Assembly (NCBI RefSeq): GCF_021730435.1
Contig: NZ_JABWGX010000001.1
Coordinates: forward strand, 124,001-188,000
Reading direction: 5' to 3'
DNA length: 64,000 nt
From: Xanthobacter agilis
Lineage (GTDB): Bacteria; Pseudomonadota; Alphaproteobacteria; Rhizobiales; Xanthobacteraceae
Below are positions 1 through 64,000 of the stretch, one piece after another. The position numbers and the translations under genes were made by a program. The notes under the pieces were generated by a model. The model did no database searches. It saw only the letters and a list, made by a program, of their open reading frames with translations, and had not been told where the DNA came from. Position 1 is the stretch's first letter, and every line of letters starts with the position of its first letter.

Positions 1-1203
1 TTCCTGCTCCAGGGCGGCGATTGCGCCGAGAGCTTCGAGGAGCATTCGGCCGACAATATCCGCGATTTCTTCCGGGTGTTCCTGCAGATGGCGGTGGTGC
101 TCACCTTCGCCGGCGCCTTGCCGGTGGTGAAGGTGGGCCGCATCGCCGGCCAGTTCGCCAAGCCCCGCTCGGCTGACACCGAGACGGTCGATGGCGTGAC
201 GCTGCCCAGCTACCGGGGCGATATCGTCAACGATCTCGCCTTCACGGAAGCCGCGCGCGTGCCGGATCCACGCCGCCAGATCGAAGCCTACCGGCAGGCG
301 GCGGCGACGCTGAACCTGCTGCGCGCCTTCGCCAACGGCGGCTATGCGAACCTCGCCAACGCACATGCTTGGATGCTGGGGTTCGTGAAGGATTCGCCCC
401 AGTCCTCCCGGTATCAGGAACTGGCGAACCGCATCACCGAGGCGCTGGAATTCATGCGCGCCTGCGGGATCGATCCCAAGAGCCACCCCGAACTGAGCTC
501 GACGGATTTCTTCACGAGCCACGAGGCGCTCCTGCTGGGCTACGAACAGGCGCTCACCCGCGTGGATTCCACCTCCGGCGATTGGTACGCCACCTCCGGC
601 CACATGCTGTGGATCGGCGACCGTACCCGTCAGGCGGATCATGCGCACGTGGAGTATTTCCGCGGCATCCATAACCCGATCGGCATCAAGTGCGGTCCCT
701 CGCTGACGCCGGACGGCCTCATTCGCCTGCTCGACATTCTCCAGCCCGACAATGAGCCGGGCCGCATTAGCCTCATCTGTCGCTTCGGCGCGGACAAGGT
801 GGGCGATCACCTGCCGGCCCTGGTGCGGGCGGTGGAGAAGGAAGGCCGCACGGTGGTGTGGTCGTGCGATCCCATGCACGGCAACACCATCAAGGCGGCC
901 TCCGGCTACAAGACCCGTCCGTTCGAGCGGGTGCAGGCGGAAATCCGCGCCTTCTTCGACGTGCACGCGGCCGAGGGCACCTATGCCGGCGGCGTGCATC
1001 TGGAGATGACCGGCAAGGATGTGACCGAGTGCACCGGCGGCGCCCGCGCCATCTCGGACGAGGATCTGCGCGATCGCTACCACACCTATTGCGATCCGCG
1101 CCTCAATGCCGAGCAGGCCATCGAGACCGCGTTCCTGGTGGCCGAGCTGCTGAAGCGCGACCGCCTCGCCCGCGGCCGGGTCGCGGTGGCGGCGGCGGAG
1201 TGA
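1..1203 (+). CDS. aroG: Class II 3-deoxy-7-phosphoheptulonate (DAHP) synthase, 5' partial
   Basis: Condenses phosphoenolpyruvate and erythrose 4-phosphate to DAHP, the first step of the shikimate pathway, in the cytosol. The reading frame is open from base 1, so the true start lies upstream of the window; 400 codons are present of a family that is usually about 450-470 residues. Visible class II hallmarks are QGGDCAESF at the very start (contributes active-site metal and substrate ligands), [14 protein letters not shown], the segment GIKCGPS, and the C-terminal part [10 protein letters not shown] with [17 protein letters not shown]. These are type II (plant/actinobacterial-like) features, not the AroFGH type I family. 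The internal ATG at base 76 lies inside the conserved core and is not the start. A strong intrinsic terminator follows 30 bases after the stop. The identification is secure; the gene symbol is conventional. Confidence 0.95.
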
Positions 1204-1232
1204 TCCGCCCGTCTGGCCCTGCTCTCAAATAG

Positions 1233-1264
1233 AAGGCGCCGCCGGGATCGGCGGCGCCTTTTTT
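1233..1264 (+). terminator. Rho-independent terminator of DAHP synthase gene
   Basis: A perfect 11-bp stem (AAGGCGCCGCC at 1233-1243 and GGCGGCGCCTT at 1250-1260) with a 6-base loop is followed directly by a run of T. It lies between the convergent DAHP synthase and cyanase genes; its AAGG/CCTT flanks could let it act in both directions. Confidence 0.85.
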
Positions 1265-1295
1265 CGTGTGCGCCGGCAGTTGTGGCTTGCCGGCC

Positions 1296-1778
1296 TCAGT
1301 CTTCCTTGTAGCCGAGCTGCGGAATGCCCTGCTCTGCGCCATAATATTTGTAGGGCAGGAACTTGCCCGACATGGAGATGGCCACGCGATCGCCCTTCTC
1401 GTTGGCTTCGCGGGCGATATCCATGTTGAAATCGATGGCCGACATGATGCCGTCGCCGAACTCGTCCTCGATCAGGGCCTTGATGGCGGGGCCATTCACC
1501 AGGATCAGCTCGTAGAAGCGATAGATGAGCGGGTCGGTGGGCGGCATGGTTGTGCCGCGCATGGGCACCTCGTTCAGCATCTTCTCTTCCAGCTCGGAGA
1601 GGCCGAACAGGGTCGCGGCCTTCTTCGCCAGGGGCTTCACCAGCTTCATCTGGCCAAGCAGGGCGCCGGTGACGAGGATCGGGGACATGCCGCCGATTTC
1701 CTCGCAGATATACTTCCAGCTCCAGCCCTTTTCGCGCTTGATGTCGAGGATCTTCTCGGTGAGCTGTTCACGCTTCAT
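1296..1778 (-). CDS. cynS: Cyanate hydratase (cyanase)
   Basis: Catalyses bicarbonate-dependent breakdown of cyanate to ammonia and CO2. The 160-residue product has an N-terminal helical DNA-binding-like domain (about 1-75) and the conserved cyanase domain (80-150). Catalytic residues align as Arg87, Glu90 and Ser113 in YRFYE...GDGIMSAIDF, the usual Arg/Glu/Ser triad of the decameric enzyme. Compared with the E. coli enzyme as I recall it, the C-terminus looks about a dozen residues longer. The ATG at 1778 is preceded by a GGAGATGAAAC ribosome-binding region. It is the last gene of a minus-strand cluster carrying an NrtABC-like transporter, which fits uptake of cyanate, or of a compound yielding cyanate, followed by nitrogen release. 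Confidence 0.96.
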   Translation of the reverse strand: MKREQLTEKILDIKREKGWSWKYICEEIGGMSPILVTGALLGQMKLVKPLAKKAATLFGLSELEEKMLNEVPMRGTTMPPTDPLIYRFYELILVNGPAIKALIEDEFGDGIMSAIDFNMDIAREANEKGDRVAISMSGKFLPYKYYGAEQGIPQLGYKED

Positions 1779-1822
1779 GTTTCATCTCCACATTTCAATC
1801 GGGGGTGGGTTCGCCGGGGCCG

Positions 1823-2743
1823 TCAGTCGCGGGCGCTGGCGGTGGCGGGAAAGGGGATGGTGTTGGCCATCTCCGCCGCCTGGGCGGCGGATCCGAGCTT
1901 CACGATCGGTGGCCGGCGGGGGTCGTAGCCGGCGGGCTTCTCATCGCGGAAGGTGCGGCTGCGGCTCACCAGGAAGTCCACCAGGTGGTTGCGCACCACA
2001 TAATAGTCTTCGTGGCGATGGATGCTGTCGCGGACGCGGTCCTTGGGCAGCGGATTGGCCACCACCTCGGCCACCATGGCCTCCGGACCATTGGTCATGA
2101 GCACGATCTTGTCGGCGAGGTAGATGGCCTCGTCCACATCATGGGTAATCATCACCACGGTTTGGCCGGTGGCGGTGCAGATGCGCCGCACCTCGTCCTG
2201 CAGCGTGCCGCGGGTGAGGGCGTCGAGGGCGGAGAACGGTTCATCCATGAGCAGGATCTTGGGCTCGATGGAGAGCGCGCGGGCGATGCCGACCCGCTGG
2301 CGCATGCCGCCGGACAGTTCCGCCGGCTTCTTCAGCTCGCTGCCCTTGAGGCCCACCAGCTCGATGAAGCGGCGCGAGCGCTCGTCCACCTCCGCCTTGC
2401 CCGCCTTGCGCCAGCGGGAGGAGACCGCATAGGCGACATTGCCGAGCACGGTCCTCCATGGCAGCAGCGCATGGCCCTGGAAGATCACCGCGCGGTCGAG
2501 GCTGGGGCCGGAAATGGCCTGCCCGTCCACGATCACCGCGCCGTCGGATGGCGTTTCGAGCCCCGCCAGGATGTTGAGCACCGAGGTCTTGCCGCATCCC
2601 GAGTGGCCGATGATGCACACGAATTCGCCGCGCGGCACCTGAAGCCAGAGGTTCTCGAAGATGGTGGTGACCCCGCCCTCGCGCTTGGGATAGCGCCGCG
2701 CGATGCCCTCGATGGAAATGAATTTGCTGTCGATCTCGGCCAT
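1823..2743 (-). CDS. ABC transporter ATP-binding protein (nitrate/cyanate/taurine type)
   Basis: ATPase subunit that energises the adjacent permease and binding protein. The 306-residue protein has Walker A GHSGCGKT (46-53), the Q-loop near FQGHALLPW, the signature LSGGMRQR (143-150), Walker B ILLMDEPF (163-170) and the switch His201. The sequence matches the NrtD/SsuB/TauB group. A C-terminal tail of about 40 residues beyond the usual end is Pro/Ala-rich. I place the start at the ATG at 2743, five bases after the permease stop; the open frame extends further upstream but only inside the permease gene. Substrate is inferred from context (cyanase next, NrtA-like binding protein upstream); nitrate, bicarbonate or a sulfonate cannot be excluded. 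Confidence 0.92.
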   Translation of the reverse strand: MAEIDSKFISIEGIARRYPKREGGVTTIFENLWLQVPRGEFVCIIGHSGCGKTSVLNILAGLETPSDGAVIVDGQAISGPSLDRAVIFQGHALLPWRTVLGNVAYAVSSRWRKAGKAEVDERSRRFIELVGLKGSELKKPAELSGGMRQRVGIARALSIEPKILLMDEPFSALDALTRGTLQDEVRRICTATGQTVVMITHDVDEAIYLADKIVLMTNGPEAMVAEVVANPLPKDRVRDSIHRHEDYYVVRNHLVDFLVSRSRTFRDEKPAGYDPRRPPIVKLGSAAQAAEMANTIPFPATASARD

Positions 2744-2748
2744 GGCGC

Positions 2749-3588
2749 TCACTCCGGAAAGGTCACGCGCCGCTGGAGGCGCGCCAGGATCAGATCGAGG
2801 ATCATGCCCGCGATGCCGATGAGCAGGATGCCCACGATGACATTGGCGATGGACAGGTTGTTCCACTCGTTCCACACGAAGTAGCCGATGCCGGTGCCAC
2901 CCACGAGCATCTCCGCCGCCACGATGACAAGCCAGGCGATGCCGATGGAGATGCGCATTCCGGTGAGGATGGTGGGCGCCGCCGCCGGCAGGATCACGGT
3001 GAACGCCCGCCGCCAGGCCCCCACTTCCAGAGTGAGCGCCACGTTCAGCCACTCCTTGCGCACCGCCCCGACGCCGAATGCCGTGTTCAGCAGCATGGGC
3101 CACACCGAGCAGATGAAGATGACGAAGATGGCCGAGAGATTGGAATCCTTGATGGTGTAAAGGGCGAGCGGCATCCACGCCAAGGGCGAGATCGGCTTCA
3201 GCACCTGGATGAACGGGTCGAGCGCCCGATAGGCCAGAGGCGACATGCCGATGAGAAAGCCGACCGGCACCGCCACCAGCACCGCGAGCCCATAGCCGAT
3301 GGCGACCCGGCCGATGGAATAAAGGAGCTGGAGCCCCAGCCCCTTGTCGTTGGGCCCGTTGTCGTAGAACGGGTTCTTCATGGCGTCCCAGAACTTCTGC
3401 GCCACATCGAGCGGCCCCGGCATGGCGGACTGCGCCCCGACCGTGGTGATGCCCATGAGCTTCGCATATTCCGGATCGAGGGCCGGCCCCGAGCTCGTGC
3501 TCGGGGTGACGGCGATCTGCCAGGCGAGGCAGAAGGCAAGAAACAGCACCACCGACAGGATGCCGGCGCGCACGCCGAGGCTCTTCAT
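2749..3588 (-). CDS. ABC transporter permease (NrtB/CynB-like)
   Basis: Inner-membrane permease of the cyanate/nitrate-type importer, 279 residues. An N-terminal membrane segment (about 8-27) is followed by a periplasmic stretch, then the core with roughly five further segments. The EAA-type cytoplasmic loop that contacts the ATPase lies around residues 185-215 (GAWRRAFTVILPAAAPTILTG). The overall pattern, including KPISPLAWMPLALY, is typical of NrtB/SsuC/TauC permeases. It ends five bases before the ATPase start and begins four bases after the binding-protein stop, so the three are surely co-transcribed. Confidence 0.92.
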   Translation of the reverse strand: MKSLGVRAGILSVVLFLAFCLAWQIAVTPSTSSGPALDPEYAKLMGITTVGAQSAMPGPLDVAQKFWDAMKNPFYDNGPNDKGLGLQLLYSIGRVAIGYGLAVLVAVPVGFLIGMSPLAYRALDPFIQVLKPISPLAWMPLALYTIKDSNLSAIFVIFICSVWPMLLNTAFGVGAVRKEWLNVALTLEVGAWRRAFTVILPAAAPTILTGMRISIGIAWLVIVAAEMLVGGTGIGYFVWNEWNNLSIANVIVGILLIGIAGMILDLILARLQRRVTFPE

Positions 3589-3592
3589 CGCG

Positions 3593-4960
3593 TCAGCTCC
3601 GCTTGATGGCGAAAGAGTTGAGATATTCGGTGGGCTTGGCGGGATCGAACACCTTGCCCATGACCGAGAACGACTTCATCGTGGTGGTGGGCGGGGTAAG
3701 ACCCATTTCCTTCATCACCTTGGCAGCGTCGGTGGCGAGGAAGACCTGGTCGGCGATGCTGGCATAGTCCACTTCGCCCTTGACCTGACCCCAGCGCTTC
3801 ATCTGGGTGAGCATCCACACCGCGAAGGAATCCCACGGGAAGGGATTGAAGTCGATGCGGTCCGGATCATCCTTGATCTGGCCGAGGCCGTTCGCATACT
3901 TGCCCACCAGCACCTGTTCCAGAACGATCGGCGGCGCGTTGAGATAGGCGGCCGGGGCGATGGCTTCGGCGATGGCCTTGCGGTTCTCGGCTTTGGAGGC
4001 ATAGCCGGTGGCGTCCACGATGGCCCGCAGCAGAGCCGCGTAAGTATTCGGCATGGTGGTCATGAATTCGCGGCTGGCCGCGAACGCGCAGCAGGGGTGC
4101 CCGTCCCACATGGACTTCGACAGGGAGTGGATGAAGCCCACCCCGTCATAGACCGCCCGCTGGGCGACATTGTCCGGGGCCAGGAAGCCGTCGATGTTCT
4201 CGGCGCGCAGGTTCGCCACCATCTCCGGCGGCGGCACCACGCGAAGCTGTACGTCGGTGTCCGGATCGATCCCGTTTTCCGCCAAAAGGTAGCGCAGCAG
4301 GTAGTTGTGCATGGAGAAGTCATAGGGAATGGCGAACTTCAAGCCCTTCCAAGACTTCACATCCATCTTGTCCTTGTGCTTGATGCCGAGCGTGAAGGAC
4401 TGGCCGTTGACGTTTTCGATCGCGGCGGTGACGAACGGAATGGGGTTCGAGCCCAGCCCCTGCGAGATAGCGAGCGGCATGGGCGCCAGCATGTGGGCGG
4501 CGTCGTATTCCTTGTTGATGGTCTTGTCGCGGATGACCGCCCAGCCCGCGGTCTTCACCACGTCCACATTGAGGCCATGCTTCTTATAGAAGCCCATGGG
4601 GTGCGCCATGATGATGGGCGTGGCGCAGGTGATCGGGATGAAGCCCACCTTCAGGTCGGTCTTCTCCGGCTTGCCGGTGTCGGCGAAGGCTTCGGTGGCG
4701 GTGTCCAGCGGGAAGAAGGTGGCGAGGGCGGCGGCGGCGGTGGAGGCGCCCACCGCCTTCAGGAAGGCGCGGCGCTTGATGTCCTGGGGAAACAGGGCGC
4801 GCATGAGGCCGGAGGCCACCACCTCCCTGTAGCGGGTTTCGTCGTCGAGGCTCCCCGCCCGTTCGGCCGCCAGATGGGCGTCCGCGCTGTCATGCTGGCC
4901 GCAGGCGCACCGCCCGGACAGCCTCGACTTGGTTGAGAACGGGTTCGAGAACATCGACAT
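3593..4960 (-). CDS. NrtA-like Tat-exported substrate-binding protein
   Basis: Periplasmic binding component of the ABC importer, 455 residues. The ATG at 4960 is chosen because AAGGAG stands eight bases upstream; an in-frame upstream start at 5011 has none. A twin-arginine signal is visible (KRRAFLK, Arg63-Arg64, followed by an Ala-rich hydrophobic stretch to about residue 92), but it is preceded by about 60 residues that include a CACGQH motif at 18-23. The mature part carries family features such as GFIPITCATPIIMAHPMGFY and GHPCCAFAASREF, as in the NrtA/CmpA/CynA family binding nitrate, bicarbonate or cyanate. Cofactor or metal binding by the Cys-rich leader is speculation. Next to permease, ATPase and cyanase genes, cyanate is the best guess for the ligand. 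Confidence 0.92.
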   Translation of the reverse strand: MSMFSNPFSTKSRLSGRCACGQHDSADAHLAAERAGSLDDETRYREVVASGLMRALFPQDIKRRAFLKAVGASTAAAALATFFPLDTATEAFADTGKPEKTDLKVGFIPITCATPIIMAHPMGFYKKHGLNVDVVKTAGWAVIRDKTINKEYDAAHMLAPMPLAISQGLGSNPIPFVTAAIENVNGQSFTLGIKHKDKMDVKSWKGLKFAIPYDFSMHNYLLRYLLAENGIDPDTDVQLRVVPPPEMVANLRAENIDGFLAPDNVAQRAVYDGVGFIHSLSKSMWDGHPCCAFAASREFMTTMPNTYAALLRAIVDATGYASKAENRKAIAEAIAPAAYLNAPPIVLEQVLVGKYANGLGQIKDDPDRIDFNPFPWDSFAVWMLTQMKRWGQVKGEVDYASIADQVFLATDAAKVMKEMGLTPPTTTMKSFSVMGKVFDPAKPTEYLNSFAIKRS

Positions 4961-5041
4961 CGACGGATCTCCTTGCGGGCTGGAACGGGAAATGCGGGGC
5001 ACGCTCCGCAATTGGCGTGCCAGCGGGTGACGTTGGGTCGC

Positions 5042-6226
5042 TTAGACCGGGGAAGGCGTCGCCTGGGGCGCGGGCGCGGCCAGCGCGCGGCGCGCCAGCA
5101 TGTGGCTCTTGGGATCGTTGATGGAGCAGACGGCGATCAGGCGGTCGCGATCGAAATACCGCACGCAGAAGCGTCCGGCGGCAACATCGCCCTCGCATTC
5201 GGTCCGGGTGAAGCCGTCGAGCAGGCCGGCGATCTGGAGCTTCACATCATATTGATCGGACCAGAACCAGGGCACCGGATCATAGGTCACGGCGCTGCCG
5301 GTGATGGCCTTGGCCGCCGCTTTCGCCTGATCGATGGCATTCTGCACGGATTCCAGGCGCACCCTCCGCCCATAAAGCGTGCTCGGGAAGGAGGCGACGT
5401 CGCCGATCGCATACACATCCGGAGCGCTGGCGCGCGCCTGGGCATCCACCTTGATGCCGTTGTCGAGGGCGAGGCCCGCTTCGGCCGCCAGCTCGGCATT
5501 GGGCAGGGCGCCCACGGCGGAAAGGACGATGTCCGCCGGCAGGTGCCGGCCGTCGGTGAGCTCCACGCCGGTCACCCGGTCGCTGCCCGTCAGCCGCGCC
5601 ACGCCCATGCCGGTGAGGATGGAAACCCCGTGCCCCTCCTGCAGGTCGCGGGCGAAGGCGGAAATGGTGGCGCAGGCGACGCGGGCGAGTAGGCGCGGCT
5701 GGCCTTCCACCAGGGTCACATCGAGCCCCAGCTTGTTCGCCTTGGCGGCGACCTCAAGGCCGATATAGCCGCCGCCGATGATGACGAGGCGCGCGCCGGG
5801 CCGGGTTTCGGCGCGGAAGCGCTTCACGTCATCGATGGAGCGGATGGAATGGACGCCGGACAGCGTCGCGCCCGGCACCGGCAGGTCGCGGGCGCGGGTG
5901 CCGGTGGCGAGCAGCAGCGTAGCGTAGGGCTGGCGGGTGCCGTCCTCCAGCTCGACCGCCTTTCCGGCGAGGTCGAGGCGCGCCACGCGGGTGCCGAGCC
6001 GCAGCGCGACGGCGCTGTCGGTGTAGAATTTCGGGGCCTTCAGCTCCAGGCGGTCCTCGCTCAGCTCATCGCCGAGATAGGCCTTCGAAAGGGGCGGGCG
6101 CTGATAGGGCAGGTAAGGTTCGTCGCCAAGGAGCACAATGTCGCCGGAAAAGCCTTCCGTGCGCAGGGAGGCAATGGCCTGGGCCGCGGCCTGGCCGGCT
6201 CCGACGATGACAAGGGGCGCGCTCAT
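5042..6226 (-). CDS. FAD-dependent NAD(P)H:ferredoxin/rubredoxin reductase-type oxidoreductase
   Basis: Two-dinucleotide-fold flavoprotein of the pyridine-nucleotide-disulfide family (putidaredoxin/rhodocoxin/biphenyl-type ferredoxin reductases), 394 residues. FAD site GAGQAA (9-14), ATG hinge (107-109), NAD(P) site GGGYIG (151-156), and the FAD ribityl motif YAIGDVA (272-278). There is no redox-active CxxC, so it is not a disulfide reductase. It probably delivers NAD(P)H electrons to an oxygenase or redox protein; no ferredoxin gene is adjacent. It lies between the rhodanese and the transporter genes, all on the minus strand. An 81-base gap to the binding-protein gene holds a small hairpin (GGCACGC at 4998-5004 and GCGTGCC at 5015-5021), possibly an mRNA-processing or stability element. 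Confidence 0.88.
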   Translation of the reverse strand: MSAPLVIVGAGQAAAQAIASLRTEGFSGDIVLLGDEPYLPYQRPPLSKAYLGDELSEDRLELKAPKFYTDSAVALRLGTRVARLDLAGKAVELEDGTRQPYATLLLATGTRARDLPVPGATLSGVHSIRSIDDVKRFRAETRPGARLVIIGGGYIGLEVAAKANKLGLDVTLVEGQPRLLARVACATISAFARDLQEGHGVSILTGMGVARLTGSDRVTGVELTDGRHLPADIVLSAVGALPNAELAAEAGLALDNGIKVDAQARASAPDVYAIGDVASFPSTLYGRRVRLESVQNAIDQAKAAAKAITGSAVTYDPVPWFWSDQYDVKLQIAGLLDGFTRTECEGDVAAGRFCVRYFDRDRLIAVCSINDPKSHMLARRALAAPAPQATPSPV

Positions 6227-6358
6227 GGGATGTCTCCTGGATCAGTGGTGGCGGTGCCGCGCCGCGTGTTGCGGCATCGCGCAGCGGCGGCGACGCTGCA
6301 CTGCCGCGCCCGAGGGGGCAAGGGCGCGGCAGTGCCGGCATCGTCGGCGCCGGTTCTC

Positions 6359-6454
6359 AGAGCGTTTTCCGTTCGCAATAGCTCACGTCAATCGATCTAA
6401 GTTATTGTATTCACGTATTTTTGAGCCGGAATCGACGTCGCCTGAACATGCTCT
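6359..6454. repeat. Dispersed palindromic (REP-like) element overlapping the rhodanese 3' end
   Basis: An AT-richer stretch bounded by AGAGCGTTTT at 6359-6368 and the inverted GAACATGCTCT ending at 6454. Such elements, with AGAGC/GCTCT termini and a poorly conserved middle, occur in many copies in rhizobial and Xanthobacter-type genomes. The element abuts the rhodanese coding sequence: its TAG stop (6453-6455) overlaps the terminus, so insertion may have set the C-terminus. The remaining 6227-6358 upstream of the flavoprotein gene holds no recognisable gene. Confidence 0.55.
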
Positions 6455-7310
6455 AGCGGGCGGCGGGGTGCCCGTCCTCAATGGGCAGGGCCGGGTCGCG
6501 GGACCATTCGTTCCACGAGCCGAAGTACATCTTCACGTCCTTCACGCCCGCTTCCTTGAGCGCGAGGAACGTATTGGACGCCCGTGCGCCCTTGAAGCAG
6601 TAGAGATAGACCGGGGTTTCGGGCGAAATGCCCACGGTGGCGCATTCGGCCAGGATTTCGGGCGCGGACTTGAAGCGCGGGCCGTCGCCGGTGGGCTTCA
6701 TCATGCGATACCACTCGATCCAGACCGCGCCGGGGATGCGGCCCTTGCGCGGGCAGAAGTCCTTGCCATAAGGCGAGGAGCTTTCGCCGATCCATTCGTC
6801 CACGTCGCGCACGTCGAGCTTGGCCACCGCGGGGTCGGCAACGGCGGCGAGCATGGCGGCGGCGTCGATGACCACCTCGCCGGCCGTCTCGTCCACGGGG
6901 AAAGCGGCCGGCGCCGGGCTCGGCACCTCGGTGGTCACGGGCAGGCCCGCAGCAGTCCAGGCCGCGAAGCCGCCGTGCAGAACCTTGATCTTGGGATAGC
7001 CCAGGAAGGTCAGCAGGAAATAGCCACGGCACGACTGGCCGAAGCCGGAGGCCATGGACTGCTCGTAGATGACGGCGGTCTCGGCTCCGGAGAGGCCAGC
7101 CTTGCCAAAGGCGTCGGCGAACTTCTGCCTGAGCTCCGCATAGCCCTGCGGGGTCGAGGTGGCGAGATAGGTGAAGACCTCGTTGAGGTTCACCGCGCCG
7201 GGAATGTGGCCGGCCGCATAGCTCGCCGCGTCACGGGTGTCGATGACCACCGTGGGCTCCGATGACATGAAGCTGGACAGCTCGGACGGCGTAATCAAGA
7301 CTTCGCTCAT
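6453..7310 (-). CDS. Two-domain rhodanese-type sulfurtransferase
   Basis: Transfers sulfane sulfur from a donor such as thiosulfate or 3-mercaptopyruvate to cyanide or another thiophile. The 285-residue product has an inactive N-terminal rhodanese domain (about 1-128, no catalytic Cys in the usual loop) and an active C-terminal domain with Cys238 in the six-residue loop CFKGAR, followed by GSWNEW near 264-269. The ATG at 7310 has a GAGAGGGG ribosome site; the open frame continues upstream without one. The loop differs from the textbook CRKGVT (thiosulfate) and CGSGVT (mercaptopyruvate) versions, so donor specificity is uncertain. In a cluster ending with cyanase, a role in cyanide/thiocyanate/sulfane-sulfur handling is an attractive inference. 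Confidence 0.9.
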   Translation of the reverse strand: MSEVLITPSELSSFMSSEPTVVIDTRDAASYAAGHIPGAVNLNEVFTYLATSTPQGYAELRQKFADAFGKAGLSGAETAVIYEQSMASGFGQSCRGYFLLTFLGYPKIKVLHGGFAAWTAAGLPVTTEVPSPAPAAFPVDETAGEVVIDAAAMLAAVADPAVAKLDVRDVDEWIGESSSPYGKDFCPRKGRIPGAVWIEWYRMMKPTGDGPRFKSAPEILAECATVGISPETPVYLYCFKGARASNTFLALKEAGVKDVKMYFGSWNEWSRDPALPIEDGHPAAR

Positions 7311-7433
7311 GGTAATCCCCTCTCGAAAGCAAGATGAACCGAGACGAACCGGAAGGTGGGATGGCTTTGCCATCTTCTTGTCTGGAGCGGGCGTTCGCCC
7401 TCTTGTGTCTTGGAAAGCCTGGGGATGCCGGCG

Positions 7434-8555
7434 TCAGGCCGGCATCTGGTCCAGCATCAGCCGGAGCTGCTTGGTGGCGGGGGTGACGATGGCCACGAAA
7501 TAGGCCTCGCGCAGGCGGCGCTGGCAGCGGTGGGCGGCCACATAGCCGCGCGCGCCGCAATGGAGCATGGCGTTATGGGCGGCCTGCACGCTCACCTCGC
7601 CGGCCAGAAGCCGCGCCGATACCACCCGCCGCCAATAGGCATCGGAGGTGTCGAAGGGGGTGGCGGCAAGCGCGGCCACTTCCTGCTCGATGGCGGCGAG
7701 CGTCTGTGCCATCTGGTCGGGCTGGACCTCCAGGAAGCGGTTGACGTGGCCGAGCGGGCCTTCCACCTCGCGCATCAGCGCGATGCAGTCGCGGATGAGG
7801 CCCACCGCCATGCCGGCCTGCAGCATGATGAAGCCGCCGCGCATCTTCTTCACGAACGACATGGCGTTGTCGGCGAGCACCATCTCGTCGGGCACGAACA
7901 GGTCGCGCACCTGCACGCCGTAGGTGCCGGTGCCGTCCATGGACAGGAAGCGCTCGCACGGTTTCAGGGTGATGGCGGGCGCGGCGCAGTCGAACAGGGC
8001 CATCACCGGGGTGTCGCGGCCCTCCACGGCGAAGATGCCGCCGAAGAAATGGTCGGCGCCCAGGTTCGACACCCAGGGCAGGATGCCCTTGACCGTGTAT
8101 CCGCCCTCGACCCGCTTGCCCTTCAGCTTCAACGTCTCGATGTCGTAGAAGGACTTCATGGGGTTCGAGAGGGCGGTGCCGCCGAGGATGCGGCCTTCAG
8201 CGGCGGCGGCGAGATATGTGTCGCGGGCGGCGGTATTCTCGGAATTAATCAGGTACCACACCAGCGTGTTCTGACACCACGCCATGAAGCCGGTGGACAC
8301 GCACTGCTCGGACACGAGCGACATGCCCTCGATGGCGTCGCCGAGCGTGTTGCCCGCGTTCAGATGCAGGCGGAAGGCGCCGGCATCGGCAAGCCGATGC
8401 AGCAGCGCGGTGGGATAGGTGCCCTCGTCGATGGGACGGGCCCAGGCGGCCAGGTCGCCGGACGCGATCTTGGCGATCTCGGTGAGCGCCGCCTCGGGCG
8501 GCAGCGGGGATGCGGCGGAAACGGCTTCGGCCGTGGTCGGTGTGGCGGCGAGCAT
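7434..8555 (-). CDS. Acyl-CoA dehydrogenase-family flavoprotein (possible DszC/SfnB-like monooxygenase)
   Basis: A 373-residue protein with the acyl-CoA dehydrogenase fold: N-terminal helical part with TYPTALLHRLADAGAF, middle beta domain (GGTALSNP, GYTVKGILPWVSN, FLSMDGTGTYGVQVRDLFVP) and a C-terminal helical bundle. The second half resembles flavin-dependent monooxygenases of this fold that use FMNH2 or FADH2 (DszC, SfnB, HsaA groups) as much as true dehydrogenases. I could not see the usual catalytic glutamate of acyl-CoA dehydrogenases with confidence. In a cluster with OsmC, rhodanese and cyanase, oxygenation of a sulfur or nitrogen compound is plausible, but the substrate is unknown. 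Confidence 0.75.
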   Translation of the reverse strand: MLAATPTTAEAVSAASPLPPEAALTEIAKIASGDLAAWARPIDEGTYPTALLHRLADAGAFRLHLNAGNTLGDAIEGMSLVSEQCVSTGFMAWCQNTLVWYLINSENTAARDTYLAAAAEGRILGGTALSNPMKSFYDIETLKLKGKRVEGGYTVKGILPWVSNLGADHFFGGIFAVEGRDTPVMALFDCAAPAITLKPCERFLSMDGTGTYGVQVRDLFVPDEMVLADNAMSFVKKMRGGFIMLQAGMAVGLIRDCIALMREVEGPLGHVNRFLEVQPDQMAQTLAAIEQEVAALAATPFDTSDAYWRRVVSARLLAGEVSVQAAHNAMLHCGARGYVAAHRCQRRLREAYFVAIVTPATKQLRLMLDQMPA

Positions 8556-8653
8556 GTCGGTCCTCGAAGGCGGTGAAGGTGCGCGCCCGGCCCCTGCCGG
8601 GCGCGTCGATCGTCGTCAGCTGTCGGGGCTCAGCTGCTGGGCGGCCGGTCGGC

Positions 8654-9226
8654 TCAGCCGAGGCCAACCTCCAGGTTCACCGGACGGGTGAAAGTGTTGG
8701 CCACCGGCGACCACTTCTTCACATGGGCGATGAGGGCGTCGATTTCATCCTTGGAGACGCCGTCGCACTCCATCTCCACCTTGATGCGCACGTCGGTGAA
8801 GCCGACCGGCTTCTCGCTCACGTCGCCGGTGCCCCACACGGCGGTGATGTTGAGGTCGCCTTCCAGGTGCAGTTCCAGCTTGCGCACGGTCCAGCCGCGA
8901 TGAATGGCGTTGGCGTGCAGGCCCACCGCGATGCAGGAGCCCAGTGCGGCGAGGGACGCCTCGGACGGGTTGGGGGCGGTATCGTCACCCAAAAGTCCCG
9001 GAGGCTCGTCCACGATGTAGGGGGGCAGGGAGCGGATGTAGTTGGCATGGCGGAAGCGGCCTTCCGCCACCGTCTTGCACTTGAGGGTCTTGATGACGTT
9101 GGGGTTGGCCTTGCCGACTTCGATCAGCTTGTCGAGACCGTCCTTGTTGATGGGGGCGAGGCAACCCGTGGCGGCTTCCGGCGCCAGGCAGCCAGTGAGC
9201 ACGGTGTTGGGGGCGGATGCAGACAT
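8654..9226 (-). CDS. OsmC family protein
   Basis: OsmC/Ohr-fold protein of 190 residues, first gene of the minus-strand cluster. Members are thiol-dependent peroxidases or related redox proteins. Here Cys98 in SLAALGSCIA lies at the start of the conserved central helix; the second, N-terminal catalytic cysteine of classical OsmC is not clearly placed (Cys50 is a candidate). The N-terminus contains a short internal duplication, TGCLAP at 11-16 and again at 20-25. It is divergent from a TetR gene and starts 26 bases from a palindromic operator-like site, so the TetR protein probably controls it and the genes behind it. Confidence 0.88.
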   Translation of the reverse strand: MSASAPNTVLTGCLAPEAATGCLAPINKDGLDKLIEVGKANPNVIKTLKCKTVAEGRFRHANYIRSLPPYIVDEPPGLLGDDTAPNPSEASLAALGSCIAVGLHANAIHRGWTVRKLELHLEGDLNITAVWGTGDVSEKPVGFTDVRIKVEMECDGVSKDEIDALIAHVKKWSPVANTFTRPVNLEVGLG

Positions 9227-9251
9227 CTCAATCTCCTTGGTGCGCCTAAAC

Positions 9252-9269
9252 AGACAGACCGTTCTGTCT
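9252..9269. promoter_or_regulatory. TetR-type operator upstream of the OsmC-cyanase cluster
   Basis: Perfect palindrome AGACAGA-CCGT-TCTGTCT, located 26 bases upstream of the OsmC start codon and facing the divergent TetR gene. The same half-site recurs at 9402-9415. Binding by the neighbouring TetR protein is inferred from position and symmetry. Confidence 0.7.
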
Positions 9270-9401
9270 CATGCAGGGGATGTGCCAAGTGGGAGGAATG
9301 CCCGTCGTGTTTTCGAGGAATCGCCTCAAGGCCTCATGTGGCCTACATTCCCGCCGGGATTCGCCGGCTGAGTTTCGGCATGATCTCTGCTAGGAGTAGT
9401 C

Positions 9402-9415
9402 AGACAGGTCTGTCT
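9402..9415. promoter_or_regulatory. Second TetR-type operator, near the TetR gene
   Basis: Palindrome AGACAG-GT-CTGTCT, same half-site as 9252-9269 but with a shorter centre. It lies 72 bases upstream of the TetR start codon and is positioned for autoregulation. Confidence 0.65.
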
Positions 9416-9486
9416 TTTTGCCCGCAAATGCGGCACAATGGTCAGACCCCGTGCAGGACCTGCTTCAGGATAAAGCGAAGGCGAAG

Positions 9487-10161
9487 ATGGCGCGCGTGAC
9501 CAAAACCTCTTCCGGCACCCTTGTCGAGCCCACGGTCTGCCCGCCGCGGAACCCCCATGGCCGGGCCTTCGCGGAGGGCGCGGACGGCGCGGAGCCCAAG
9601 GCCCGCGACCGCATCATCGCCGCCGCCACCCGCCTCTTCTGCCAATACGGCATCACCGCCGTGGGCGTGGATGCGGTGGTGGCGGAGGCCGCGACCGCCA
9701 AGGCAACCCTTTATAAAACCTTCGGCTCCAAGGAGCGGCTGGTGGAGGCGGTGCTGGAGAAGGAGGGCGCGGCGTGGCGTGACTGGTTCATAGGCGAGCT
9801 GCTTAAAGGGGAGGCAACTCCCGTGGCGCGGCTGCGTCGCGTGTTCCCGGTGCTGCGCGAGTGGTTCAATGACGACGCCTTCTTCGGCTGCCCCTTCATC
9901 AATGCGGTCGCCGAAACCGACAAGCGCGACGACCGCATGCGCCAGATCGCCCTTCATCATAAGAAGGTGGTGCTCGACACCCTGATTGACCTTGCGGGAC
10001 AGGCCGGCGCGCGGGATGCCCACGGCCTCGCCCACCAGCTCGGCCTGCTGATCGACGGTGCCATCGTGGCCGCCATGATCACCAAGGATTCCAACGTGGC
10101 CTTGCTGGCGGGCCAGAGCGCTGACATGCTGCTGCGCAATCTGTGCGCGGAAGCGGCCTGA
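9487..10161 (+). CDS. TetR family transcriptional regulator
   Basis: DNA-binding repressor of 224 residues. A TetR-type helix-turn-helix is visible in ARDRIIAAATRLF...GVDAVVAEAATAKATLYKTFGSKERL (about residues 37-80), with a ligand-binding C-terminal domain. The ATG at 9487 is preferred; the frame can be extended to a TTG at 9418, but that would overlap the operator region. The N-terminus (about 35 residues before the HTH) is longer than usual. It is divergent from the OsmC-to-cyanase cluster with two AGACAG palindromes between them, so it probably regulates both directions. The inducer is unknown. Confidence 0.88.
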   Translation: MARVTKTSSGTLVEPTVCPPRNPHGRAFAEGADGAEPKARDRIIAAATRLFCQYGITAVGVDAVVAEAATAKATLYKTFGSKERLVEAVLEKEGAAWRDWFIGELLKGEATPVARLRRVFPVLREWFNDDAFFGCPFINAVAETDKRDDRMRQIALHHKKVVLDTLIDLAGQAGARDAHGLAHQLGLLIDGAIVAAMITKDSNVALLAGQSADMLLRNLCAEAA

Positions 10162-10186
10162 TCCTGCTTCCACCCGGCATGGGTGA

Positions 10187-10216
10187 GGGCTGGCCGCGCC
10201 GATGCGGTGCCAGCCC
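10187..10216. terminator. Hairpin between convergent TetR and RND genes
   Basis: GGGCTGGC (10187-10194) pairs with GCCAGCCC (10209-10216) across a 14-base loop, between two convergent stops. No T-run follows on either strand, so intrinsic termination is uncertain. Confidence 0.35.
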
Positions 10217-10231
10217 GCCGAAGGGAAGCCT

Positions 10232-13200
10232 CTATTCCGCGGGATGCACCGGGCCTGGGGCGTGGTGGCCGCCGGGTTCGTCCCTTTTGCCCACGAAGCG
10301 GCCAAACAGGCGTCCGAGCAGGTGGCTCAGGTCGTCCATCACCGTGAACACCGCCGGCACGAACACCAGCGATAGCACGGTCGAGGTGATAAGCCCGCCG
10401 ATCACCGCGATCGCCATGGGCGCGCGGAAGTCGCCGCCTTCGCCCAGGGCCATTGCGGACGGCAGCATGCCCGCCGCCATGGCGATGGTGGTCATGACGA
10501 TGGGTTGCGCCCGCTTGTGGCCCGCTTCCATCAGCGCGGTGAAGCGGTCGGCGCCCTGCTTGGTGGCCTCGATGGCGAAATCCACCAGCAGGATCGCGTT
10601 CTTGGTCACGATGCCCATGAGCATCAGGAAGCCGATCACCACCGGCATGGAGATGGAATTGCCGGTGATGAGCAGTGCGATGAACGCGCCGCCCACCGAC
10701 AGGGGCAGCGAGACGAGGATGGTGATGGGCTGAAGCACGTCGTGGAACAGCAGCACCAGCACCGCCAGCACCAGCACCAGCCCCGCCCCCATGGCCATGG
10801 CGAAGCCGGAGAACACCTCGCCCATGATCTCGGCATCGCCCGCTTCCTTCAAGGTCACGCCGGGCGGCAGGCTGCGGGCGGTGGGCAGCGCCTTCACCGT
10901 GTCCACGGCGGTGCCGAGCGGCGCGTCGCCCACGAGATCTGCTTCCACCGCGATGCGGCGGGCGCGGTCGTAGCGGTCGAGCGCGGTCGGGCCCTTGCCG
11001 AAGCGGATGTCCGCCACCGCCGAAAGCGGCACGGCGCCGCCGGTGGCGGTGGGCACTTTCAGCGCGTCGAAAGTGGACAGGGCGGTGCGCGCCTTCTCGT
11101 CGAGCTGCACGCGGATGTCGATCTGCCGATCCTTGGCGGAGAATTTGGCGAGGTTGGCGGAAATGTCGCCGATGGTGGCGATGCGCACCGTCTCCGCGAT
11201 GGTGTCCACCGACACGCCCAATTCCGCCGCTTCGTCCAGCTTCGGCACGATGCGGATCTCCGGCCGGTCGAGGGCGGCGGAAGACACCACGTTGGTCAGG
11301 ATCGGCGCGTCGTGGCGCATCTCCTTTTCGAGGGCGAGGGCCGCCTTTTCCACGGCCTCGCCGTCATTGCCCGAAAGCACCATCTGGAAGCCGCGCTGGG
11401 CCGCCTGACCGTTGGAGCTCCAAGTGAAGCGCATGTCGGGAAGGGCGGACAGCGGTGCGTTGAGGGCGCTCTCGAAGGTTTTCTGGTCCACGTCGCGCTC
11501 GGCGCGGGGCTTCAGATTGATGACGATCTGCGCCTTTCGCACCTCGCCCGCCGACATGGCGAGCCCGCCTGAACCGCCAGAACCGGCGGTGGCATAGACA
11601 TTGGCCACTTCCGGCCGCTCCAGCAGCAGGCGGGTGATGCGGTCCGACACGCTGCGCGTTTCCGCGAGGGTGGTGCCGGGCGGCAGCTCGATGGAGAGCA
11701 TGGAGCGGGAGATGTCGCTGGTGGGCAGGAAGCCGGACGGCAGAAGGGTCGAGAGGAAAATGGTGCCGACGAAGATGCCGAGCCCCATGGCGATGGTGAC
11801 AAAGCGATGCCGGAGCGACCAGTTGAGCAGCCGCATGTAGATCGCCATGACGCGCCCGTCACGGGTGTGGCGGTGGCCGGTGTCGCGTAGGAAATAAGCG
11901 GCAAGCAGCGGCGTGACGAGCCGCGCCACCGCCAGCGAGAACAGGACCGCGATCGCCACCGTCAAGCCGAATTGCTTGAAATACTGTCCGGCGATGCCGC
12001 CCATGAACGACACCGGCGCGAACACCGCCACGATGGTGAGGGTGGTCGCCACCACTGCGAGGCCGATCTCGTCCGCGGCCTCGATCGCCGCGCGGTAGGG
12101 GGATTTGCCCTGCCGCATGTGGCGCACGATGTTTTCGATCTCGACGATGGCGTCGTCCACCAGGATGCCGGTGACGAGGGTGATGGCGAGCAGGCTCACG
12201 GCGTTGAGCGAGAAGCCCAGCATGTCCATGATCCAGAAGGTCGGCAGGATGGACAGCGGGATGGCGAGGGTGGTGATGATGGTCGCCCGCCAGTCGCGCA
12301 GGAAGATGAACACCACGATCACCGCCAGGATGGCGCCTTCGATCAGGGTGTGCATGGCGGACTGGTAGTCCGACTTGGTGTAGCGCACCGTGGTGTCGAT
12401 CTCGGTGATGGTCACGTCCGGATGCTGGGCGCGCAGCGCGTCGAGGGCCTCGTGGACCCGGTCGTAGACGGTCACGTCCGAAAAGCCCTTGGCGCGGTAG
12501 ACGCCGAACGCCACCACATTCTTGCCGTCGAGCCGGGCGAACACCCGCGGCTCGGCCGCCCCGTCGGTGACGGTCCCCAGGTCCTTGAGCCGCACATAGC
12601 GGCCATTCGAGAGCGCGATGCGTGTGTCGGCAAGGTCGTCCACGGTGCCGGCGCCGGCCAACGTGCGGATGGACTGTTCCTGGGTGCCGACCTCGCCGCG
12701 GCCGCCGGAGACGTCGAGATTGGTGGCCCGGAGCTGGCGGCTCACGTCGGCGGCGGTGATGCCGAGCGACATCAGCCGGTCGGGATCGAGCGCGATGCGG
12801 ATCTCGCGGTCAAGCCCGCCCTCGCGCTGCACCTGGGCCACGCCCCGCACGCCTTGCAGGGCGCGGGCGACGGTGTCGTCCACGAACCAGGACATTTCCT
12901 CCGCCGTCATGGACGGGGACGAGACCGCATATGTGACGATGGGCAGGCCCTCGATGTCCACCCGCTGGATCAGCGGCTCGTCGATGGAGCGCGGCAGCTC
13001 GGCGCGGATCTTGGTGACGGCGTCGCGGGTGTCGTTCACCGCGCGGTCCACGTTGGTTTCCAGGTAAAATTCCACCGTCGTGATGCTGGTGCCTTCCGAG
13101 ATGGAGGAGGTGATGTGCTTCACCCCCGAGACCCCGGCGATGGAATTCTCGACCTTCTTGGTCACCTGGGTTTCCAGCTCGCTGGGCGCGGCCCCGGTCT

Positions 13201-13357
13201 GGGTGATGGTGACCATGACGATGGGCACGTCGATGTTCGGCATCTGCGTCACCGGCAGGGTGCCGAAATGCACCAAGCCCAGGATGGTGAGGATGACGAA
13301 CAGGACGAGGGTGGGAACCGGCTTGCGGATGGCCCAGGCGGAGACGTTGAGGGCCAT
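10232..13357 (-). CDS. RND efflux pump inner-membrane transporter (HAE1 / AcrB family)
   Basis: Proton-driven drug/hydrophobe exporter of 1041 residues, standard for the family. N-terminal IRKPVPTLVLFVILTILG membrane segment, two large periplasmic loops, and twelve predicted membrane spans. The proton-relay region GILVDDAIVEIENI in the fourth segment is intact, and the matching second-half motif MLMGIVTKNAILLVDFA is present. The start ATG shares its first base with the last base of the adaptor stop codon, showing translational coupling. It would form a tripartite pump with the adjacent adaptor and an outer-membrane channel; no TolC-like gene is in the window. Substrate unknown. Confidence 0.95.
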   Translation of the reverse strand: MALNVSAWAIRKPVPTLVLFVILTILGLVHFGTLPVTQMPNIDVPIVMVTITQTGAAPSELETQVTKKVENSIAGVSGVKHITSSISEGTSITTVEFYLETNVDRAVNDTRDAVTKIRAELPRSIDEPLIQRVDIEGLPIVTYAVSSPSMTAEEMSWFVDDTVARALQGVRGVAQVQREGGLDREIRIALDPDRLMSLGITAADVSRQLRATNLDVSGGRGEVGTQEQSIRTLAGAGTVDDLADTRIALSNGRYVRLKDLGTVTDGAAEPRVFARLDGKNVVAFGVYRAKGFSDVTVYDRVHEALDALRAQHPDVTITEIDTTVRYTKSDYQSAMHTLIEGAILAVIVVFIFLRDWRATIITTLAIPLSILPTFWIMDMLGFSLNAVSLLAITLVTGILVDDAIVEIENIVRHMRQGKSPYRAAIEAADEIGLAVVATTLTIVAVFAPVSFMGGIAGQYFKQFGLTVAIAVLFSLAVARLVTPLLAAYFLRDTGHRHTRDGRVMAIYMRLLNWSLRHRFVTIAMGLGIFVGTIFLSTLLPSGFLPTSDISRSMLSIELPPGTTLAETRSVSDRITRLLLERPEVANVYATAGSGGSGGLAMSAGEVRKAQIVINLKPRAERDVDQKTFESALNAPLSALPDMRFTWSSNGQAAQRGFQMVLSGNDGEAVEKAALALEKEMRHDAPILTNVVSSAALDRPEIRIVPKLDEAAELGVSVDTIAETVRIATIGDISANLAKFSAKDRQIDIRVQLDEKARTALSTFDALKVPTATGGAVPLSAVADIRFGKGPTALDRYDRARRIAVEADLVGDAPLGTAVDTVKALPTARSLPPGVTLKEAGDAEIMGEVFSGFAMAMGAGLVLVLAVLVLLFHDVLQPITILVSLPLSVGGAFIALLITGNSISMPVVIGFLMLMGIVTKNAILLVDFAIEATKQGADRFTALMEAGHKRAQPIVMTTIAMAAGMLPSAMALGEGGDFRAPMAIAVIGGLITSTVLSLVFVPAVFTVMDDLSHLLGRLFGRFVGKRDEPGGHHAPGPVHPAE

Positions 13358-14571
13358 CAGCGCGCCTCGCCCACGGAGAATTGGGCCTCGACCGGATTGA
13401 CCCGGTCGCCTTCGCGCAGGAACCCGCCGGCCCGCGCCACCACCATGTCGTCGCCCGTCAATCCCTGGGACACCAGCACGCTGCCCCGGCTCTTCAATGC
13501 GGGCGTGACGCGGCGCACCGCCACCGTGCCGTCGCGCACCACCAGCACATAGGCGCCTTCGTCATCGAACATCACCGCCGACTGGGGCACCACCAGCCCC
13601 GCGCGGGCGCCGAGCGTGACGAGGGCGCGGGCATAGGCGCCGGGCTTGAGGCGCGGGTCGGCGGCCAGAGCGATCTTGACGCGGCCGAGGCGGGAGGCCT
13701 TGTCCACCTCCGCCGAGACCAGCCGCACCGTGCCATCGACGGGGGCGTCGAAGCCGGCGGGGGTCACCTGGGCGGTCAGGCCGGCCTTCATGCGCGGCAT
13801 GGCACCCTCCGGCACCTCGGCGTCGAGGTCGATGGATCCATTCTCGGCGATGCGGAACAACGGCTCATTCCGCGCCGACAGGGCGATGGCGCCGACCTTG
13901 GCGTCGCGGGAGAGGATGATGCCGGCTTCCGGCGCGCGGATATCGGTGCGCCGCAGCTTCACTTCAATCTCGTCGCGCTGGGCCTTCACCAGCACCGATT
14001 CCGCCTCGGCCGCGATCAGGCTTTCCTCGGCCGCCGACACCTGGGCGGTGGCCACCTTCACCGCGCGCTCGCGCTCGTCCAGGGTCTCCTGGGACACGGT
14101 GCCGGTCACGCGCAGCTTGCGGGCGCGGTCCACGGACGAGGCGGCCTCGGTCTGCTGGGCGGTCGCCTGGTCGAGGGCGGCGCGCTGCTGGGCGACCGCC
14201 GCCTTGGCCTTGGCGGCGCTCGCGGTGTTCTGGGCAAGCTGGGTGTCCAGCACCTCGCGGGAGAGGCGCGCCAGGATCTGGTTCTTTTCCACCTGGTCGC
14301 CGGCTTCCACCAAAATGTCTTCGAGCCGCAGGCCCTCCACTTCCGGGCCCACCTCGATTTCCTCACGCGGCATCAGGGAGCCGGTGACGAGCAGGGTTTC
14401 CGGCAGGGTCTCGCGGCGCGGCCGCAGCACCGAGACCGTCAACGCCGCCGGGCTGGCCGCTGGTGGCGCGGTCTCGGCCGCGGCGGGGTCGACCCGGAGC
14501 GCGCTCGACGCCGACCCCAGGAGGCAGGTGGCAAGCGCGAGGGCGCGGACGCGGCGGACGAAGGCGGACAT
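13357..14571 (-). CDS. RND efflux periplasmic adaptor (membrane fusion protein)
   Basis: Adaptor linking the RND transporter to an outer-membrane channel, 404 residues. N-terminal signal peptide (VRRVRALALATCLLG..., cleavage around 28-38), barrel/lipoyl half motifs (TGSLMPREEIEVGPEVEG and KLRRTDIRAPEAGIILSRD), and a long alpha-helical hairpin rich in Ala/Gln/Glu between them (about 120-200). The ATG at 14571 follows an AAAGAGG site; the open frame extends to 14670 but without signal-peptide logic. Its stop overlaps the transporter start by one base. Confidence 0.93.
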   Translation of the reverse strand: MSAFVRRVRALALATCLLGSASSALRVDPAAAETAPPAASPAALTVSVLRPRRETLPETLLVTGSLMPREEIEVGPEVEGLRLEDILVEAGDQVEKNQILARLSREVLDTQLAQNTASAAKAKAAVAQQRAALDQATAQQTEAASSVDRARKLRVTGTVSQETLDERERAVKVATAQVSAAEESLIAAEAESVLVKAQRDEIEVKLRRTDIRAPEAGIILSRDAKVGAIALSARNEPLFRIAENGSIDLDAEVPEGAMPRMKAGLTAQVTPAGFDAPVDGTVRLVSAEVDKASRLGRVKIALAADPRLKPGAYARALVTLGARAGLVVPQSAVMFDDEGAYVLVVRDGTVAVRRVTPALKSRGSVLVSQGLTGDDMVVARAGGFLREGDRVNPVEAQFSVGEAR

Positions 14572-14673
14572 GGCGGGGTGAACCTCTTTCGGACAGCGGG
14601 CGGCAACCGGCCGCGGCGGGGCGGCATCCGCGGGATGGAGGGCAGCAGGGGGGAACGGGAGAGCGGGCATGGT

Positions 14674-15345
14674 TCAGCGCGCCGGAGCGGGCGCCAGCAT
14701 GCGGCGCATCAAGGTGTTGAAGGCGGTCATGCGCTGGGGCAGCCCCCAGGTGGGGTGCAATTGATGGTGCAGGATGAGCCCGTCGGCCAGGACCTGCAGC
14801 ATGATCATCACGTCTTCGATGTCGAGCGCGGGATCGATCTCGCCCCGGGCCGCGGCGCTGACCAGGGCGGCGCGCAACTGGACGCGGGTTTCTTCCTCGC
14901 AGGGCTCGATGGCATCGCGCAGGTGGGTGTTGCGAATGGCTTCGGCCATGATTTCGGGCCCGAGCTGCACCGTCGGCAGGGTGGGTTCTTCCAGAATCAG
15001 CCTGAGACAATCGGTGAGGGCGTCGAGCAGGCAGGGGGCCTCGGTCACCGCATCCAGCAGATGCTGTCGCTCGCTGCGTTCGTCGGCGACGATGGCGGCG
15101 ATCAGCTCTTCCTTGGAGCGAAAGTAGCGGTAGAGAGCACCCGGGCTCATGCCCGCCTCGGCGCAGATCTGCTGCATGGAGGTGCCATGGAAGCCGTCAC
15201 GGGCGAAACAGGCCATGGCCGCCGCTAGGATGCGCTGGCGCTGCTCCTTGCGCCGGTCCGCACGGGGCGGCGGGGTGGGGAAGGCCGTCTCCGGCGCGGC
15301 CGGGGGCTGGTCGTCGCTCTGCGGCGCGGAAGGTCGAGCGGTCAT
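14674..15345 (-). CDS. TetR/AcrR family regulator of the RND operon
   Basis: Repressor of 223 residues. The helix-turn-helix is in QRILAAAMACFARDGFHGTS...MSPGALYRYFRSKEEL (about 37-80), preceded by a Pro-rich disordered N-terminus. It is the first gene on the minus strand, 102 bases before the adaptor gene, so the operon reads regulator, adaptor, transporter. Two palindromes built from GAAC/GTTC half-sites lie upstream. It probably represses the whole operon and is relieved by pump substrates. Confidence 0.9.
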   Translation of the reverse strand: MTARPSAPQSDDQPPAAPETAFPTPPPRADRRKEQRQRILAAAMACFARDGFHGTSMQQICAEAGMSPGALYRYFRSKEELIAAIVADERSERQHLLDAVTEAPCLLDALTDCLRLILEEPTLPTVQLGPEIMAEAIRNTHLRDAIEPCEEETRVQLRAALVSAAARGEIDPALDIEDVMIMLQVLADGLILHHQLHPTWGLPQRMTAFNTLMRRMLAPAPAR

Positions 15346-15403
15346 TGTCGGTATGGACCTTGCCGGCGCGTCCCAGCGCTGAAGAGGTGGCGGATCTGCC
15401 TGT

Positions 15404-15419
15404 GAACGAATGTTCGTTC
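15404..15419. promoter_or_regulatory. Operator-like palindrome upstream of the RND-operon TetR gene
   Basis: GAACGAA-TG-TTCGTTC, perfect 7-bp arms, 59 bases upstream of the regulator start. A related palindrome is at 15459-15474. This is the typical form of an AcrR-type operator; binding is inferred. Confidence 0.65.
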
Positions 15420-15458
15420 TAACTCACATTGTAGCCTCCGCGCGTCCCTTCGGCAAGA

Positions 15459-15474
15459 GCGAACGTTCGTTCGC
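15459..15474. promoter_or_regulatory. Second GAAC/GTTC palindrome
   Basis: GCGAAC-GTTC-GTTCGC, 40 bases from the first palindrome. The interval between the two sites probably contains the operon promoter. The rest of the 445-base gap (15346-15790) up to the plus-strand EI24 gene shows no further gene or clear signal. Confidence 0.55.
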
Positions 15475-15790
15475 AGTGTAGGGCGCCCGGTGTGTCTCGC
15501 GGGGTGGGGGCGTCAAGAGACGAAGCGCGGCCAGCATCCAGATCATGTGCTGGGCGTCAGGGCCGGATATATGCTGGTCTCGGGCACAGAGCGCCGTCGC
15601 GCCAGTGTGCAGAGCAGCATAGCATAGGCCGGACCGGCCGCACATGCCCCAAGGGGGGCGGCGCGGCTGCACATGGGCGCTTCCTGGAAAGGGGCTTTGT
15701 GGACGCCGCTTGCCGGAGCTTTGCGCGCGGCCCCTTGAGCCGGCCGGTGGGACGCCCTACCTGTCGCCCGTCACTGGAGCCCGTCGCCCG

Positions 15791-16504
15791 ATGCTCGCCG
15801 CCGCCCTTGAAGCCCTGCGCCAGACCTTTTCGCCCCTGTTGCGGGGCGTGCTGCTGCGCTCCATCGGCCTTGCCCTCGGGCTTCTGGCGGTGCTGGCCAT
15901 CGCGCTTGAGGCGGCGCTGACCCATGTGCTGAACGTGCCGTCCTACCCCTGGGTCGAAACCACGCTGGCGGTGGTGGCGGGACTCGGCCTCGTGTTCGGC
16001 GTGTTCTATCTGGTGCCGGCGGTGTCGTCGCTGGTGGCGGGCCTGTTCCTGGACGAGGTGGCGGAAAAGGTGGAGGCCGACAGCTACCCCGCCGATCCGC
16101 GCGGGACAGCGCAGCCGGTGCTGCGGTCCCTCCTGTATTCGCTGCGCTTCTTCGGCGTCGTGCTGGCGGTGAACCTCGGCGCATTGCTGCTGCTGCTGGT
16201 GCCGGGGGTCAATGTGGTGATCTTTTTCGTCGCCAATGCCTATCTCATCAGCCGGGAATATTTCGAGCTTGCGGCCATGCGCTATCGCACGCCGGAGGAG
16301 GCGCGCGCGCTCCGGCAGGCCAACGCCACCAAGGTGTTCCTGGCCGGGCTCCTGTTGACGCCGATCCTGCTGGTGCCGGTGCTGAACCTCATCGTGCCGG
16401 TGTTCGGCACCGCTTTCATGGTGCATCTGCATCGCCGTCTGGCGCCGCTGCCGGTGCGGCGGGCGCCGGATGGCGGCTGCGTGATCGAAGGCAAGGCGCT
16501 CTGA
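15791..16504 (+). CDS. EI24 domain (CysZ-like) integral membrane protein
   Basis: A 237-residue inner-membrane protein with about four hydrophobic spans: 21-45, 55-85 (VVAGLGLVFGVFYLVPAVSSLVAG), 113-145 (FFGVVLAVNLGALLLLLVPGVNVVIFF) and 180-205. The region VANAYLISREYFELAAMR with a following RQANATKVFLAGLL is typical of the EI24/CysZ family, whose CysZ members transport sulfate. The ATG at 15791 begins the conserved part; the frame extends to 15644 without a plausible leader. Sulfate transport here is only a family-based suggestion. It is convergent with the kinase-like gene, 12 bases away. Confidence 0.82.
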   Translation: MLAAALEALRQTFSPLLRGVLLRSIGLALGLLAVLAIALEAALTHVLNVPSYPWVETTLAVVAGLGLVFGVFYLVPAVSSLVAGLFLDEVAEKVEADSYPADPRGTAQPVLRSLLYSLRFFGVVLAVNLGALLLLLVPGVNVVIFFVANAYLISREYFELAAMRYRTPEEARALRQANATKVFLAGLLLTPILLVPVLNLIVPVFGTAFMVHLHRRLAPLPVRRAPDGGCVIEGKAL

Positions 16505-16516
16505 ACGAAGCCTGGA

Positions 16517-17872
16517 TCAGTGCAGGCCGGTGGCGGCGAGGGCCGCCATCTGGCGCACGGCGACGCGGCCGGCGTCGAAATCGCCGACGGCGGCCTCGAA
16601 CAGGCGGTGGAAATTGAGCTGCGCCCGAAGGTGCAGAAAAACCGCGCCGAGTCCCACCGCCGCCCGGTCCATGAACACGAATTCGCGCGGCACCGTCACC
16701 GGGCCAAGGCGCTTCAGCTCGGTGTGCACCTTGAAGGCTTCCTTGCGGCCATATTGGCCCGGCGCCACGCCGTCGGCGATGGTGCGCACCCGGTCATCCA
16801 TCAGCGGGCCGTAGATGAAGCGGGCCCAGATGTTCAGGGCGTCGATGAGATCCTTGTTGAGGCCCTTGAACCCCCAGGTTTCATAGGCGTGCACCACCCG
16901 CGCCCCGTCGCCCTCCAGAAGGCCGCGATAAAGGTCCACCACCCCCGCCACGAACAGCGGCGGGAAGATGCGGACGCAGCCATAATCCAACAGGTTGATG
17001 CCGGCCGGACGACCCGCGTCGTCGAGAAAGACGGTGTAATTGCCCAGGTGCGGATCGCCGTGGATGACGCCGAACCGGCTGAACGGCTGCCACCAGGCCG
17101 TGAACAGCGCGTCCGCCAGAAGGTTGCGCTCGGCCTGCGGATGGCGGGTGAAGGTGAGGATCTTCTCGCCTTCCAGCCAGTGGAGGGTCAGCAGGCGGCT
17201 GGTGGAGAGGTCTTCGCGCACGGAGGGCACGCGCACACGGGTTTCATCCTTCAGCATCAAGGCGTAGAGGGCGGCGTGGCGGGCCTCGCGCTTATAGTCC
17301 AGCTCCTCCCGCACCCGTTCGCCGATCTCGTGGGCGATCTCGCGGGTATCGATGGTCGAATCCATCCGGCGATGAAGGGAAAACAGGATCTGAAGCTGGT
17401 TGAGGTCGGCTTCCACGGCCGCCTGCATGTCGGGGTATTGCAGCTTGCAGGCGACGGTTTCTCCGTCCGGCGTCACCGCCTTGTGCACCTGGCCGAGGGA
17501 GGCGGCGGCGGAGGGCTGGTGCTCGAAGCGGGCGAAGCGCTTTTCCCAGTCCCGCCCCAGCTCCGCGTTCATGCGGCGCTTCACGAACGACCAGCCCATG
17601 GGCGGTGCGTCCGATTGCAGGCGGCGGAGCTCGGCGGCGTATTCCGGCGGCAGCAGATCGGGAACGGTGGCCATCAACTGCGCCACCTTCATCAGGGGAC
17701 CCTTGAGCCCGCCAAGGGCGGCGGCGAGGGCGGCCGCATTGTCGCCGGCGCGGTCGCCCCGGCCCAGAAGCCGGTTGCCGGCGATCCGCGCGGCCACCCC
17801 GCCCATATTGGCGCCCACTTTCGCATAGCGCGCGGCACGGGCCGAAAACCGGTTTCTTTCGTCGTCAGCCAT
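16517..17872 (-). CDS. ABC1/ADCK/UbiB-type atypical kinase
   Basis: Protein-kinase-like-fold ATPase of the UbiB/COQ8 family, 451 residues. Hallmarks in order: the K-x-x-Q motif in LMKVAQLMATVP (about 62), the Ala-rich loop AAASLGQVHKA replacing the Gly-rich loop, the lysine strand ACKLQYP, the catalytic loop HGDPHLGNY, and DYG (LDYGCVR) at the metal site. Family members support ubiquinone biosynthesis or lipid homeostasis through ATPase activity. It follows a small membrane-protein gene by 43 bases on the same strand, likely one transcript. This may be a paralogue rather than the UbiB of the ubiquinone pathway. Confidence 0.9.
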   Translation of the reverse strand: MADDERNRFSARAARYAKVGANMGGVAARIAGNRLLGRGDRAGDNAAALAAALGGLKGPLMKVAQLMATVPDLLPPEYAAELRRLQSDAPPMGWSFVKRRMNAELGRDWEKRFARFEHQPSAAASLGQVHKAVTPDGETVACKLQYPDMQAAVEADLNQLQILFSLHRRMDSTIDTREIAHEIGERVREELDYKREARHAALYALMLKDETRVRVPSVREDLSTSRLLTLHWLEGEKILTFTRHPQAERNLLADALFTAWWQPFSRFGVIHGDPHLGNYTVFLDDAGRPAGINLLDYGCVRIFPPLFVAGVVDLYRGLLEGDGARVVHAYETWGFKGLNKDLIDALNIWARFIYGPLMDDRVRTIADGVAPGQYGRKEAFKVHTELKRLGPVTVPREFVFMDRAAVGLGAVFLHLRAQLNFHRLFEAAVGDFDAGRVAVRQMAALAATGLH

Positions 17873-17915
17873 GTTCGCCAGCCATGTTCGGACGCGCCTT
17901 GCGGTCGCGTGCCGC

Positions 17916-18410
17916 TTATCCCCGCGCCGGCGCCGACCGGAAGGTCAGGGCGAGCAGCAGCAGGAGGGACAGGGGAGTCAGCACGTCGGTGTAGAGAATG
18001 GGTCCGGCGTTTCCGGCCGCCAGATTGCCCGTTTCGGCGATCTGCACGAGGTGGCCGATGGCCGCGCCGCCCAGGAAGCCGGTGGTCATGACGGCGATTG
18101 CCGCCCGAAAGCCCCAATTGGGCCAGATGGCGGCGATGATGCCCGCAAGGCCGATGCCGAGGTTCGCCACTCCGACCTCAAATTGGAACGGGCTCGCGGC
18201 CCAGCCGATGGCGCGCGCCGATTCCTCGGGAAACGCGATGTGGCCGAGCGCCGCCCAAAGCCCGATGAGCCCCACCGGGAACAGATTGATGTAGCGCAGC
18301 AGACGGTCCGCGGCCAGGCGCACGCCACGGGGCGACGGCGCGCGGGCGACTGCGAGGCCGGCGCACACCAGCGCCGCGATCCAGGCAATGATGGGAACCC
18401 AGAACACCAT
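17916..18410 (-). CDS. Conserved small integral membrane protein, function unknown
   Basis: A 164-residue protein with four predicted membrane helices (about 2-22, 40-60, 78-118 as two spans, 138-158). Recognisable features are INLFPVGLIGLWAALGHIAFPEE and FQFEVGVANLGIGLAGIIA. I do not recognise a biochemical function; it resembles a widespread small membrane family of unknown role. It lies just upstream of the UbiB-type kinase gene on the same strand. Confidence 0.72.
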   Translation of the reverse strand: MVFWVPIIAWIAALVCAGLAVARAPSPRGVRLAADRLLRYINLFPVGLIGLWAALGHIAFPEESARAIGWAASPFQFEVGVANLGIGLAGIIAAIWPNWGFRAAIAVMTTGFLGGAAIGHLVQIAETGNLAAGNAGPILYTDVLTPLSLLLLLALTFRSAPARG

Positions 18411-18460
18411 GATGGAAGCCTCCCCCGTAGGTGCGCCGCACGGTGACAGATCCCGCGCCG

Positions 18461-18512
18461 CACCGCCAGAGCCCCGCTCACGCCACCGCCAGAGCCCCGC
18501 TCACGCCACCGC
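18461..18512. repeat. 23-bp tandem duplication at the LysR gene 3' end
   Basis: The 23-base unit beginning CACCGCCAGAGCCCC occurs at 18461-18483 and again at 18484-18506, plus six more bases. The second copy overlaps the stop region of the LysR gene (stop at 18501-18503). It looks like a recent slippage duplication in otherwise non-coding DNA. Confidence 0.85.
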
Positions 18513-19376
18513 GTAGAGCGGATGCTCGCGGCGGATCTCCTCGCACAGGATCTCCTCCACCTTCGTGAGTGCCTCGGTGCGGGCGCCGGACCGTCCGTAG
18601 AGCACGAATTCCATGTCGGGCAGGGCGGTGGTGCCGAGGTCGTTCACCACCGCGAGGTCGTGCCGCAGCGAGCGGGGCGAGCGCACGGTGACGCCGAGCC
18701 CCGCTCCCACCGCCGCCATCAGTCCCGGCAGGCTCGGGCTGGTGAAGGCGACGCGGAAGCCGCGGCCGGCAGCGCTGAGCGCGGCGATGGCGGCGCTGCG
18801 GCAGATGCAGGGATTTTCAAACAGCACCAGCGGCACCGGCGCCTCGCGGTCGAGCCGGAGGTGGCGCGAGGCGATCCACACCAGCGGCTCGCGCAACAGC
18901 ACGGTGGCCGGCAGTTCGGTCTCGTGGCGGAAGCCCACCGCAAGGTCGAGCTCTTCCACCATCACCTTCTCCAGCATGGCCAGGGTGGAGCACACCCGCA
19001 CCGTGATCGGCGCCTGGGGAAACGAAGCCGCGACCCGGACCAGGATGCGCTGCATCACCCCTTCGCCCACATCCTGCACGAAGCCGAGACGCAGCGGCTG
19101 GGCGAAGCTGCCGTGCAGATGCTGGTTCAGCACCTGGTCGTTGAGGTCGAGCAGGCGGCGGGCATCATCGAGGAAGGCGCCGCCGCGCGGGGTGGGCACC
19201 ACGCCCCGGCCCTTGCGCTCCAGCACCGGGAAGCCAAGCATTTCGGCGAGCCGGTCCATCTGCAGGCTGACGGCCGACTGGCTGCGCCCCACCCGCCGCG
19301 CCGCCGCGGAAATGGAGCCAAGGTCCGCCACCGCCACGAAGCTGCGCAGCAGGTCGAGATCGAAATTCCTGATCAT
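18501..19376 (-). CDS. LysR family transcriptional regulator
   Basis: A 291-residue activator/repressor. The N-terminal winged helix-turn-helix is in [42 protein letters not shown] (about 7-48), followed by the LysR linker and a periplasmic-binding-protein-like effector domain (about 92-285). It is divergent from a tautomerase gene with a 104-base intergenic region, the usual LysR arrangement for control of the neighbour and itself. Effector unknown. Confidence 0.92.
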   Translation of the reverse strand: MIRNFDLDLLRSFVAVADLGSISAAARRVGRSQSAVSLQMDRLAEMLGFPVLERKGRGVVPTPRGGAFLDDARRLLDLNDQVLNQHLHGSFAQPLRLGFVQDVGEGVMQRILVRVAASFPQAPITVRVCSTLAMLEKVMVEELDLAVGFRHETELPATVLLREPLVWIASRHLRLDREAPVPLVLFENPCICRSAAIAALSAAGRGFRVAFTSPSLPGLMAAVGAGLGVTVRSPRSLRHDLAVVNDLGTTALPDMEFVLYGRSGARTEALTKVEEILCEEIRREHPLYAVA

Positions 19377-19480
19377 CCTATGAGGATATCAAATTCCTTG
19401 GATTTTTAAATTCAATTTTTTTCATGAATTGCGTGCCGCTAGGGTGAGCCGTATCGATCAAGACCAAAGGAAACGGATCC
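19377..19480. promoter_or_regulatory. Divergent LysR/tautomerase promoter region
   Basis: AT-rich compared with surrounding DNA. It contains the imperfect inverted repeat AAATTCC-TT-GGATTT (about 19391-19405) and a longer AT-rich stretch with ATTCAATTTTTTTCATGAAT (19410-19429). Either could be the LysR binding region; I cannot choose between them. Confidence 0.4.
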
Positions 19481-19915
19481 ATGCCCCTGTTGAACGTAAC
19501 CCTGTCCGGAGAGCCGGACGATGCCTTGGCGGCCGCGGTGGCGGCTGCCCTGGGCGATCTTACGGCCCGCATCCTGCGCAAGGATCCTGCGGTGACGGCG
19601 GTGTGCATCGCCTTCGTCCCGGCGTCGCGCTGGTTCACGGGCGGGGTGTCGCTGGCGGCGAAGGGGGCGGCATCCTTCTCGCTCGACATCGTGGTGGTGG
19701 ATGGCACCAACACCAAGGACGAGAAGGCGGCCTATCTGGACGCCGTGTTCGCCGCCATGGCCGAGCTGCTGCCGAACCTCGATCCGGAGAGCTACATCCT
19801 GGTGCGCGAGGTGAAGGCCGACGCCTACGGCTATGGCGGGCGGACCCAGGAGCGGCGGTATGTGGAGCGGCGGTATGGGACGCGCGGCCCGGTGGAGGCC
19901 GGACGCGCCGCCTGA
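19481..19915 (+). CDS. Tautomerase family protein
   Basis: A 144-residue member of the 4-oxalocrotonate tautomerase/MIF superfamily. The product begins MPLLNVTLSG, so the catalytic amino-terminal proline is available after Met removal. It is about twice the length of the short 4-OT subunits, consistent with the longer forms containing two beta-alpha-beta units. The C-terminus is rich in Arg/Tyr/Gly and probably flexible. It is divergent from the LysR gene, which probably regulates it. Natural substrate unknown. A hairpin follows the stop. Confidence 0.8.
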   Translation: MPLLNVTLSGEPDDALAAAVAAALGDLTARILRKDPAVTAVCIAFVPASRWFTGGVSLAAKGAASFSLDIVVVDGTNTKDEKAAYLDAVFAAMAELLPNLDPESYILVREVKADAYGYGGRTQERRYVERRYGTRGPVEAGRAA

Positions 19916-19930
19916 TGCGCCTAAAACCAG

Positions 19931-19968
19931 GGACGGCCCGGAGCCGAGGCGCCGGGCCGTCCCTTACT
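19931..19968. terminator. Terminator hairpin between convergent tautomerase and DsbA genes
   Basis: GGACGGCCCGG (19931-19941) pairs with CCGGGCCGTCC (19952-19962), an 11-bp perfect stem with a 10-base loop, followed by only a weak T-rich tail. It probably serves both convergent genes. Confidence 0.6.
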
Positions 19969-20011
19969 TAGGCGACCGCATCAGGTGTGGTGTGCCGGGG
20001 CGCGCGTTCGC

Positions 20012-20671
20012 TCATTTGCCGGCGAGCAGCGGCGCCAGTTCCTTGTCCCAGGTGGCGATGTCGAGGGCGCCCGAGAGCTTCTTGCCGTTGACGAAGAAGG
20101 TGGGGGTGGCGTTCACGCCCAGCTCGGCATTGGCGTAGCGGGCGCTTTCCTGCACCTTCTGGGCGAGACCCTGGTCGCTCAGGCACTTTTCGAACTCGGC
20201 CTGGCTCATGCCGGTCTGGCGCACCACGGCCAGCAGGCCGGCTGCGGGATCCTTGCTGTAGGCCCAGCTCTTCTGGGTCTCGAACAGGGTCGAGACCATG
20301 GGGAAATACTTATCCTCCGGCGCGCAGCGCGCCAGCATGAAGGCCGCGGTGGCCACCGGATCGAACGGGAATTCGCGGAAGATGAAGCGCACCTTGCCAG
20401 TGTCGATATATTTCGCCTTCAGCTCCGGCAAATCCTTGGTGTGGAAATCAGCGCAATGGCTGCACGTCAGCGAGGCGTATTCCACCACCGTCACCGGGGC
20501 ATCGGCGCTGCCGATCACCTTCTGCGGCAGGGGGCTGGCGGCCGGCGCCATCACCTTCGCCACATCCGCCGACTGGGCGCGCGCGTCGTGGGTCGAAAGG
20601 GGCAGGCCGAAGCCGGCGAGAACGGCGGCAACGCCGGCTCCGGCGAGCACGCGGCGGCGGTCGAAAGTCAT
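20012..20671 (-). CDS. DsbA-family thiol:disulfide oxidoreductase, Tat-exported
   Basis: Periplasmic disulfide oxidoreductase of 219 residues. The N-terminus carries a twin-arginine signal (FDRRRVLAGAG, then a hydrophobic stretch to about residue 32). The thioredoxin-like domain has the active site CSHC in SLTCSHCADFH, and the cis-proline loop is in NATPTFFVNGK. The ATG at 20671 is chosen for its GGAG site six bases upstream; other in-frame ATGs at 20683 and 20710 would displace the Tat motif. It probably oxidises or isomerises exported proteins. It follows the DUF721 gene on the same strand by about 120 bases. Confidence 0.92.
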   Translation of the reverse strand: MTFDRRRVLAGAGVAAVLAGFGLPLSTHDARAQSADVAKVMAPAASPLPQKVIGSADAPVTVVEYASLTCSHCADFHTKDLPELKAKYIDTGKVRFIFREFPFDPVATAAFMLARCAPEDKYFPMVSTLFETQKSWAYSKDPAAGLLAVVRQTGMSQAEFEKCLSDQGLAQKVQESARYANAELGVNATPTFFVNGKKLSGALDIATWDKELAPLLAGK

Positions 20672-20789
20672 GGTCGTCTCCATGGGGAAGCCGAAAGCGG
20701 GAGGTCGCAAAAGGGCGTCCAGGCGCCAATGTGCAGCGCGCTAGCATGTCCGGCATGGGGTCGCAAATGCCCATCCGATCACAGTTGGG

Positions 20790-21314
20790 TCAAGAGCCGC
20801 GCTTCAGCCCGCGCCGCTCCCGCCGCACCAGGGCGCCGAGCCGGGCGAGGGCGGCGGCCAGAGCCTCGTTGTCGAAGGCGCCGATCTCCTGCGCCAGCTC
20901 GCGCCGCACGGTGGTGACGGTCGCGGGGTCCGGCGGCGGCGGCGGCACGGCGCGGGCGTGGCGCGAGGGAACCGGACCTTGGCGCAGGGTGATTCGGCCG
21001 ACGCAGCGCCAGCCGAAATAGACGTTGATGCGCTCGATCACCACCGGCGCGGCATATTGCATCTCGATGGCATAGGCCCCCTCCACTCGCACCACGAGGG
21101 TCGCGGGCTCGGTCTCGCTGCCGCGGGCCCATTGCAGCTTCATGGGCAGGGAGCGGGGGGCGAGGTCCGGCCCCACGATCTCGTCCCAGTGGGTCACCAC
21201 CTCCACCACCGAGAAGCCGGCCTTGCCGCACACGTCGGCGATGCTCGGCGCCACGAAATCGGCGAGCGGGCGGGCACTGCGGGGGCGGAAGGCGCGCGAG
21301 GCGGGGCTTTTCAT
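20790..21314 (-). CDS. DUF721 (DciA-like) protein
   Basis: A 174-residue protein with the DUF721 domain (about 25-115): VCGKAGFSVVEVVTHWDEIVGPDLAPRS, then a beta-rich part containing LVVRVEGAYAIEMQY and INVYFGWRCVGRITLRQG. The family includes DciA, the ancestral loader of replicative helicase, although alphaproteobacterial versions are little studied. The C-terminal 50 residues are Pro-rich then helical. Start ATG at 21314; upstream extension in frame is non-conserved. It is divergent from mutY, a common alphaproteobacterial arrangement. Confidence 0.85.
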   Translation of the reverse strand: MKSPASRAFRPRSARPLADFVAPSIADVCGKAGFSVVEVVTHWDEIVGPDLAPRSLPMKLQWARGSETEPATLVVRVEGAYAIEMQYAAPVVIERINVYFGWRCVGRITLRQGPVPSRHARAVPPPPPDPATVTTVRRELAQEIGAFDNEALAAALARLGALVRRERRGLKRGS

Positions 21315-21415
21315 GGTGCTGGGTTCGGATCGCTTTGACGTATCGCTAGGGGGAGCCGGACGGCGCGCGAGGCCCGCCCCTTGCCGGGACGCGCCGGGGC
21401 GGCCACTTTGCGCGC

Positions 21416-22525
21416 ATGACATCTTCGCCCGCCGCCGCCATGGGGACAAGGCCGTTGCCCGCGCCCGACCCCGAAGCCCTGCTCGCCTGGTACGATATCC
21501 ACCGTCGCCGCCTGCCCTGGCGGGCGGAAGCGGGGCGGCGGGCCGATCCCTATCATGTGTTCCTGTCGGAAATCATGCTGCAACAGACCACGGTGAAGGC
21601 CGTGGTGCCGTATTTCGACGCCTTCCTGCGGCGCTGGCCCACGGTGGCGCACCTCGCGGACGCGCCCCTGGAAGAGGTGCTCTCGGCCTGGGCAGGGCTC
21701 GGCTATTATGCCCGCGCGCGCAACCTGCACGCTTGCGCCAAGGCGGTGGTGGCGCGCCATGGCGGGCGCTTTCCCGCCAATGAGGTCCTGCTGCTCGACC
21801 TGCCCGGCATCGGCCCTTACACGGCGGCCGCCATCGCCGCCATCGCCTTCAATCTCCCCGCGAGCCCGGTCGATGGCAATATCGAGCGTGTGGTGACCCG
21901 CCTTCATGCGGTGGAAGAGGCCTTGCCCAAGGCCAAGCCCCGCATTCGGGCGCTGGCCGCCGAACTCGTGCCGCCCCGGCGGCCGGGGGATCATGCACAG
22001 GCCATGATGGACCTGGGCGCCACCATCTGCACGCCCAAGTCGCCGGCCTGCGCCCTGTGTCCGTTCTCGGCGCCGTGCCGGGCGCGGGCGGAAGGCACCA
22101 TGCTGCGCTATCCGGTGAAGACGAAGAAGGCCGCGAAGCCGGAGCGGGCCGCCATCGCCTTCCTCGCCGTGCGCGCCGACGGCGCGGTGCTGCTGCGCAC
22201 CCGGCCCGACAAGGGGCTGCTCGCGAAGATGACAGAGGTGCCGGCCACCCCCTGGTCGGCGTCCGAGGGGGCAATTCCCGCCGATCCGGCCCGCCATGCC
22301 CCGGTGAAGGCGCAATGGCGGGCGCTGCCCGGCGCGGTGCGCCACGTCTTTACCCATTTCGCCTTGGAGCTGAGCGTGTGGCGGGCCGATCTGCCGGCCG
22401 GAACACCGGCCCCGGATGGCGCGCGTTTCGTCCTGCCGCGCGATTTCGACGCGGAGGCGCTGCCCTCATTGATGCGGAAGGTGCTGGCCCATGGCGGGGC
22501 CAATCGCCCGCCCAAAAGGAGCTGA
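21416..22525 (+). CDS. mutY: A/G-specific adenine glycosylase MutY
   Basis: Removes adenine mispaired with 8-oxoguanine or G, limiting GC-to-TA mutation. The 369-residue protein shows the N-terminal WYDIHRRRLPWR start, SEIMLQQTTVKAVVPYF, the helix-hairpin-helix LLDLPGIGPYTAAAIAAIAF, the catalytic Asp region in SPVDGNIERV, and the iron-sulfur loop C-x6-C-x2-C-x5-C (CTPKSPACALCPFSAPC). The C-terminal NUDIX-like domain that recognises 8-oxoG spans roughly 240-360. It is convergent with ccrM across a perfect palindrome. Confidence 0.97.
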   Translation: MTSSPAAAMGTRPLPAPDPEALLAWYDIHRRRLPWRAEAGRRADPYHVFLSEIMLQQTTVKAVVPYFDAFLRRWPTVAHLADAPLEEVLSAWAGLGYYARARNLHACAKAVVARHGGRFPANEVLLLDLPGIGPYTAAAIAAIAFNLPASPVDGNIERVVTRLHAVEEALPKAKPRIRALAAELVPPRRPGDHAQAMMDLGATICTPKSPACALCPFSAPCRARAEGTMLRYPVKTKKAAKPERAAIAFLAVRADGAVLLRTRPDKGLLAKMTEVPATPWSASEGAIPADPARHAPVKAQWRALPGAVRHVFTHFALELSVWRADLPAGTPAPDGARFVLPRDFDAEALPSLMRKVLAHGGANRPPKRS

Positions 22526-22530
22526 GGGGC

Positions 22531-23753
<1,223 letters not shown>

Positions 23754-23825
23754 CTACGCAACGCTTACTCACAGGACGCAGTGTGGCGGCAAGGGGTTAA
23801 GGCCGGGTGAAGGGAGCGAAAAAGC

Positions 23826-24695
23826 TCACCGCGTCACCGCTCGCACGATCGCTTCGGCCACCAGCTCGGGCATGCACAGGCGGGTTTTCTGCTCGGCGGG
23901 GGAGGGGGCTTGCGGCGGGGGCTCCGCCGGGGCGGCGGCGGGCGCTGATGCGGGCTGGGACAGCAGGTAGCTGGTGGCGGCGTATTGCTGCACCACGTTC
24001 ATCTTTTCCTGGTCGGAGATGGTGTCGATCTGGTTCACGATTCGGCCGTAGAGCTGCTCATGCGACACATTGGGCACGAACGGCGGGTCGATGAGGACGA
24101 GGTCGATGTTTCGCCCCTTCAGGTAATCCGCCGCCTGCTCCAGGGTGTGGGCGAAATCCTCCGGGTCGGTGGCGGCCAGCGCATCGCCCGTGCCGATCTG
24201 CCAGATCACGAGGTCCGGCTCGTATTGCTCGATGGCGCTGCGGATGCGCTGGAAGTCTTCCCGTGCGAGGCCAGGCTGCGGTCCCTCCTCGATGATGGTG
24301 AAGACGATGTCCGGCAGCCGCCGGTTCAGCTCCACCTCCAGCCGGCTGCGCTTGTGCTGGGAGAAGGCGAGCCGGTCCGGCTGCGGGCCGATGAGCAGGA
24401 TGCGCACCGGCTGGGAGCGATCCACCAGGCGCTCGGTGCGCGTGAGGTCGCTGTCGAAGGTGAGCAGGATGTCGGGGACGCGGCAGACCTTCGACATGTC
24501 CGCCCAGGCCGGTGCCGCCAGCGCCAGGAGTGCGGCGAACAATGCGGCGAACAGCGTGGCGAGGAGCGCGGCCAGGGACGCGGCGAAGACCCCGGCGGGG
24601 CCGATCGCCCTCAGGCGCGCGGCGCGAAGGGCTGAGACGCGGCCGCGCGTTCGCCCGATGCGTGTGCGTCGGCCGTCCGTCCACCCTTCTGCCAT
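23826..24695 (-). CDS. SGNH/GDSL hydrolase-like secreted or membrane-anchored protein
   Basis: About 289 residues if started at the ATG at 24695. A long hydrophobic Ala/Leu-rich segment (about 35-65) ends in APAWA and looks like a signal peptide or anchor. The domain that follows has an alpha/beta SGNH-like pattern: RILLIGPQPD, then DLVIWQIGTGDA (GxND-like block) and LIDPPFVPNVSHE near the C-terminal Asp/His block. The canonical GDS nucleophile motif is not obvious, so the catalytic serine is in doubt. The start overlaps the OpgC gene by about 85 bases; 24707 is an alternative. The Pro/Ala-rich C-terminus precedes a final helix. Being coupled to an OpgC-type acyltransferase gene suggests a cell-envelope glycan role. 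Confidence 0.65.
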   Translation of the reverse strand: MAEGWTDGRRTRIGRTRGRVSALRAARLRAIGPAGVFAASLAALLATLFAALFAALLALAAPAWADMSKVCRVPDILLTFDSDLTRTERLVDRSQPVRILLIGPQPDRLAFSQHKRSRLEVELNRRLPDIVFTIIEEGPQPGLAREDFQRIRSAIEQYEPDLVIWQIGTGDALAATDPEDFAHTLEQAADYLKGRNIDLVLIDPPFVPNVSHEQLYGRIVNQIDTISDQEKMNVVQQYAATSYLLSQPASAPAAAPAEPPPQAPSPAEQKTRLCMPELVAEAIVRAVTR

Positions 24696-25816
24696 TCGAG
24701 CGCCCATGCGAGCAACCACTGGAGCGAGAACCCGATCCCAACGATTAACAGGTCGAACGAAACGGCGCCATCGAATGCGGGGCGAACCACCTGCGCGCCG
24801 AGGCTTAGCACCGTGCCGAAGCAGAACACCGGCAGCGCGTGGCGGCCGATGAGGATCAGCGGCGTGGCGGCGCGGGTGGCCCGCAGCCAGCGTTCCAGCG
24901 GCAGGCGTGCCGCGCAATAGGCCAGCGCCAGGATGTGCAGGATGCGCGGCAGATCAAGGGAGGACTTGTCGAAATCCCACATGAAGGCGGGCAGGGGCCA
25001 CACTTCCAGGGACAGCGGAAAATCAAGCTGTGCCCACACCAGGGCCGCCAGCAGATAGAGCGGCGCCAGAATGTCGAGGCTGCGGCGCGCGACCCGCACG
25101 CCCCCGCGATCCAGCGCGACGCCGATGGCCAGCCCGATAGTGAACAGCAATTGCCACGCCAGGGGATTGAAATACCAGCGGCCGGCGCCGGGCCAGACCG
25201 GCGGGCCGAGATGTGCGAATTGGGCGATGAGGTAAATCGCGGCGGAGACGCCGAGGGCCAGCGCCAGACTGCGCCGGGCCAGCATCACCAGCACCGGCGC
25301 CAGCAGCAGCAGGCTCACATACAGCGGCAGGATGTTGAGATAGGCCGGCTGGAAGGTGAGCAGGGCGATGCCCACCAGGGCCTCCACCGGCGCCTCGGTG
25401 ATGAGATCGAGGTGGTACCAGCCCAGTACGCGGGTGTCGCCGGCTTCCACCACGAAGCCGCCGATGATCGCCACCGCCACCATGACCAGCGCCAGATGAG
25501 CCACATAGAGATTGAAGGCACGGGTGACGATGCGGGCGCCGATGCGCAGCCGCCGTCCCGGCTCGAACGGGCGCACATAAGCGAAGGCGGCGGAGACGCC
25601 GGCCAAGAGAACAAACAGCTCGGCGGCGTCCGAAACGCCGAAATTGCGGAAGGTGTAGGCGCTCAGCACATGGCCGGGAATGTGATTGATGAAGATGGTG
25701 AGCAGAGCAAAGCCGCGCCAGAAATCAATGCTGACGATGCGCGCTCCCGCTGATGCCACCGCTGTCACTCCCCGTCGATCCTGCGACAACGCATCCTCGC
25801 TGCCCGTGTTCCCCAT
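24611..25816 (-). CDS. OpgC-domain membrane protein (acyltransferase-like)
   Basis: Integral membrane protein of 401 residues with about ten spans, belonging to the OpgC family that adds succinyl groups to osmoregulated periplasmic glucans; it is also related to acyltransferase 3 proteins. The family start is visible in RIVSIDFWRGFALLTIFINHIPGH, where the Asp, Arg and His residues are conserved, and FGVSDAAELFVLLAGVSAAF follows. Start ATG at 25816. The downstream SGNH-like gene overlaps its 3' end, suggesting coupled expression. Substrate is inferred only from the family. Confidence 0.86.
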   Translation of the reverse strand: MGNTGSEDALSQDRRGVTAVASAGARIVSIDFWRGFALLTIFINHIPGHVLSAYTFRNFGVSDAAELFVLLAGVSAAFAYVRPFEPGRRLRIGARIVTRAFNLYVAHLALVMVAVAIIGGFVVEAGDTRVLGWYHLDLITEAPVEALVGIALLTFQPAYLNILPLYVSLLLLAPVLVMLARRSLALALGVSAAIYLIAQFAHLGPPVWPGAGRWYFNPLAWQLLFTIGLAIGVALDRGGVRVARRSLDILAPLYLLAALVWAQLDFPLSLEVWPLPAFMWDFDKSSLDLPRILHILALAYCAARLPLERWLRATRAATPLILIGRHALPVFCFGTVLSLGAQVVRPAFDGAVSFDLLIVGIGFSLQWLLAWALEWQKGGRTADAHASGERAAASQPFAPRA

Positions 25817-25881
25817 GGTGGTGCGGGAGGCGGCGCAGGTGCAGCGCAGCAGGTCTAGGACCGATTCATGTTCAAATTGTT

Positions 25882-25920
25882 GTCAGTGTCGCGCGCCGTG
25901 CGCAGGCGCGCGACACTGAC
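25882..25920. terminator. 16-bp stem-loop in the hsp20-opgC gap
   Basis: GTCAGTGTCGCGCGCC (25882-25897) pairs perfectly with GGCGCGCGACACTGAC (25905-25920), loop of 7. No T-run follows. Lies downstream of hsp20 and upstream of the OpgC start, so it may be a transcription barrier or a cruciform/protein site. Confidence 0.5.
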
Positions 25921-25926
25921 GCACAG

Positions 25927-25952
25927 CGGCCCGGATTGCGGGATCCGGGCCG
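25927..25952. terminator. Second stem-loop immediately after hsp20
   Basis: CGGCCCGGAT (25927-25936) and ATCCGGGCCG (25943-25952), a 10-bp stem with a 6-base loop, 24 bases beyond the hsp20 stop on the minus strand. A likely 3' terminator of hsp20. Confidence 0.5.
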
Positions 25953-25975
25953 TGCGGCTGTGTTCGCGGAGGGGC

Positions 25976-26515
25976 TTATGCCGCCTTCACCTGGATCGTT
26001 TTTTCCTGGCTTTTCGCCTCGGCGCTCTTGGGCAGGGATATGGTGAGGACGCCCTTGGCGAAGCGGGCCTCCACCTTGTCGGCGTCCACGCCGTCGGGCA
26101 CCTTGAAGGCGCGGGTGAAGCTGCCGTAGCGCCGCTCGGAGAGGTAATAGTCCTTCTCCTTTTCTTCCCGTGTTTCCTTCTTCTCGCCCCGGATGGCGAG
26201 GTTGCCGTTGGCGAGCTTCACCTCGATGTCTTTCTCGTCCATGCCGGGAAGCTCGACGGTGATTTCATAGGCGGTGTCGTGCTCCGCCACATCGACGGCG
26301 GGCGCCAGTGCCGCCGCGCCGAGTCGCGGCCGGGGCAGGTCGAAGCCGCCGCGCGGCAGCGGGAAGCCCAGGCTTCCAAAGCGGAAATTGTCGAACACCT
26401 GCTCGATGTCCTGTCGCAACTGGTCGAACGGTGAGGCCAATGCAGCGACTACGCTCCGGCCGGGGCCGGCCTTCGCGGGGATCTTCTGTACCGGAACCTT
26501 CTGAATCTCGGCCAT
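25976..26515 (-). CDS. Hsp20 small heat-shock protein
   Basis: ATP-independent chaperone of 179 residues. The alpha-crystallin domain (about 68-165) shows APAVDVAEHDTAYEITVELPGM, then GNLAIRGEKK, the loop YYLSERRYGSFTRAFKVPDGVD and the C-terminal signature AKGVLTISLPK. The start ATG at 26515 has an excellent AAGGAG six bases upstream; the open frame extends beyond but is not conserved. It stands alone, with hairpins after the stop. Leader inspection showed only a weak GTCT/AGAC pairing around the ribosome site, not a convincing ROSE thermometer. Confidence 0.95.
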   Translation of the reverse strand: MAEIQKVPVQKIPAKAGPGRSVVAALASPFDQLRQDIEQVFDNFRFGSLGFPLPRGGFDLPRPRLGAAALAPAVDVAEHDTAYEITVELPGMDEKDIEVKLANGNLAIRGEKKETREEKEKDYYLSERRYGSFTRAFKVPDGVDADKVEARFAKGVLTISLPKSAEAKSQEKTIQVKAA

Positions 26516-26948
26516 GATCGTCTCCTTCAAGCAGACAATGGACTGACGGCTTCTCGCCGCCATGGTCTCATCGGCTTTCGCGGCCGGCCGGGGATGGAAC
26601 CAGGCTCTGGTCGCTGGAAGTCGAACGCGATCACTCATACCAACAACTGCCGACGCGCCGGAAAGAGGCGCGCGGGCGCCGAAGACATGCCCCACCAGGA
26701 TGGCGGCAATATGCCCATGCGGACGGGAGCCCCGCATGGGCCGCATGCACCCGAATGCATAGCCGCCAGGGGCTTCATGCACGCGGCTGTCGTCGGTGCG
26801 CACATTTTCCACCAGGCGTCGTTGTGCGCCTTGATGTGTCTCAAGTCCGCCGGCCGATCACAGGCGTGGTCTCGGCGCTGGCGATCACGCTATAAGGCGC
26901 CATGATCGCGCATCCGTTCCGCCGCGGCCGCACGCCGGGCCTTTCTTC
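26516..26948. other. Intergenic region between hsp20 and SpoU methyltransferase genes
   Basis: The two genes are divergent, so both promoters must lie here. I see no gene, no clear sigma-32 box and no strong palindrome. Open frames through it lack family resemblance. Confidence 0.5.
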
Positions 26949-27767
26949 ATGATCGTCTCCATTTCCGATCCCGACGATCCGCGGATCAGCGCCTATCGCG
27001 ATGTGCGCGAGCGGGATCTCGTGGGGCGGCAGGGCCGCTTCATGGCGGAGGGCGAGGTGGTGCTGCGCCTGTTGGCCAGCCATCTCAACGCGCATGGGCG
27101 CACGGCCCAGGGCCATCGCCTGCTTTCGCTCCTGGTGTCGGAGGGGCAGGCGGACCGGCTGGCCGACATCATCGGCGCGCTGCCGCCTCAGCTTCCGGTG
27201 CATGTGGCGGGGCAGCAGGTGATGGACCGCATCGTGGGCTTTCCCATCCATCGCGGCATTCTGGCCCTGGGCGAGGCCCGGCCTGCGGTAGAGGCGGGCA
27301 CGCTTCTGGATCGGCTGGGACCGCGGGCGCTGGTGGTGGCGGTGGCTGGCATCACCAATCACGACAATATGGGCGGTATTTTCCGCAATGCGGCGGCCTT
27401 TGGCGCCGATCTGGTGCTGCTTGATCACGCGAGCTGCGACCCGCTTTACCGCAAGGCGATCCGGGTGTCGGTGGGGGCGAGCCTGATCGTGCCCTTCGCC
27501 CGGCTCGCCGACGTCAGCGCCATGATGGCGGCCCTGGAGGCAGCGCAAACGAGTGTGGTGGCGCTGTCGCCATCTGGGCGGGAAACCCTCTCCTCCTTCA
27601 CGCCGCCGCCCCGCGTCGCGGCCCTGTTCGGCACCGAGGGGCCGGGCTTGCCGGCCCATGTGCTGGCGACTGCGCGAACCCTCGCCATTCCCATGGCGCC
27701 GGGCTTCGACAGCCTGAACGTCGCCACCACCTCCGGCATCGTGCTGCACCATCTGGCCGGGGTGTGA
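26949..27767 (+). CDS. SpoU/TrmH-family RNA 2'-O-methyltransferase
   Basis: AdoMet-dependent methyltransferase of the trefoil-knot SPOUT class, 272 residues. Motif 1 NHDNMGGIFRNAAAFG (about 140-155), motif 2 ALFGTEGPGLP (about 221-231), motif 3 IPMAPGFDSLNVATTSGIVLH (about 244-264); the catalytic Arg of motif 1 and Asn of motif 3 are present. An N-terminal substrate-binding domain (1-110) precedes. Target (rRNA or tRNA ribose) cannot be told from sequence alone. It is convergent with the MgtC gene, only five bases apart. Confidence 0.92.
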   Translation: MIVSISDPDDPRISAYRDVRERDLVGRQGRFMAEGEVVLRLLASHLNAHGRTAQGHRLLSLLVSEGQADRLADIIGALPPQLPVHVAGQQVMDRIVGFPIHRGILALGEARPAVEAGTLLDRLGPRALVVAVAGITNHDNMGGIFRNAAAFGADLVLLDHASCDPLYRKAIRVSVGASLIVPFARLADVSAMMAALEAAQTSVVALSPSGRETLSSFTPPPRVAALFGTEGPGLPAHVLATARTLAIPMAPGFDSLNVATTSGIVLHHLAGV

Positions 27768-27772
27768 GGGGC

Positions 27773-28489
27773 TCAGTTCTGGGTGGTGATCTCCCAGGTG
27801 GCGTGGGTGACGTCCGGCACATGGCCGAGCCGTTCGACCACGTCGTCGAGTTCGGCCCGGTTCACGGCGGTGCTCACCAGCCGCGCCACGATGTCCACGC
27901 CGTCGCCGGGCTGGTCCTCGGTGTCGAGATCGGCGGCCGGATACTTGGCGGCGTCCAGGATGTCGTTGAGAAGGTCGCGCACCACCGCGGCCGCGGCGGG
28001 GGTGGTGGAAACGCGCACCTCGTAGGTGATCTCCGACAGGCGCTCGTTGATGGGAATGCGGTCGATGAAGGCGGCGAGCGGGCGCAGGATCGTGTTGCCG
28101 GCGACGATGATGAAGGTGATGAGCACGGCTTCCGCCAGCATATCGGTCCCGGTGCACGAGCCCACCGCCGCCGAGCACCATAAGGTCGCGGCGGTGTTGA
28201 GGCCGCGGATGTTGAGCCCTTCCTTCATGATGACGCCGGCCCCCAGGAAGCCGACGCCCGTCACCACATTTGCCACCACGCGCATGGCGTCCTGCGAGGT
28301 GCCGACGCGGGTCGCAAGGTCCGCGAACGCGGCGGCGCCCACCGCCACCAGCACATTGGTGCGCAGGCCCGCCGTGCGCTGGCGATACTGGCGCTCGGCG
28401 CCGATGATGGTGCCGAGCACGAACGCCGCGCCGAGGCTCATGAACGAGTCGACAAAGCTGACCAGTTGGAAATCGGCGATGAAGCGCAA
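27773..28489 (-). CDS. MgtC/SapB family membrane protein
   Basis: Integral membrane protein of about 238 residues. Four to five spans in the first 150 residues carry MgtC features: ADFQLVSFVDSFMSLGAAFVLGTIIGAERQYRQRTAGLRTNVLVAVGAA and VVTGVGFLGAGVIMKEG, with the conserved Arg/Glu near GAERQ. A cytosolic ACT-like C-terminal domain follows (about 150-238). I place the start at a TTG at 28489 after a GGGGGAC site; an ATG at 28441 would remove part of the first helix. Family members help growth at low Mg2+ or modulate F-ATPase and virulence; the exact role here is unknown. Confidence 0.88.
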   Translation of the reverse strand: MRFIADFQLVSFVDSFMSLGAAFVLGTIIGAERQYRQRTAGLRTNVLVAVGAAAFADLATRVGTSQDAMRVVANVVTGVGFLGAGVIMKEGLNIRGLNTAATLWCSAAVGSCTGTDMLAEAVLITFIIVAGNTILRPLAAFIDRIPINERLSEITYEVRVSTTPAAAAVVRDLLNDILDAAKYPAADLDTEDQPGDGVDIVARLVSTAVNRAELDDVVERLGHVPDVTHATWEITTQN

Positions 28490-28893
28490 GCTGTCCCCCG
28501 CGGCTGGCCGCGAGGCGACGATGCCAAGAGGCGCTTGTTTCAAGGGGCGCTTGTGTGATGGGACTACATGACATGACGATGTCGCGACGCGCGATTGTCG
28601 CGGCAGCGTGGAACTGATACAAATCCCGCCATGTCTCATGGGTGCGCCATTTCCTTGAATCTGAGCCGGGCCGCGTTCTGCGCCGCCGGGCCGTTCGCGC
28701 GCACCACCATGGAATTTGCGGCGGTGCCGGACCATGTGCGCCTGCCCGGCCGCTTCTTCGGCCGCTTCACCACCGCCGCCTCGGCTGTGCTTGCGCGCTG
28801 ACGCGCGACATTTCTTCCGCCTTTCGCATTCCGGCTGGCCGCCCTCGGCGGGCGCCGGCCGCCCCTCGGCTTAAGACCCCCAAGGACGAACCC
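28490..28893. other. Region upstream of leuC without a supported gene
   Basis: A 404-base stretch between divergent MgtC and leuC. It contains a 56-codon open frame (28631-28801) without recognisable features and a small inverted repeat around TCGCGAC...GTCGCGG (28579-28604). No T-box or leader peptide pattern was seen. Confidence 0.45.
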
Positions 28894-30321
28894 ATGACCG
28901 CACCCGCCGGCAGCCCGCGCACCCTGTACGACAAGATCTTCGACGAGCATGTGGTGGCCCGTCAGGAGGATGGCACCTGCCTGCTCTACATCGACCGGCA
29001 CCTGGTGCACGAGGTGACCAGCCCGCAGGCGTTCGAGGGCCTGCGCATGGCCGGCCGCCCCGTGCACGCGCCGCAGAAGACCCTTGCCGTGGTGGATCAC
29101 AACGTGCCCACCACGGACCGCACCTTGCCGAACCCTGATCCGGAAAGCGTCGCCCAGATCGCGGCGCTCGCCGACAACACCAAGGAATTCGGCATCGAAT
29201 ACTACGATGGCTTCGACAAGCGCCAAGGCGTCGTGCATGTGGTGGGCCCGGAGCAGGGCTTCACGTTGCCCGGAACGACCATCGTCTGCGGTGACAGCCA
29301 CACCTCCACCCACGGCGCGTTCGGTGCGCTCGCCCACGGCATCGGCACCTCGGAGGTGGAGCATGTGCTCGCCACCCAGACGCTGATCCAGAAGAAGGCG
29401 AAGAACATGCGCGTCACCGTCGACGGGATCCTGCCCGAAGGCGTCGGCGCCAAAGACATCATCCTGGCCATCATCGGCACCATCGGCACCGCTGGCGGCA
29501 CCGGCTATGTGGTCGAGTTCGCAGGCGACGCCATCCGCGCCCTCTCCATGGAGGGGCGGATGACCGTGTGCAACATGACCATCGAAGGCGGCGCTCGCGC
29601 CGGCCTCATCGCCCCCGACGAGAAGGCGTTCGAATATCTCAAGGGCCGCCCGAAGGCGCCGCAGGGCGACGCCTGGGACGCGGCCGTGCGCTATTGGCAG
29701 ACCCTGCGCACCGACGAGGGCGCGGTGTTCGACAGTGAGATCCGCCTCGACGGCGCCAATCTGCCGCCCATCGTCTCCTGGGGCACGAGCCCGGAAGACG
29801 TGGTCTCGGTGGAAGGCGTGGTGCCCGATCCGGCGTTGATCGCGGACGAGGTGAAGCGCGCCGCCAAGACGCGCGCGCTCGCCTATATGGGCCTTTCGGC
29901 CGGCACGAAGATGACCGACATCGGTATCGATCGCGTGTTCATCGGCTCGTGCACGAACGGGCGCATCGAGGACCTGCGCCAGGCCGCCGCCGTCATCGCC
30001 GGCCACACCGTGAACCCCAAGGTCAACGCCATGGTGGTGCCGGGCTCGGGCCTGGTGAAGGAACAGGCGGAGGCCGAGGGACTCGACAAGGTTTTCCTGG
30101 CCGCCGGCTTCGAGTGGCGCGAGCCGGGCTGCTCCATGTGCCTGGCCATGAACGCCGACCGGCTGAAGCCCGAGGAGCGCTGCGCCTCCACCTCGAACCG
30201 CAATTTCGAAGGTCGGCAGGGCTTCAAGGGGCGCACCCATCTGGTGTCGCCCGCCATGGCGGCGGCAGCGGCCATCGCCGGTCACTTCGTGGACGTGCGC
30301 AGCTTCCCGAAGGCGGGTTGA
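28894..30321 (+). CDS. leuC: 3-isopropylmalate dehydratase large subunit
   Basis: Isomerises 2- to 3-isopropylmalate in leucine biosynthesis together with LeuD. The 475-residue aconitase-family protein has the active-site segment [33 protein letters not shown] and the three [4Fe-4S] ligands Cys353 (IGSCTNGR), Cys413 and Cys416 (GCSMCLAMN). ATG at 28894 with AAGGAC upstream. leuD lies 1.6 kb downstream on the same strand, separated by a small minus-strand gene, a zincin gene and a cytochrome b561 gene, so the two subunits are probably transcribed separately. Confidence 0.98.
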
Positions 30322-30337
30322 GCACTGTTGCGGTAAA

Positions 30338-30366
30338 GCGACGGGCCAGCGTCCACGGCCCGTCGC
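30338..30366 (+). terminator. Stem-loop after leuC
   Basis: GCGACGGGCC (30338-30347) and GGCCCGTCGC (30357-30366) with a 9-base loop, 17 bases after the leuC stop. A T-run is lacking, so it may stabilise the 3' end rather than terminate by itself. Confidence 0.5.
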
Positions 30367-30422
30367 GCCATCACAAACGCGCGATCGCGCGGCGCGAAAA
30401 TGCCCCGTGCGAACCGCACGCC

Positions 30423-30542
30423 TCAGGCCGGTGTTGCGGTGCTGAGGGTCAGAGCGGTGGTTGTCGCCTCATGTGGGGCGAAAAACGCTGCAATTCCAAG
30501 GATAGCCACCAGCGCGCTGGCGACCGCGAGCTTGCGAAGCAT
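30423..30542 (-). CDS. 39-residue small exported or membrane protein, hypothetical
   Basis: A 40-codon frame (including stop) with an excellent AGGAG ribosome site seven bases before the ATG at 30542. The product starts MLRKLAVASALVAILGIAAF: a basic N-terminus and a hydrophobic helix that reads as a signal peptide or single membrane anchor, followed by about 19 Thr/Ala-rich residues. There is no longer plausible frame on either strand here. It lies antisense to its neighbours between leuC and the zincin gene. I do not recognise it; similar very small signal-peptide-only proteins occur across Hyphomicrobiales and are rarely annotated. An inverted repeat lies just upstream. Confidence 0.6.
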   Translation of the reverse strand: MLRKLAVASALVAILGIAAFFAPHEATTTALTLSTATPA

Positions 30543-30561
30543 GGTGTCACTCCTGGTCGCT

Positions 30562-30585
30562 GTCTGCAGGATCAACGATGCAGAC
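30562..30585. promoter_or_regulatory. Inverted repeat upstream of the 39-residue gene
   Basis: GTCTGCA (30562-30568) and TGCAGAC (30579-30585), perfect arms around 10 bases, 20 bases upstream of the small gene's start codon. Could be an operator or a leader hairpin. Confidence 0.4.
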
Positions 30586-30791
30586 CGTTAAGAGTTCCTT
30601 AACCATTCCCATCTGAATGCGCGGTGAATGGGGCGGTTCGGGCTGCATTCGTGAAGATCACGCTGGCGTGAGCGCAAGACGTGCCGTGCGGACTTCTTCC
30701 GCATCCCGCTGCGTGGGCTTTCGCCGTCGCGTGTGTTCGCCGGTCGTTTGCGCACGCAAGTCGTGCGTGGAATCTGAGGAGGGGAGCAGGG

Positions 30792-31253
30792 ATGTCCGCC
30801 GAAACCGAGACCGCATCTGCGGGCGCGCCCGCCGCCTCGGCGCCCGCCGCCTCTTGGCACGACCTCGCCGCGCCGGGCCTTGCCGCGTTCGAGGCATTGG
30901 CCGAGGGCGCCCTTGTCCGGCTGCCGGAGGGGTTCCGGAAGCTGTGCGCGGACGTGGTGATCGTCATCGAGGACTTTCCCACCGACGAGGTGCTCGATGC
31001 CCTCGGCGCGGAGACGCCGTTCGACCTCCTGGGCTTGTTCCAGGGCGTGGGGCAGGCGCAGGGCGGCGCGCTCGCCCAGACCGGGCAGATGCCCAACATG
31101 GTGTTTCTCTATCGCCGGCCGATCCTGGATTATTGGGCCGAGCACGAGGAGACCCTGGGCGATATCGTCACCCATGTGCTGGTGCATGAGATCGGCCACC
31201 ATTTCGGCTTGTCGGACGACGACATGGAGGCGGTCGAGGCGGACGCGGATTGA
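30792..31253 (+). CDS. Zincin-like metallopeptidase family protein
   Basis: A 153-residue cytosolic protein with the zinc-binding motif HEIGHHFGL (132-140) in VHEIGHHF, followed by acidic residues (SDDDMEAVEADAD) that end the protein. It belongs to the small metallopeptidase family formerly called DUF1025. The N-terminal 25 residues are Ala-rich and non-conserved. ATG at 30792 follows GAGGAGGGGAGCAGG. Substrate unknown. It is upstream of a cytochrome b561 gene on the same strand. Confidence 0.85.
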   Translation: MSAETETASAGAPAASAPAASWHDLAAPGLAAFEALAEGALVRLPEGFRKLCADVVIVIEDFPTDEVLDALGAETPFDLLGLFQGVGQAQGGALAQTGQMPNMVFLYRRPILDYWAEHEETLGDIVTHVLVHEIGHHFGLSDDDMEAVEADAD

Positions 31254-31314
31254 GTGCTTTGCTGGACCCCTCCCAAGGAGAGGGGTTAGAAATCTTCCCG
31301 ATAAAGGAGCTCCC

Positions 31315-31875
31315 ATGCCTGTCGATCCTTCCCTCACCCGTTATCCGCCGCTGGCCCGGTCGCTGCATTGGCTCACCGTGCTCGCGGTGCTGGTCATTTA
31401 TGGCGTGACCTATCTTGAAGCGTTCTTCGCACGCGGCACCCCCGAGCGCGCCATGATCTGGTGGACCCATATTTCGGTGGGTCTGGTGCTGATTTTGATC
31501 CTTGCCCTGCGCATCCCGAACCGCCTGTTCGGGCGGATGCCGGCGCCTTCGGCCCAGCTCAGCCGGCCGGTGGCGCTGGCCTCCGAGGTGGCGCACGGGC
31601 TGCTTTATCTTTTGCTGATCGTGACCCCGCTGGTGGGCATCTATCTCGCCTTCCTGCGTGGGGATGCCGTGACATTCTTTTCGCTTTTCACCATCCCCTC
31701 GCCGGTGCCGGTGGATCGCACCTTCGGCCGTACGGTGAAGGAGGTGCACGAGGTGCTGGCCAATGCGCTGGTCATCCTGGCGCTGCTGCATGCCGCGGCC
31801 GCCGTCGCGCACCATGTGGTGCTGAAGGACGACGTTTTGAGGCGGATGCTGCCGGGGCGCCGCGGCGAGGCGTGA
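31315..31875 (+). CDS. Cytochrome b561
   Basis: Inner-membrane di-haem b-type cytochrome, 186 residues. Four membrane spans, with histidines suited to haem ligation in RSLHWLTVLAVLVIYG (His18), WWTHISVGLVLILIL, SEVAHGLLYLLLIV and LHAAAAVAHHVVLKDD. The family transfers electrons from quinol, possibly to superoxide (CybB/CybO). The ATG has AAGGAG five bases upstream. A small hairpin (ACCCCTC/GAGGGGT, 31266-31286) lies in the gap after the zincin gene. Confidence 0.9.
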   Translation: MPVDPSLTRYPPLARSLHWLTVLAVLVIYGVTYLEAFFARGTPERAMIWWTHISVGLVLILILALRIPNRLFGRMPAPSAQLSRPVALASEVAHGLLYLLLIVTPLVGIYLAFLRGDAVTFFSLFTIPSPVPVDRTFGRTVKEVHEVLANALVILALLHAAAAVAHHVVLKDDVLRRMLPGRRGEA

Positions 31876-31952
31876 GGCGCGGAACACCCGTCGCGCGCCG
31901 GGCGCTTGTGCGGCCGGCGCGCACCGACAAGGCTTGAATGAGGGAAGGTCCG

Positions 31953-32558
31953 ATGGAGAAGTTCACCGTTCTCGAAGGCGTCGCGGCGCCGATGAAGCTG
32001 GTCAATGTCGATACCGACATGATCATCCCCAAGCAGTATCTGAAGACGATCAAGCGCACCGGTCTCGGCACCGGCCTGTTCTCCGAGATGCGCTACAAGG
32101 ACGACGGCTCGGAAAACCCCGACTTCGTCCTGAACCAGCCCGCCTATCGCAAGGCCAAGATCCTGGTCGCCGGCGACAATTTCGGCTGCGGCTCGTCGCG
32201 TGAGCATGCCCCCTGGGCGCTGCTCGATTTCGGCATCCGCTGCGTGATCTCCACCTCGTTCGCGGACATCTTCTACAACAATTGCTTCAAGAACGGCATT
32301 CTGCCCATCGTGGTCTCCCAGGGCGACCTCGACAAGCTGTTCGAGGATGCCGAGCGGGGTGCCAACGCCACCCTCACCGTGGACCTCGCGGCCCAGGAGA
32401 TCCGTGGCCCCGACGGCGGCACGGTCCATTTCGAGATCGATCCGTTCCGCAAGCGCTGCCTGCTGGAAGGCCTCGACGACATCGGCCTGACCCTGGAAAA
32501 GGCACCGGCCATTGCCTCCTACGAGACCGCCAAGGCCACCGAGCGCCCCTGGCTCTGA
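31953..32558 (+). CDS. leuD: 3-isopropylmalate dehydratase small subunit
   Basis: Swivelling-domain partner of LeuC, 201 residues. Characteristic segments are [42 protein letters not shown] and [12 protein letters not shown]. The ATG at 31953 (MEKFTVLEG) is preferred over one five codons upstream because GGGAAGG precedes it at proper distance. It is followed by a terminator hairpin. Confidence 0.98.
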
Positions 32559-32588
32559 GCCTTCGCCCATTGCGGAAGAACAATATGG

Positions 32589-32613
32589 AGGGCACCCCGG
32601 CGGGTGCCCTTTC
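32589..32613 (+). terminator. Rho-independent terminator of leuD
   Basis: AGGGCACCC (32589-32597), loop CGGC, GGGTGCCCT (32602-32610), then TT. Short T tail but a stable 9-bp stem 30 bases after the leuD stop. Confidence 0.75.
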
Positions 32614-32828
32614 TGCTTGGCGGACATGACGCGTTCTCGTCATGCGAATCGGCTTCCAGTGCCCCGCGCCGCGCGCGCCCAGGCTGCGGCGATGCGACCA
32701 CATGTGCGGGAAAAGCTGGACCCGCCCTCGGTTTCCCTTAATCTGTGGGCATTCCATGCATTCGGGCGTGAGCGCGCCGTTCGGCGCGCGCGCTTCTTTT
32801 GTCTGTATCCATGTCCGGGAGGTGACGC

Positions 32829-34907
32829 GTGCCCCACGATACGCCGCTGATTGCGACCCTCGTCGGGGCCTTCGTGCTCGCGTTCGTGTTCGGGGCCATC
32901 GCGCAGCGGCTGCGGCTGTCGCCGCTGGTCGGCTACCTCATCGCCGGTGTCATGGCGGGACCCTTCACCCCGGGCTTCGTGGCGGACCAGCATCTGGCGG
33001 AGGAGCTGGCCGAGGTCGGCATCATCCTCCTCATGTTCGGCGTGGGCCTGCATTTCTCGTTGCGCGACCTGTTGTCGGTGAAAGCCATCGCGGTGCCGGG
33101 CGCGGTGCTGCAGATCGGCGTGGCGACGCTGATGGGCATGGGCCTTGCCCACCTGATGGGCTGGGGCATCGGCGGCGGCATCGTGTTTGGCCTCGCCCTG
33201 TCGGTGGCGAGCACGGTGGTGCTGCTGCGCGCGCTCCAGGAGCGGCGGCTGGTCGAGAGCGAGCAGGGCCGGATCGCGGTGGGGTGGCTCATCGTCGAAG
33301 ACCTCGCCATGGTGCTCACCCTGGTGCTGCTGCCCGCCCTCTCGGAGGCGCTGGGCGGCAAGGCGGTGGATGCGGGGGCGGCCGCGTCCTGGTTCGGGCC
33401 GATGAACGTGTGGACCTCGATCGCGGTCACCATCGGCAAGGTGGCGGCGTTCGTGGTGCTCATGCTGGTGGTGGGGCGGCGGGTGATCCCGTTCATCATG
33501 CATTGGGTGGCGCATGTGGGCTCGCGCGAGCTGTTCCGCCTTGCGGTGCTCGCGGTGGCGCTCGGCGTGGCATTCGGATCGGCCAAGCTGTTCGGCGTGT
33601 CGTTCGCGCTCGGCGCCTTCTTCGCCGGCATGGTGCTGAGCGAATCGCCCCTCTCCCAGCGCGCGGCGGAGGAAACGCTGCCCCTGCGCGATGCCTTCGC
33701 GGTGCTGTTCTTCGTGTCGGTGGGCATGCTGGTCGATCCGGAGATCATCGTCACCCAGCCGCTGCCGTTGCTCGCCACCCTTGCCATCGTGCTGCTTGGC
33801 AAGTCGATCGCGGCCTATGTGCTGGTGCGGATCTTTGGCTATTCCAAGCTCACCGCCTTCACCATTTCCGCCTCGCTGGCGCAGATCGGCGAGTTCTCCT
33901 TCATCCTGGTGGCGCTGGGCATGAGCCTGGGCCTGCTGCCGAAGGAGGGCAGCGACCTGATCCTCGCCGCCGCGATCATCTCCATCCTCGCCAATCCCTT
34001 CTTCTTCCTGGTGCTGGACCGTTTCCGCGCCCGCAAGATGGCGCAGGACATGGCGCGGGAGGTTGCCCGCAAGCTGGAGAAGGCGGAGGCCAAGGCGGTG
34101 AAGGCCGAGGAGAAAGCCGCCGCCAAGGCCGCCGCCAAGGAGGTGGCGAAGGCGGAGGCCAAGGCCGAAGCCAAGGCCGAAGCCAAGGCCGAAGCCAAGG
34201 CGGCGAAAGCGGAGGCGCGGGCGGCCGCGAAGGCAAAGGGAAGCTCGGCCGCCGAGGCCTCCGGTTCCGAGGACGCCGACGGTGAGGAAGCCCTGCAACT
34301 GACGGACAAGGAAGACCACACCGTTATCGTCGGCTACGGCCGTGTGGGTCGGCTGGTGGCGGAGGCACTGAAGGCCGCCGGCGTGCCGCTGCTGGTGATC
34401 GAGGACCAGGAAGACCGGGTCGAGGAATTGCGGGAGGGCGGCTTCGAGGTGGTCAATGCCAACGCCGCGTCCCCGGCCGCCATCACCGCCGCCAATCTGG
34501 CGGGGGCCAAGCGGCTGATCCTCGCTATTCCCAACGGCTTCGAGGCGAGCGGCGTGCTCAAGAAGGCGCGCGCCGTCAATCCCGACATCGAGATCATCGC
34601 CCGTGCCCATTCGGACGAGGAAGTGGAGCGCCTGCGCCAGACCGGCGCAAACTTCATCATCATGGGCGAGCGCGAGGTGGCGCGTGGCATGCTGGGCCAT
34701 GTGCTGCCCGGCCCCGAGGTGGAACGGGAGAGCGCCGCCCCTGCGGCGTCCGGGCTCTCGCCCGTGCAGGAGGCGTCCGTGGCGTCAGCCGCCCCCGATG
34801 CCCCGGCCCACGGCGACGGCGTGGAGCCGGCGGCGCCCGCCTCGCTCGCGCCCGGAGCCTCGGCCGGGACCACTGTCGCCGCAGGGAACCCGCCGCCGGC
34901 AAGCTGA
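32829..34907 (+). CDS. Kef-type (CPA2) cation/proton antiporter with TrkA-N domain, YbaL-like
   Basis: Membrane antiporter of 692 residues, probably exporting K+ in exchange for H+. Residues 1-400 form about 12 spans, with CPA2 features PLVGYLIAGVMAGPF, ALSVASTVVLLRALQERRL and FALGAFFAGMVLSES. Residues about 404-485 are an unusual Lys/Ala/Glu-rich helix, then a Rossmann TrkA-N domain (VIVGYGRVGRLVAEAL, about 498-513) for NAD(H)/nucleotide control, and a disordered Ala/Pro tail from about 630. Starts with GTG at 32829 after GGGAGGTGA. The repetitive linker is encoded by a 12-bp tandem repeat. Confidence 0.92.
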   Translation: MPHDTPLIATLVGAFVLAFVFGAIAQRLRLSPLVGYLIAGVMAGPFTPGFVADQHLAEELAEVGIILLMFGVGLHFSLRDLLSVKAIAVPGAVLQIGVATLMGMGLAHLMGWGIGGGIVFGLALSVASTVVLLRALQERRLVESEQGRIAVGWLIVEDLAMVLTLVLLPALSEALGGKAVDAGAAASWFGPMNVWTSIAVTIGKVAAFVVLMLVVGRRVIPFIMHWVAHVGSRELFRLAVLAVALGVAFGSAKLFGVSFALGAFFAGMVLSESPLSQRAAEETLPLRDAFAVLFFVSVGMLVDPEIIVTQPLPLLATLAIVLLGKSIAAYVLVRIFGYSKLTAFTISASLAQIGEFSFILVALGMSLGLLPKEGSDLILAAAIISILANPFFFLVLDRFRARKMAQDMAREVARKLEKAEAKAVKAEEKAAAKAAAKEVAKAEAKAEAKAEAKAEAKAAKAEARAAAKAKGSSAAEASGSEDADGEEALQLTDKEDHTVIVGYGRVGRLVAEALKAAGVPLLVIEDQEDRVEELREGGFEVVNANAASPAAITAANLAGAKRLILAIPNGFEASGVLKKARAVNPDIEIIARAHSDEEVERLRQTGANFIIMGEREVARGMLGHVLPGPEVERESAAPAASGLSPVQEASVASAAPDAPAHGDGVEPAAPASLAPGASAGTTVAAGNPPPAS
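34149..34196 (+). repeat. 12-bp tandem repeat within the Kef linker
   Basis: AAGGCCGAAGCC three times in exact tandem (34161-34196), with an imperfect unit (AAGGCGGAGGCC) before it. Each unit encodes Lys-Ala-Glu-Ala. Because the unit is a multiple of three, slippage would lengthen or shorten the linker without a frameshift. Confidence 0.9.
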
Positions 34908-35043
34908 GCCCGACGCTCGGAAGGATGTGCCGAGGCCAGGGGTGAGCGCATAGCGCGCGCCTGGGGCTGGCGCTTCGGTGTGGCGCTGCCGGTGTCGTAC
35001 CGTCATCGGGGTTGCTTCCGGCGGATGCGGGGCGGGGGACGTG

Positions 35044-35158
35044 CGGCGCGGTGGTCGCAGGGCGCGAACCGGCGCTTGACGCCGGCTCCACCGCGGGCGT
35101 ATCGCCGTCGGCGGGCCACCTCCCCCCAACGGGAGGCGATCATCTGCAAGGATGGCAC
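35044..35158 (+). ncRNA. Structured 5' leader of serC (candidate alphaproteobacterial serC RNA motif)
   Basis: Directly upstream of serC are nested stems. An outer 8-bp stem CGCGGTGG (35047-35054) pairs with CCACCGCG (35088-35095) and encloses a hairpin CCGGCG-CTTGA-CGCCGG (35069-35085). A third hairpin CCTCCC (35119-35124) with GGGAGG (35131-35136) sits just before the AAGGA ribosome site. A conserved serC leader motif of this kind has been described upstream of serC-serA operons in alphaproteobacteria. Assignment to that family is from memory of its layout and needs a covariance-model search. Confidence 0.5.
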
Positions 35159-36334
35159 ATGACTGCGAACCCCGCTCCGGCCACGCGCCCGGAAAATCCC
35201 AATTTTTCCTCCGGCCCCTGTGCCAAGCGGCCGGGCTGGTCGCTCGGCGGCCTTTCGGACGCGCCCCTCGGCCGCTCCCATCGCGCCAAGGTCGGCAAGG
35301 TCAAGCTGAAGGAAGCCATCGACCTTACCCGCGAGGTGCTGGAGGTGCCGGCGGACTACCGCATCGGCATCGTGCCGGCCTCGGACACGGGCGCGGTGGA
35401 ACTGGCGCTTTGGTCGCTGCTCGGCGCGCGGCCGGTGGACATGCTGGCCTGGGAATCCTTCGGCGAGGGCTGGATCACCGATGTGGTGAAGCAGTTGAAG
35501 CTCGCCGACGCCCGCGCCATCACCGCCCCCTATGGCGAATTGCCGGACCTCTCGAGCGTCGACTTCACCCATGACGTGGTCTTCACCTGGAACGGCACCA
35601 CCTCCGGCGTGATGGTGCCCGATGTGGAGTGGATTGCGGCGGATCGCACCGGCCTCACCATTTGCGATGCCACCTCGGCGGCATTCGCGCAGCGGCTCGA
35701 TTTCGCGAAGCTCGATGTGGTCACCTTCTCTTGGCAGAAGGTGCTGGGGGGAGAGGGCGCGCACGGCATGCTCATCCTTTCCCCGCGCGCGGTGGAGCGG
35801 CTCGAGACCTACAAGCCGGCCTGGCCGCTGCCGAAGATCTTCCGCCTCACCAAGAACGGCAAGCTCATGGAAGGCATCTTCGTGGGCGAAACCATCAACA
35901 CGCCCTCCATGCTGTGCGTGGAAGACTATATCGACGCCCTCACCTGGGCGCGGAACATCGGCGGATTGTCGGCCCTCCAGGAGCGCGCCAACCGCAATTT
36001 CGAGGCGATCGCCCGCTGGGTGGCGATGACGCCCTGGGTGGATTTCCTCGCTAAGGATCCGGTGACGCGCTCCAACACTTCGGTGTGCCTGCGGGTGGTG
36101 GATCCCGCCGTCACGGCGCTGCCGGCCGAGGCCCAGGCGGCGTTTGCCAAGGCTATCGCGTCGGGTCTGGAGAAGGGCGACATCGCCTATGACATCGGCT
36201 CCTATCGCGATGCCCCGCCCGGTCTGCGCATCTGGTGCGGCGCCACCGTGGAGCGCGCCGATGTCGAGGCGCTGACCCATTGGCTGGACTGGGCCTTCAA
36301 CGAGGCGCGGGCCGCGCTGCCCCAGGCGGCGTAA
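35159..36334 (+). CDS. serC: Phosphoserine aminotransferase
   Basis: PLP enzyme converting 3-phosphohydroxypyruvate and glutamate to phosphoserine in serine biosynthesis. The 391-residue protein is of the alphaproteobacterial/Methanosarcina subtype: [16 protein letters not shown] at the N-terminus, [21 protein letters not shown], and the PLP lysine Lys194 in [13 protein letters not shown]. The ATG at 35159 is preceded by AAGGAT. It lies 137 bases upstream of serA, giving an operon-like serC-serA pair behind the structured leader. Confidence 0.96.
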
Positions 36335-36471
36335 GCCGCGCCGCTCGCCTTCTTTGGCGGCCTGATCGCACGTCGTGCGCGCCCTTTCCGCCCGGCGGGA
36401 AGGGCGGAGCGCGGGCGCGATCCGTTGAGGGCCGGAGCTCGAATCCGAGGCCCGAATCTGGAGCCTGCGCC

Positions 36472-38058
36472 ATGGCACCGCGCGTTCTGATCTCCGATCC
36501 GCTGTCGCCGGCCGCCATCCAGGTGTTCGAGGCGCGCGGCATCGCTGCGGATGTCCGGCCGGACCTCGGCAAGGACAAGGAGCGGCTGGCCGGGGTCATC
36601 GGTCAGTATGACGGCCTCGTCATCCGCTCGGGCACGCGGGTGACGTCGAAGATCCTGGCGCGCGCGGATCGGCTCAAGGTCATCGGCCGCGCCGGCATCG
36701 GGGTGGACAATATCGATCTGCGGGCGGCCACCGCGCGCGGCGTGATCGTGATGAACACGCCGCTGGGCAATTCCATTACCACTGCGGAACACGCGCTTGC
36801 GCTCATGTTCGCGCTTGCGCGGCAGATTCCGGCGGCGGACCATTCCACCCAGGCGGGGCGGTGGGAGAAGAACCGCTTCATGGGCGTGGAACTCAGCGCC
36901 AAGGTGCTTGGCGTCATCGGTTGCGGTACCATCGGCTCGATCGTGGCCGATCGGGCGCTGGGATTGAAGATGAAGGTGCTGGCCTTCGATCCGTTCCTGA
37001 CGGCGGACCGCGCGCTGGCCCTGGGGGTGGAGAAGGTGGAACTGGACGCGCTGCTCGCCCGCGCCGATTTCATCACCCTCCACACCCCCCTCACCGAGAA
37101 GACGCGGAACATCCTTTCGGCGGACAACATCGCGCGGACCAAGCCGGGCGTGCGCATCATCAATTGCGCCCGCGGCGCGTTGCTGGACGAGGAGGCGCTT
37201 GCCGCCGCGCTCGACAGCGGCCATGTGGCCGGGGCGGCCCTCGACGTGTTCGTGGAGGAACCGGCGGTGAGAAGCCCCCTGTTCGGTCGCGACAATGTGG
37301 TGTGCACCCCCCACCTCGGCGCCGCCACCACGGAGGCCCAGGACAATGTCGCGCTCCAGATCGCCGGGCAGATGAGCGACTATCTGCTGACGGGCGCGGT
37401 CTCCCACGCGGTGAATTTCCCTTCCATCACGGGGGAGGAGGCGCCGCGCCTCGCGCCGTTCGTCGCACTGGCGGAGAAGCTCGGCTCCTTCGCCGGCCAG
37501 CTCACCGACATGGAGGTGGAGACCGTGACCCTCACCTATGAGGGGACGGTCGCCGGCCTGAACGTCAAGGCGCTGACCGCCGCCGCCATCGCCGGCCTGC
37601 TGCGCCCCATGTTGCAGGAGGTGAATGTGGTTTCAGCCCCCGCCATCGCCCGCGAGCGGGGCATGGTGGTGGAGGAGACCACCCGCGCCGCCACCGGCGA
37701 CTATGAAAGCCTCATCACCCTGACGGTGGTGACGGGCCGGCAGGCCCGCTCCGTCTCGGGCACGGTGTTCACGGACGGGCATCCGCGCATCGTGAATGTG
37801 CAAGGCATCACGGTGGATGCGGCCTTCGCGCCGTTCATGATCCATGTGGCCAATGAGGACCGGCCGGGCTTCATCGGCCAGTTCGCCAGCCTGTTGGGGG
37901 AGGCCGGCATCAACATCGCCACCTTCGCCCTCGGCCGCGACACGGCGGGGGGCGATGCCATCGCCCTTGTTGCCGTGGACAGTCCGTTGCCGGTCGATCT
38001 GATCGCGCGGGCGCGGGCGCTGCCGCAGGTCAAGCAGGTGAACGCCCTGGCCTTCTGA
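36472..38058 (+). CDS. serA: D-3-phosphoglycerate dehydrogenase (long form)
   Basis: First enzyme of serine biosynthesis, 528 residues, the long type with an intervening ASB domain. N-terminal substrate-binding segment, then the Rossmann domain with VIGCGTIGSIVADRALGLKM (NAD site, about 142-160), the catalytic Arg in INCARGALLDEEAL and His in CTPHLGAATTEA. The ASB domain spans about 320-450, and the C-terminal ACT domain (FMIHVANEDRPGFIGQFASLLGEAGI, from about 452) can bind serine for feedback control. The ATG at 36472 begins the conserved sequence; the open frame upstream is not conserved. Confidence 0.97.
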   Translation: MAPRVLISDPLSPAAIQVFEARGIAADVRPDLGKDKERLAGVIGQYDGLVIRSGTRVTSKILARADRLKVIGRAGIGVDNIDLRAATARGVIVMNTPLGNSITTAEHALALMFALARQIPAADHSTQAGRWEKNRFMGVELSAKVLGVIGCGTIGSIVADRALGLKMKVLAFDPFLTADRALALGVEKVELDALLARADFITLHTPLTEKTRNILSADNIARTKPGVRIINCARGALLDEEALAAALDSGHVAGAALDVFVEEPAVRSPLFGRDNVVCTPHLGAATTEAQDNVALQIAGQMSDYLLTGAVSHAVNFPSITGEEAPRLAPFVALAEKLGSFAGQLTDMEVETVTLTYEGTVAGLNVKALTAAAIAGLLRPMLQEVNVVSAPAIARERGMVVEETTRAATGDYESLITLTVVTGRQARSVSGTVFTDGHPRIVNVQGITVDAAFAPFMIHVANEDRPGFIGQFASLLGEAGINIATFALGRDTAGGDAIALVAVDSPLPVDLIARARALPQVKQVNALAF

Positions 38059-38075
38059 GGGGCGGCTCCCGCCGA

Positions 38076-39035
38076 TCAGGGCGCGCCGGCCTGCCCTTCG
38101 GCGCGGGTGTCCTTGCGGCCGTTGCGGGCGGCGAAGGTGGCCAGCGCAATGCCGGTGATGACCAGCGCATAGCCGCCCAGGTGGAACCAGGCGATCTGCT
38201 CGCCCAGGAAGGCGATGGCGAGCGCGGTGCCGAACACCGGCATCAGGTGCAGGAACGGCGCGGCCGTGTTGGCGCCCACCAGCTCCACCGCCCGATTGAA
38301 GAACAGATAGGCGATGAGCGAGGGGCCGACCATCACATACGCGAGGACGAACACGGTCCGTGTGTCGAAGGTCAGCACATGGCCGGTGGCGTATTCCCAA
38401 ATGGCGAACGGCACCAGCAGCACCGCCCCGAGCGCCATGATGACGGTGAGGAACGACAGCGGGCCGAGGGGCGGCCGGGTGCGCAGGATGGCGGCGTAAA
38501 AGGCATAGATGAGGAGCGCGATCAAAATCCAAACGTCGCCGATGTTCGGCTTCAGGTGAATCAGCGTGTCCATGTCGCCGCGGCTGATGATGAGCAGCAC
38601 CCCGCACAACGAGGTGAGGATGCCCGCCGCCTGGCCCAGGCGCAGCCGGTCGCGGAACAAGGCGAAGCACCACACGGCCACCAGCAGCGGCGCCATGGAT
38701 TGCAGCAGGAGCCCGTTCAGCGCCTCCGTGTATTGCAGCGCATAATAGCTCATGGCGTTGAAGCAGGAGATGCCGGTCCCGGCGAGCAGCAGCAACGACC
38801 AGAAATGAGCGCGAATCAGCGGCAGGTCGCGGCGGATCTGCCCGAGGGCGAACGGGGTGAGGATGAGCGTGGCGCCGATCCACCGCAGCATGGCGAGGGT
38901 GAATGGCGGCACATGCCCCGCCACATAGCGGCCGAGCACCAGATTGCCCGCCCACAGCAGCGATGTGAGGCAGAGCAGGACATAGGGCGCATTGAACAGC
39001 CCCTTGAGGGGCCGCGGGAGAGCAGGGGCCGGCAT
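38076..39035 (-). CDS. EamA/DMT-superfamily transporter
   Basis: Ten-helix drug/metabolite exporter of 319 residues formed by two five-helix EamA repeats (about 15-150 and 170-305). Typical sequences are TSLLWAGNLVLGRYVAGHVPPFTLAMLRW in the first repeat and GPSLIAYLFFNRAVELVGANTAAPFLHLMPVFGTALAIAFLGEQ in the second. The ATG at 39035 has GGGAGG four bases upstream. A 15-bp direct repeat duplicates the ribosome-binding region. Convergent with serA, 17 bases apart; substrate unknown, amino-acid efflux is common in the family. Confidence 0.9.
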   Translation of the reverse strand: MPAPALPRPLKGLFNAPYVLLCLTSLLWAGNLVLGRYVAGHVPPFTLAMLRWIGATLILTPFALGQIRRDLPLIRAHFWSLLLLAGTGISCFNAMSYYALQYTEALNGLLLQSMAPLLVAVWCFALFRDRLRLGQAAGILTSLCGVLLIISRGDMDTLIHLKPNIGDVWILIALLIYAFYAAILRTRPPLGPLSFLTVIMALGAVLLVPFAIWEYATGHVLTFDTRTVFVLAYVMVGPSLIAYLFFNRAVELVGANTAAPFLHLMPVFGTALAIAFLGEQIAWFHLGGYALVITGIALATFAARNGRKDTRAEGQAGAP

Positions 39036-39036
39036 G

Positions 39037-39067
39037 ATTCCTCCCAAGTGTTATTCCTCCCAAGTGT
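39037..39067 (-). repeat. Direct repeat duplicating the EamA ribosome-binding site
   Basis: ATTCCTCCCAAGTGT occurs at 39037-39051 and again at 39053-39067. On the coding strand each copy contains GGGAGGAAT, so the gene has two Shine-Dalgarno sequences in tandem, only the nearer one correctly spaced. Confidence 0.8.
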
Positions 39068-39265
39068 CGCCGGCGGTTCGGTGCGCGCCGGCGCGGCGGG
39101 TCTGCCCTGAGGCGCCCGCATCATTGAACAGATCTGATCGGCCAATCCGGTATGCAGCGCAAGGACGGGTCGGCGCCCGCCGCCCTGCGGACAGCGCATG
39201 GCGCGGCTGCGCCGGGGGCGATAGAGTGACGCGCGCCGAGACCGGGGACAGGTGGGACACGCCGG

Positions 39266-40177
39266 ATGCGTACATTCGAATCGCTGGGCCGCACCATCAT
39301 CCATGGCGACGCCCTCGATGCGCTCGGCGCGATTGAAACGGGCAGCGTGGACCTCGTGTTCGCCGATCCGCCCTACAATATCGGCAAGGATTTCGACGGC
39401 GTCGGTGATCGGCGCGAGGAGGGGGCCTATCTTGCCTGGTGCCACCGCTGGATCGACGAATGCCGACGGGTGCTGAAGCAGGGCGGCAGCTTCTACCTCA
39501 TGGCCGCCACCCAGATGATGCCGCACCTTGATCTGTATTGCCGGACGCGGCTTACCATCCTGTCGCGGATGGTCTGGGTCTATGACAGCTCTGGGGTGCA
39601 GGCGCGCCGGTTTTTCGGTTCCATGTTCGAGCCGATCCTGCACATGGTGGTGGATCCACGCGCCTACACCTTCAATGCCGACGACATCCTGGTGGAGGCG
39701 AAGACCGGGGCGCGGCGGGGCTTGATCGATTATCGCAAGGAGCCGCCTCGCCCCTACAACCAACAGAAGGTGCCGGGCAATGTCTGGGCCCTGCCGCGGG
39801 TGCGTTTCCGCATGGACGAGTATGAGGACCACCCCTCGCAGAAGCCCGAGGCATTGCTTGAGCGTATCGTTCGCGCCTCGAGCCATCCGGACGATCTGGT
39901 GCTCGATCCGTTCGCCGGCACCTTCACCACCGGCGCGGTCGCGCGGCGCCTCGGCCGGCGGTTCATCGGCATCGAGCTGAGCGAGGCTTATGTGAAGACC
40001 GGCCTGCGTCGGCTCGACATCCCCTCGGACTATGCGCCGGAGGATCTGGCGAAATCGAAGCGGCGCAAGACGAAGAACCGATCCAAGCACGATCGTGGCG
40101 GGCCGGTGCCGGGGGCGCTGGATCCGATGGATGTGGAACCGGATGCAAGGGCGGTGGGTGAATCCGGGACGGCGTAG
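39266..40177 (+). CDS. Beta-class DNA adenine methyltransferase (YhdJ-like)
   Basis: A 303-residue N6-adenine (or N4-cytosine) methyltransferase. Motif [14 protein letters not shown] (about 32-43) comes before the AdoMet motif [27 protein letters not shown] (about 213-239), the beta-class order; target-recognition sequence lies between (about 90-190). It lacks the CcrM C-terminal extension. The closest familiar type is YhdJ, which methylates ATGCAT, but specificity cannot be read from the sequence. No restriction endonuclease is nearby, so it is an orphan. The C-terminal 45 residues are basic then Pro/Gly/Asp-rich. A dispersed repeat and tRNA-Arg follow. Confidence 0.9.
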   Translation: MRTFESLGRTIIHGDALDALGAIETGSVDLVFADPPYNIGKDFDGVGDRREEGAYLAWCHRWIDECRRVLKQGGSFYLMAATQMMPHLDLYCRTRLTILSRMVWVYDSSGVQARRFFGSMFEPILHMVVDPRAYTFNADDILVEAKTGARRGLIDYRKEPPRPYNQQKVPGNVWALPRVRFRMDEYEDHPSQKPEALLERIVRASSHPDDLVLDPFAGTFTTGAVARRLGRRFIGIELSEAYVKTGLRRLDIPSDYAPEDLAKSKRRKTKNRSKHDRGGPVPGALDPMDVEPDARAVGESGTA

Positions 40178-40193
40178 GCGTCACGGTGCGTCT

Positions 40194-40258
40194 AGAGCAT
40201 TTTGTTTTATCGCGATTTCAGACGCAAAACCGCTGCACACTTTTGCTGAAATTGCTCT
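40194..40258. repeat. Dispersed palindromic element (AGAGCA...TGCTCT)
   Basis: Inverted termini AGAGCATTTTG (40194-40204) and AAATTGCTCT (40249-40258) enclose a nested inverted repeat ATTTCAGACGCAAAA with TTTTGCTGAAAT. This resembles an intergenic repeat family common in rhizobial genomes, related in its ends to 6359-6454 but different in its core. Confidence 0.65.
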
Positions 40259-40329
40259 CGTGGCGGCGTCGAGAACGGCCGGCGGCTGTGACAGGCTCCG
40301 GCCTTCGGACCCATACGCGCCGGCAGGGA

Positions 40330-40406
40330 TGGCGACCCCGGCGTGACTCGAACACGCAACCGCTCGCTTAGAAGGCGAGTGCTCTATCCAGTTGAGCTAC
40401 GGGGCC
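40330..40406 (-). tRNA. tRNA-Arg (anticodon TCT)
   Basis: On the minus strand: acceptor GGCCCCG pairs with CGGGGTC, D arm GCTC/GAGC, anticodon stem CTCGC/GCGAG with loop CTTCTAA (anticodon TCT), T arm GCGTG-TTCGAGT-CACGC, discriminator G and encoded CCA (40330-40332). 77 nt including CCA. Confidence 0.97.
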
Positions 40407-40559
40407 GGAACTCCGGCGAAGCATGCGAACAGAATGCCGTCGCTGGAGAGAATGTGTCGGCGCGCATCACCGCGCAAAGCCGCTCCAATTCCAGGCGCGG
40501 GCGGGTTGTCGCTCACCTTATGGCCGGGGAGCGGCCCGCCGCGGGCCTGAGGCGCCGGG

Positions 40560-40865
40560 TCAGTGCGTCCACTGCCCCATGCGCTGGAACGCGAAATTAT
40601 CGGAATAGGCGATCTTCTTCCGGCTCACGTCGTGGGGCTCGAGCACCTGATAGGGGATGGCGTTGCGCTCCGCGTAGGCCACCGCCTCCTCCTTGGTGTC
40701 GAAGGAGAGGCGAATCTGGCTGTGCATGTCCACCGAGCAGGTGTAGCCCATGAGCGGCTCCACGGTGCGTGGGCTCTCGGGTTCATACTCAAGCACCCAG
40801 TGCTTGGTCTTCGCCGCGCCGGATTGCATCGCGTTGCGTGTCGGCTTGTAGATGCGTGCCACCAT
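40560..40865 (-). CDS. NDUFS4-like accessory subunit of NADH:quinone oxidoreductase
   Basis: A 101-residue protein of the ETC complex I subunit family, homologous to mitochondrial NDUFS4 and found in alphaproteobacteria. Family features are VARIYKPTRNAMQSGAAKTKHW, LEYEPESPRTVEPLMGYTCSVDM, LSFDTKEEAVAYAERNAIPY and the C-terminal AYSDNFAFQRMGQWTH. It likely stabilises the NADH-oxidising arm of complex I. I choose the ATG at 40865 because homologues begin at MVARIYKP; an ATG seven codons upstream is possible. Monocistronic, downstream of tRNA-Arg on the same strand. Confidence 0.93.
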   Translation of the reverse strand: MVARIYKPTRNAMQSGAAKTKHWVLEYEPESPRTVEPLMGYTCSVDMHSQIRLSFDTKEEAVAYAERNAIPYQVLEPHDVSRKKIAYSDNFAFQRMGQWTH

Positions 40866-40991
40866 GTCTTTCAGCCCGCTTCCCATCGCGGCGGGGCGAG
40901 GCCCGCCGACCCAACAGGGTGTCTGTTCCGTCTGGATCTATAGTGAGCGCGCGCGGCGCTGACAACCGATCGCCGAGATCCGGCTGCCGTT

Positions 40992-41288
40992 TCAGCGCAG
41001 CACGAGGCAGGCGGCGGCTGCCATGGCCGCATCCTGGGCCTTGGTGAAGTCCACCTGACCGCCGAGCACGAGCTTGCGGGTCTCCTCGGTGACGACGGCG
41101 CGCCCATCGGCGCCGGGCACCAGCTTGGGCGCGCTGGCATCGTAGATGGCGCGGGCGTCGATCGGCAGCTTGGCCGCGCAGCGCGCGGCGGCGCCGGTGT
41201 CCGCATGGGCCGCGCCACCGGTCAGAAGGGCGCAGCTCAGAAGGAGGGCGGCGGTCCCGCGTCGGGCGGCGGCCGGAGGGATTCGCAT
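40992..41288 (-). CDS. Small secreted protein, hypothetical
   Basis: A 98-residue product with a clear Sec signal peptide (about residues 10-30: RRGTAALLLSCALLTGGAAHA, cleavage after AHA). The mature part (about 68 residues) includes CAAKLPIDARAIYDASAPKLVP and an alanine-rich C-terminus with a second Cys (AAAACLVLR), so one disulfide could form. I do not recognise a functional family. Start at the ATG at 41288; the ribosome site is weak. Confidence 0.7.
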   Translation of the reverse strand: MRIPPAAARRGTAALLLSCALLTGGAAHADTGAAARCAAKLPIDARAIYDASAPKLVPGADGRAVVTEETRKLVLGGQVDFTKAQDAAMAAAACLVLR

Positions 41289-41705
41289 CAATCGGTTCCG
41301 TTCACGGGTCCGCTAGGGCGGGGGAATTGACGCGCGGGCGAGATGGAATGCAAGCGGTATCGCGCGGGCGTCGCCGGCCCCGAGGCCGGGCGGCGGCCAG
41401 GGGGCCGGCATCCGGGGTGCGGGGATCTGGTGCGCCATCATGCCGCCGCACGGCGCGACATCACCCGATCCCGCGGGCGCCGGGGTTTTGCGCGACCCTT
41501 TGAAGGCAGGCGCATTAAACGCCCCTCCGCCGGCTTCCGCGCGCATCGACAGGCGAGGGGAAGATGGGTAGCGTAGGACTGAGGGGCGGGTGATTTCGCG
41601 AGAGATGAAAATAAAGGCGGTAGTTGTGGCGTGTGTACAAATGGTGTCACGCGTTCGCGCTATCCATCACGCTCGCTCTTTCATCTTATGGGCGGAGGTG
41701 ACGTC
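41289..41705. other. Intergenic region upstream of the PrpF-family gene
   Basis: 417 bases between divergent genes. No gene is supported. The right part holds the half-operator-like TGTGTACAAATG at 41632-41643, about 62 bases before the PrpF-family start, identical over 12 bases to the site before the ferredoxin gene (48200-48211). Confidence 0.5.
41625..41646. promoter_or_regulatory. Weak nicotinate-type operator match upstream of the PrpF-family gene
   Basis: The right half TACAAATGGTG (41636-41646) matches 8 of 11 positions of the TACAAATGAAA half-site seen before the nic genes; the left half matches only about 5 of 11. Suggestive, not convincing by itself. Confidence 0.4.
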
Positions 41706-43001
41706 ATGAGCTATTTTCATTTCGACAGAAATCTGGAGCAGATGCTGGCGCCCATCACCTTGATCCGGGGCGGTAGCAGTCGCGGTTTCTATTTCGAGGG
41801 GCGCAATGTTCCCGCGCCGGGCGCGGGGCTGGAGGAGTTCCTGCTGGCGGTGCGCGGTTCGCCCGATCCCATGGGGATGGACGGGCTCGGGGGCGACACC
41901 ATCCTCCAATCGAAGACCGCCATCGTTTCGCCCTCGACCCGCCCCGGCGCGGATGTGGACTACACTTTCGTGCAGATCTTCCCGGATCAGCCGGCGACCG
42001 TCACCTACAAGATGAATTGCGGGAACATCTCGGCCGGCGTGCCGGTGTTCGCGCTGATGAAGAACATGATTCCCGGTGTCGCCGATGGCCGCCTCACGGT
42101 GCGCGCCTTTTCCACCAACACGCAGAAGATGATGTACATGACCCTCGACGTGCTGAACGGCGAGGCGCGGGTGGACGGCGATACGGTCATCGGCGGTGTG
42201 CCCGGCAGCGGCGCCGAGATCCTGGTGGACTTTCGCGACCAGGGCGGCGGCTTCACGGGGCAGACCTTTCCCACCGGCAATCTCATCGACACGGTGGTTC
42301 TCAGCGACGGCAGCAAGGTGGAGGTGACCATCGTCGACATGGTCAACATTTGCGGTTTCTTCCGTGCGGAGACGTTCGGCCTTGGCTGTACCGGGCTGGA
42401 GTTGCCCTCGCCCACCGGGGCGGTGCTGGAGCCGCCGGGCATGCTCGCGCGTCTGACCGAGCTGCGCCTGAAGATCGCGGAATTGATCGGCTGGACCCAG
42501 TACACGCGTGACACCATCGGCAAGGCGACCCTGCCGTTCGCCGTGTCGGTGGCGGCACCCACCGGCTACACCGATCTCGACGGGCACGCGGTGAAGGCCG
42601 AGAGCATCGATCTGGTGGCGCGCTTCTATCTCGAATCGATCATGCACTCGGCGGCGCCGGGCAGCGGTTCAACCTGCCTTGCGGCGGCGGCGGCCATTCC
42701 CGGCACGGTCCCGAACATGGCGCTGCGCGAGGGCGCCCTGAAAGCCGGCCAGGGCGGGCAGCTCACGCTTGGCCATCCAAGCGGCACCTTCACCCTGAAC
42801 ACCCGCCCGGTGCTGGGCAAGAGCCCCAACGCCATCACCTTCACCGAGCTGAGCTTCCCGCGCACGGCCCGGATCATCTGCGACGGCACCGTCTATATCA
42901 AGAACAGCCGGCCGCCCGAACAGAAGGCCTGGGTCGAGGCGGACGACCTCACCGCCGCGTCATTCTTCCTGCGCGGCGACGATATCACGGTGCAACGGTA
43001 A
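41706..43001 (+). CDS. PrpF-family protein (3-methylitaconate/aconitate isomerase type)
   Basis: A 431-residue protein of the diaminopimelate-epimerase fold, PrpF family. Family landmarks are LIRGGSSRGFYF near residue 19 (usually MRGGTSKG-like), SKTAIVSPS, NCGNISAGVPVFA and GSGSTCLAAAAAIPG. Members isomerise double bonds in tricarboxylates (PrpF, trans-aconitate) or in 3-methylitaconate (Mii). Mii belongs to the nicotinate fermentation pathway of Eubacterium barkeri, and this gene carries part of the operator motif found before the nicotinate genes 4-11 kb away. The start ATG at 41706 follows GGAGGTGACGTC. The substrate is unproven; other genes of the Mii route are not in the window. Confidence 0.85.
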   Translation: MSYFHFDRNLEQMLAPITLIRGGSSRGFYFEGRNVPAPGAGLEEFLLAVRGSPDPMGMDGLGGDTILQSKTAIVSPSTRPGADVDYTFVQIFPDQPATVTYKMNCGNISAGVPVFALMKNMIPGVADGRLTVRAFSTNTQKMMYMTLDVLNGEARVDGDTVIGGVPGSGAEILVDFRDQGGGFTGQTFPTGNLIDTVVLSDGSKVEVTIVDMVNICGFFRAETFGLGCTGLELPSPTGAVLEPPGMLARLTELRLKIAELIGWTQYTRDTIGKATLPFAVSVAAPTGYTDLDGHAVKAESIDLVARFYLESIMHSAAPGSGSTCLAAAAAIPGTVPNMALREGALKAGQGGQLTLGHPSGTFTLNTRPVLGKSPNAITFTELSFPRTARIICDGTVYIKNSRPPEQKAWVEADDLTAASFFLRGDDITVQR

Positions 43002-43096
43002 GGCTGAACGCCCCCCTCCGGAGTGCCCGACGGCGCGCTTTCCGGGGCGCGGGGTGGAGCGCGGGTCGCTTCTTCTGCCATTTTGGAACTGAACGT

Positions 43097-43132
43097 GCCC
43101 GGCTATCGCGAGGTGGCCGGGCCTTTCTTTTT
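43097..43132 (+). terminator. Rho-independent terminator after the PrpF-family gene
   Basis: GCCCGGC (43097-43103) and GCCGGGC (43116-43122) with a 12-base loop, followed by CTTTCTTTTT. Position suits termination of the PrpF-family transcript. Confidence 0.6.
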
Positions 43133-43258
43133 CAACGCCCAGGCGAGCCTACCCCGCGACCGGCGGAGGCGGGCGAAAAGCCCTGCCGCGCGGGCGCCGG
43201 AGGCGCCGGCACATGGCGCAAAGGCTTGAGCTTCAAGGCCCGGATCACTGAGGGGGAA

Positions 43259-43335
43259 TGGTCGGAGCAGCAGGATTTGAACCTGCGACCCTCTGCTCCC
43301 AAAGCAGATGCGCTACCAGGCTGCGCTATGCTCCG
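43259..43335 (-). tRNA. tRNA-Pro (anticodon TGG)
   Basis: Minus strand: acceptor CGGAGCA with TGCTCCG, D arm GCGC/GCGC, anticodon stem TCTGC/GCAGA with loop TTTGGGA (anticodon TGG), T arm GCAGG-TTCAAAT-CCTGC, discriminator A and encoded CCA. 77 nt. Confidence 0.97.
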
Positions 43336-43589
43336 ACACAGGGAGAATGGCGCCAGTGCTACATTTTTAAGAGCGGGAGCACAAGGGGCGGATCGCGACC
43401 TTGTGGTCGACGCAACCGGAATGGTGGCTTTTGAACATCCGCCGCGGCTTGTGCGCGGTGTATGTCACGGGTGTGTCTTCCCGCCATCGGGGGCGTTGCC
43501 TGCTTTCAAAATCATTGCGGCAGGCTGAGATCGAACACGGGTGATGCCGCGCGGCGTCCCGCCTTTTCATGTCTGTTGGGAGACGAGTG

Positions 43590-43790
43590 ATGGAGGGGAG
43601 GTAAAATATAACTGTAATATGAATTTTTGGTTGCAAAATAAGTAATTACATCAATAAATTATATACTGAGGCCGCATGTAAGCGAATATATGTGAGCGAC
43701 ATTGTATTATTTATGGCCGAATACACAAATATGACGTTACGTAATTTGAGATAAAACAAATATAATTGAATTTCGGTGACCTAAGTTGGG
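43590..43790. other. AT-rich island upstream of the chemoreceptor gene
   Basis: About 200 bases with far lower GC than the rest of the window (long AT tracts such as AATAAATTATATACTG). No credible gene on either strand. It may contain the chemoreceptor promoter or a remnant of acquired DNA next to tRNA-Pro. The whole gap from tRNA-Pro to the chemoreceptor (43336-43921) has no supported gene. Confidence 0.6.
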
Positions 43791-43921
43791 CACTGTGGGG
43801 AGATGTTGTCATCTGCAAGGTGGCGCGCGACGGGCGATCAGAGCGGAGCGACGACACAGCTTCTCATTTGAAGCTGCGAAGCGCCGCACCGGCGCAGTCG
43901 GTCGAACAAGAGAGGGCAAAA

Positions 43922-45616
43922 ATGTCGTTCAAGAACTGGCCTCTGGCCTGGAAAGTGGTGAGTCTTCTTTTGCTTTTGGGTGTGGTGAGCCTCGGGGGCG
44001 CCTATTACGCGATCTCGCAGACGCTGTGGGCCGACGCTCAATATTCCAGGTTGCTCAACGACGAGGCGACCGGCTCCCTGAAACTGGCGCGGGTGGCGCG
44101 CTTCGTTGCGCAGTTCAAGGGCGCCATCTACGAGCAGGCGGCATCGGACACGGAGCAGACCGTTCGCACTGCACTGGAAAGCCAGAAAACACAACGGGAA
44201 GGTGTGCGGAGCAATTTCGCCGATGCGATCGAGAACCTGCCCGCGTTTCGGACGGACATCGAAGCCGTGCACGCGAGCTTCACGCAGGCCGCTGACGGAG
44301 TGTGCAAGGAGGCGAGCCGTCTGGCGATGGGGACCTCAGCGGAAGAAAATATAAAGGCCGGCATGGTCATGCGCGACACCTGCTCGCCCGCGCTTGATGC
44401 GGTGGTGGCAAGTCTCGTGGACTTCAATGGCCGCCTGACCCAGAGGCTCGATGCGGAGAGCGACGACCTGACGGCGGCGCTGCATCGCGTGTTCTGGACC
44501 ACCCTGCTGGGTATCCTGGCCGCGGTGCTGGTGGTGACCGCGCTGGCGGTGCTCGTGGTGCGCGCGGGGGTTGTTGGTCCGCTCCAGAAGGGCATCAATG
44601 TCATGTCTTCGCTCGGGCGCGGAGAGCTGAATGTGGAGGTGGAGGGCCAGGAACGCGCCGATGAGATCGGCACCATCGCCAAGGCGCTGGCCACCCTGCG
44701 CGGCCAACTCCAGGAGGCCGCGCACCTGCGTGAGCAGGCGGCCACGCGTGAGCGGGCGGAGCGCGAGGCGCTCGCCCGTCGCGAGACCCTCGCAACGGCC
44801 TTCGTCGAGCGGATGCAGAATCTGGCCGCCGGCTTTGCCCGGTCGTCCGGCGAGGTGGCGTCCGCCGCGCGGAACCTGTCCGCCACGGCCGAGGAAACCT
44901 CGCATCAGGCCCAGGCGGTGGCTGCCGCCGCCGAGCAGGCTTCGTCCAACGTGCAGACGGTGGCCTCGTCGGCGGAGGAGATGGCGGCATCGGTGCGGGA
45001 GATCAACGGCCAGGTGACCCGTTCTGCGATGGTCGCCGACACCGCCTTCACCGAGGCCGAATCGTCCAACGCGCGCATCGGTCTGCTCGCGTCCGCCGCG
45101 GTCGCCATCGGCGATGTGGTGGACCTCATCAAGGGCATCGCGGCGCAGACCAACCTTCTTGCCCTCAACGCCACCATCGAGGCGGCCCGCGCGGGTGACG
45201 CCGGCAAGGGCTTCGCGGTGGTCGCCGCCGAGGTGAAGCAGCTTGCCGAGCAGACCGGTAGGGCCACCGATGAAATCGCCGGCAAGGTCGGCGAGATCCA
45301 GGAGGCCACCGAGGGCACGGTAAAGTCCATGGGCGAGATCGTGCGCGTGATCGCGAGCATCAAGGAGACCTCCACCGCCATCGCCGGGGCGGTGGAGCAG
45401 CAGGGGGTGGCCACCTCCGAGATCGCCCACAACTGCCAGCAGGCCGCCACCGGCACCCAGCAGGTGACGCAGAACATCACCGGCGTGCATCAGGCCGCCG
45501 GAATGACGGGGTCCGCCTCGGCGCAGCTCATGAGCCTGTCCACCGGACTTTCCGAGCAGGCCGGCGACCTCAAGGGGGTGGTGGATACCTTCGTGCGGGA
45601 GTTCGCTGCGGCCTGA
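43922..45616 (+). CDS. Methyl-accepting chemotaxis protein
   Basis: Transmembrane chemoreceptor of 564 residues. First membrane helix at about 10-32, a periplasmic ligand domain of about 160 residues (likely four-helix bundle, with two Cys), second membrane helix at about 190-215, HAMP domain to about 270, and the cytoplasmic signalling domain with the hairpin tip [20 protein letters not shown] (about 405-425). There is no obvious C-terminal CheR-binding pentapeptide. The ATG at 43922 follows AGAGGG; the longer open frame upstream would put about 52 residues before the first helix. Ligand unknown; its location beside the nicotinate genes makes nicotinate or a related compound worth testing. 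Confidence 0.94.
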
Positions 45617-45620
45617 TCGC

Positions 45621-45650
45621 GCCCGCCCGGCCGCCATCGGCCGGGCGGGC
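45621..45650 (+). terminator. Terminator hairpin after the chemoreceptor gene
   Basis: GCCCGCCCGGCCG and CGGCCGGGCGGGC form a perfect 13-bp stem with a CCAT loop, starting 5 bases after the stop. No T-run. Confidence 0.6.
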
Positions 45651-45669
45651 TGTCGGAGCCTCTCCCCTT

Positions 45670-45704
45670 GACCGTCACCGGGCGAACGCCGCCCGGTGAC
45701 GGTC
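45670..45704 (-). terminator. Terminator hairpin at the enamidase 3' end
   Basis: GACCGTCACCGGGC (45670-45683) pairs with GCCCGGTGACGGTC (45691-45704), a 14-bp stem with a 7-base loop that overlaps the enamidase stop codon. Together with 45621-45650 it separates two convergent genes. Confidence 0.6.
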
Positions 45705-46899
45705 ATTTCACGATGGTGGGCACGCGGGTGGCCGGGGGGGTGTTGCGCGAACGCTCGGTGCGCACGAGGCCATCGATGATGGTCATGCCGATGCCCGGCA
45801 GGTCGCCGAGCTGGACGCTCTCCAGCAGGGTCTTGCCGGCGGAGTGCTGGGCCGTGTCCATGATGACGAAATCGGCGCTGCGCCCCACCTCGATCAGTCC
45901 GCAGTCGAGCCCGCGCATGCGCGCCGTGTTGCCGGTGGCGAGGCAAAAGGCCTGCTCAGCCGGCAGCTCACCCATGGACGACAACAGCGCGACCATGCGC
46001 AGAATGCCCAGCGGCTGCACGCCGGAGCCGGCCGGGCCGTCGGTGCCGAGAATGACGCGGTTCAGCTCGCCCATCTCCCGCGCGGTGCGCAGGGTGAACA
46101 GGGCGGAGCGCTCGTTGCCGTTGTGGACCAGCTCCAGGCCCCGCTTGCAACCTTCGCAGATGCAGCGGATCTGGCCATCGGGAAGGGCGGTGTGGCCGCC
46201 GTTGATGTGGCCGACCACGTCGGCGTCGGTCTCCAGCACCACGTCCTTGTCGATGAGCCCGGATCCGGCGATGGAGGGGCCGCCAGTGTGAATGGTGGAC
46301 TGGATGCCGTATTTGCGGGCCCAGTTCACCATCTTGTTGGCGGTGGGGCCATCCTTCACGCCGCCGAGGCCGATCTCGCCCAGGAGTTTCACGCCCGCCG
46401 CCGCGAGCTCCTTGAAGTCGTTCTCCTCCATCTCGTGCTCGATGACGGGGGCGCCCGCATGGAGCTTCACGCCACCGGGGCGAAAGGCGGAAAAGGTGCG
46501 CTGGGCGGTGATGGCGAGCGCCTTGATGCCGATGACGTCGCGCGGGCGGCCGGGATAATGCACCTCGCCCGCCGAGATCATGGTGGTGACGCCGCCATGC
46601 AGCGACGAATCGATCCAGTTCATCTGGCTCTGGCGCGGGGTCCAGTCGCCGGCGACGGGGTGGACATGGCTGTCGATGAGCCCCGGCGTCACGGTCGCGC
46701 CATTGGCGTCGATGGTGGTCGTGGCGCCCTCGGTGTCCGCGTCCTTCAGCCGGCCGATGGCGCTGATGCGTCCGTTCTCGGCGACGATGGTGTCGGCATC
46801 GAGGATCGGCCGGTCGAGGTCGCCGCTGATGATGAGGCCGATGTTGCGGATGACGAGCTTGGTGTGGCCCTTGGGGCCGGCTGGGGCGTCGTGTGCCAT
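45703..46899 (-). CDS. ena: Enamidase (6-oxo-1,4,5,6-tetrahydronicotinate hydrolase), amidohydrolase family
   Basis: Metal-dependent amidohydrolase of 398 residues. TPGLIDSHVHP supplies the first metal-binding His pair (about 72-82), LLGEIGLGG and TIHTGG follow, then DADVVGHINGG and the catalytic Asp in LGTDGPAGSGV. The overall sequence matches enamidase of Eubacterium barkeri, which opens 1,4,5,6-tetrahydro-6-oxonicotinate to 2-formylglutarate and ammonia. The ATG at 46899 has GGAG nine bases upstream. It is transcribed alone behind its own operator-like element and is the ring-opening step following the reductase encoded 6 kb away. Other amidohydrolase substrates cannot be excluded by sequence alone. 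Confidence 0.85.
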   Translation of the reverse strand: MAHDAPAGPKGHTKLVIRNIGLIISGDLDRPILDADTIVAENGRISAIGRLKDADTEGATTTIDANGATVTPGLIDSHVHPVAGDWTPRQSQMNWIDSSLHGGVTTMISAGEVHYPGRPRDVIGIKALAITAQRTFSAFRPGGVKLHAGAPVIEHEMEENDFKELAAAGVKLLGEIGLGGVKDGPTANKMVNWARKYGIQSTIHTGGPSIAGSGLIDKDVVLETDADVVGHINGGHTALPDGQIRCICEGCKRGLELVHNGNERSALFTLRTAREMGELNRVILGTDGPAGSGVQPLGILRMVALLSSMGELPAEQAFCLATGNTARMRGLDCGLIEVGRSADFVIMDTAQHSAGKTLLESVQLGDLPGIGMTIIDGLVRTERSRNTPPATRVPTIVK

Positions 46900-46950
46900 G
46901 CCTTCAATCTCCGGAAGCAATGAGCCGGAGAGGCGAGGTCGACCCCGGCC

Positions 46951-46972
46951 GTTTATTTGTAGGCATATAAAT
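46951..46972. promoter_or_regulatory. Nicotinate-type operator candidate upstream of enamidase
   Basis: GTTTATTTGTA (46951-46961) matches 9 of 11 positions of the left half-site; the right half GGCATATAAAT matches 6 of 11. It lies about 52 bases upstream of the enamidase start in the only AT-rich part of the region. Confidence 0.5.
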
Positions 46973-46981
46973 TCTAGGCCG

Positions 46982-47019
46982 CCCCGAAGCGGTTGAAAAC
47001 CGCCTCGGGGGAATTTTTT
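46982..47019. terminator. Terminator-like hairpin between ferredoxin reductase and enamidase genes
   Basis: An interrupted stem, CCCCGA-A-GCGGTT with a GAAA loop and ACCGC-C-TCGGGG, next to a run of six T on the plus strand. On the minus strand it directly follows the ferredoxin reductase stop, so it probably ends that transcript although the T-run is on the other side. Confidence 0.55.
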
Positions 47020-47792
47020 CAGCGCTCGGCGAAGGCCTTCTCCAGCACGAAGTCGCCGGCCTCGCCATGGTTGCCTTCGACGAAATCGAGGGCGGTCAGG
47101 CGGTTCTTGAGGTCCACCATCATCTGCGGCGAGCCGCACAGCATCACCCGGTCGCGGGCCTTGTCGAGGGGGGGCAGGCCGATGTCGGCAAAGAGCTTGC
47201 CGCTCTCCATGAGGGTGGTGATGCGGCCCTGGTTGCGGAACGGCTCGCGGGTGACGGTGGGATAATAGACCAGCTTGACCTTCGCCTCCTCACCCAGAAA
47301 CTCATGGGCCTGGAGCGCCGCGACCATCTCTTCGCCGTACGCGAGCTCGGACACCTGCCGGCAGCCGTGGATCAGCACGATCTTTTCGAACCGGTCATAG
47401 GTCTGTGGGTCGCGGATGATGGAGAGGAAAGGCGCAAGCCCGGTGCCGGTGCCCAGCAGGTAGAGGTTCGCGCCGGGGTTGAGGTTGTCGATGACGAGGG
47501 TGCCGGTGGCCTTGCGGCCGATGATGATGGGGTCGCCCGCCTTCAGGTGCTGGAGGCGGGAGGTGAGGGGGCCGTCGGGCACCTTGATGGAATAGAATTC
47601 CAGGGTTTCCTCATAGTTCGGGCTCACCACCGAATAGGCGCGCATCAGCGGGCGACCCTCCACCTTGATGCCGATCATGGTGAATTCGCCGTTGCGGAAG
47701 CGGAAGCCGGCGTCGCGGCTGGTGGTGAAGCTGAACAGGCGGTCGGTCCAGTGGCGCACGTTGAGCACGCGCTCTTCCATCAGGTTGCTCAA
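47019..47792 (-). CDS. fpr: Ferredoxin-NADP reductase
   Basis: FAD enzyme moving electrons between NADPH and ferredoxin, 257 residues. FAD-binding RAYSVVSPNY (about 57-66), the flavin domain end GRKATGTLV, NADP-binding GTGTGLAPFLSIIRDP, TVTREPFRNQGRITTLM, and CGSPQMM near the C-terminus. I choose the TTG start at 47792 because GGAG lies seven bases upstream; the ATG at 47780 would shorten the N-terminus by four residues. Directly downstream of the ferredoxin gene (38-base gap) on the same strand. It probably supplies reduced ferredoxin to 6-hydroxynicotinate reductase. Confidence 0.93.
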   Translation of the reverse strand: MSNLMEERVLNVRHWTDRLFSFTTSRDAGFRFRNGEFTMIGIKVEGRPLMRAYSVVSPNYEETLEFYSIKVPDGPLTSRLQHLKAGDPIIIGRKATGTLVIDNLNPGANLYLLGTGTGLAPFLSIIRDPQTYDRFEKIVLIHGCRQVSELAYGEEMVAALQAHEFLGEEAKVKLVYYPTVTREPFRNQGRITTLMESGKLFADIGLPPLDKARDRVMLCGSPQMMVDLKNRLTALDFVEGNHGEAGDFVLEKAFAER

Positions 47793-47830
47793 GGCAGGGC
47801 TCCGGAGGTTCGGGAATGGGGGAGGGGGTG

Positions 47831-48160
47831 TCAGGCCGCGGGGGCGGACGAGAGCAGGTCGCGCTTGCCATCCTTGCCGTTCCAGGCGTCGGCATCGGCG
47901 GGCGGGTCGATCTTCTCGGTGATGTTGGGCCATTGCGCCGCATATTCGGCGTTGAGCGCGGCCCAGTTCGCGGCACGCGGATCGGAATCGGGCATGATGG
48001 CGCCGGCCGGGCACTCGGGCTCGCAGACGCCGCAGTCGATGCATTCGTCGGGGTGGATCACCAGCATGTTCTCGCCGGCATAAAAGCAGTCCACCGGGCA
48101 CACGGCCACGCAGTCCGTGTATTTGCAGCGGATGCAGTTCTCGGTCACCACATAGGCCAT
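47831..48160 (-). CDS. fdxA: 7Fe ferredoxin FdxA
   Basis: Electron carrier of 109 residues. The N-terminal [18 protein letters not shown] and [13 protein letters not shown] segments carry the cysteine pattern of [3Fe-4S][4Fe-4S] ferredoxins, followed by the usual 50-residue C-terminal extension. It starts at the ATG at 48160, downstream of a strong copy of the nicotinate-type operator. Co-transcribed with the ferredoxin-NADP reductase. 6-Hydroxynicotinate reductase is ferredoxin-dependent in the known pathway, so this ferredoxin is its likely donor. Confidence 0.94.
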
Positions 48161-48192
48161 GGCAGGCTCGCTCTCACCGCCGCGCGCAGCGG

Positions 48193-48214
48193 CATTTTGT
48201 TTGTGTACAAATGA
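48193..48214. promoter_or_regulatory. Nicotinate-type operator upstream of fdxA
   Basis: Left half TTTTGTTTGTG (48193-48203) matches 8 of 11 positions of TTTCATTTGTA; right half TACAAATGAAA (48204-48214) is identical to that before nicA. It stands 33 bases from the fdxA start codon. Confidence 0.65.
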
Positions 48215-48332
48215 AATAGAGCGCAGGCGGACCCCTGTCAACGCGGGGAAAGGCTGCGCGATGCAGACATTTCAGGCATCGGTGCCGGGAGTTTGGGCAG
48301 GGGCGACGCGTGCCGCCCGCGCGCCGCTGTCG

Positions 48333-51300
48333 TCAGTGGGTGCCCGGAGTGGCGCGCAGGCGGGCCACCGCCGCCTCGACGCCGCTCCAGGCGGGGGCCT
48401 GCGGCGCGAAGGTGCCGCGCAGGTAGCGCACCAGGGCCGCCACCTGCCCGTCGTCCAGGCTGTCGCGGAAGGCGGGCATGTCGCCGAGATCACGGGCGGC
48501 GGGGTTCGGGATGCCGTCCAGGATGACGCGGATGAGATTGTCCGGCCGCGCGGCGTGGACATTGGTGTTGAGCGCCAGTGCCGGGCGCACGCCGAACAGG
48601 GTCGGGCCGTCATCCGCGTGACAGGCGGCGCAGGCGCCCTCATAGAGCTTGCCGCCGAGCGAATCGAGCGGGCGCAGGGCGGTGGTCGCCGCGGCCTGGA
48701 GCGTGGCGGCGCGTGCGGCGGGCTCGGCCTGGGCCGGCGGCGCGAATGATGCCAGATAGGTCGCCATGGCGCGGATGTCGGCGTCGGGCAAAGCGGACAA
48801 TTCCTCTACCACCGGCGCCATGGGGCCGGCGGCGGTGCCGTGGAAGCGCGAAAATCCCGTGCGCAGGTAGGAGAACAATTCCTCTTCCGTCCAGGGAATG
48901 GGGGCCATGGACAAGGTGTTGAGGGCGGGGGCCTCCCAGCCATCCACCATGCCGCCACCGAGATAGGCGGCGCCCGCCTTCTCGGCACCCAGGGCGTTGC
49001 GCGGCGTGTGGCAGGCGCCGCAATGGCCGAGGCTTTCCACCAGATAGGCCCCGCGATTGAATTGGGGCGTGCGCGCCGGGTCGGCCTCGATCTGTCCGGG
49101 GCGCAGGAACAAGCTGTTCCAGCCGGCCATGAGCGGGCGGATGTTGAACGGGAAGCTCATGTTCGCTTTGGGCGTCGGCGCCACCACCGGCGCTTGCGAC
49201 ATCAGGAAGGCGTAGAGGGCCTGGAGGTCGGTGTCGGAGGTCCGGGTGAAGGAAGTGTAGGGAAAAGCGGGGTAGAGGTGGTGCCCGTCGCGCGAGATGC
49301 CTTCGCGCATGGCGCGCTCGAACGCGGCGTAGGACCAGCGGCCGATGCCGGTTTCCGGGTCGGGCGTGAGGTTGGTGGAATAGACCGTGCCGAAGGGCGT
49401 CTCCATGGGCCGCCCGCCGGTGTTCACGGCCCCGCCGGGCCCGGTGTGGCATACGGCGCAATCGCCAAGGGCCGCGAGCTGGCGCCCGCGGGCGATCATG
49501 TCGGCGGAGAAGGACGAGGGGTCCGGTGGCGTGATGGGGGCGATGGCGCCCCGGATGGGCAGGGCCACCGCCGCCATGCCCAGCGCGCCCGCCAGCGCCG
49601 CGCCGGCCAGAGCGAACCAGGAACGGGTCTTCGGCGGTGGCGGCGCGTCTTCCTGCGGCAACGGGTTGCCGAGCGCCGCGCGCACCCGCTCGGGGGTGAA
49701 GGGCGGTTCGCGCAGGCGCACGCCGGTGGCGTCGAAGATGGCGTTGGCGATGGCGGCGGCCGAGGGGACAGAGGCCGATTCGCCCGAGCCCAAGGGCGGA
49801 TCATCGGGGCGCGGCATCAGCACCACGTTGATGACCGGCACCTCGGGGAAGGTGAGGATGGGGTAGGCGCCCCATTCCTTGTCGGCGACGGCGGTGTCGG
49901 TGAAGCTCACCTCTTCCTTCAGCACGCGGCTGGTGGATTGGATGACGTTGCCGTGGATCTGGTGCTCGATGCCGGCCGGGTTGATCATGAGCCCGGAATC
50001 CTGGCCCACCACCACCCGCTTCACGGCCACGTCGCCGGTGGCGGTGTTCACCTCCACCTCGGCCACCCAGGCCGACCAGGCGGCGCCGTAGCCGGGGAAC
50101 TTGGAATGCACATAAAGGGCATAGGCGAAGCCCTGCCCGCGCACCACGTCGCCCTCCACCGCCTCGCGGCGCGGGCCGGTGCGATGCACCCAGCCGGCGC
50201 GGGCCGCAACTTCCTTGACGAGGTCCACCGCGCGCGGGTCGTGGAGATAGCGCAGGCGGTACTCCACTGGATCGACGCCGGCGGCGGCCGCCAGTTCGTC
50301 GATATAGCTTTCGTGGGCGAAGGAATTGGGCAAGGCTGAGACGCCGCGCAGCCACGCGGCCCGCACGATAGGCGCCATGTCGAGGGCCTGAACGCGGATG
50401 TTGTCGTAGGCGTAGGGCGGAATGGCCGTGCGGTCGCCCATCTGGAACACGGGATTGTCGGCCGGCACCCGTCCGGTCAGCAGCAGCGCCAGGGTGGTGG
50501 CGGCGTTGGAGGGATAGCGGGTCGAGAAATCATACGCGGCCGGGGTGCCGTCCGCATTGAGGCCGCCGGAAACCTCCATGAGCTGGGCCGAGCCCTTGGG
50601 CTCCCAGGCGTGTTCCTGCTCGCGGGTCAGTTGGACCCGCACCGGGCGGCCCACGGCGCGGGAGAGCAATGCGGCGTCGGCGGCCACGTCGTCGGCGCAG
50701 TTGCGGCCATAGCAGCCCGCCGCCTCGAACCGCAGCACCTCGATCCGCTCTTCCGGAATGCCGAGCAGGACCGAGATGTCGAGCCGCAGCGGATAGGGGT
50801 TCTGCGTGCCCGACCAGATGGTGGCGCCACCGTCGCGGACATCGGCGACGGCGCAGGAGGGGCCGATGGAGCCGTGCATCTGGTAGGGCCACACATAGGT
50901 GCGGTCCATGGGTACGGCGGCATGGGCGCGGGCGGTCGCCACATCGCCCTTGTCGAGCAGCAGGCGGGGCGTGCTCGGATTGGCGCGCAGGGCTTTTGCG
51001 ATATCGCCGAGATCGGGCAGCGGCGGGGGCGCGGTCCACTCCACCTTCAGGGCCAGGGCGGCGGCCGCCGCCTGCTCCTCGCGCTCGGCCACCACGCCGA
51101 CGAAGTCGCCCATGGTGACCACCGCCACCACGCCGGGAATGTGGGCGACGGAGGCCTCGTCCACGGCGATGAGGCTCTTGCCGATGAAGTCGCCGGCATC
51201 CACGCCGGCATAAGGCGGGCGCACCACGCGACCGTGCAGCATGCCGGGCACGCGCACATCGTGGACATAGGTGAAGGCGCCGGTGGCCTTGGCGGGAATA

Positions 51301-51908
51301 TCCACGCGCGGCATGCGCTGGCCGACGATGCGATGCTCCGATGCCGGTTTCACCGCCACGCGCTCGGCTAGCATCAGGCGGTCCCGGCGCCCCTCCAGCA
51401 ATGCGGCGTAGGAGCGGCTTACGTTGCCCCCGGCGCGCGGGTGCACCACGCCGTCGGTGACGGTGAGGTCGGCGGCCGGCAGTTCCAGCGCCGCCGCCGC
51501 GAGGGACACAAGATGGTGCCGGGCTTGGGCCGCGGCATGGCGCAGCGGAATCGCCGACATCTGGATGCTGTCGCTGGCGATGGTGGCGCCCTGGTTGGGC
51601 GTGCCGGAGGTGTGGCCGAGCACCATGGTGACGGCCGACAACGGCACATCCAGTTCTTCCGCCACGATCTGCGCCAAGGCCGTGCGGATGCCGGTGCCGA
51701 GATCCACATGGCCGTTGAAGGCCAGGATCCGCCCACCGTCGTCCAGGAACAGGAACAGGTCGAGGGCGCCATCGGGCGGCGGTGCGGTGGGCACCAGCCC
51801 CTTCACATGCTGCGCCGGCCGCAGCACCGCCAGGGTGCCGGCGCGCGCGAGCAGGTCGGCCGGGGAGGGGGTCGGCTCGCTGACCGGGTCGCTCAGGTGT
51901 TCAGTCAT
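48333..51908 (-). CDS. nicB: Nicotinate dehydrogenase large subunit: molybdopterin domain fused to tri-haem cytochrome c
   Basis: Hydroxylates nicotinate to 6-hydroxynicotinate together with NicA, passing electrons to c-type haems. The 1191-residue protein has an N-terminal molybdenum-binding part (about 1-770) with GHVDLGTGIRTALAQIVAEEL, QGATIASDSIQ, RAAWLRGVSALPNSFAHESYIDELA and PLGSGESASVPSAAAIANAI. A single hydrophobic segment follows (about 770-795), then a cytochrome c region with CAVCH (817), CGACH (963) and CAACH (1093). The size and fusion match NicB of Pseudomonas putida. It overlaps nicA by 8 bases. The hydrophobic segment suggests a membrane-anchored enzyme with periplasmic haems. 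Isoquinoline or quinoline-type substrates are the alternative. Confidence 0.9.
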   Translation of the reverse strand: MTEHLSDPVSEPTPSPADLLARAGTLAVLRPAQHVKGLVPTAPPPDGALDLFLFLDDGGRILAFNGHVDLGTGIRTALAQIVAEELDVPLSAVTMVLGHTSGTPNQGATIASDSIQMSAIPLRHAAAQARHHLVSLAAAALELPAADLTVTDGVVHPRAGGNVSRSYAALLEGRRDRLMLAERVAVKPASEHRIVGQRMPRVDIPAKATGAFTYVHDVRVPGMLHGRVVRPPYAGVDAGDFIGKSLIAVDEASVAHIPGVVAVVTMGDFVGVVAEREEQAAAAALALKVEWTAPPPLPDLGDIAKALRANPSTPRLLLDKGDVATARAHAAVPMDRTYVWPYQMHGSIGPSCAVADVRDGGATIWSGTQNPYPLRLDISVLLGIPEERIEVLRFEAAGCYGRNCADDVAADAALLSRAVGRPVRVQLTREQEHAWEPKGSAQLMEVSGGLNADGTPAAYDFSTRYPSNAATTLALLLTGRVPADNPVFQMGDRTAIPPYAYDNIRVQALDMAPIVRAAWLRGVSALPNSFAHESYIDELAAAAGVDPVEYRLRYLHDPRAVDLVKEVAARAGWVHRTGPRREAVEGDVVRGQGFAYALYVHSKFPGYGAAWSAWVAEVEVNTATGDVAVKRVVVGQDSGLMINPAGIEHQIHGNVIQSTSRVLKEEVSFTDTAVADKEWGAYPILTFPEVPVINVVLMPRPDDPPLGSGESASVPSAAAIANAIFDATGVRLREPPFTPERVRAALGNPLPQEDAPPPPKTRSWFALAGAALAGALGMAAVALPIRGAIAPITPPDPSSFSADMIARGRQLAALGDCAVCHTGPGGAVNTGGRPMETPFGTVYSTNLTPDPETGIGRWSYAAFERAMREGISRDGHHLYPAFPYTSFTRTSDTDLQALYAFLMSQAPVVAPTPKANMSFPFNIRPLMAGWNSLFLRPGQIEADPARTPQFNRGAYLVESLGHCGACHTPRNALGAEKAGAAYLGGGMVDGWEAPALNTLSMAPIPWTEEELFSYLRTGFSRFHGTAAGPMAPVVEELSALPDADIRAMATYLASFAPPAQAEPAARAATLQAAATTALRPLDSLGGKLYEGACAACHADDGPTLFGVRPALALNTNVHAARPDNLIRVILDGIPNPAARDLGDMPAFRDSLDDGQVAALVRYLRGTFAPQAPAWSGVEAAVARLRATPGTH

Positions 51909-52470
51909 GGGGCTGGCTCTCCGGACGCTCACCTGCATCGCGCTCGCCCGAAGCGGTCGGCGCGCCCTCCGGCGAATCGCTGGCAGCCCCGCCAAACGCT
52001 TCGGCGGCGGACATCACGGCGCGCAGGATTTCCACATGGGTGCCGCAGCGGCAGAGATTGTAGCGCAGGGCGTGGCGGACCTGTTCGAGGGTGGGGGCGG
52101 GGTGGCGCAAAAGGAAGGCGGTGGCGGTCATGATCATGCCGTTCAGGCAATAGCCGCACTGGGCCGCCTGGGCGGCGATGAAGGCCGCCTGCACCGGGTG
52201 CGGGCTCTCCCGCGTGCCGAGCCCCTCAAGGGTGGTGACGGCGCGATTTTCCGCGGTTTTCAGGGTGGTCACGCAGGCGCGGGCCGCCACCCCGTCGATG
52301 AGCACGGTGCAGGCCCCGCACTCCCCGAGGCCGCAGCCGAACTTGGGGCCGTTGAGCTGAAGGTCGTTGCGCAGCACATAGATGAGCTTGGTGTCACGCG
52401 GCAGGTCGAAGCTGTACGCGATGCCGTTCACCGTCAGCTGAACCGGGCCATCATTGGCATGTCTGGGCAT
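51901..52470 (-). CDS. nicA: Nicotinate dehydrogenase small [2Fe-2S] subunit
   Basis: Iron-sulfur subunit of the molybdenum hydroxylase, about 189 residues. A plant-type [2Fe-2S] site GCGLGECGACTVLIDG (about 45-60) and the second cluster in QCGYCLNGMIM and LCRCGTHVEILRA. It lacks the C-terminal FAD domain, consistent with electron flow to the cytochrome c part of NicB. I use the ATG at 52470; a GTG three codons upstream (52479) has a better-spaced GGAG and is possible. The C-terminus is Ser/Pro/Glu-rich and overlaps nicB. Confidence 0.92.
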   Translation of the reverse strand: MPRHANDGPVQLTVNGIAYSFDLPRDTKLIYVLRNDLQLNGPKFGCGLGECGACTVLIDGVAARACVTTLKTAENRAVTTLEGLGTRESPHPVQAAFIAAQAAQCGYCLNGMIMTATAFLLRHPAPTLEQVRHALRYNLCRCGTHVEILRAVMSAAEAFGGAASDSPEGAPTASGERDAGERPESQPHD

Positions 52471-52591
52471 CTCAGGCACGATCAAGGCTCCGCGCAGGGC
52501 AGCGGAACCGGCGGGCCATCGCCCGTGTTGGACGTCCAAGGTCGGTCATGTCTGCCCTTCTGGATGCTGCGGCAGCGCTGTTGTTTTCGCA

Positions 52592-52613
52592 GATTGTTTC
52601 TATACAAATGAAA
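52592..52613. promoter_or_regulatory. Nicotinate-type operator upstream of nicAB
   Basis: Right half TACAAATGAAA (52603-52613), identical to that before fdxA; left half GATTGTTTCTA matches 6 of 11. It lies 122-143 bases from the nicA start, in the divergent nicA-hnr region. Confidence 0.6.
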
Positions 52614-52694
52614 CTCGTCAAGGGTCCTTTGCGCGAAGATGCCCTTTCAGGCAGCGTGCCCATTCCTTGTGCTTGACAGGATCGGGGATGGTGA

Positions 52695-52716
52695 TTTCAT
52701 TAGTACACATATGAAC
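52695..52716. promoter_or_regulatory. Nicotinate-type operator upstream of 6-hydroxynicotinate reductase
   Basis: Left half TTTCATTAGTA (52695-52705) matches 10 of 11, right half CACATATGAAC (52706-52716) 8 of 11. The TTCAT/ATGAA outer arms form an inverted repeat. It is 67 bases upstream of the chosen reductase start and argues against a start at 52639, which would put it inside the coding sequence. Confidence 0.6.
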
Positions 52717-52782
52717 TGCGCCGTCGCCGGGAGCCACCCAGGCAAGGTGCATGCGGCGACAAGAGCGACGAGCGAGAGCGTG

Positions 52783-54279
52783 ATGGGTGACGAAGCGACC
52801 ACCGGCATGCGGCCGGCCGGCGACGAGAAGATCCGGTGCGATGCCTGTCCGGTCATGTGCTACATCAAGCCCGGCATGACAGGGGCCTGCGACCGTTATG
52901 CCAACCAGGCCGGCGAGCTGATCCGCGTCGATCCCCATGTGGTGCTCGACCGCACGCTGGCGCAGGGTGGGCCGGTGGTGGCCTTCCATCGCGGCGGGGA
53001 TTGGGACGGCAAGCTGGTCTCGACCCCCGACACCTTCGTGACCGCCATCGGCGCCGGCACCACCTATCCCGATTACAAGCCCGCCCCCTTCATCGTCTCC
53101 TCGCAGGTGGACGGGGTGGACATGGTGACTGTCGTCACCGAAGGCATCTTCAGCTATTGCGGCGTGAAGGTGAAGATCGACACTGATCGGTTCCTCGGGC
53201 CAGAGCAAGCCACCGTGCGCGCGGCGGGCGAGGCGGTGGGCCATGTGACCACCTCCGAATATGGCTCGCAGATGCTGTCCCTGGGCGGGGTCCATCATCT
53301 CACTGGCGGCGGCAAGAAGGAAGGCCGCGTAACCTGCGAGGCGCTGCTCGACCTGTGCAACGGCAAGCCGGTGGAGCTGACCATCGACGGCGGGGCGACG
53401 GTGCTGGTGGAGGCCGGCAAGGCGCCGATCGTCAATGGCGCCCTGGAAGAGCGGATGCGGGTCGGCTGCGGCTCCGCCACCATCGGCATGTTCGCCAAGC
53501 AATGGTTCGATAAGGCCGACGAGGTGGTGGTGGTGGACGACCACATCACCGGCGTCCTGTCGGAGCATCAGGCGGGCAAGCTGCTCGGCGTGCGCGAGAC
53601 CGGCATCAAGATGAAGGGTCGCCGCTCCACGCCCGGCCGTTACTTCCAGGTGGCCGCGCCCGGCACCGGCTGGGGCGGCACCGACATTTCCGATCCGCTG
53701 TCCATCATCGGTCCGTTCGATCCCAAGCTGGCCTGGCCGGGGCTGCGCCTGTTCTTCATTTCCACCACCGGCGAGCATGCCGCCTATTTCGAGCTCGACG
53801 AGACCCTGACCCCGGTGGAGAAGGCGCTGCCGCCGGAGCTTGCCGCCTCCACCCAGCGGGTGAAGGACAATTGCGAGCCGGCCCTGTCCACCGTGCTGTT
53901 CATGGCGGGTGCCGGCGGCTCCCTGCGGGCCGGCGTCACCGAAGACCCGGTGCGCCTCACCCGCTCGGTGAAGGATGCGCTGACCTATGTCACCTGCGGC
54001 GGCGCGCCGGTCTATGTGTATCCCGGCGGCGGCATCACCTTCATGGTGGATGTGACGCGGCTGCCCGAGAATGCGTTCGGCTATGTGCCGACGCCGGCCC
54101 TGGTGGCGCCCATCGAGTTCACCTTGCGCCTCGACGATTACCAGGCCCTCGGAGGCCATATGGCGGAGGTGCGGCCCCTGTCCTCGGTCAAGAGCGAGGA
54201 GGCGCTGAAGCCGGTCGCGCCCCTGTCCGACAATCCCTGGCCGCTGGCGCCCCAGGCGGCCAAGCGGTCGCACGGCTGA
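52783..54279 (+). CDS. hnr: 6-hydroxynicotinate reductase
   Basis: Iron-sulfur protein of 498 residues that reduces 6-hydroxynicotinate to 1,4,5,6-tetrahydro-6-oxonicotinate with ferredoxin, the key dearomatising step of reductive nicotinate breakdown. The N-terminus has a cysteine motif C-x2-C-x3-C-x9-C (CDACPVMCYIKPGMTGACD, about residues 21-39) fit for a [4Fe-4S] cluster; the rest is unique to the family, with ITGVLSEHQAGK and GGGITFMVDVTRLPENAFG in the second half. Start at ATG 52783, after the operator-like repeat. It is divergent from nicAB. Family assignment is by recognition of the Hnr sequence type. Confidence 0.85.
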   Translation: MGDEATTGMRPAGDEKIRCDACPVMCYIKPGMTGACDRYANQAGELIRVDPHVVLDRTLAQGGPVVAFHRGGDWDGKLVSTPDTFVTAIGAGTTYPDYKPAPFIVSSQVDGVDMVTVVTEGIFSYCGVKVKIDTDRFLGPEQATVRAAGEAVGHVTTSEYGSQMLSLGGVHHLTGGGKKEGRVTCEALLDLCNGKPVELTIDGGATVLVEAGKAPIVNGALEERMRVGCGSATIGMFAKQWFDKADEVVVVDDHITGVLSEHQAGKLLGVRETGIKMKGRRSTPGRYFQVAAPGTGWGGTDISDPLSIIGPFDPKLAWPGLRLFFISTTGEHAAYFELDETLTPVEKALPPELAASTQRVKDNCEPALSTVLFMAGAGGSLRAGVTEDPVRLTRSVKDALTYVTCGGAPVYVYPGGGITFMVDVTRLPENAFGYVPTPALVAPIEFTLRLDDYQALGGHMAEVRPLSSVKSEEALKPVAPLSDNPWPLAPQAAKRSHG

Positions 54280-54282
54280 GCC

Positions 54283-55227
54283 ATGGCCGCCCCGCGCCCC
54301 CTTCCCGATCTCGCGCGCCGCGCGCCGCAGGTGGCCCTGCTGCCCGACGGCCGCCGCCTGCACCTGCAGGACGGCCCCATCGATCTCGTCATCGAGGCGA
54401 TGGGGGAGGATGGGGCCGTGCAGCGAGCCTATGGGGCGGCGGCGGCGCGTTTCACGGGCCTGCTCTACGCCCTTTGCGAGGAGCTGGATGTCTTGCGGAT
54501 GCCGGCGGGTCGCCATGGGCCGGCGCTGACCCATCGGGTGGCGCAACGCATGGGCCGGGCGGTGGCGCCGTTCGCGGACGCCGTCTTCATCACCCCCATG
54601 GCCGCTGTCGCCGGCGCGGTGGCGGAAGAGGTGCTCGAGGCCCTGATCGCGCCGGGCGTCCACCGCGCCTATGTGAACAACGGCGGCGATATCGCGCTGT
54701 ACCTAGCGGCCGGCGCGCGGTTCGCGGTGGGGCTGGTGGACCGGCCCGACCAGCCGCGCCTGATCGGCGCGGCGGAGGTCGATGCCGACGACCCCGTGCG
54801 CGGCGTGGCGACCAGCGGCTGGCGCGGGCGCAGCTTCTCCCTCGGCATCGCCGATGCCGTGACCATCCTCGCCCCCACCGCGGCCATGGCCGACGCGGCG
54901 GCCACCGTGGTGGCCAATGCGGTGGATCTGCCGGGGCATCCCGGCGTGGTGCGCGTGTCCGCCTGCCAGATGCAGCCGGACAGCGACCTTGGCACCCTCC
55001 CGGTGACGCGGGCGGTTCCCGAACTGACCGCCGCCGAGCGGGCGCAGGCGCTGACCGCCGGTCTGGCGGTGGCGCGCGATCTTTCGGCACGCGGTCTCAT
55101 CTGCGCCGCGGCCTTGCACCTGCAAGGCGAAACCATGAGCACCGGAGATGGTCTTCTGTCTCTCCCGCCGCATGCGGCGGCGGTTCCACTTCCCTCAAAG
55201 CCAGAAAAAGAGTGCGCCCATGCCTGA
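54283..55227 (+). CDS. UPF0280 (ApbE-like fold) family protein
   Basis: A 314-residue cytosolic protein of the UPF0280 family, whose structures resemble the ApbE flavin-transferase fold. Recognisable segments are FVITPMAAVAGAVAEEVLEAL-like VFITPMAAVAGAVAEE, RAYVNNGGDIALYL, GVATSGWRGRSFSLGIADAVTI and DLPGHPGVVRVSACQMQPDSDLG. It starts 3 bases after the reductase stop, so the two are tightly coupled. A role in flavin loading of the reductase, which is a flavoenzyme in Eubacterium, is attractive but untested; I saw no flavinylation motif in the reductase. Confidence 0.82.
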   Translation: MAAPRPLPDLARRAPQVALLPDGRRLHLQDGPIDLVIEAMGEDGAVQRAYGAAAARFTGLLYALCEELDVLRMPAGRHGPALTHRVAQRMGRAVAPFADAVFITPMAAVAGAVAEEVLEALIAPGVHRAYVNNGGDIALYLAAGARFAVGLVDRPDQPRLIGAAEVDADDPVRGVATSGWRGRSFSLGIADAVTILAPTAAMADAAATVVANAVDLPGHPGVVRVSACQMQPDSDLGTLPVTRAVPELTAAERAQALTAGLAVARDLSARGLICAAALHLQGETMSTGDGLLSLPPHAAAVPLPSKPEKECAHA

Positions 55228-55804
55228 GGTGAAAGTTCGCAAGAAGATTCTGATGATCGAGGAGATTTTCCACGAGGGCGGGCCCGTGGCCGCCACTCCG
55301 CGCAAGCGCGGGGCGATCATCAACGTGATCGAGAACCCGTTTGCCGGGCGCTATGTGGAAGACATCGCCGGCTTCATGGATGATTTGACGCCGCTTGGCG
55401 TGGCCATGGCGGCGGAGCTGCTGAAGGCGCTGGGTGGCGATCCGGCCACCATCGACGGTTACGGCAAGGGCGCCATCGTCGGCGCCGCGGGCGAGCTGGA
55501 GCATGGGGCGCTGTGGCATGTGCCCGGCGGCTACGCCATGCGCGAGATCCTGGGCGATGCCAAGGCCATCGTGCCCTCCACCAAGAAGGTGGGCGGACCC
55601 GGCACGCGGCTTGATGTGCCGGTGACCCATGTGAACGCCTCGTATGTGAGAAGCCATTTCGACGCCATGGAAGTGGGCGTGCCCGACGGCCCCAAGGCCG
55701 ACGAGATCGTGCTGGTGCTGGTGATGACCAGCGGTCCGCGGGTCCATGCCCGCGTCGGCGGGCTCGCCGCGGCGGACATCAAGGGCGAGGACGGCCTGCG
55801 ATGA
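55220..55804 (+). CDS. DUF1185 (amino acid synthesis family) protein, copy 1
   Basis: A 194-residue protein overlapping the UPF0280 gene by 8 bases. Conserved features are KKILMIEEIFHEGG, INVIENPFAGRYVEDI, GYGKGAIVGAAGELEHGALWHVPGG, VNASYVRSHFDAMEVGVPD and the C-terminal ADIKGEDGLR. It is a paralogue of the next gene (near-identical ending). The family has known structures but no established reaction; despite the name there is little evidence for amino-acid synthesis. Its position between the reductase and transporter genes ties it to this pathway. Confidence 0.85.
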   Translation: MPEVKVRKKILMIEEIFHEGGPVAATPRKRGAIINVIENPFAGRYVEDIAGFMDDLTPLGVAMAAELLKALGGDPATIDGYGKGAIVGAAGELEHGALWHVPGGYAMREILGDAKAIVPSTKKVGGPGTRLDVPVTHVNASYVRSHFDAMEVGVPDGPKADEIVLVLVMTSGPRVHARVGGLAAADIKGEDGLR

Positions 55805-56385
55805 GCGCGAAGATCCGCAAGATCATCACGATCGTCGAAGAGACCCATATGGAGATGGGGCGCGCCATCTCCCCGCCCACCCGGCGGGCCGCGGTGGTGG
55901 CGGTGATCGAGAACCCGTTCGCGGGCCGCTATGTGGAAGATCTGTCCGAGCTCGTCGCCATCGGCGAGGAACTGGGTGGCCTGCTGGCGCAGAAGGCGGT
56001 GGACGCCCTCGGCATCGCCGGGCCGGCGGCCCAGAGCTACGGCAAGGCGGCCCTGGTGGGCGAGAATGGCGAGCTGGAGCATGCCGCCGCTTTGCTGCAT
56101 CCCAAGATGGGCACGCCGGTGCGCAAGGTGCTGGGCAAGGGCGCGGCGCTCATTCCCTCCTCCAAGCGACGCGGCGGGCTCGGCGCCGAGCTCGACATTC
56201 CGCTGGGGCATAAGGACGCGGCCTATGTGCGCAGCCATTTCGACGGCATGCAGGTGAGCGTGCCGGACGCGCCCCGCGCCAATGAGATCGTGGTGGCGGT
56301 GGCGGTGACGGACTCGGGGCGGCCGCTGCCGCGGGTGGGGGGCCTCACCACGGCCGACATCAAAGGCGAGGACGGGTTGCGCTAA
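55801..56385 (+). CDS. DUF1185 (amino acid synthesis family) protein, copy 2
   Basis: Same length (194 residues) and family as the preceding gene, with which it overlaps by four bases (ATGA). Shared features are AVIENPFAGRYVEDL, SYGKAALVGENGELEHAAALLHP, DAAYVRSHFDGMQVSVPDAPRANEIV and ADIKGEDGLR. The two probably form a heteromer or act on related substrates; tandem duplication followed by divergence is clear. Function unknown. Confidence 0.85.
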   Translation: MSAKIRKIITIVEETHMEMGRAISPPTRRAAVVAVIENPFAGRYVEDLSELVAIGEELGGLLAQKAVDALGIAGPAAQSYGKAALVGENGELEHAAALLHPKMGTPVRKVLGKGAALIPSSKRRGGLGAELDIPLGHKDAAYVRSHFDGMQVSVPDAPRANEIVVAVAVTDSGRPLPRVGGLTTADIKGEDGLR

Positions 56386-56452
56386 AATCACGGCGGCTTC
56401 GACGTGCGCGTGACGAAATACGGTGCATCGAAAAACCAGAGGGGATGATCGT

Positions 56453-57646
56453 ATGAAACGGATGATGGGACTGGCGCTTGCCGCCCTGCTGATGGCTTCC
56501 GGCGCCGCGCGCGCCGAAGGCGAGATCAAGGTGGGCGAGATCAATTCGTATTCCGCCCTGCCGGGCTTCACCGATCCCTATCGCAAGGGCATGGAGCTGG
56601 CGCTGAAGGAGATCAACGATGCCGGTGGCATCAAGGGCAAAAAGCTCGTCATCATTTCCAAGGATGACGGCGGCAAGCCCGGCGATGCCTTGACCGCCGC
56701 CAACGAGCTGGTCTCGCGCGACGGCGTGGTGATGATCGCCGGTGGCTTCCTGTCCAATGTCGGGCTCGCGCTCTCCGACTTCGCCAAGCAGAAGAAGGTG
56801 ATGTATCTGGCGTCCGAGCCGCTCACCGACGCGCTCGTGTGGTCGAAGGGCAATCCGTACACCTTCCGCCTGCGCACCTCCAACTACATGCAGGCGGCCA
56901 TGCTGGCGGAAGAGGCGGCCAAGCTCCCCGCCAAGCGCTGGGCCACCATCGCCCCCAATTACGAGTTCGGCCAGTCGTTCGTCGCCGCGTTCAAGGACCT
57001 CCTGAAGAAGCGCCGTCCCGATGTGGAGTTCGTGGCCGAGCAGTGGCCGCCGCTGAACAAGATCGACGCCGGCCCCGTGCTCCAGGCCATCGACGCCGCC
57101 AATCCCGACGCCATCCTCAACGCCACCTTCGCCGGCGACCTCGTGAAGCTGGTGCGCGAGGGCAATACCCGTGGCGTGTTCAAGAACCGCGCGGTGGTGA
57201 GCTATCTCACCGGCGAGCCGGAATATCTCGACCCGCTGAAGGGTGAGACCCCCGAAGGCTGGATCGTCACCGGATACCCCTGGTATTCCATCGACACGCC
57301 CGAGCATAAGGCGTTCCTGGATGCCTACCAGCAGCTCAACAAGGACTATCCGCGGCTCGGCTCCATCGTCGGCTATTCCACGGTGAAGAGCATCGCGGCG
57401 GTGCTGAACGCCACCGACGACCACTCCAACGAGGGCCTCGTCAAGGCGATGAAGAACCTCAAGGTGTCCACCCCGTTCGGCGAGATCGTCTATCGCGGCG
57501 CCGACCACCAGTCGACGCTTGGCGCCTTCGTGGGCAAGACCGCGCTCAAGGACGGCAAGGGCATCATGGTGGACGTGGTCTTCAAGAAGGGCGCCGATTA
57601 CCTGCCCAGCGAGGACGATGCCGCCAAGATGCGCCCGGCGAACTGA
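56453..57646 (+). CDS. Liv-type ABC transporter substrate-binding protein
   Basis: Periplasmic binding protein of 397 residues, family of branched-chain amino acid receptors. N-terminal signal peptide (MKRMMGLALAALLMASGAARA, cleavage about residue 21), then GEIKVGEINSYSALPGFTDPYRKGMELALKEINDAGG, ELVSRDGVVMIAGGFLSN and YEFGQSFVAAFKDLLKKRRPDVEF. The pocket is not assignable by eye; nicotinate, 6-hydroxynicotinate or a related heterocyclic acid is the natural guess because the genes lie in the nicotinate cluster. ATG at 56453 chosen for the signal peptide. Confidence 0.9.
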   Translation: MKRMMGLALAALLMASGAARAEGEIKVGEINSYSALPGFTDPYRKGMELALKEINDAGGIKGKKLVIISKDDGGKPGDALTAANELVSRDGVVMIAGGFLSNVGLALSDFAKQKKVMYLASEPLTDALVWSKGNPYTFRLRTSNYMQAAMLAEEAAKLPAKRWATIAPNYEFGQSFVAAFKDLLKKRRPDVEFVAEQWPPLNKIDAGPVLQAIDAANPDAILNATFAGDLVKLVREGNTRGVFKNRAVVSYLTGEPEYLDPLKGETPEGWIVTGYPWYSIDTPEHKAFLDAYQQLNKDYPRLGSIVGYSTVKSIAAVLNATDDHSNEGLVKAMKNLKVSTPFGEIVYRGADHQSTLGAFVGKTALKDGKGIMVDVVFKKGADYLPSEDDAAKMRPAN

Positions 57647-57746
57647 AGCGCCCTCTCTCTCGGCACACAAGACCGGCCTCCCGCCCTCGACGGCGGGCGG
57701 CCTCAAAAAACAGAACCTTCCCTCCCGGTGAACGAAAGGCGGAGCC

Positions 57747-59672
57747 GTGGACTTTCTCCTGATCCAGGCCCTGAGTGGACTGGCCAGCGCCGCATCCCTG
57801 TTTCTGGTGGCTTCCGGCCTGTCGATCATCTTCGGCGTCACGCGTATCGTGAATTTCGCCCACGGCGCCTTCTACATGCTCGGCGCCTATGTGGCCTTCA
57901 CCCTCACCGACCGCTTCGCCGGCCCGCTCGGCTTCTGGGGCGGGCTGCTGGTGGCGAGCCTGGTGGTGGCGGCGCTGGGCGCGCTGATGGAAATGGTGCT
58001 GCTGCGGCGCATCTATCAGGCGCCCGAGCTGTTCCAGCTCCTCGCCACCTTCGGCGTGACACTGATGGTGCAGGATCTGGTGGTGCTGATCTGGGGGCCT
58101 GATGACCTCATGGGCCCGCGCGCGCCCGGCCTCAGCGGCGCCTTCAGCCTGTTCGGCCGGCTCGTGCCCTCCTACGACATTCTGTTGATCCTGCTGGGGC
58201 CGGCGGTGCTGGGCCTGCTGTGGCTCCTGTTCCACCGCACCCGCTGGGGTGTGCTGGTGCGCGCCGCCACCCAGGATCGCGAGATGGTGGCCAGCCTGGG
58301 CGTGAACCAGAAGTGGCTATTCACCTCAGTGTTCGCCCTTGGCGTGTTCCTGGCCGCCCTCGGCGGCGCGCTACAGATCCCGCGCACCACCGTCACCCAT
58401 TACATGGACCTGTCCATCATTGTGGAAGTGTTCGTGGTGGTGGTCATCGGCGGGCTCGGCTCGGTCACGGGCGCCTTTATCGCCGCCGTGCTGGTGTCGG
58501 AATTGAACGCGTTCGGCATCCTGGTGCTGCCGAAGATCTCCATGATCACCGTGTTCCTGGTGATGGCGGTGGTGCTGGTGGTGCGGCCCTGGGGCCTGTT
58601 CGGCAAGCCCGATGCGGCGCCGCGCGCCAGCGCCGGCATCTCGGTGCGCCCCTGGAAGCCGATGTCGGTGCTGGAGCGCTCCGGGGTGGCGCTGGTGGTG
58701 CTGCTGGCGGCGCTGCTGCCGTTGGTTTCCGGCAGCTATGCGCTGAGTGTCGGGTCGGAAATCCTGGTGTTCGTGCTGTTTGCCGCGAGCCTGCACTTCA
58801 TGATGACGGTGGGCGGCCTCTCCTCCTTCGGCCACGCGGCCTATTTCGGGCTTGGCGCCTATGGGGCGGCGTTCGCCGTCACCTATTTCGGCGCGCCCAT
58901 GGAGGCGGCGCTGCTGCTCGGTCCGCTGCTGGGCCTTGCGGGGGCGGTGCTGTTCGGCTGGTTCTGCGTGCGGCTCTCGGGCGTCTATTTCGCCATGCTC
59001 ACCCTCGCCTTCGCCCAGATCACCTGGTCGGTGGCGTTCCAATGGGTGGAGGTGACGGGCGGCGACAACGGCATCCTCGGCATCTGGCCGTCGGCCTGGG
59101 CGTCGACCCCGCAAGGTTTCTACTGGCTCACCCTGGCGGTGGTGGTGGTGGGCGTCGCGCTGCTGCGGATGCTGGTGTTCTCGCCGTTCGGCTTCGGTCT
59201 GCGGGCGGCGCGCGACAGCGCCCTGCGCGCGGAGGCCATCGGCATCGACGGCAAGCGCACCCAGTGGGCCGCCTTCATGGTGGCGGGCACCTTCGCCGGC
59301 ATTGCCGGGGCCCTGTTCGCCTTCCTGAAGGGCAGCGTGTTTCCGGAAACCCTGGCCATCCCCATGTCGGTGGACGGCCTCGTCATGGTGCTGCTCGGCG
59401 GTATCGAGACGGTGTCGGGCGCGGTGGTGGGCGCGGTGGTCTACAAGGCGCTCGCCATCTGGCTGATGAGCCAGACCGAGCTGTCGAAGCTGGTGCTCGG
59501 CGGCATCATCGTGCTGCTGGTGGTGGCCTTCCCGAAAGGCATCGTCGGCTTCCTGGAGGACTGGCGCCATCGCCGGCCCCCGGCGCCGAACGGGGCCGGA
59601 CCCAAGGCCGCCGGCAAGGCGGCCACCGAGGCGGCGCCTGTCGGCATCGCAAAGCTGGAGGCGGCCCGATGA
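57747..59672 (+). CDS. Fused Liv-type permease (LivH-LivM)
   Basis: A 641-residue double permease combining the LivH-type half (about 1-290; VASGLSIIFGVTRIVNFAHGAFYMLGAY, IGGLGSVTGAFIAAVL) and LivM-type half (about 310-620; GGLSSFGHAAYFGLGAYGAAF, GALFAFLKGSVFPETLAIPMSVDGLVMVLLGGI). The two are usually separate genes, so this is a natural fusion. It starts with GTG at 57747 after GGCGGAG and ends in a short Ala/Pro-rich tail. Its stop overlaps the ATPase start by four bases. Confidence 0.93.
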   Translation: MDFLLIQALSGLASAASLFLVASGLSIIFGVTRIVNFAHGAFYMLGAYVAFTLTDRFAGPLGFWGGLLVASLVVAALGALMEMVLLRRIYQAPELFQLLATFGVTLMVQDLVVLIWGPDDLMGPRAPGLSGAFSLFGRLVPSYDILLILLGPAVLGLLWLLFHRTRWGVLVRAATQDREMVASLGVNQKWLFTSVFALGVFLAALGGALQIPRTTVTHYMDLSIIVEVFVVVVIGGLGSVTGAFIAAVLVSELNAFGILVLPKISMITVFLVMAVVLVVRPWGLFGKPDAAPRASAGISVRPWKPMSVLERSGVALVVLLAALLPLVSGSYALSVGSEILVFVLFAASLHFMMTVGGLSSFGHAAYFGLGAYGAAFAVTYFGAPMEAALLLGPLLGLAGAVLFGWFCVRLSGVYFAMLTLAFAQITWSVAFQWVEVTGGDNGILGIWPSAWASTPQGFYWLTLAVVVVGVALLRMLVFSPFGFGLRAARDSALRAEAIGIDGKRTQWAAFMVAGTFAGIAGALFAFLKGSVFPETLAIPMSVDGLVMVLLGGIETVSGAVVGAVVYKALAIWLMSQTELSKLVLGGIIVLLVVAFPKGIVGFLEDWRHRRPPAPNGAGPKAAGKAATEAAPVGIAKLEAAR

Positions 59673-60451
59673 ACGCGCTGCTTGAAGTGAAGGGGCTGGT
59701 GAAGTCCTATTCCGGGGTCCATGCCGTGCGCGGCGTGTCGTTCTCGCTCCAGGCGGGCGAGATTCTGGCGCTCATCGGCCCCAATGGCGCCGGCAAGAGC
59801 ACCTGCTTCAACATGCTGAATGGGCAGATCCGCCCCAATGCGGGCTCCATCCGGCTCAACGGCGAGGAAATGGTGGGCCTGCCACCGCGCACGGTGTGGC
59901 GTCGCGGCGTGGGGCGGACCTTCCAGATCACCGCCACCTTCTCCTCCATGACGGTGCGGGAGAATGTGCAGGTGGCGCTCCTGTCCTATCACCGCCGGCT
60001 GTGGTCGGTGCTGGGTTATGCGGGCGCGGCCCATCGGGAGGAGGCCGACGACCTCCTGACCCTGGTGGGCATGGACCAGCAGGCGGAACGACCCTGCGGG
60101 GAGCTGGCCTATGGCGACCTGAAACGGCTCGAACTGGCGGTGGCGCTGGCCAACCAGCCGCGCCTGCTGCTGATGGACGAGCCCACTGCCGGCATGGCGC
60201 CCAAGGAGCGGGTGGAGCTGATGCGCCTCACCGCCGCCATCGCCCGCAAGAAGGACATGGGCGTGCTCTTCACCGAGCACGACATGGATGTGGTGTTCGA
60301 GCATGCCGACGCGGTGATGGTGCTGAACCGGGGCGAGTTGATCGCCCGCGGCTCGCCGCAGGAGGTGCGCCGCGATCCCCATGTGCAGGCCATCTATCTG
60401 GGCGAGGGCCTGCTCTACGATGCCAAGCACCGCGAGGAGGCCGTGCAATGA
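59669..60451 (+). CDS. Liv-type ABC transporter ATPase (LivG-like)
   Basis: ATP-binding subunit, 260 residues. Walker A GPNGAGKST, LivG-specific GVGRTFQITATFSSMTVRENVQVAL, signature-region CGELAYGDLKRLELAVALA, Walker B LLLMDEPTAGM and TEHDMDVVF. The signature begins LAYGDLKR instead of LSGGQ, as is normal in LivG. Starts at ATG 59669, overlapping the permease stop, and its own stop overlaps the next start. Confidence 0.94.
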   Translation: MNALLEVKGLVKSYSGVHAVRGVSFSLQAGEILALIGPNGAGKSTCFNMLNGQIRPNAGSIRLNGEEMVGLPPRTVWRRGVGRTFQITATFSSMTVRENVQVALLSYHRRLWSVLGYAGAAHREEADDLLTLVGMDQQAERPCGELAYGDLKRLELAVALANQPRLLLMDEPTAGMAPKERVELMRLTAAIARKKDMGVLFTEHDMDVVFEHADAVMVLNRGELIARGSPQEVRRDPHVQAIYLGEGLLYDAKHREEAVQ

Positions 60452-61152
60452 AGCTCGAAGTCTCGGGGCTCAACAGCTTCTACGGTCAGGCCCACATTCT
60501 GTTCGATGTGGCGTTCGAGGTCGGCGAGGGCGAGGTGGTGGCCCTGCTCGGCCGCAACGGCGCCGGCAAGAGCACCAGCTTCCGCTCGGTGGCGGGCCTC
60601 GTGCCCCAGCGCACCGGCAAGGTGGTGTTCGAGGGCGAGGACGTCTCGCGCCTGCCGCCTTACGAGATCGCGCGGCGCGGCCTGGGCTATGTGCCGGAAG
60701 ACCGGCGCATCTTCACCGAGCTGACGGTGGAGGAGAATTTCGAGGTGGGCCGGCAAGAGCCGCGCCCCGGCGTCGCCACCTGGACGCCGGAGCGCATCTA
60801 CAAGCTGTTCCCCAACCTCGGCGAGATGCGCAAGCGGGCCGGCGGCCACATGAGCGGCGGCGAGCAGCAGATGCTCACCATCGGCCGCACCCTCATGGGC
60901 AATCCGTCCCTGGTGCTGCTCGACGAGCCGTCCGAGGGCCTCGCGCCCAAGATCGTGGAGCAGATGGCGGAAGCCATCATGACCATGAAGCGGGAAGGGC
61001 TCAGCATCATCATCTCGGAGCAGAACCTGCATTTTGCAAAGCTGATCTCCGACCGCGCCTATATTATCGAGAAGGGTCGGATCCGATTCTCCGGGACCAT
61101 GGGCGAGCTGGAGGCCAATCCCGAGATCCGGGATGCGTACTTGGCAGTATGA
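60448..61152 (+). CDS. Liv-type ABC transporter ATPase (LivF-like)
   Basis: Second ATP-binding subunit, 234 residues. Walker A GRNGAGKST, LGYVPEDRRIFTELTVEEN, signature MSGGEQQMLTIGRTLMGNP, Walker B LVLLDEPSEGLAP and switch region ISEQNLHF. Forms the heterodimeric ATPase with the upstream protein. Overlaps neighbours by four bases on each side, so the transporter genes and the following MarR gene are one transcript. Confidence 0.94.
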   Translation: MKLEVSGLNSFYGQAHILFDVAFEVGEGEVVALLGRNGAGKSTSFRSVAGLVPQRTGKVVFEGEDVSRLPPYEIARRGLGYVPEDRRIFTELTVEENFEVGRQEPRPGVATWTPERIYKLFPNLGEMRKRAGGHMSGGEQQMLTIGRTLMGNPSLVLLDEPSEGLAPKIVEQMAEAIMTMKREGLSIIISEQNLHFAKLISDRAYIIEKGRIRFSGTMGELEANPEIRDAYLAV

Positions 61153-61643
61153 GCACACAGGACGGGGGAGCGGGACGGGTGAGCGCGAAGCCAGCTTCCG
61201 GGACCCGGCGCCGACGCACCAAGGCGCCGGCGCCCGCTTACATCCTTGAGACCCAGGCCGGCTTCATGCTGCGGCAGGTGATGCAGCGGCACACCACCAT
61301 CTTTGCCGCCCGCATGGGGGAGGAACTGACCGCGACCCAATGGGCCGCGCTGTCCAAGCTGTTCGAGAACGGGCCTTGCTCGCAGAACCTGCTGGGGCGG
61401 CTGACGGCGATGGACGCCGCCACCATCAAGGGCGTGGTGGATCGCCTCGTGAAGCGCAGCCTGGTGGAAACCTGCCCCGATCCGGAGGACGGACGGCGCC
61501 TCGTGGTGGCGCTCACGGGGGAGGGCGCCGCACTGGTGGAGCGTTGCATCCCCATCGCCCACACCATCACGGATGAAACCCTCGCGCCGCTCGATGCACA
61601 GGAGCGGGCGACCTTCCTGGCGCTGCTGGACCGCTTGAAATAG
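61149..61643 (+). CDS. MarR family regulator, NicR-like candidate
   Basis: A 164-residue winged-helix repressor. After a basic disordered N-terminus (about 1-30), YILETQAGFMLRQVMQRHTTIF begins the dimer helix, and the HTH/wing are in LLGRLTAMDAATIKGVVDRLVKRSLVETCPDPEDGRRLVVALTGEG (about 78-122) with the MarR Asp-Arg-Arg signature. It is the last gene of the reductase-to-transporter operon (ATGA overlap). In P. putida, the MarR protein NicR senses 6-hydroxynicotinate; this protein is the only regulator in the island and the obvious candidate to bind the TACAAATGAAA palindromes. That link is inference. Confidence 0.88.
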   Translation: MSTQDGGAGRVSAKPASGTRRRRTKAPAPAYILETQAGFMLRQVMQRHTTIFAARMGEELTATQWAALSKLFENGPCSQNLLGRLTAMDAATIKGVVDRLVKRSLVETCPDPEDGRRLVVALTGEGAALVERCIPIAHTITDETLAPLDAQERATFLALLDRLK

Positions 61644-61683
61644 CGGGGCGGCAGCCTACGCCATTGGCCCCGAGTCTTGACCA

Positions 61684-61712
61684 AAGGCCCATGCTTCAAC
61701 CTCATGGGCCTT
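61684..61712. terminator. Bidirectional stem-loop between MarR and acyl-CoA synthetase genes
   Basis: AAGGCCCATG (61684-61693) and CATGGGCCTT (61703-61712), 10-bp stem, 9-base loop, between convergent stops. No clear T-run. Confidence 0.5.
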
Positions 61713-61717
61713 CGGCA

Positions 61718-63331
61718 TCACCCCCGCGCCCGGAGTTCCCGGCGCAGAATCTTGCCGGTGGCGGTCATGGGCAGCTCTTCGGCGAAGGCCACCTGGCGCG
61801 GGTATTCGTGGGCCGACAGGCGGGCTTTCACATGCTCCTGTAGCTCGCTGGCCAGTTCCGGCGTGCCGCTGAAGCCGGGCTTCAGCACCAGCCATGCCTT
61901 CACCGCCTCGGTGCGCACCGGGTCCGGCACGCCCACCACCGCCGCCAGCGCCACCGCCGGATGCTTCAACAGGCAATCCTCGATCTCCCCCGGCCCGATG
62001 CGGTAGCCGGCGGAGGTGATGACATCGTCGGCCCGGCCCACATACCAGAGGTAGCCGTCTTCATCCTGGCGGCCGCGATCCCCGGTGAGGAGGACCTCGC
62101 CCGCATATTTCTGCGCGGTGGCCTCGGGGTTGCGCCAGTATTCCAGCATCATCACCGGATCACCCGCGCGGATGGCGATGTGGCCCTCTTCGCCCACGGG
62201 CAGCGCCACGCCTGCGTCATCCACGATGCGGACATCGTGGCCGGGCATGGGCTTGCCCATGGCGCCGGCGCGGATGGGGAAGAAATTGGAATTGGAGCCC
62301 ACCACCAGGTTGCATTCCGTCTGGCCGTAGATCTCCCGCGCCTCCACGCCCAGCCGCTCGGCCACGAAGGCGCCGAGCTCCGCGCCCAGGCTCTCGCCGC
62401 CGGTGAGCAGCGAGCGCAGCTTCAGCGCGCGGGGCTTCACATCCGCCTGCCGCAGCAGCTTCAGGGCCGTGGGCGGCAGGAACACGTTGCGCACGCCGTG
62501 ATCGGCCATCAGCGCCATGGCCGCTTCGGGGTCGAACTTCCGCGCGCGATGGGCCAGCACCGGCACGCCCAGGTGCAGGGTGGGGAACAGCACATCGAAC
62601 AGGCCGCCGATCCAGGCCCAATCGGCGGGGGTCCAATGCAGGTCGCCGGGCTGGGGCATGCCCTGGTGGATCACCTGGAGGCACGGCAGGTGGCCGAGCA
62701 GAACCCGGTGGCCGTGCAGCGCGCCCTTGGGATTGCCCGTGGTGCCGGAGGTAAAGATGATGATGCCGGGATCGTCCGGCGTGGTGTCCACCGGCGTGAA
62801 GCGGTCGGAGGCGGCTGCCAGCGCTGCATCGAACAGCCGGGCGTGGCCGGCGCCCGGATCAGAGCCGATGACAAACACATGCTCCAGCTCCGGCAGGCGA
62901 TCGCGCACCCGCTCCAGCTTGGCGAGGCCGGACAGGTCCGTCACCAGCGCCCGCGCGCCCGAGGCGGCAAGCCGGTATTCCAGCGCCTCGTCGCCGAACA
63001 GGGTGAAGAGCGGAACGGAGATCAGGCCCGCCTTGAACGCGCCGATATGGGCGATGGCGGTTTCCGGCGCCTGGGGCAGGAACACGGCCACCCGGTCGCC
63101 GCGCGCGAGCCCGCCGGCGACCAGCGCATTGGCGAAGCGGTTGGTGAGCGCCTTCAGCTCATCGAAGGAATAGGTGCGCGTGGCGCCGCTCTCTTCCACG
63201 AAGATCAGCGCGGGCTTGCCGGTGCCGTCGGCATGGGCGTCGGAACAGGCGACCCCCATGTTGTAGCGCTTGGGGATGTTCCAGGAGAAGGCGCGCCGAA
63301 GGGTTTCATAGCAGGGCGAGGCAGGCGACAT
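61718..63331 (-). CDS. AMP-forming acyl-CoA synthetase/ligase
   Basis: Adenylates a carboxylic acid and transfers it to CoA; 537 residues. P-loop IIFTSGTTGNPKGALHGH (about 190), A5 motif YGQTECN, A7 LLTGDRGRQDEDGYLWYVGRADDVITSAGYRIGPGEIE, and the A10 lysine in MTATGKILRRELRARG. The sequence is closest to medium-chain or aromatic acyl-CoA synthetases. The ATG at 63331 has GGAGG six bases upstream, better than 63346. It is convergent with the nicotinate operon; a role in activating glutarate or another pathway product is possible but unsupported. Confidence 0.9.
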   Translation of the reverse strand: MSPASPCYETLRRAFSWNIPKRYNMGVACSDAHADGTGKPALIFVEESGATRTYSFDELKALTNRFANALVAGGLARGDRVAVFLPQAPETAIAHIGAFKAGLISVPLFTLFGDEALEYRLAASGARALVTDLSGLAKLERVRDRLPELEHVFVIGSDPGAGHARLFDAALAAASDRFTPVDTTPDDPGIIIFTSGTTGNPKGALHGHRVLLGHLPCLQVIHQGMPQPGDLHWTPADWAWIGGLFDVLFPTLHLGVPVLAHRARKFDPEAAMALMADHGVRNVFLPPTALKLLRQADVKPRALKLRSLLTGGESLGAELGAFVAERLGVEAREIYGQTECNLVVGSNSNFFPIRAGAMGKPMPGHDVRIVDDAGVALPVGEEGHIAIRAGDPVMMLEYWRNPEATAQKYAGEVLLTGDRGRQDEDGYLWYVGRADDVITSAGYRIGPGEIEDCLLKHPAVALAAVVGVPDPVRTEAVKAWLVLKPGFSGTPELASELQEHVKARLSAHEYPRQVAFAEELPMTATGKILRRELRARG

Positions 63332-63543
63332 CGGTTTCCTCCGCATGGCGCCATCTTGTCTCGCGCCCCGCCCGCCGGATTCCGGCGGACGGGGCGGGTG
63401 GGCGCCTTGGATGCGTTCAGGAAACGATCGAACGTTTTTTTCCGCGGCAGGTCAAGGGGGCGGAGCAGCAAACGGCGCCGGTGGAGGGCCGGCGCCGCGC
63501 ATGCTGCACGCTGTCCGATCCGCGACCGCCGCGGCGGCACGCC

Positions 63544-64000
63544 TCAATAATAGGAGGCGATCTTCTCCACCTCGGCCTTCGAGCCGAACACCAGCGGGAT
63601 GCGCTGGTGAATGTGGTGGGGCACGATGTCGAGGATGCGGGTCTTGCCGTCGGTGGCGGCGCCCTTGGCCTGCTCGGTGAGGAAGGCGACGGGGTTCGCC
63701 TCATAGATCAGCCGCAGCCGGCCGTTCTCATAGCCCTTGCGCTTGTCGGAGGGGTAGACGTAGACGCCGCCGCGGGTGAAGATGCGGAAGGCATCGGCCA
63801 CCATGGAGCCCACCCAGCGCATGTTGAAGTCCTTGGCCCGCGGCCCGTCCTTGCCGGCGAGGCAATCGGCGATATAGGCCGCCATGGGGGCGTGCCACTG
63901 GCGCACGTTGGACTGGTTGACGCCATATTCCTTGGTCTCGGCGGGGATTTCCACCTGGTCGCGGGCCAGGAAGAAATCGGCCTTGTCCCGGTCGTAGACG
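63544..64000 (-). CDS. Class I fructose-1,6-bisphosphatase, partial (5' end outside window)
   Basis: The C-terminal about 151 residues of a class I FBPase, which hydrolyses fructose 1,6-bisphosphate in gluconeogenesis or the Calvin cycle. Visible landmarks are VNQSNVRQWHAP, RWVGSMVADAFRIFTRGGVYVYPSDKRKG (substrate-binding Arg/Tyr/Lys), GRLRLIYEANPVAFLTEQAKGAA and the terminal HHIHQRIPLVFGSKAEVE. The frame is open to base 64000, so the metal-binding N-terminal half lies beyond the window; the internal GTG at 63954 is not the start. Whether it is cbbF or fbp cannot be told. Confidence 0.92.
   Translation of the reverse strand, partial: VYDRDKADFFLARDQVEIPAETKEYGVNQSNVRQWHAPMAAYIADCLAGKDGPRAKDFNMRWVGSMVADAFRIFTRGGVYVYPSDKRKGYENGRLRLIYEANPVAFLTEQAKGAATDGKTRILDIVPHHIHQRIPLVFGSKAEVEKIASYY

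Follow-up and report, generated by a model that had tools for sequence, protein, structure and literature searches.

The cluster lies within a 64,000-nt stretch of the Xanthobacter agilis genome (contig NZ_JABWGX010000001.1, positions 124,001 to 188,000; "the window"), where it spans 45703–61643; coordinates (Table 1) are positions within the window. All of the genes that an earlier note had named for this interval are present at those limits, by Pfam and NCBIfam searches and by translation, and each forms one uninterrupted reading frame from start codon to stop codon. Pfam places the ena product among the amidohydrolases; what had been called a ferredoxin-NADP reductase consists of NAD_binding_1 and FAD_binding_6 domains, an assignment at family level only; the ferredoxin is a 4Fe-4S ferredoxin with DUF3470; and NicB combines MoCoBD_1/2 and cytochrome c domains in a single protein, with CxxCH motifs at residues 817, 963, and 1093. 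The two ABC-transporter ATPases, the fused LivH-LivM permease, the periplasmic binding protein, and the MarR regulator also have Pfam assignments, and NicA was recognized from its translation and from 35–44% matches in other Hnr loci. No NicC, NicD, NicE, NicF, or NicX was seen among the open reading frames scanned at 41.6–64 kb of the window.

Table 1. Genes and predicted operator sites of the X. agilis cluster, in window coordinates.
Feature	Position	Strand	Basis
ena, enamidase (ring opening of THON)	45703..46899	-	Full-length match to 2vun, frame checked
Weak operator-like site before ena	46952..46971	.	Matrix score 22.4, against 22.0 for the best of the reversed control
FAD/NAD(P)-binding reductase, thought likely to supply ferredoxin with electrons (proposed)	47019..47780	-	Pfam PF00175 (4.4e-13), PF00970 (2.6e-5)
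fdx, ferredoxin, proposed donor to Hnr	47831..48160	-	Pfam Fer4 families, DUF3470 (1.2e-19)
Predicted operator before fdx	48196..48215	.	
nicB, molybdopterin subunit fused to three-haem cytochrome c region	48333..51908	-	Pfam; CxxCH motifs
nicA, [2Fe-2S] subunit	51901..52470	-	Translation; matches in other Hnr loci
Predicted operator (one good half) before nicA	52593..52612	.	
Predicted operator before hnr, matching the pattern in full	52696..52715	.	
hnr, putative 6-hydroxynicotinate reductase	52783..54279	+	Homologues at 61–84%; eight invariant Cys
UPF0280/COG2122, ApbE-fold protein (predicted), proposed Hnr maturation factor	54283..55227	+	NF003322, co-occurrence, fold
DUF1185 copy a, nearer to 3byq (BB2672)	55220..55804	+	
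DUF1185 copy b, nearer to 2qtp (SPO0826)	55801..56385	+	
Periplasmic binding protein (LivJ-like)	56453..57646	+	
Fused LivH-LivM permease	57747..59672	+	One protein
LivG-like ATPase	59669..60451	+	
LivF-like ATPase	60448..61152	+	
MarR regulator	61149..61643	+	

The expected kinship of the enamidase with the characterized E. barkeri type is borne out by full-length homology to the solved enamidase 2vun (phmmer 6.1e-112; query residues 9–391 on chain residues 2–384). Its HxH, Glu, His, His, and Asp, presumably the metal ligands of the amidohydrolase, align with those of 2vun by eye. At 0.001, neither Pfam nor NCBIfam assigns Hnr to a family, and it has no Pfam match to COG1900/DUF39. Its invariant cysteines are compatible with Fe-S clusters; the E. 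barkeri enzyme carries a covalent flavin as well as Fe-S clusters. Its nearest relatives in a tree are from Rhodopseudomonas, Chelatococcus, and Xanthobacter. The putative function is named from context and from the published identity of the homologue in strain SG-6C (42% to E. barkeri Hnr, in the available part of PMC3511419).

Upstream of all three transcription units (fdx-reductase-ena, nicAB, and hnr-to-marR) is a palindromic predicted operator, TTCATTnGTAYACnnATGAA, which ties them together. It was derived from an alignment; a repeat tool found no simple inverted repeats in the nicA-hnr gap, either in the window or in one Rhodopseudomonas locus (L084). The 12-base half of the operator has four copies genome-wide, the fourth upstream of an operon for a GMC oxidoreductase and an aldehyde dehydrogenase, which lies 43 kb past the window. 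The operator yields a regulon that includes a candidate gene for the missing aldehyde step; that this aldehyde dehydrogenase supplies the semialdehyde step is an evenly balanced proposition. The operator-bearing operon was found in one genome, and the GMC-aldehyde dehydrogenase pair is absent from other Hnr loci apart from weak matches of 32–42%. A strict operator search in relatives picked up sites away from the Hnr locus in 5 of the 10 genomes, each carrying two mismatches; the reversed control gave matches in 3 of 10.

Gene order is identical in Xanthobacter oligotrophicus and near-identical in two Rhodopseudomonas loci (L084 and L085); from this, the grouping is more than chance. Hydroxylase, Hnr, enamidase, and ABC transporter all fall within one cluster, as in Azorhizobium-type aerobic clusters for the route through 1,4,5,6-tetrahydro-6-oxonicotinate (THON). 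The cluster is very probably a regulon for nicotinate catabolism of the Azorhizobium type, and its host an aerobic alphaproteobacterium: the proposed route from nicotinate to 2-formylglutarate gains support from the E. barkeri-type full-length enamidase, from the travelling of the set together across genera, and from the shared operator, and the presence of two COX1 genes agrees with the description of the host as apparently aerobic.

The pathway reading is not new, since the same cluster was presented in 2012 for Azorhizobium, Bradyrhizobium, Rhodopseudomonas, and strain SG-6C (PMC3511419, as far as the available text goes), including A. caulinodans ORS571 (AZC_2804-2790) and B. japonicum USDA110, with reference back to Azorhizobium papers of 1989 and 1992. 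That publication, with the conserved gene order in relatives, rules out the island as a novelty. The earlier note's statement that the organization was functionally undescribed thus fails for the cluster and stands for UPF0280 and DUF1185, which have no assigned function in the available part of the paper. By its description there, the cluster of A. caulinodans ORS571 and its relatives shares the first three steps, the ABC transporter, and two conserved proteins without known function, as well as aerobic hosts and the THON route; the operator, its fourth site, and a link between UPF0280 and Hnr were not found in the same text. The cluster itself adds one more example of a published arrangement, and its value is in what becomes testable: what is new is evidence for a shared DNA switch over the cluster and, probably, for an unstudied gene completing Hnr.

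Two other systems offer partial likenesses. The nicotinate fermentation of Eubacterium barkeri has the Hnr and enamidase steps in common, but the X. agilis cluster has cytochrome-linked NicAB, and carbon is expected to exit via glutarate rather than via 2-(hydroxymethyl)glutarate, through which the fermentation reportedly runs (as Alhapel is said to have described in 2006). The nic pathway of Pseudomonas putida likewise has a NicAB-type hydroxylase with cytochromes and a MarR regulator; here, in contrast, ring opening would be reductive-hydrolytic, with no NicC or NicX seen in the cluster.

The following scheme takes its pathway from the literature and builds on what the present analysis showed: which genes are there, how the enamidase relates to a solved one, where the operator sites lie, that Hnr and UPF0280 occur together, and that the latter is predicted to have the ApbE fold. 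Nicotinate would be taken up by the Liv-type transporter and converted by NicAB to 6-hydroxynicotinate, with electrons passing via its cytochromes to respiration. Hnr would reduce the ring to THON, which the enamidase would open to 2-formylglutarate and ammonia; the carbon would continue via glutarate semialdehyde and glutarate, and we infer a role for the GMC oxidoreductase-aldehyde dehydrogenase operon, with its copy of the operator, in the aldehyde step. MarR would repress the units through the operator, the inducer probably being 6-hydroxynicotinate or a neighboring compound. UPF0280 would probably attach the covalent flavin of Hnr, and DUF1185 would act at, or immediately after, ring opening. 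Electrons for Hnr may run from NAD(P)H through the reductase and the ferredoxin. A reductase gene was found in 31 of 80 near loci and a ferredoxin gene in 5 of the 80, and neither in any of the 43 sampled Hnr loci; with so patchy a distribution, the route of the electrons would either differ among loci or be independent of the cluster.

Ring opening itself appears to vary. In 16 of 43 sampled loci, where HyuA and HyuB were looked for within the Hnr loci themselves, a HyuA-type ATP-dependent hydantoinase/oxoprolinase is present and enamidase is missing, and the genomes of these 16 have no true enamidase. A serious alternative, if somewhat short of even, is that the HyuA/HyuB loci serve a different pathway (another lactam or substrate) and that HyuAB is no stand-in for the enamidase: all 5 Hnr genomes lacking DUF1185 are of the Hyu kind, operators of at least 22 bits occur in 5 of 16 Hyu loci as against 9 of 11 enamidase loci, and tests on independent pairs cannot reach significance because there are only 3–5 pairs. 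On the Hnr tree, however, enamidase and Hyu have been exchanged at least three times, most likely seven (e.g., between sisters L066 and L071); in two loci (L159 and L160) a NicB of the cytochrome type is found together with HyuA and HyuB, and the locus lacks an enamidase; and a HyuAB-type caprolactamase opens a lactam (PMC8453981, in its available part). Among the matches listed in the literature searched, which covered few subscription papers, none reported opening of THON by HyuAB. If true, the swap predicts a second, ATP-dependent opening of a reduced pyridine ring.

Both DUF1185 copies (PF06684, AA_synth) are above the Pfam gathering score (1.2e-70 and 5.4e-75). The cavity Glu, His, and Arg pointed out in the accessible part of PMC2954203 are conserved, with GE(L/M)EH and RxGGL aligning by eye in 3byq and 2qtp. 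The same source places solved members beside branched-chain amino-acid transport genes, and DUF1185 occurs in 18 of 245 Hnr-less genomes; it is quite conceivable, though less than an even prospect, that these are transporter-linked binding or regulatory proteins rather than helpers in ring opening or decarboxylation. Arguing for the latter, DUF1185 is found in all 19 enamidase genomes, and away from Hnr lies about 0.1 kb or less from enamidase paralogues (39–42%) in three cases (G060, G202, and G210:C1).

The UPF0280 product matches NCBIfam NF003322 at 4.4e-122, above the family cut-off. It is encoded in all 44 Hnr-bearing genomes, with weak matches in 4 of 245 others, and its predicted model has the ApbE flavin-transferase fold. 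It is proposed as a maturation factor for Hnr because of this co-occurrence, the fold, and the covalent flavin of E. barkeri Hnr; the chances that it is a flavin transferase seem about equal either way. ApbE uses an Asp-Ser-His triad with His as general base, and a target motif D-x-x-[S/T]-G-A-[S/T] (PMC12052999). S178 and D204 of UPF0280 are invariant in 40 aligned rows and correspond to triad residues by eye, but, unlike ApbE, Ftp, and FmnB, the protein has no invariant His among these rows and no obvious N-terminal signal (by eye). The canonical target motif was rejected for Hnr, being found in none of 78 sequences; there is just a D-x-x-T-G, within DDHITG.

The lack of an invariant His and of the target motif, with the eight cysteines of Hnr, would also suit a protein that delivers sulfur or persulfide, or assists in assembling Hnr's Fe-S clusters, in line with proposals for its COG1900-adjacent relatives, a possible reading though less likely than not. 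COG2122 is required for homocysteine synthesis in D. vulgaris, its homology stops short of the ApbE flavin-binding region, and a persulfide role is cited (PMC5764234, available part); COG2122 (MA1715) acts with DUF39/COG1900 in this synthesis, with sulfur trafficking proposed (PMC5764234 and PMC12068725, both in part). The partner in D. vulgaris and methanogens is COG1900/DUF39, whereas here it is Hnr. Returning to flavin transfer, one could tentatively join the observations: UPF0280/COG2122 proteins would form a second class of flavin transferases, this one cytosolic, in which every copy serves the reductase encoded next to it (Hnr here), attaching flavin by altered catalysis at a new motif, for which the invariant DDHITG is one possibility; they would act also on COG1900 enzymes in homocysteine synthesis. 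The enamidase, for its part, would many times have given way to an ATP-dependent lactamase, HyuAB, within the same route for vitamin B3. No report of UPF0280 maturing Hnr was found among the matches listed in the literature searched, in which few subscription papers were covered. The chemistry of COG2122 is unsettled, and its one-to-one pairing with a single assayable reductase makes a clean test system.

Finally, hydroxylase type and ring opener vary widely among Hnr loci, and strain SG-6C channels 6-chloronicotinate into the same route (PMC3511419, available part), but it is very improbable that another pyridine (e.g., a substituted nicotinate) is the true substrate here and nicotinate incidental, since the gene order is the one found in nicotinate clusters from relatives of Azorhizobium, and the enamidase is of the nicotinate-pathway type.

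The nicotinate catabolic cluster (window 45703-61643) holds 14 genes, each a single open frame in a translation check; together with the family searches, this shows the gene list and limits of the earlier note to be right. The enamidase aligns end to end with the solved E. barkeri enzyme (2vun, 6.1e-112), and this match, with the published clusters for the route through 1,4,5,6-tetrahydro-6-oxonicotinate (THON), bears out the reductive pathway proposed there. The suggested novelty falls away: the same cluster was published in 2012 (PMC3511419) for Azorhizobium, Bradyrhizobium, Rhodopseudomonas and SG-6C. The description there covers the first three steps, the transporter, and two proteins of no assigned function, and for the reductive route in an aerobe it refers to Azorhizobium papers of 1989 and 1992; the THON route in A. 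caulinodans is also given in PMC9304392. Among the best 80 of 588 relatives (the near loci), gene order is identical in Xanthobacter oligotrophicus (L087) and nearly the same in two Rhodopseudomonas loci (L084, L085). Given these descriptions and this conserved order, the window's cluster is a further member of an already known type. Aspects that deserve pursuit are the operator regulon, the exchange of enamidase for HyuAB, and the one-to-one link of 6-hydroxynicotinate reductase (Hnr) with UPF0280, whose model has an ApbE fold.

Genes of the nicotinate cluster, of the locus around the fourth operator site (L184), and of Hnr loci lacking enamidase
Feature	Location	Strand	Basis or remark
ena, reductase, ferredoxin, nicB, nicA	window 45703-61643	minus	open frames, family searches
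hnr, UPF0280, two DUF1185, periplasmic binding protein, fused LivH-LivM permease, two ATPases, marR	window 45703-61643	plus	open frames, family searches
GMC oxidoreductase	L184:3744-5378		first gene behind fourth operator site
Aldehyde dehydrogenase	L184:2215-3729		next after GMC oxidoreductase
HyuA (often with HyuB)	L047, L048, L050, L052, L055, L061, L063, L065, L067, L070-L072, L074, L075, L077, L078		ATP-dependent hydantoinase/oxoprolinase family; enamidase-less Hnr loci

Aligning the nicA-hnr gap with relatives revealed a palindrome. The window contains three copies of its half-site, TTCATTNGTAYA, one each upstream of fdx, nicA and hnr (none in 100 shuffles); the whole 4.81-Mb genome contains four (reversed pattern, none). 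The fourth copy, the only one outside the cluster, lies on contig C11 (C11:231477-231496; L184:5478-5497), 100 bases upstream of the GMC oxidoreductase gene; a second L184 site, scoring 26.4 bits by matrix, precedes an ammonium transporter gene (6088-7452) by 204 bases. Judged from this one genome, ammonia release and an aldehyde end of the pathway would suit both sites. Neither the GMC oxidoreductase nor the aldehyde dehydrogenase of L184 reached an NCBIfam equivalog cut-off.

A matrix trained on the window sites and those of named relatives, with a cut of 22 bits, found sites in 22 of 43 sampled Hnr loci (9 of 11 with enamidase, 5 of 16 with Hyu, 8 of 16 others); reversed controls of these groups gave no site at that cut. 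The top reversed score over 2.2 Mb was 22.0. A stricter pattern (at most two mismatches) matched in 9 of 10 relatives' genomes, against 3 of 10 for the reversed control. In all nine genomes the Hnr locus itself, as judged by position, contains one or two of these sites; five genomes have a further match outside it, all with two mismatches.

The ring-opening step varies. Enamidase was found in 22 of 289 genomes at 1e-50. Identity is at least 70% in 19 of them, and all of these but G082 (18 genomes) also have Hnr. The sampled loci divide into 11 with enamidase, 16 with HyuA and 16 with neither; HyuB is present in 13 of the 43, and so in at most 13 of the 16 HyuA loci. None of the 16 Hyu genomes encodes a 70% enamidase, although one (G104) has a paralogue of 40%. 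The chance of such mutual exclusion is 1.3e-5 (hypergeometric, kinship disregarded). In a tree of 42 Hnr proteins the enamidase/Hyu label switches seven times (6-7 in bootstraps), at least three switches being forced by supported branches; sign tests on independent pairs had only 3-5 pairs, putting significance out of reach. Hyu-type loci may serve another substrate than enamidase loci. Among the near loci (best 80 of 588), Agrobacterium sp. L159 and Rhizobium sp. L160 combine cytochrome-type NicB with HyuA and HyuB in loci that lack enamidase. Read most simply, enamidase and HyuAB are non-orthologous replacements for each other within one pathway.

The hydroxylase and electron supply also vary. 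The window-type hydroxylase, its Mo subunit fused to cytochromes, occurs in 40 of the best 80 of 588 relatives and is absent from all 43 sampled loci. Of the latter, 39 have a fused xanthine-dehydrogenase-type protein, with an FAD subunit in 37. The same 80 include 31 with the reductase and five with the ferredoxin; neither is present in the 43, four of which (L055, L061, L066, L071) instead have 2-oxoacid:ferredoxin oxidoreductase(-like) genes near hnr, a possible alternative source of low-potential electrons for Hnr.

For Hnr itself (window 52783-54279) no solved relative was found; all 21 Hnr searched (21/21) weakly match the C-terminal barrel of glycine-cleavage T-protein. Hnr-UPF0280-DUF1185 with enamidase also appears in Acidobacteriota MAGs (L109, L116, L118, L125), far from Alphaproteobacteria, where binning errors are possible.

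DUF1185 was detected in 57 of the 289 genomes, with 56 passing the cut-off. It is carried by 39 of the 44 genomes that have Hnr, by 18 of the 245 that lack Hnr, and by every one of the 19 with 70% enamidase. Copy a directly follows UPF0280 in 22 of 43 sampled loci; among the best 80 of 588 relatives, 36 have two copies, 37 have a single copy and 7 have no copy. As a guess, DUF1185 could handle the ring-opened product, for example by decarboxylating 2-formylglutarate. Distant enamidase paralogues (39-43%) occur in G060, G202, G210 (contigs C1 and C15), G104, G185 and G279; three (G060, G202, G210:C1) adjoin DUF1185, at about 0.1 kb or less.

A methyl-accepting chemotaxis protein gene (window 43766-45616) directly adjoins the cluster, and its product is possibly a receptor for the cluster's compound. 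Facing marR is an AMP-binding (acyl-CoA synthetase-like) gene (61718-63346); 3 of the 43 sampled Hnr loci have related genes (37-38%). A TIR-domain protein gene (L080:11138-11890) lies just beyond the window's right end, and tRNA-Arg and tRNA-Pro genes (window 40330-40406 and 43259-43335) lie to the left of the cluster at a distance of a few kb.
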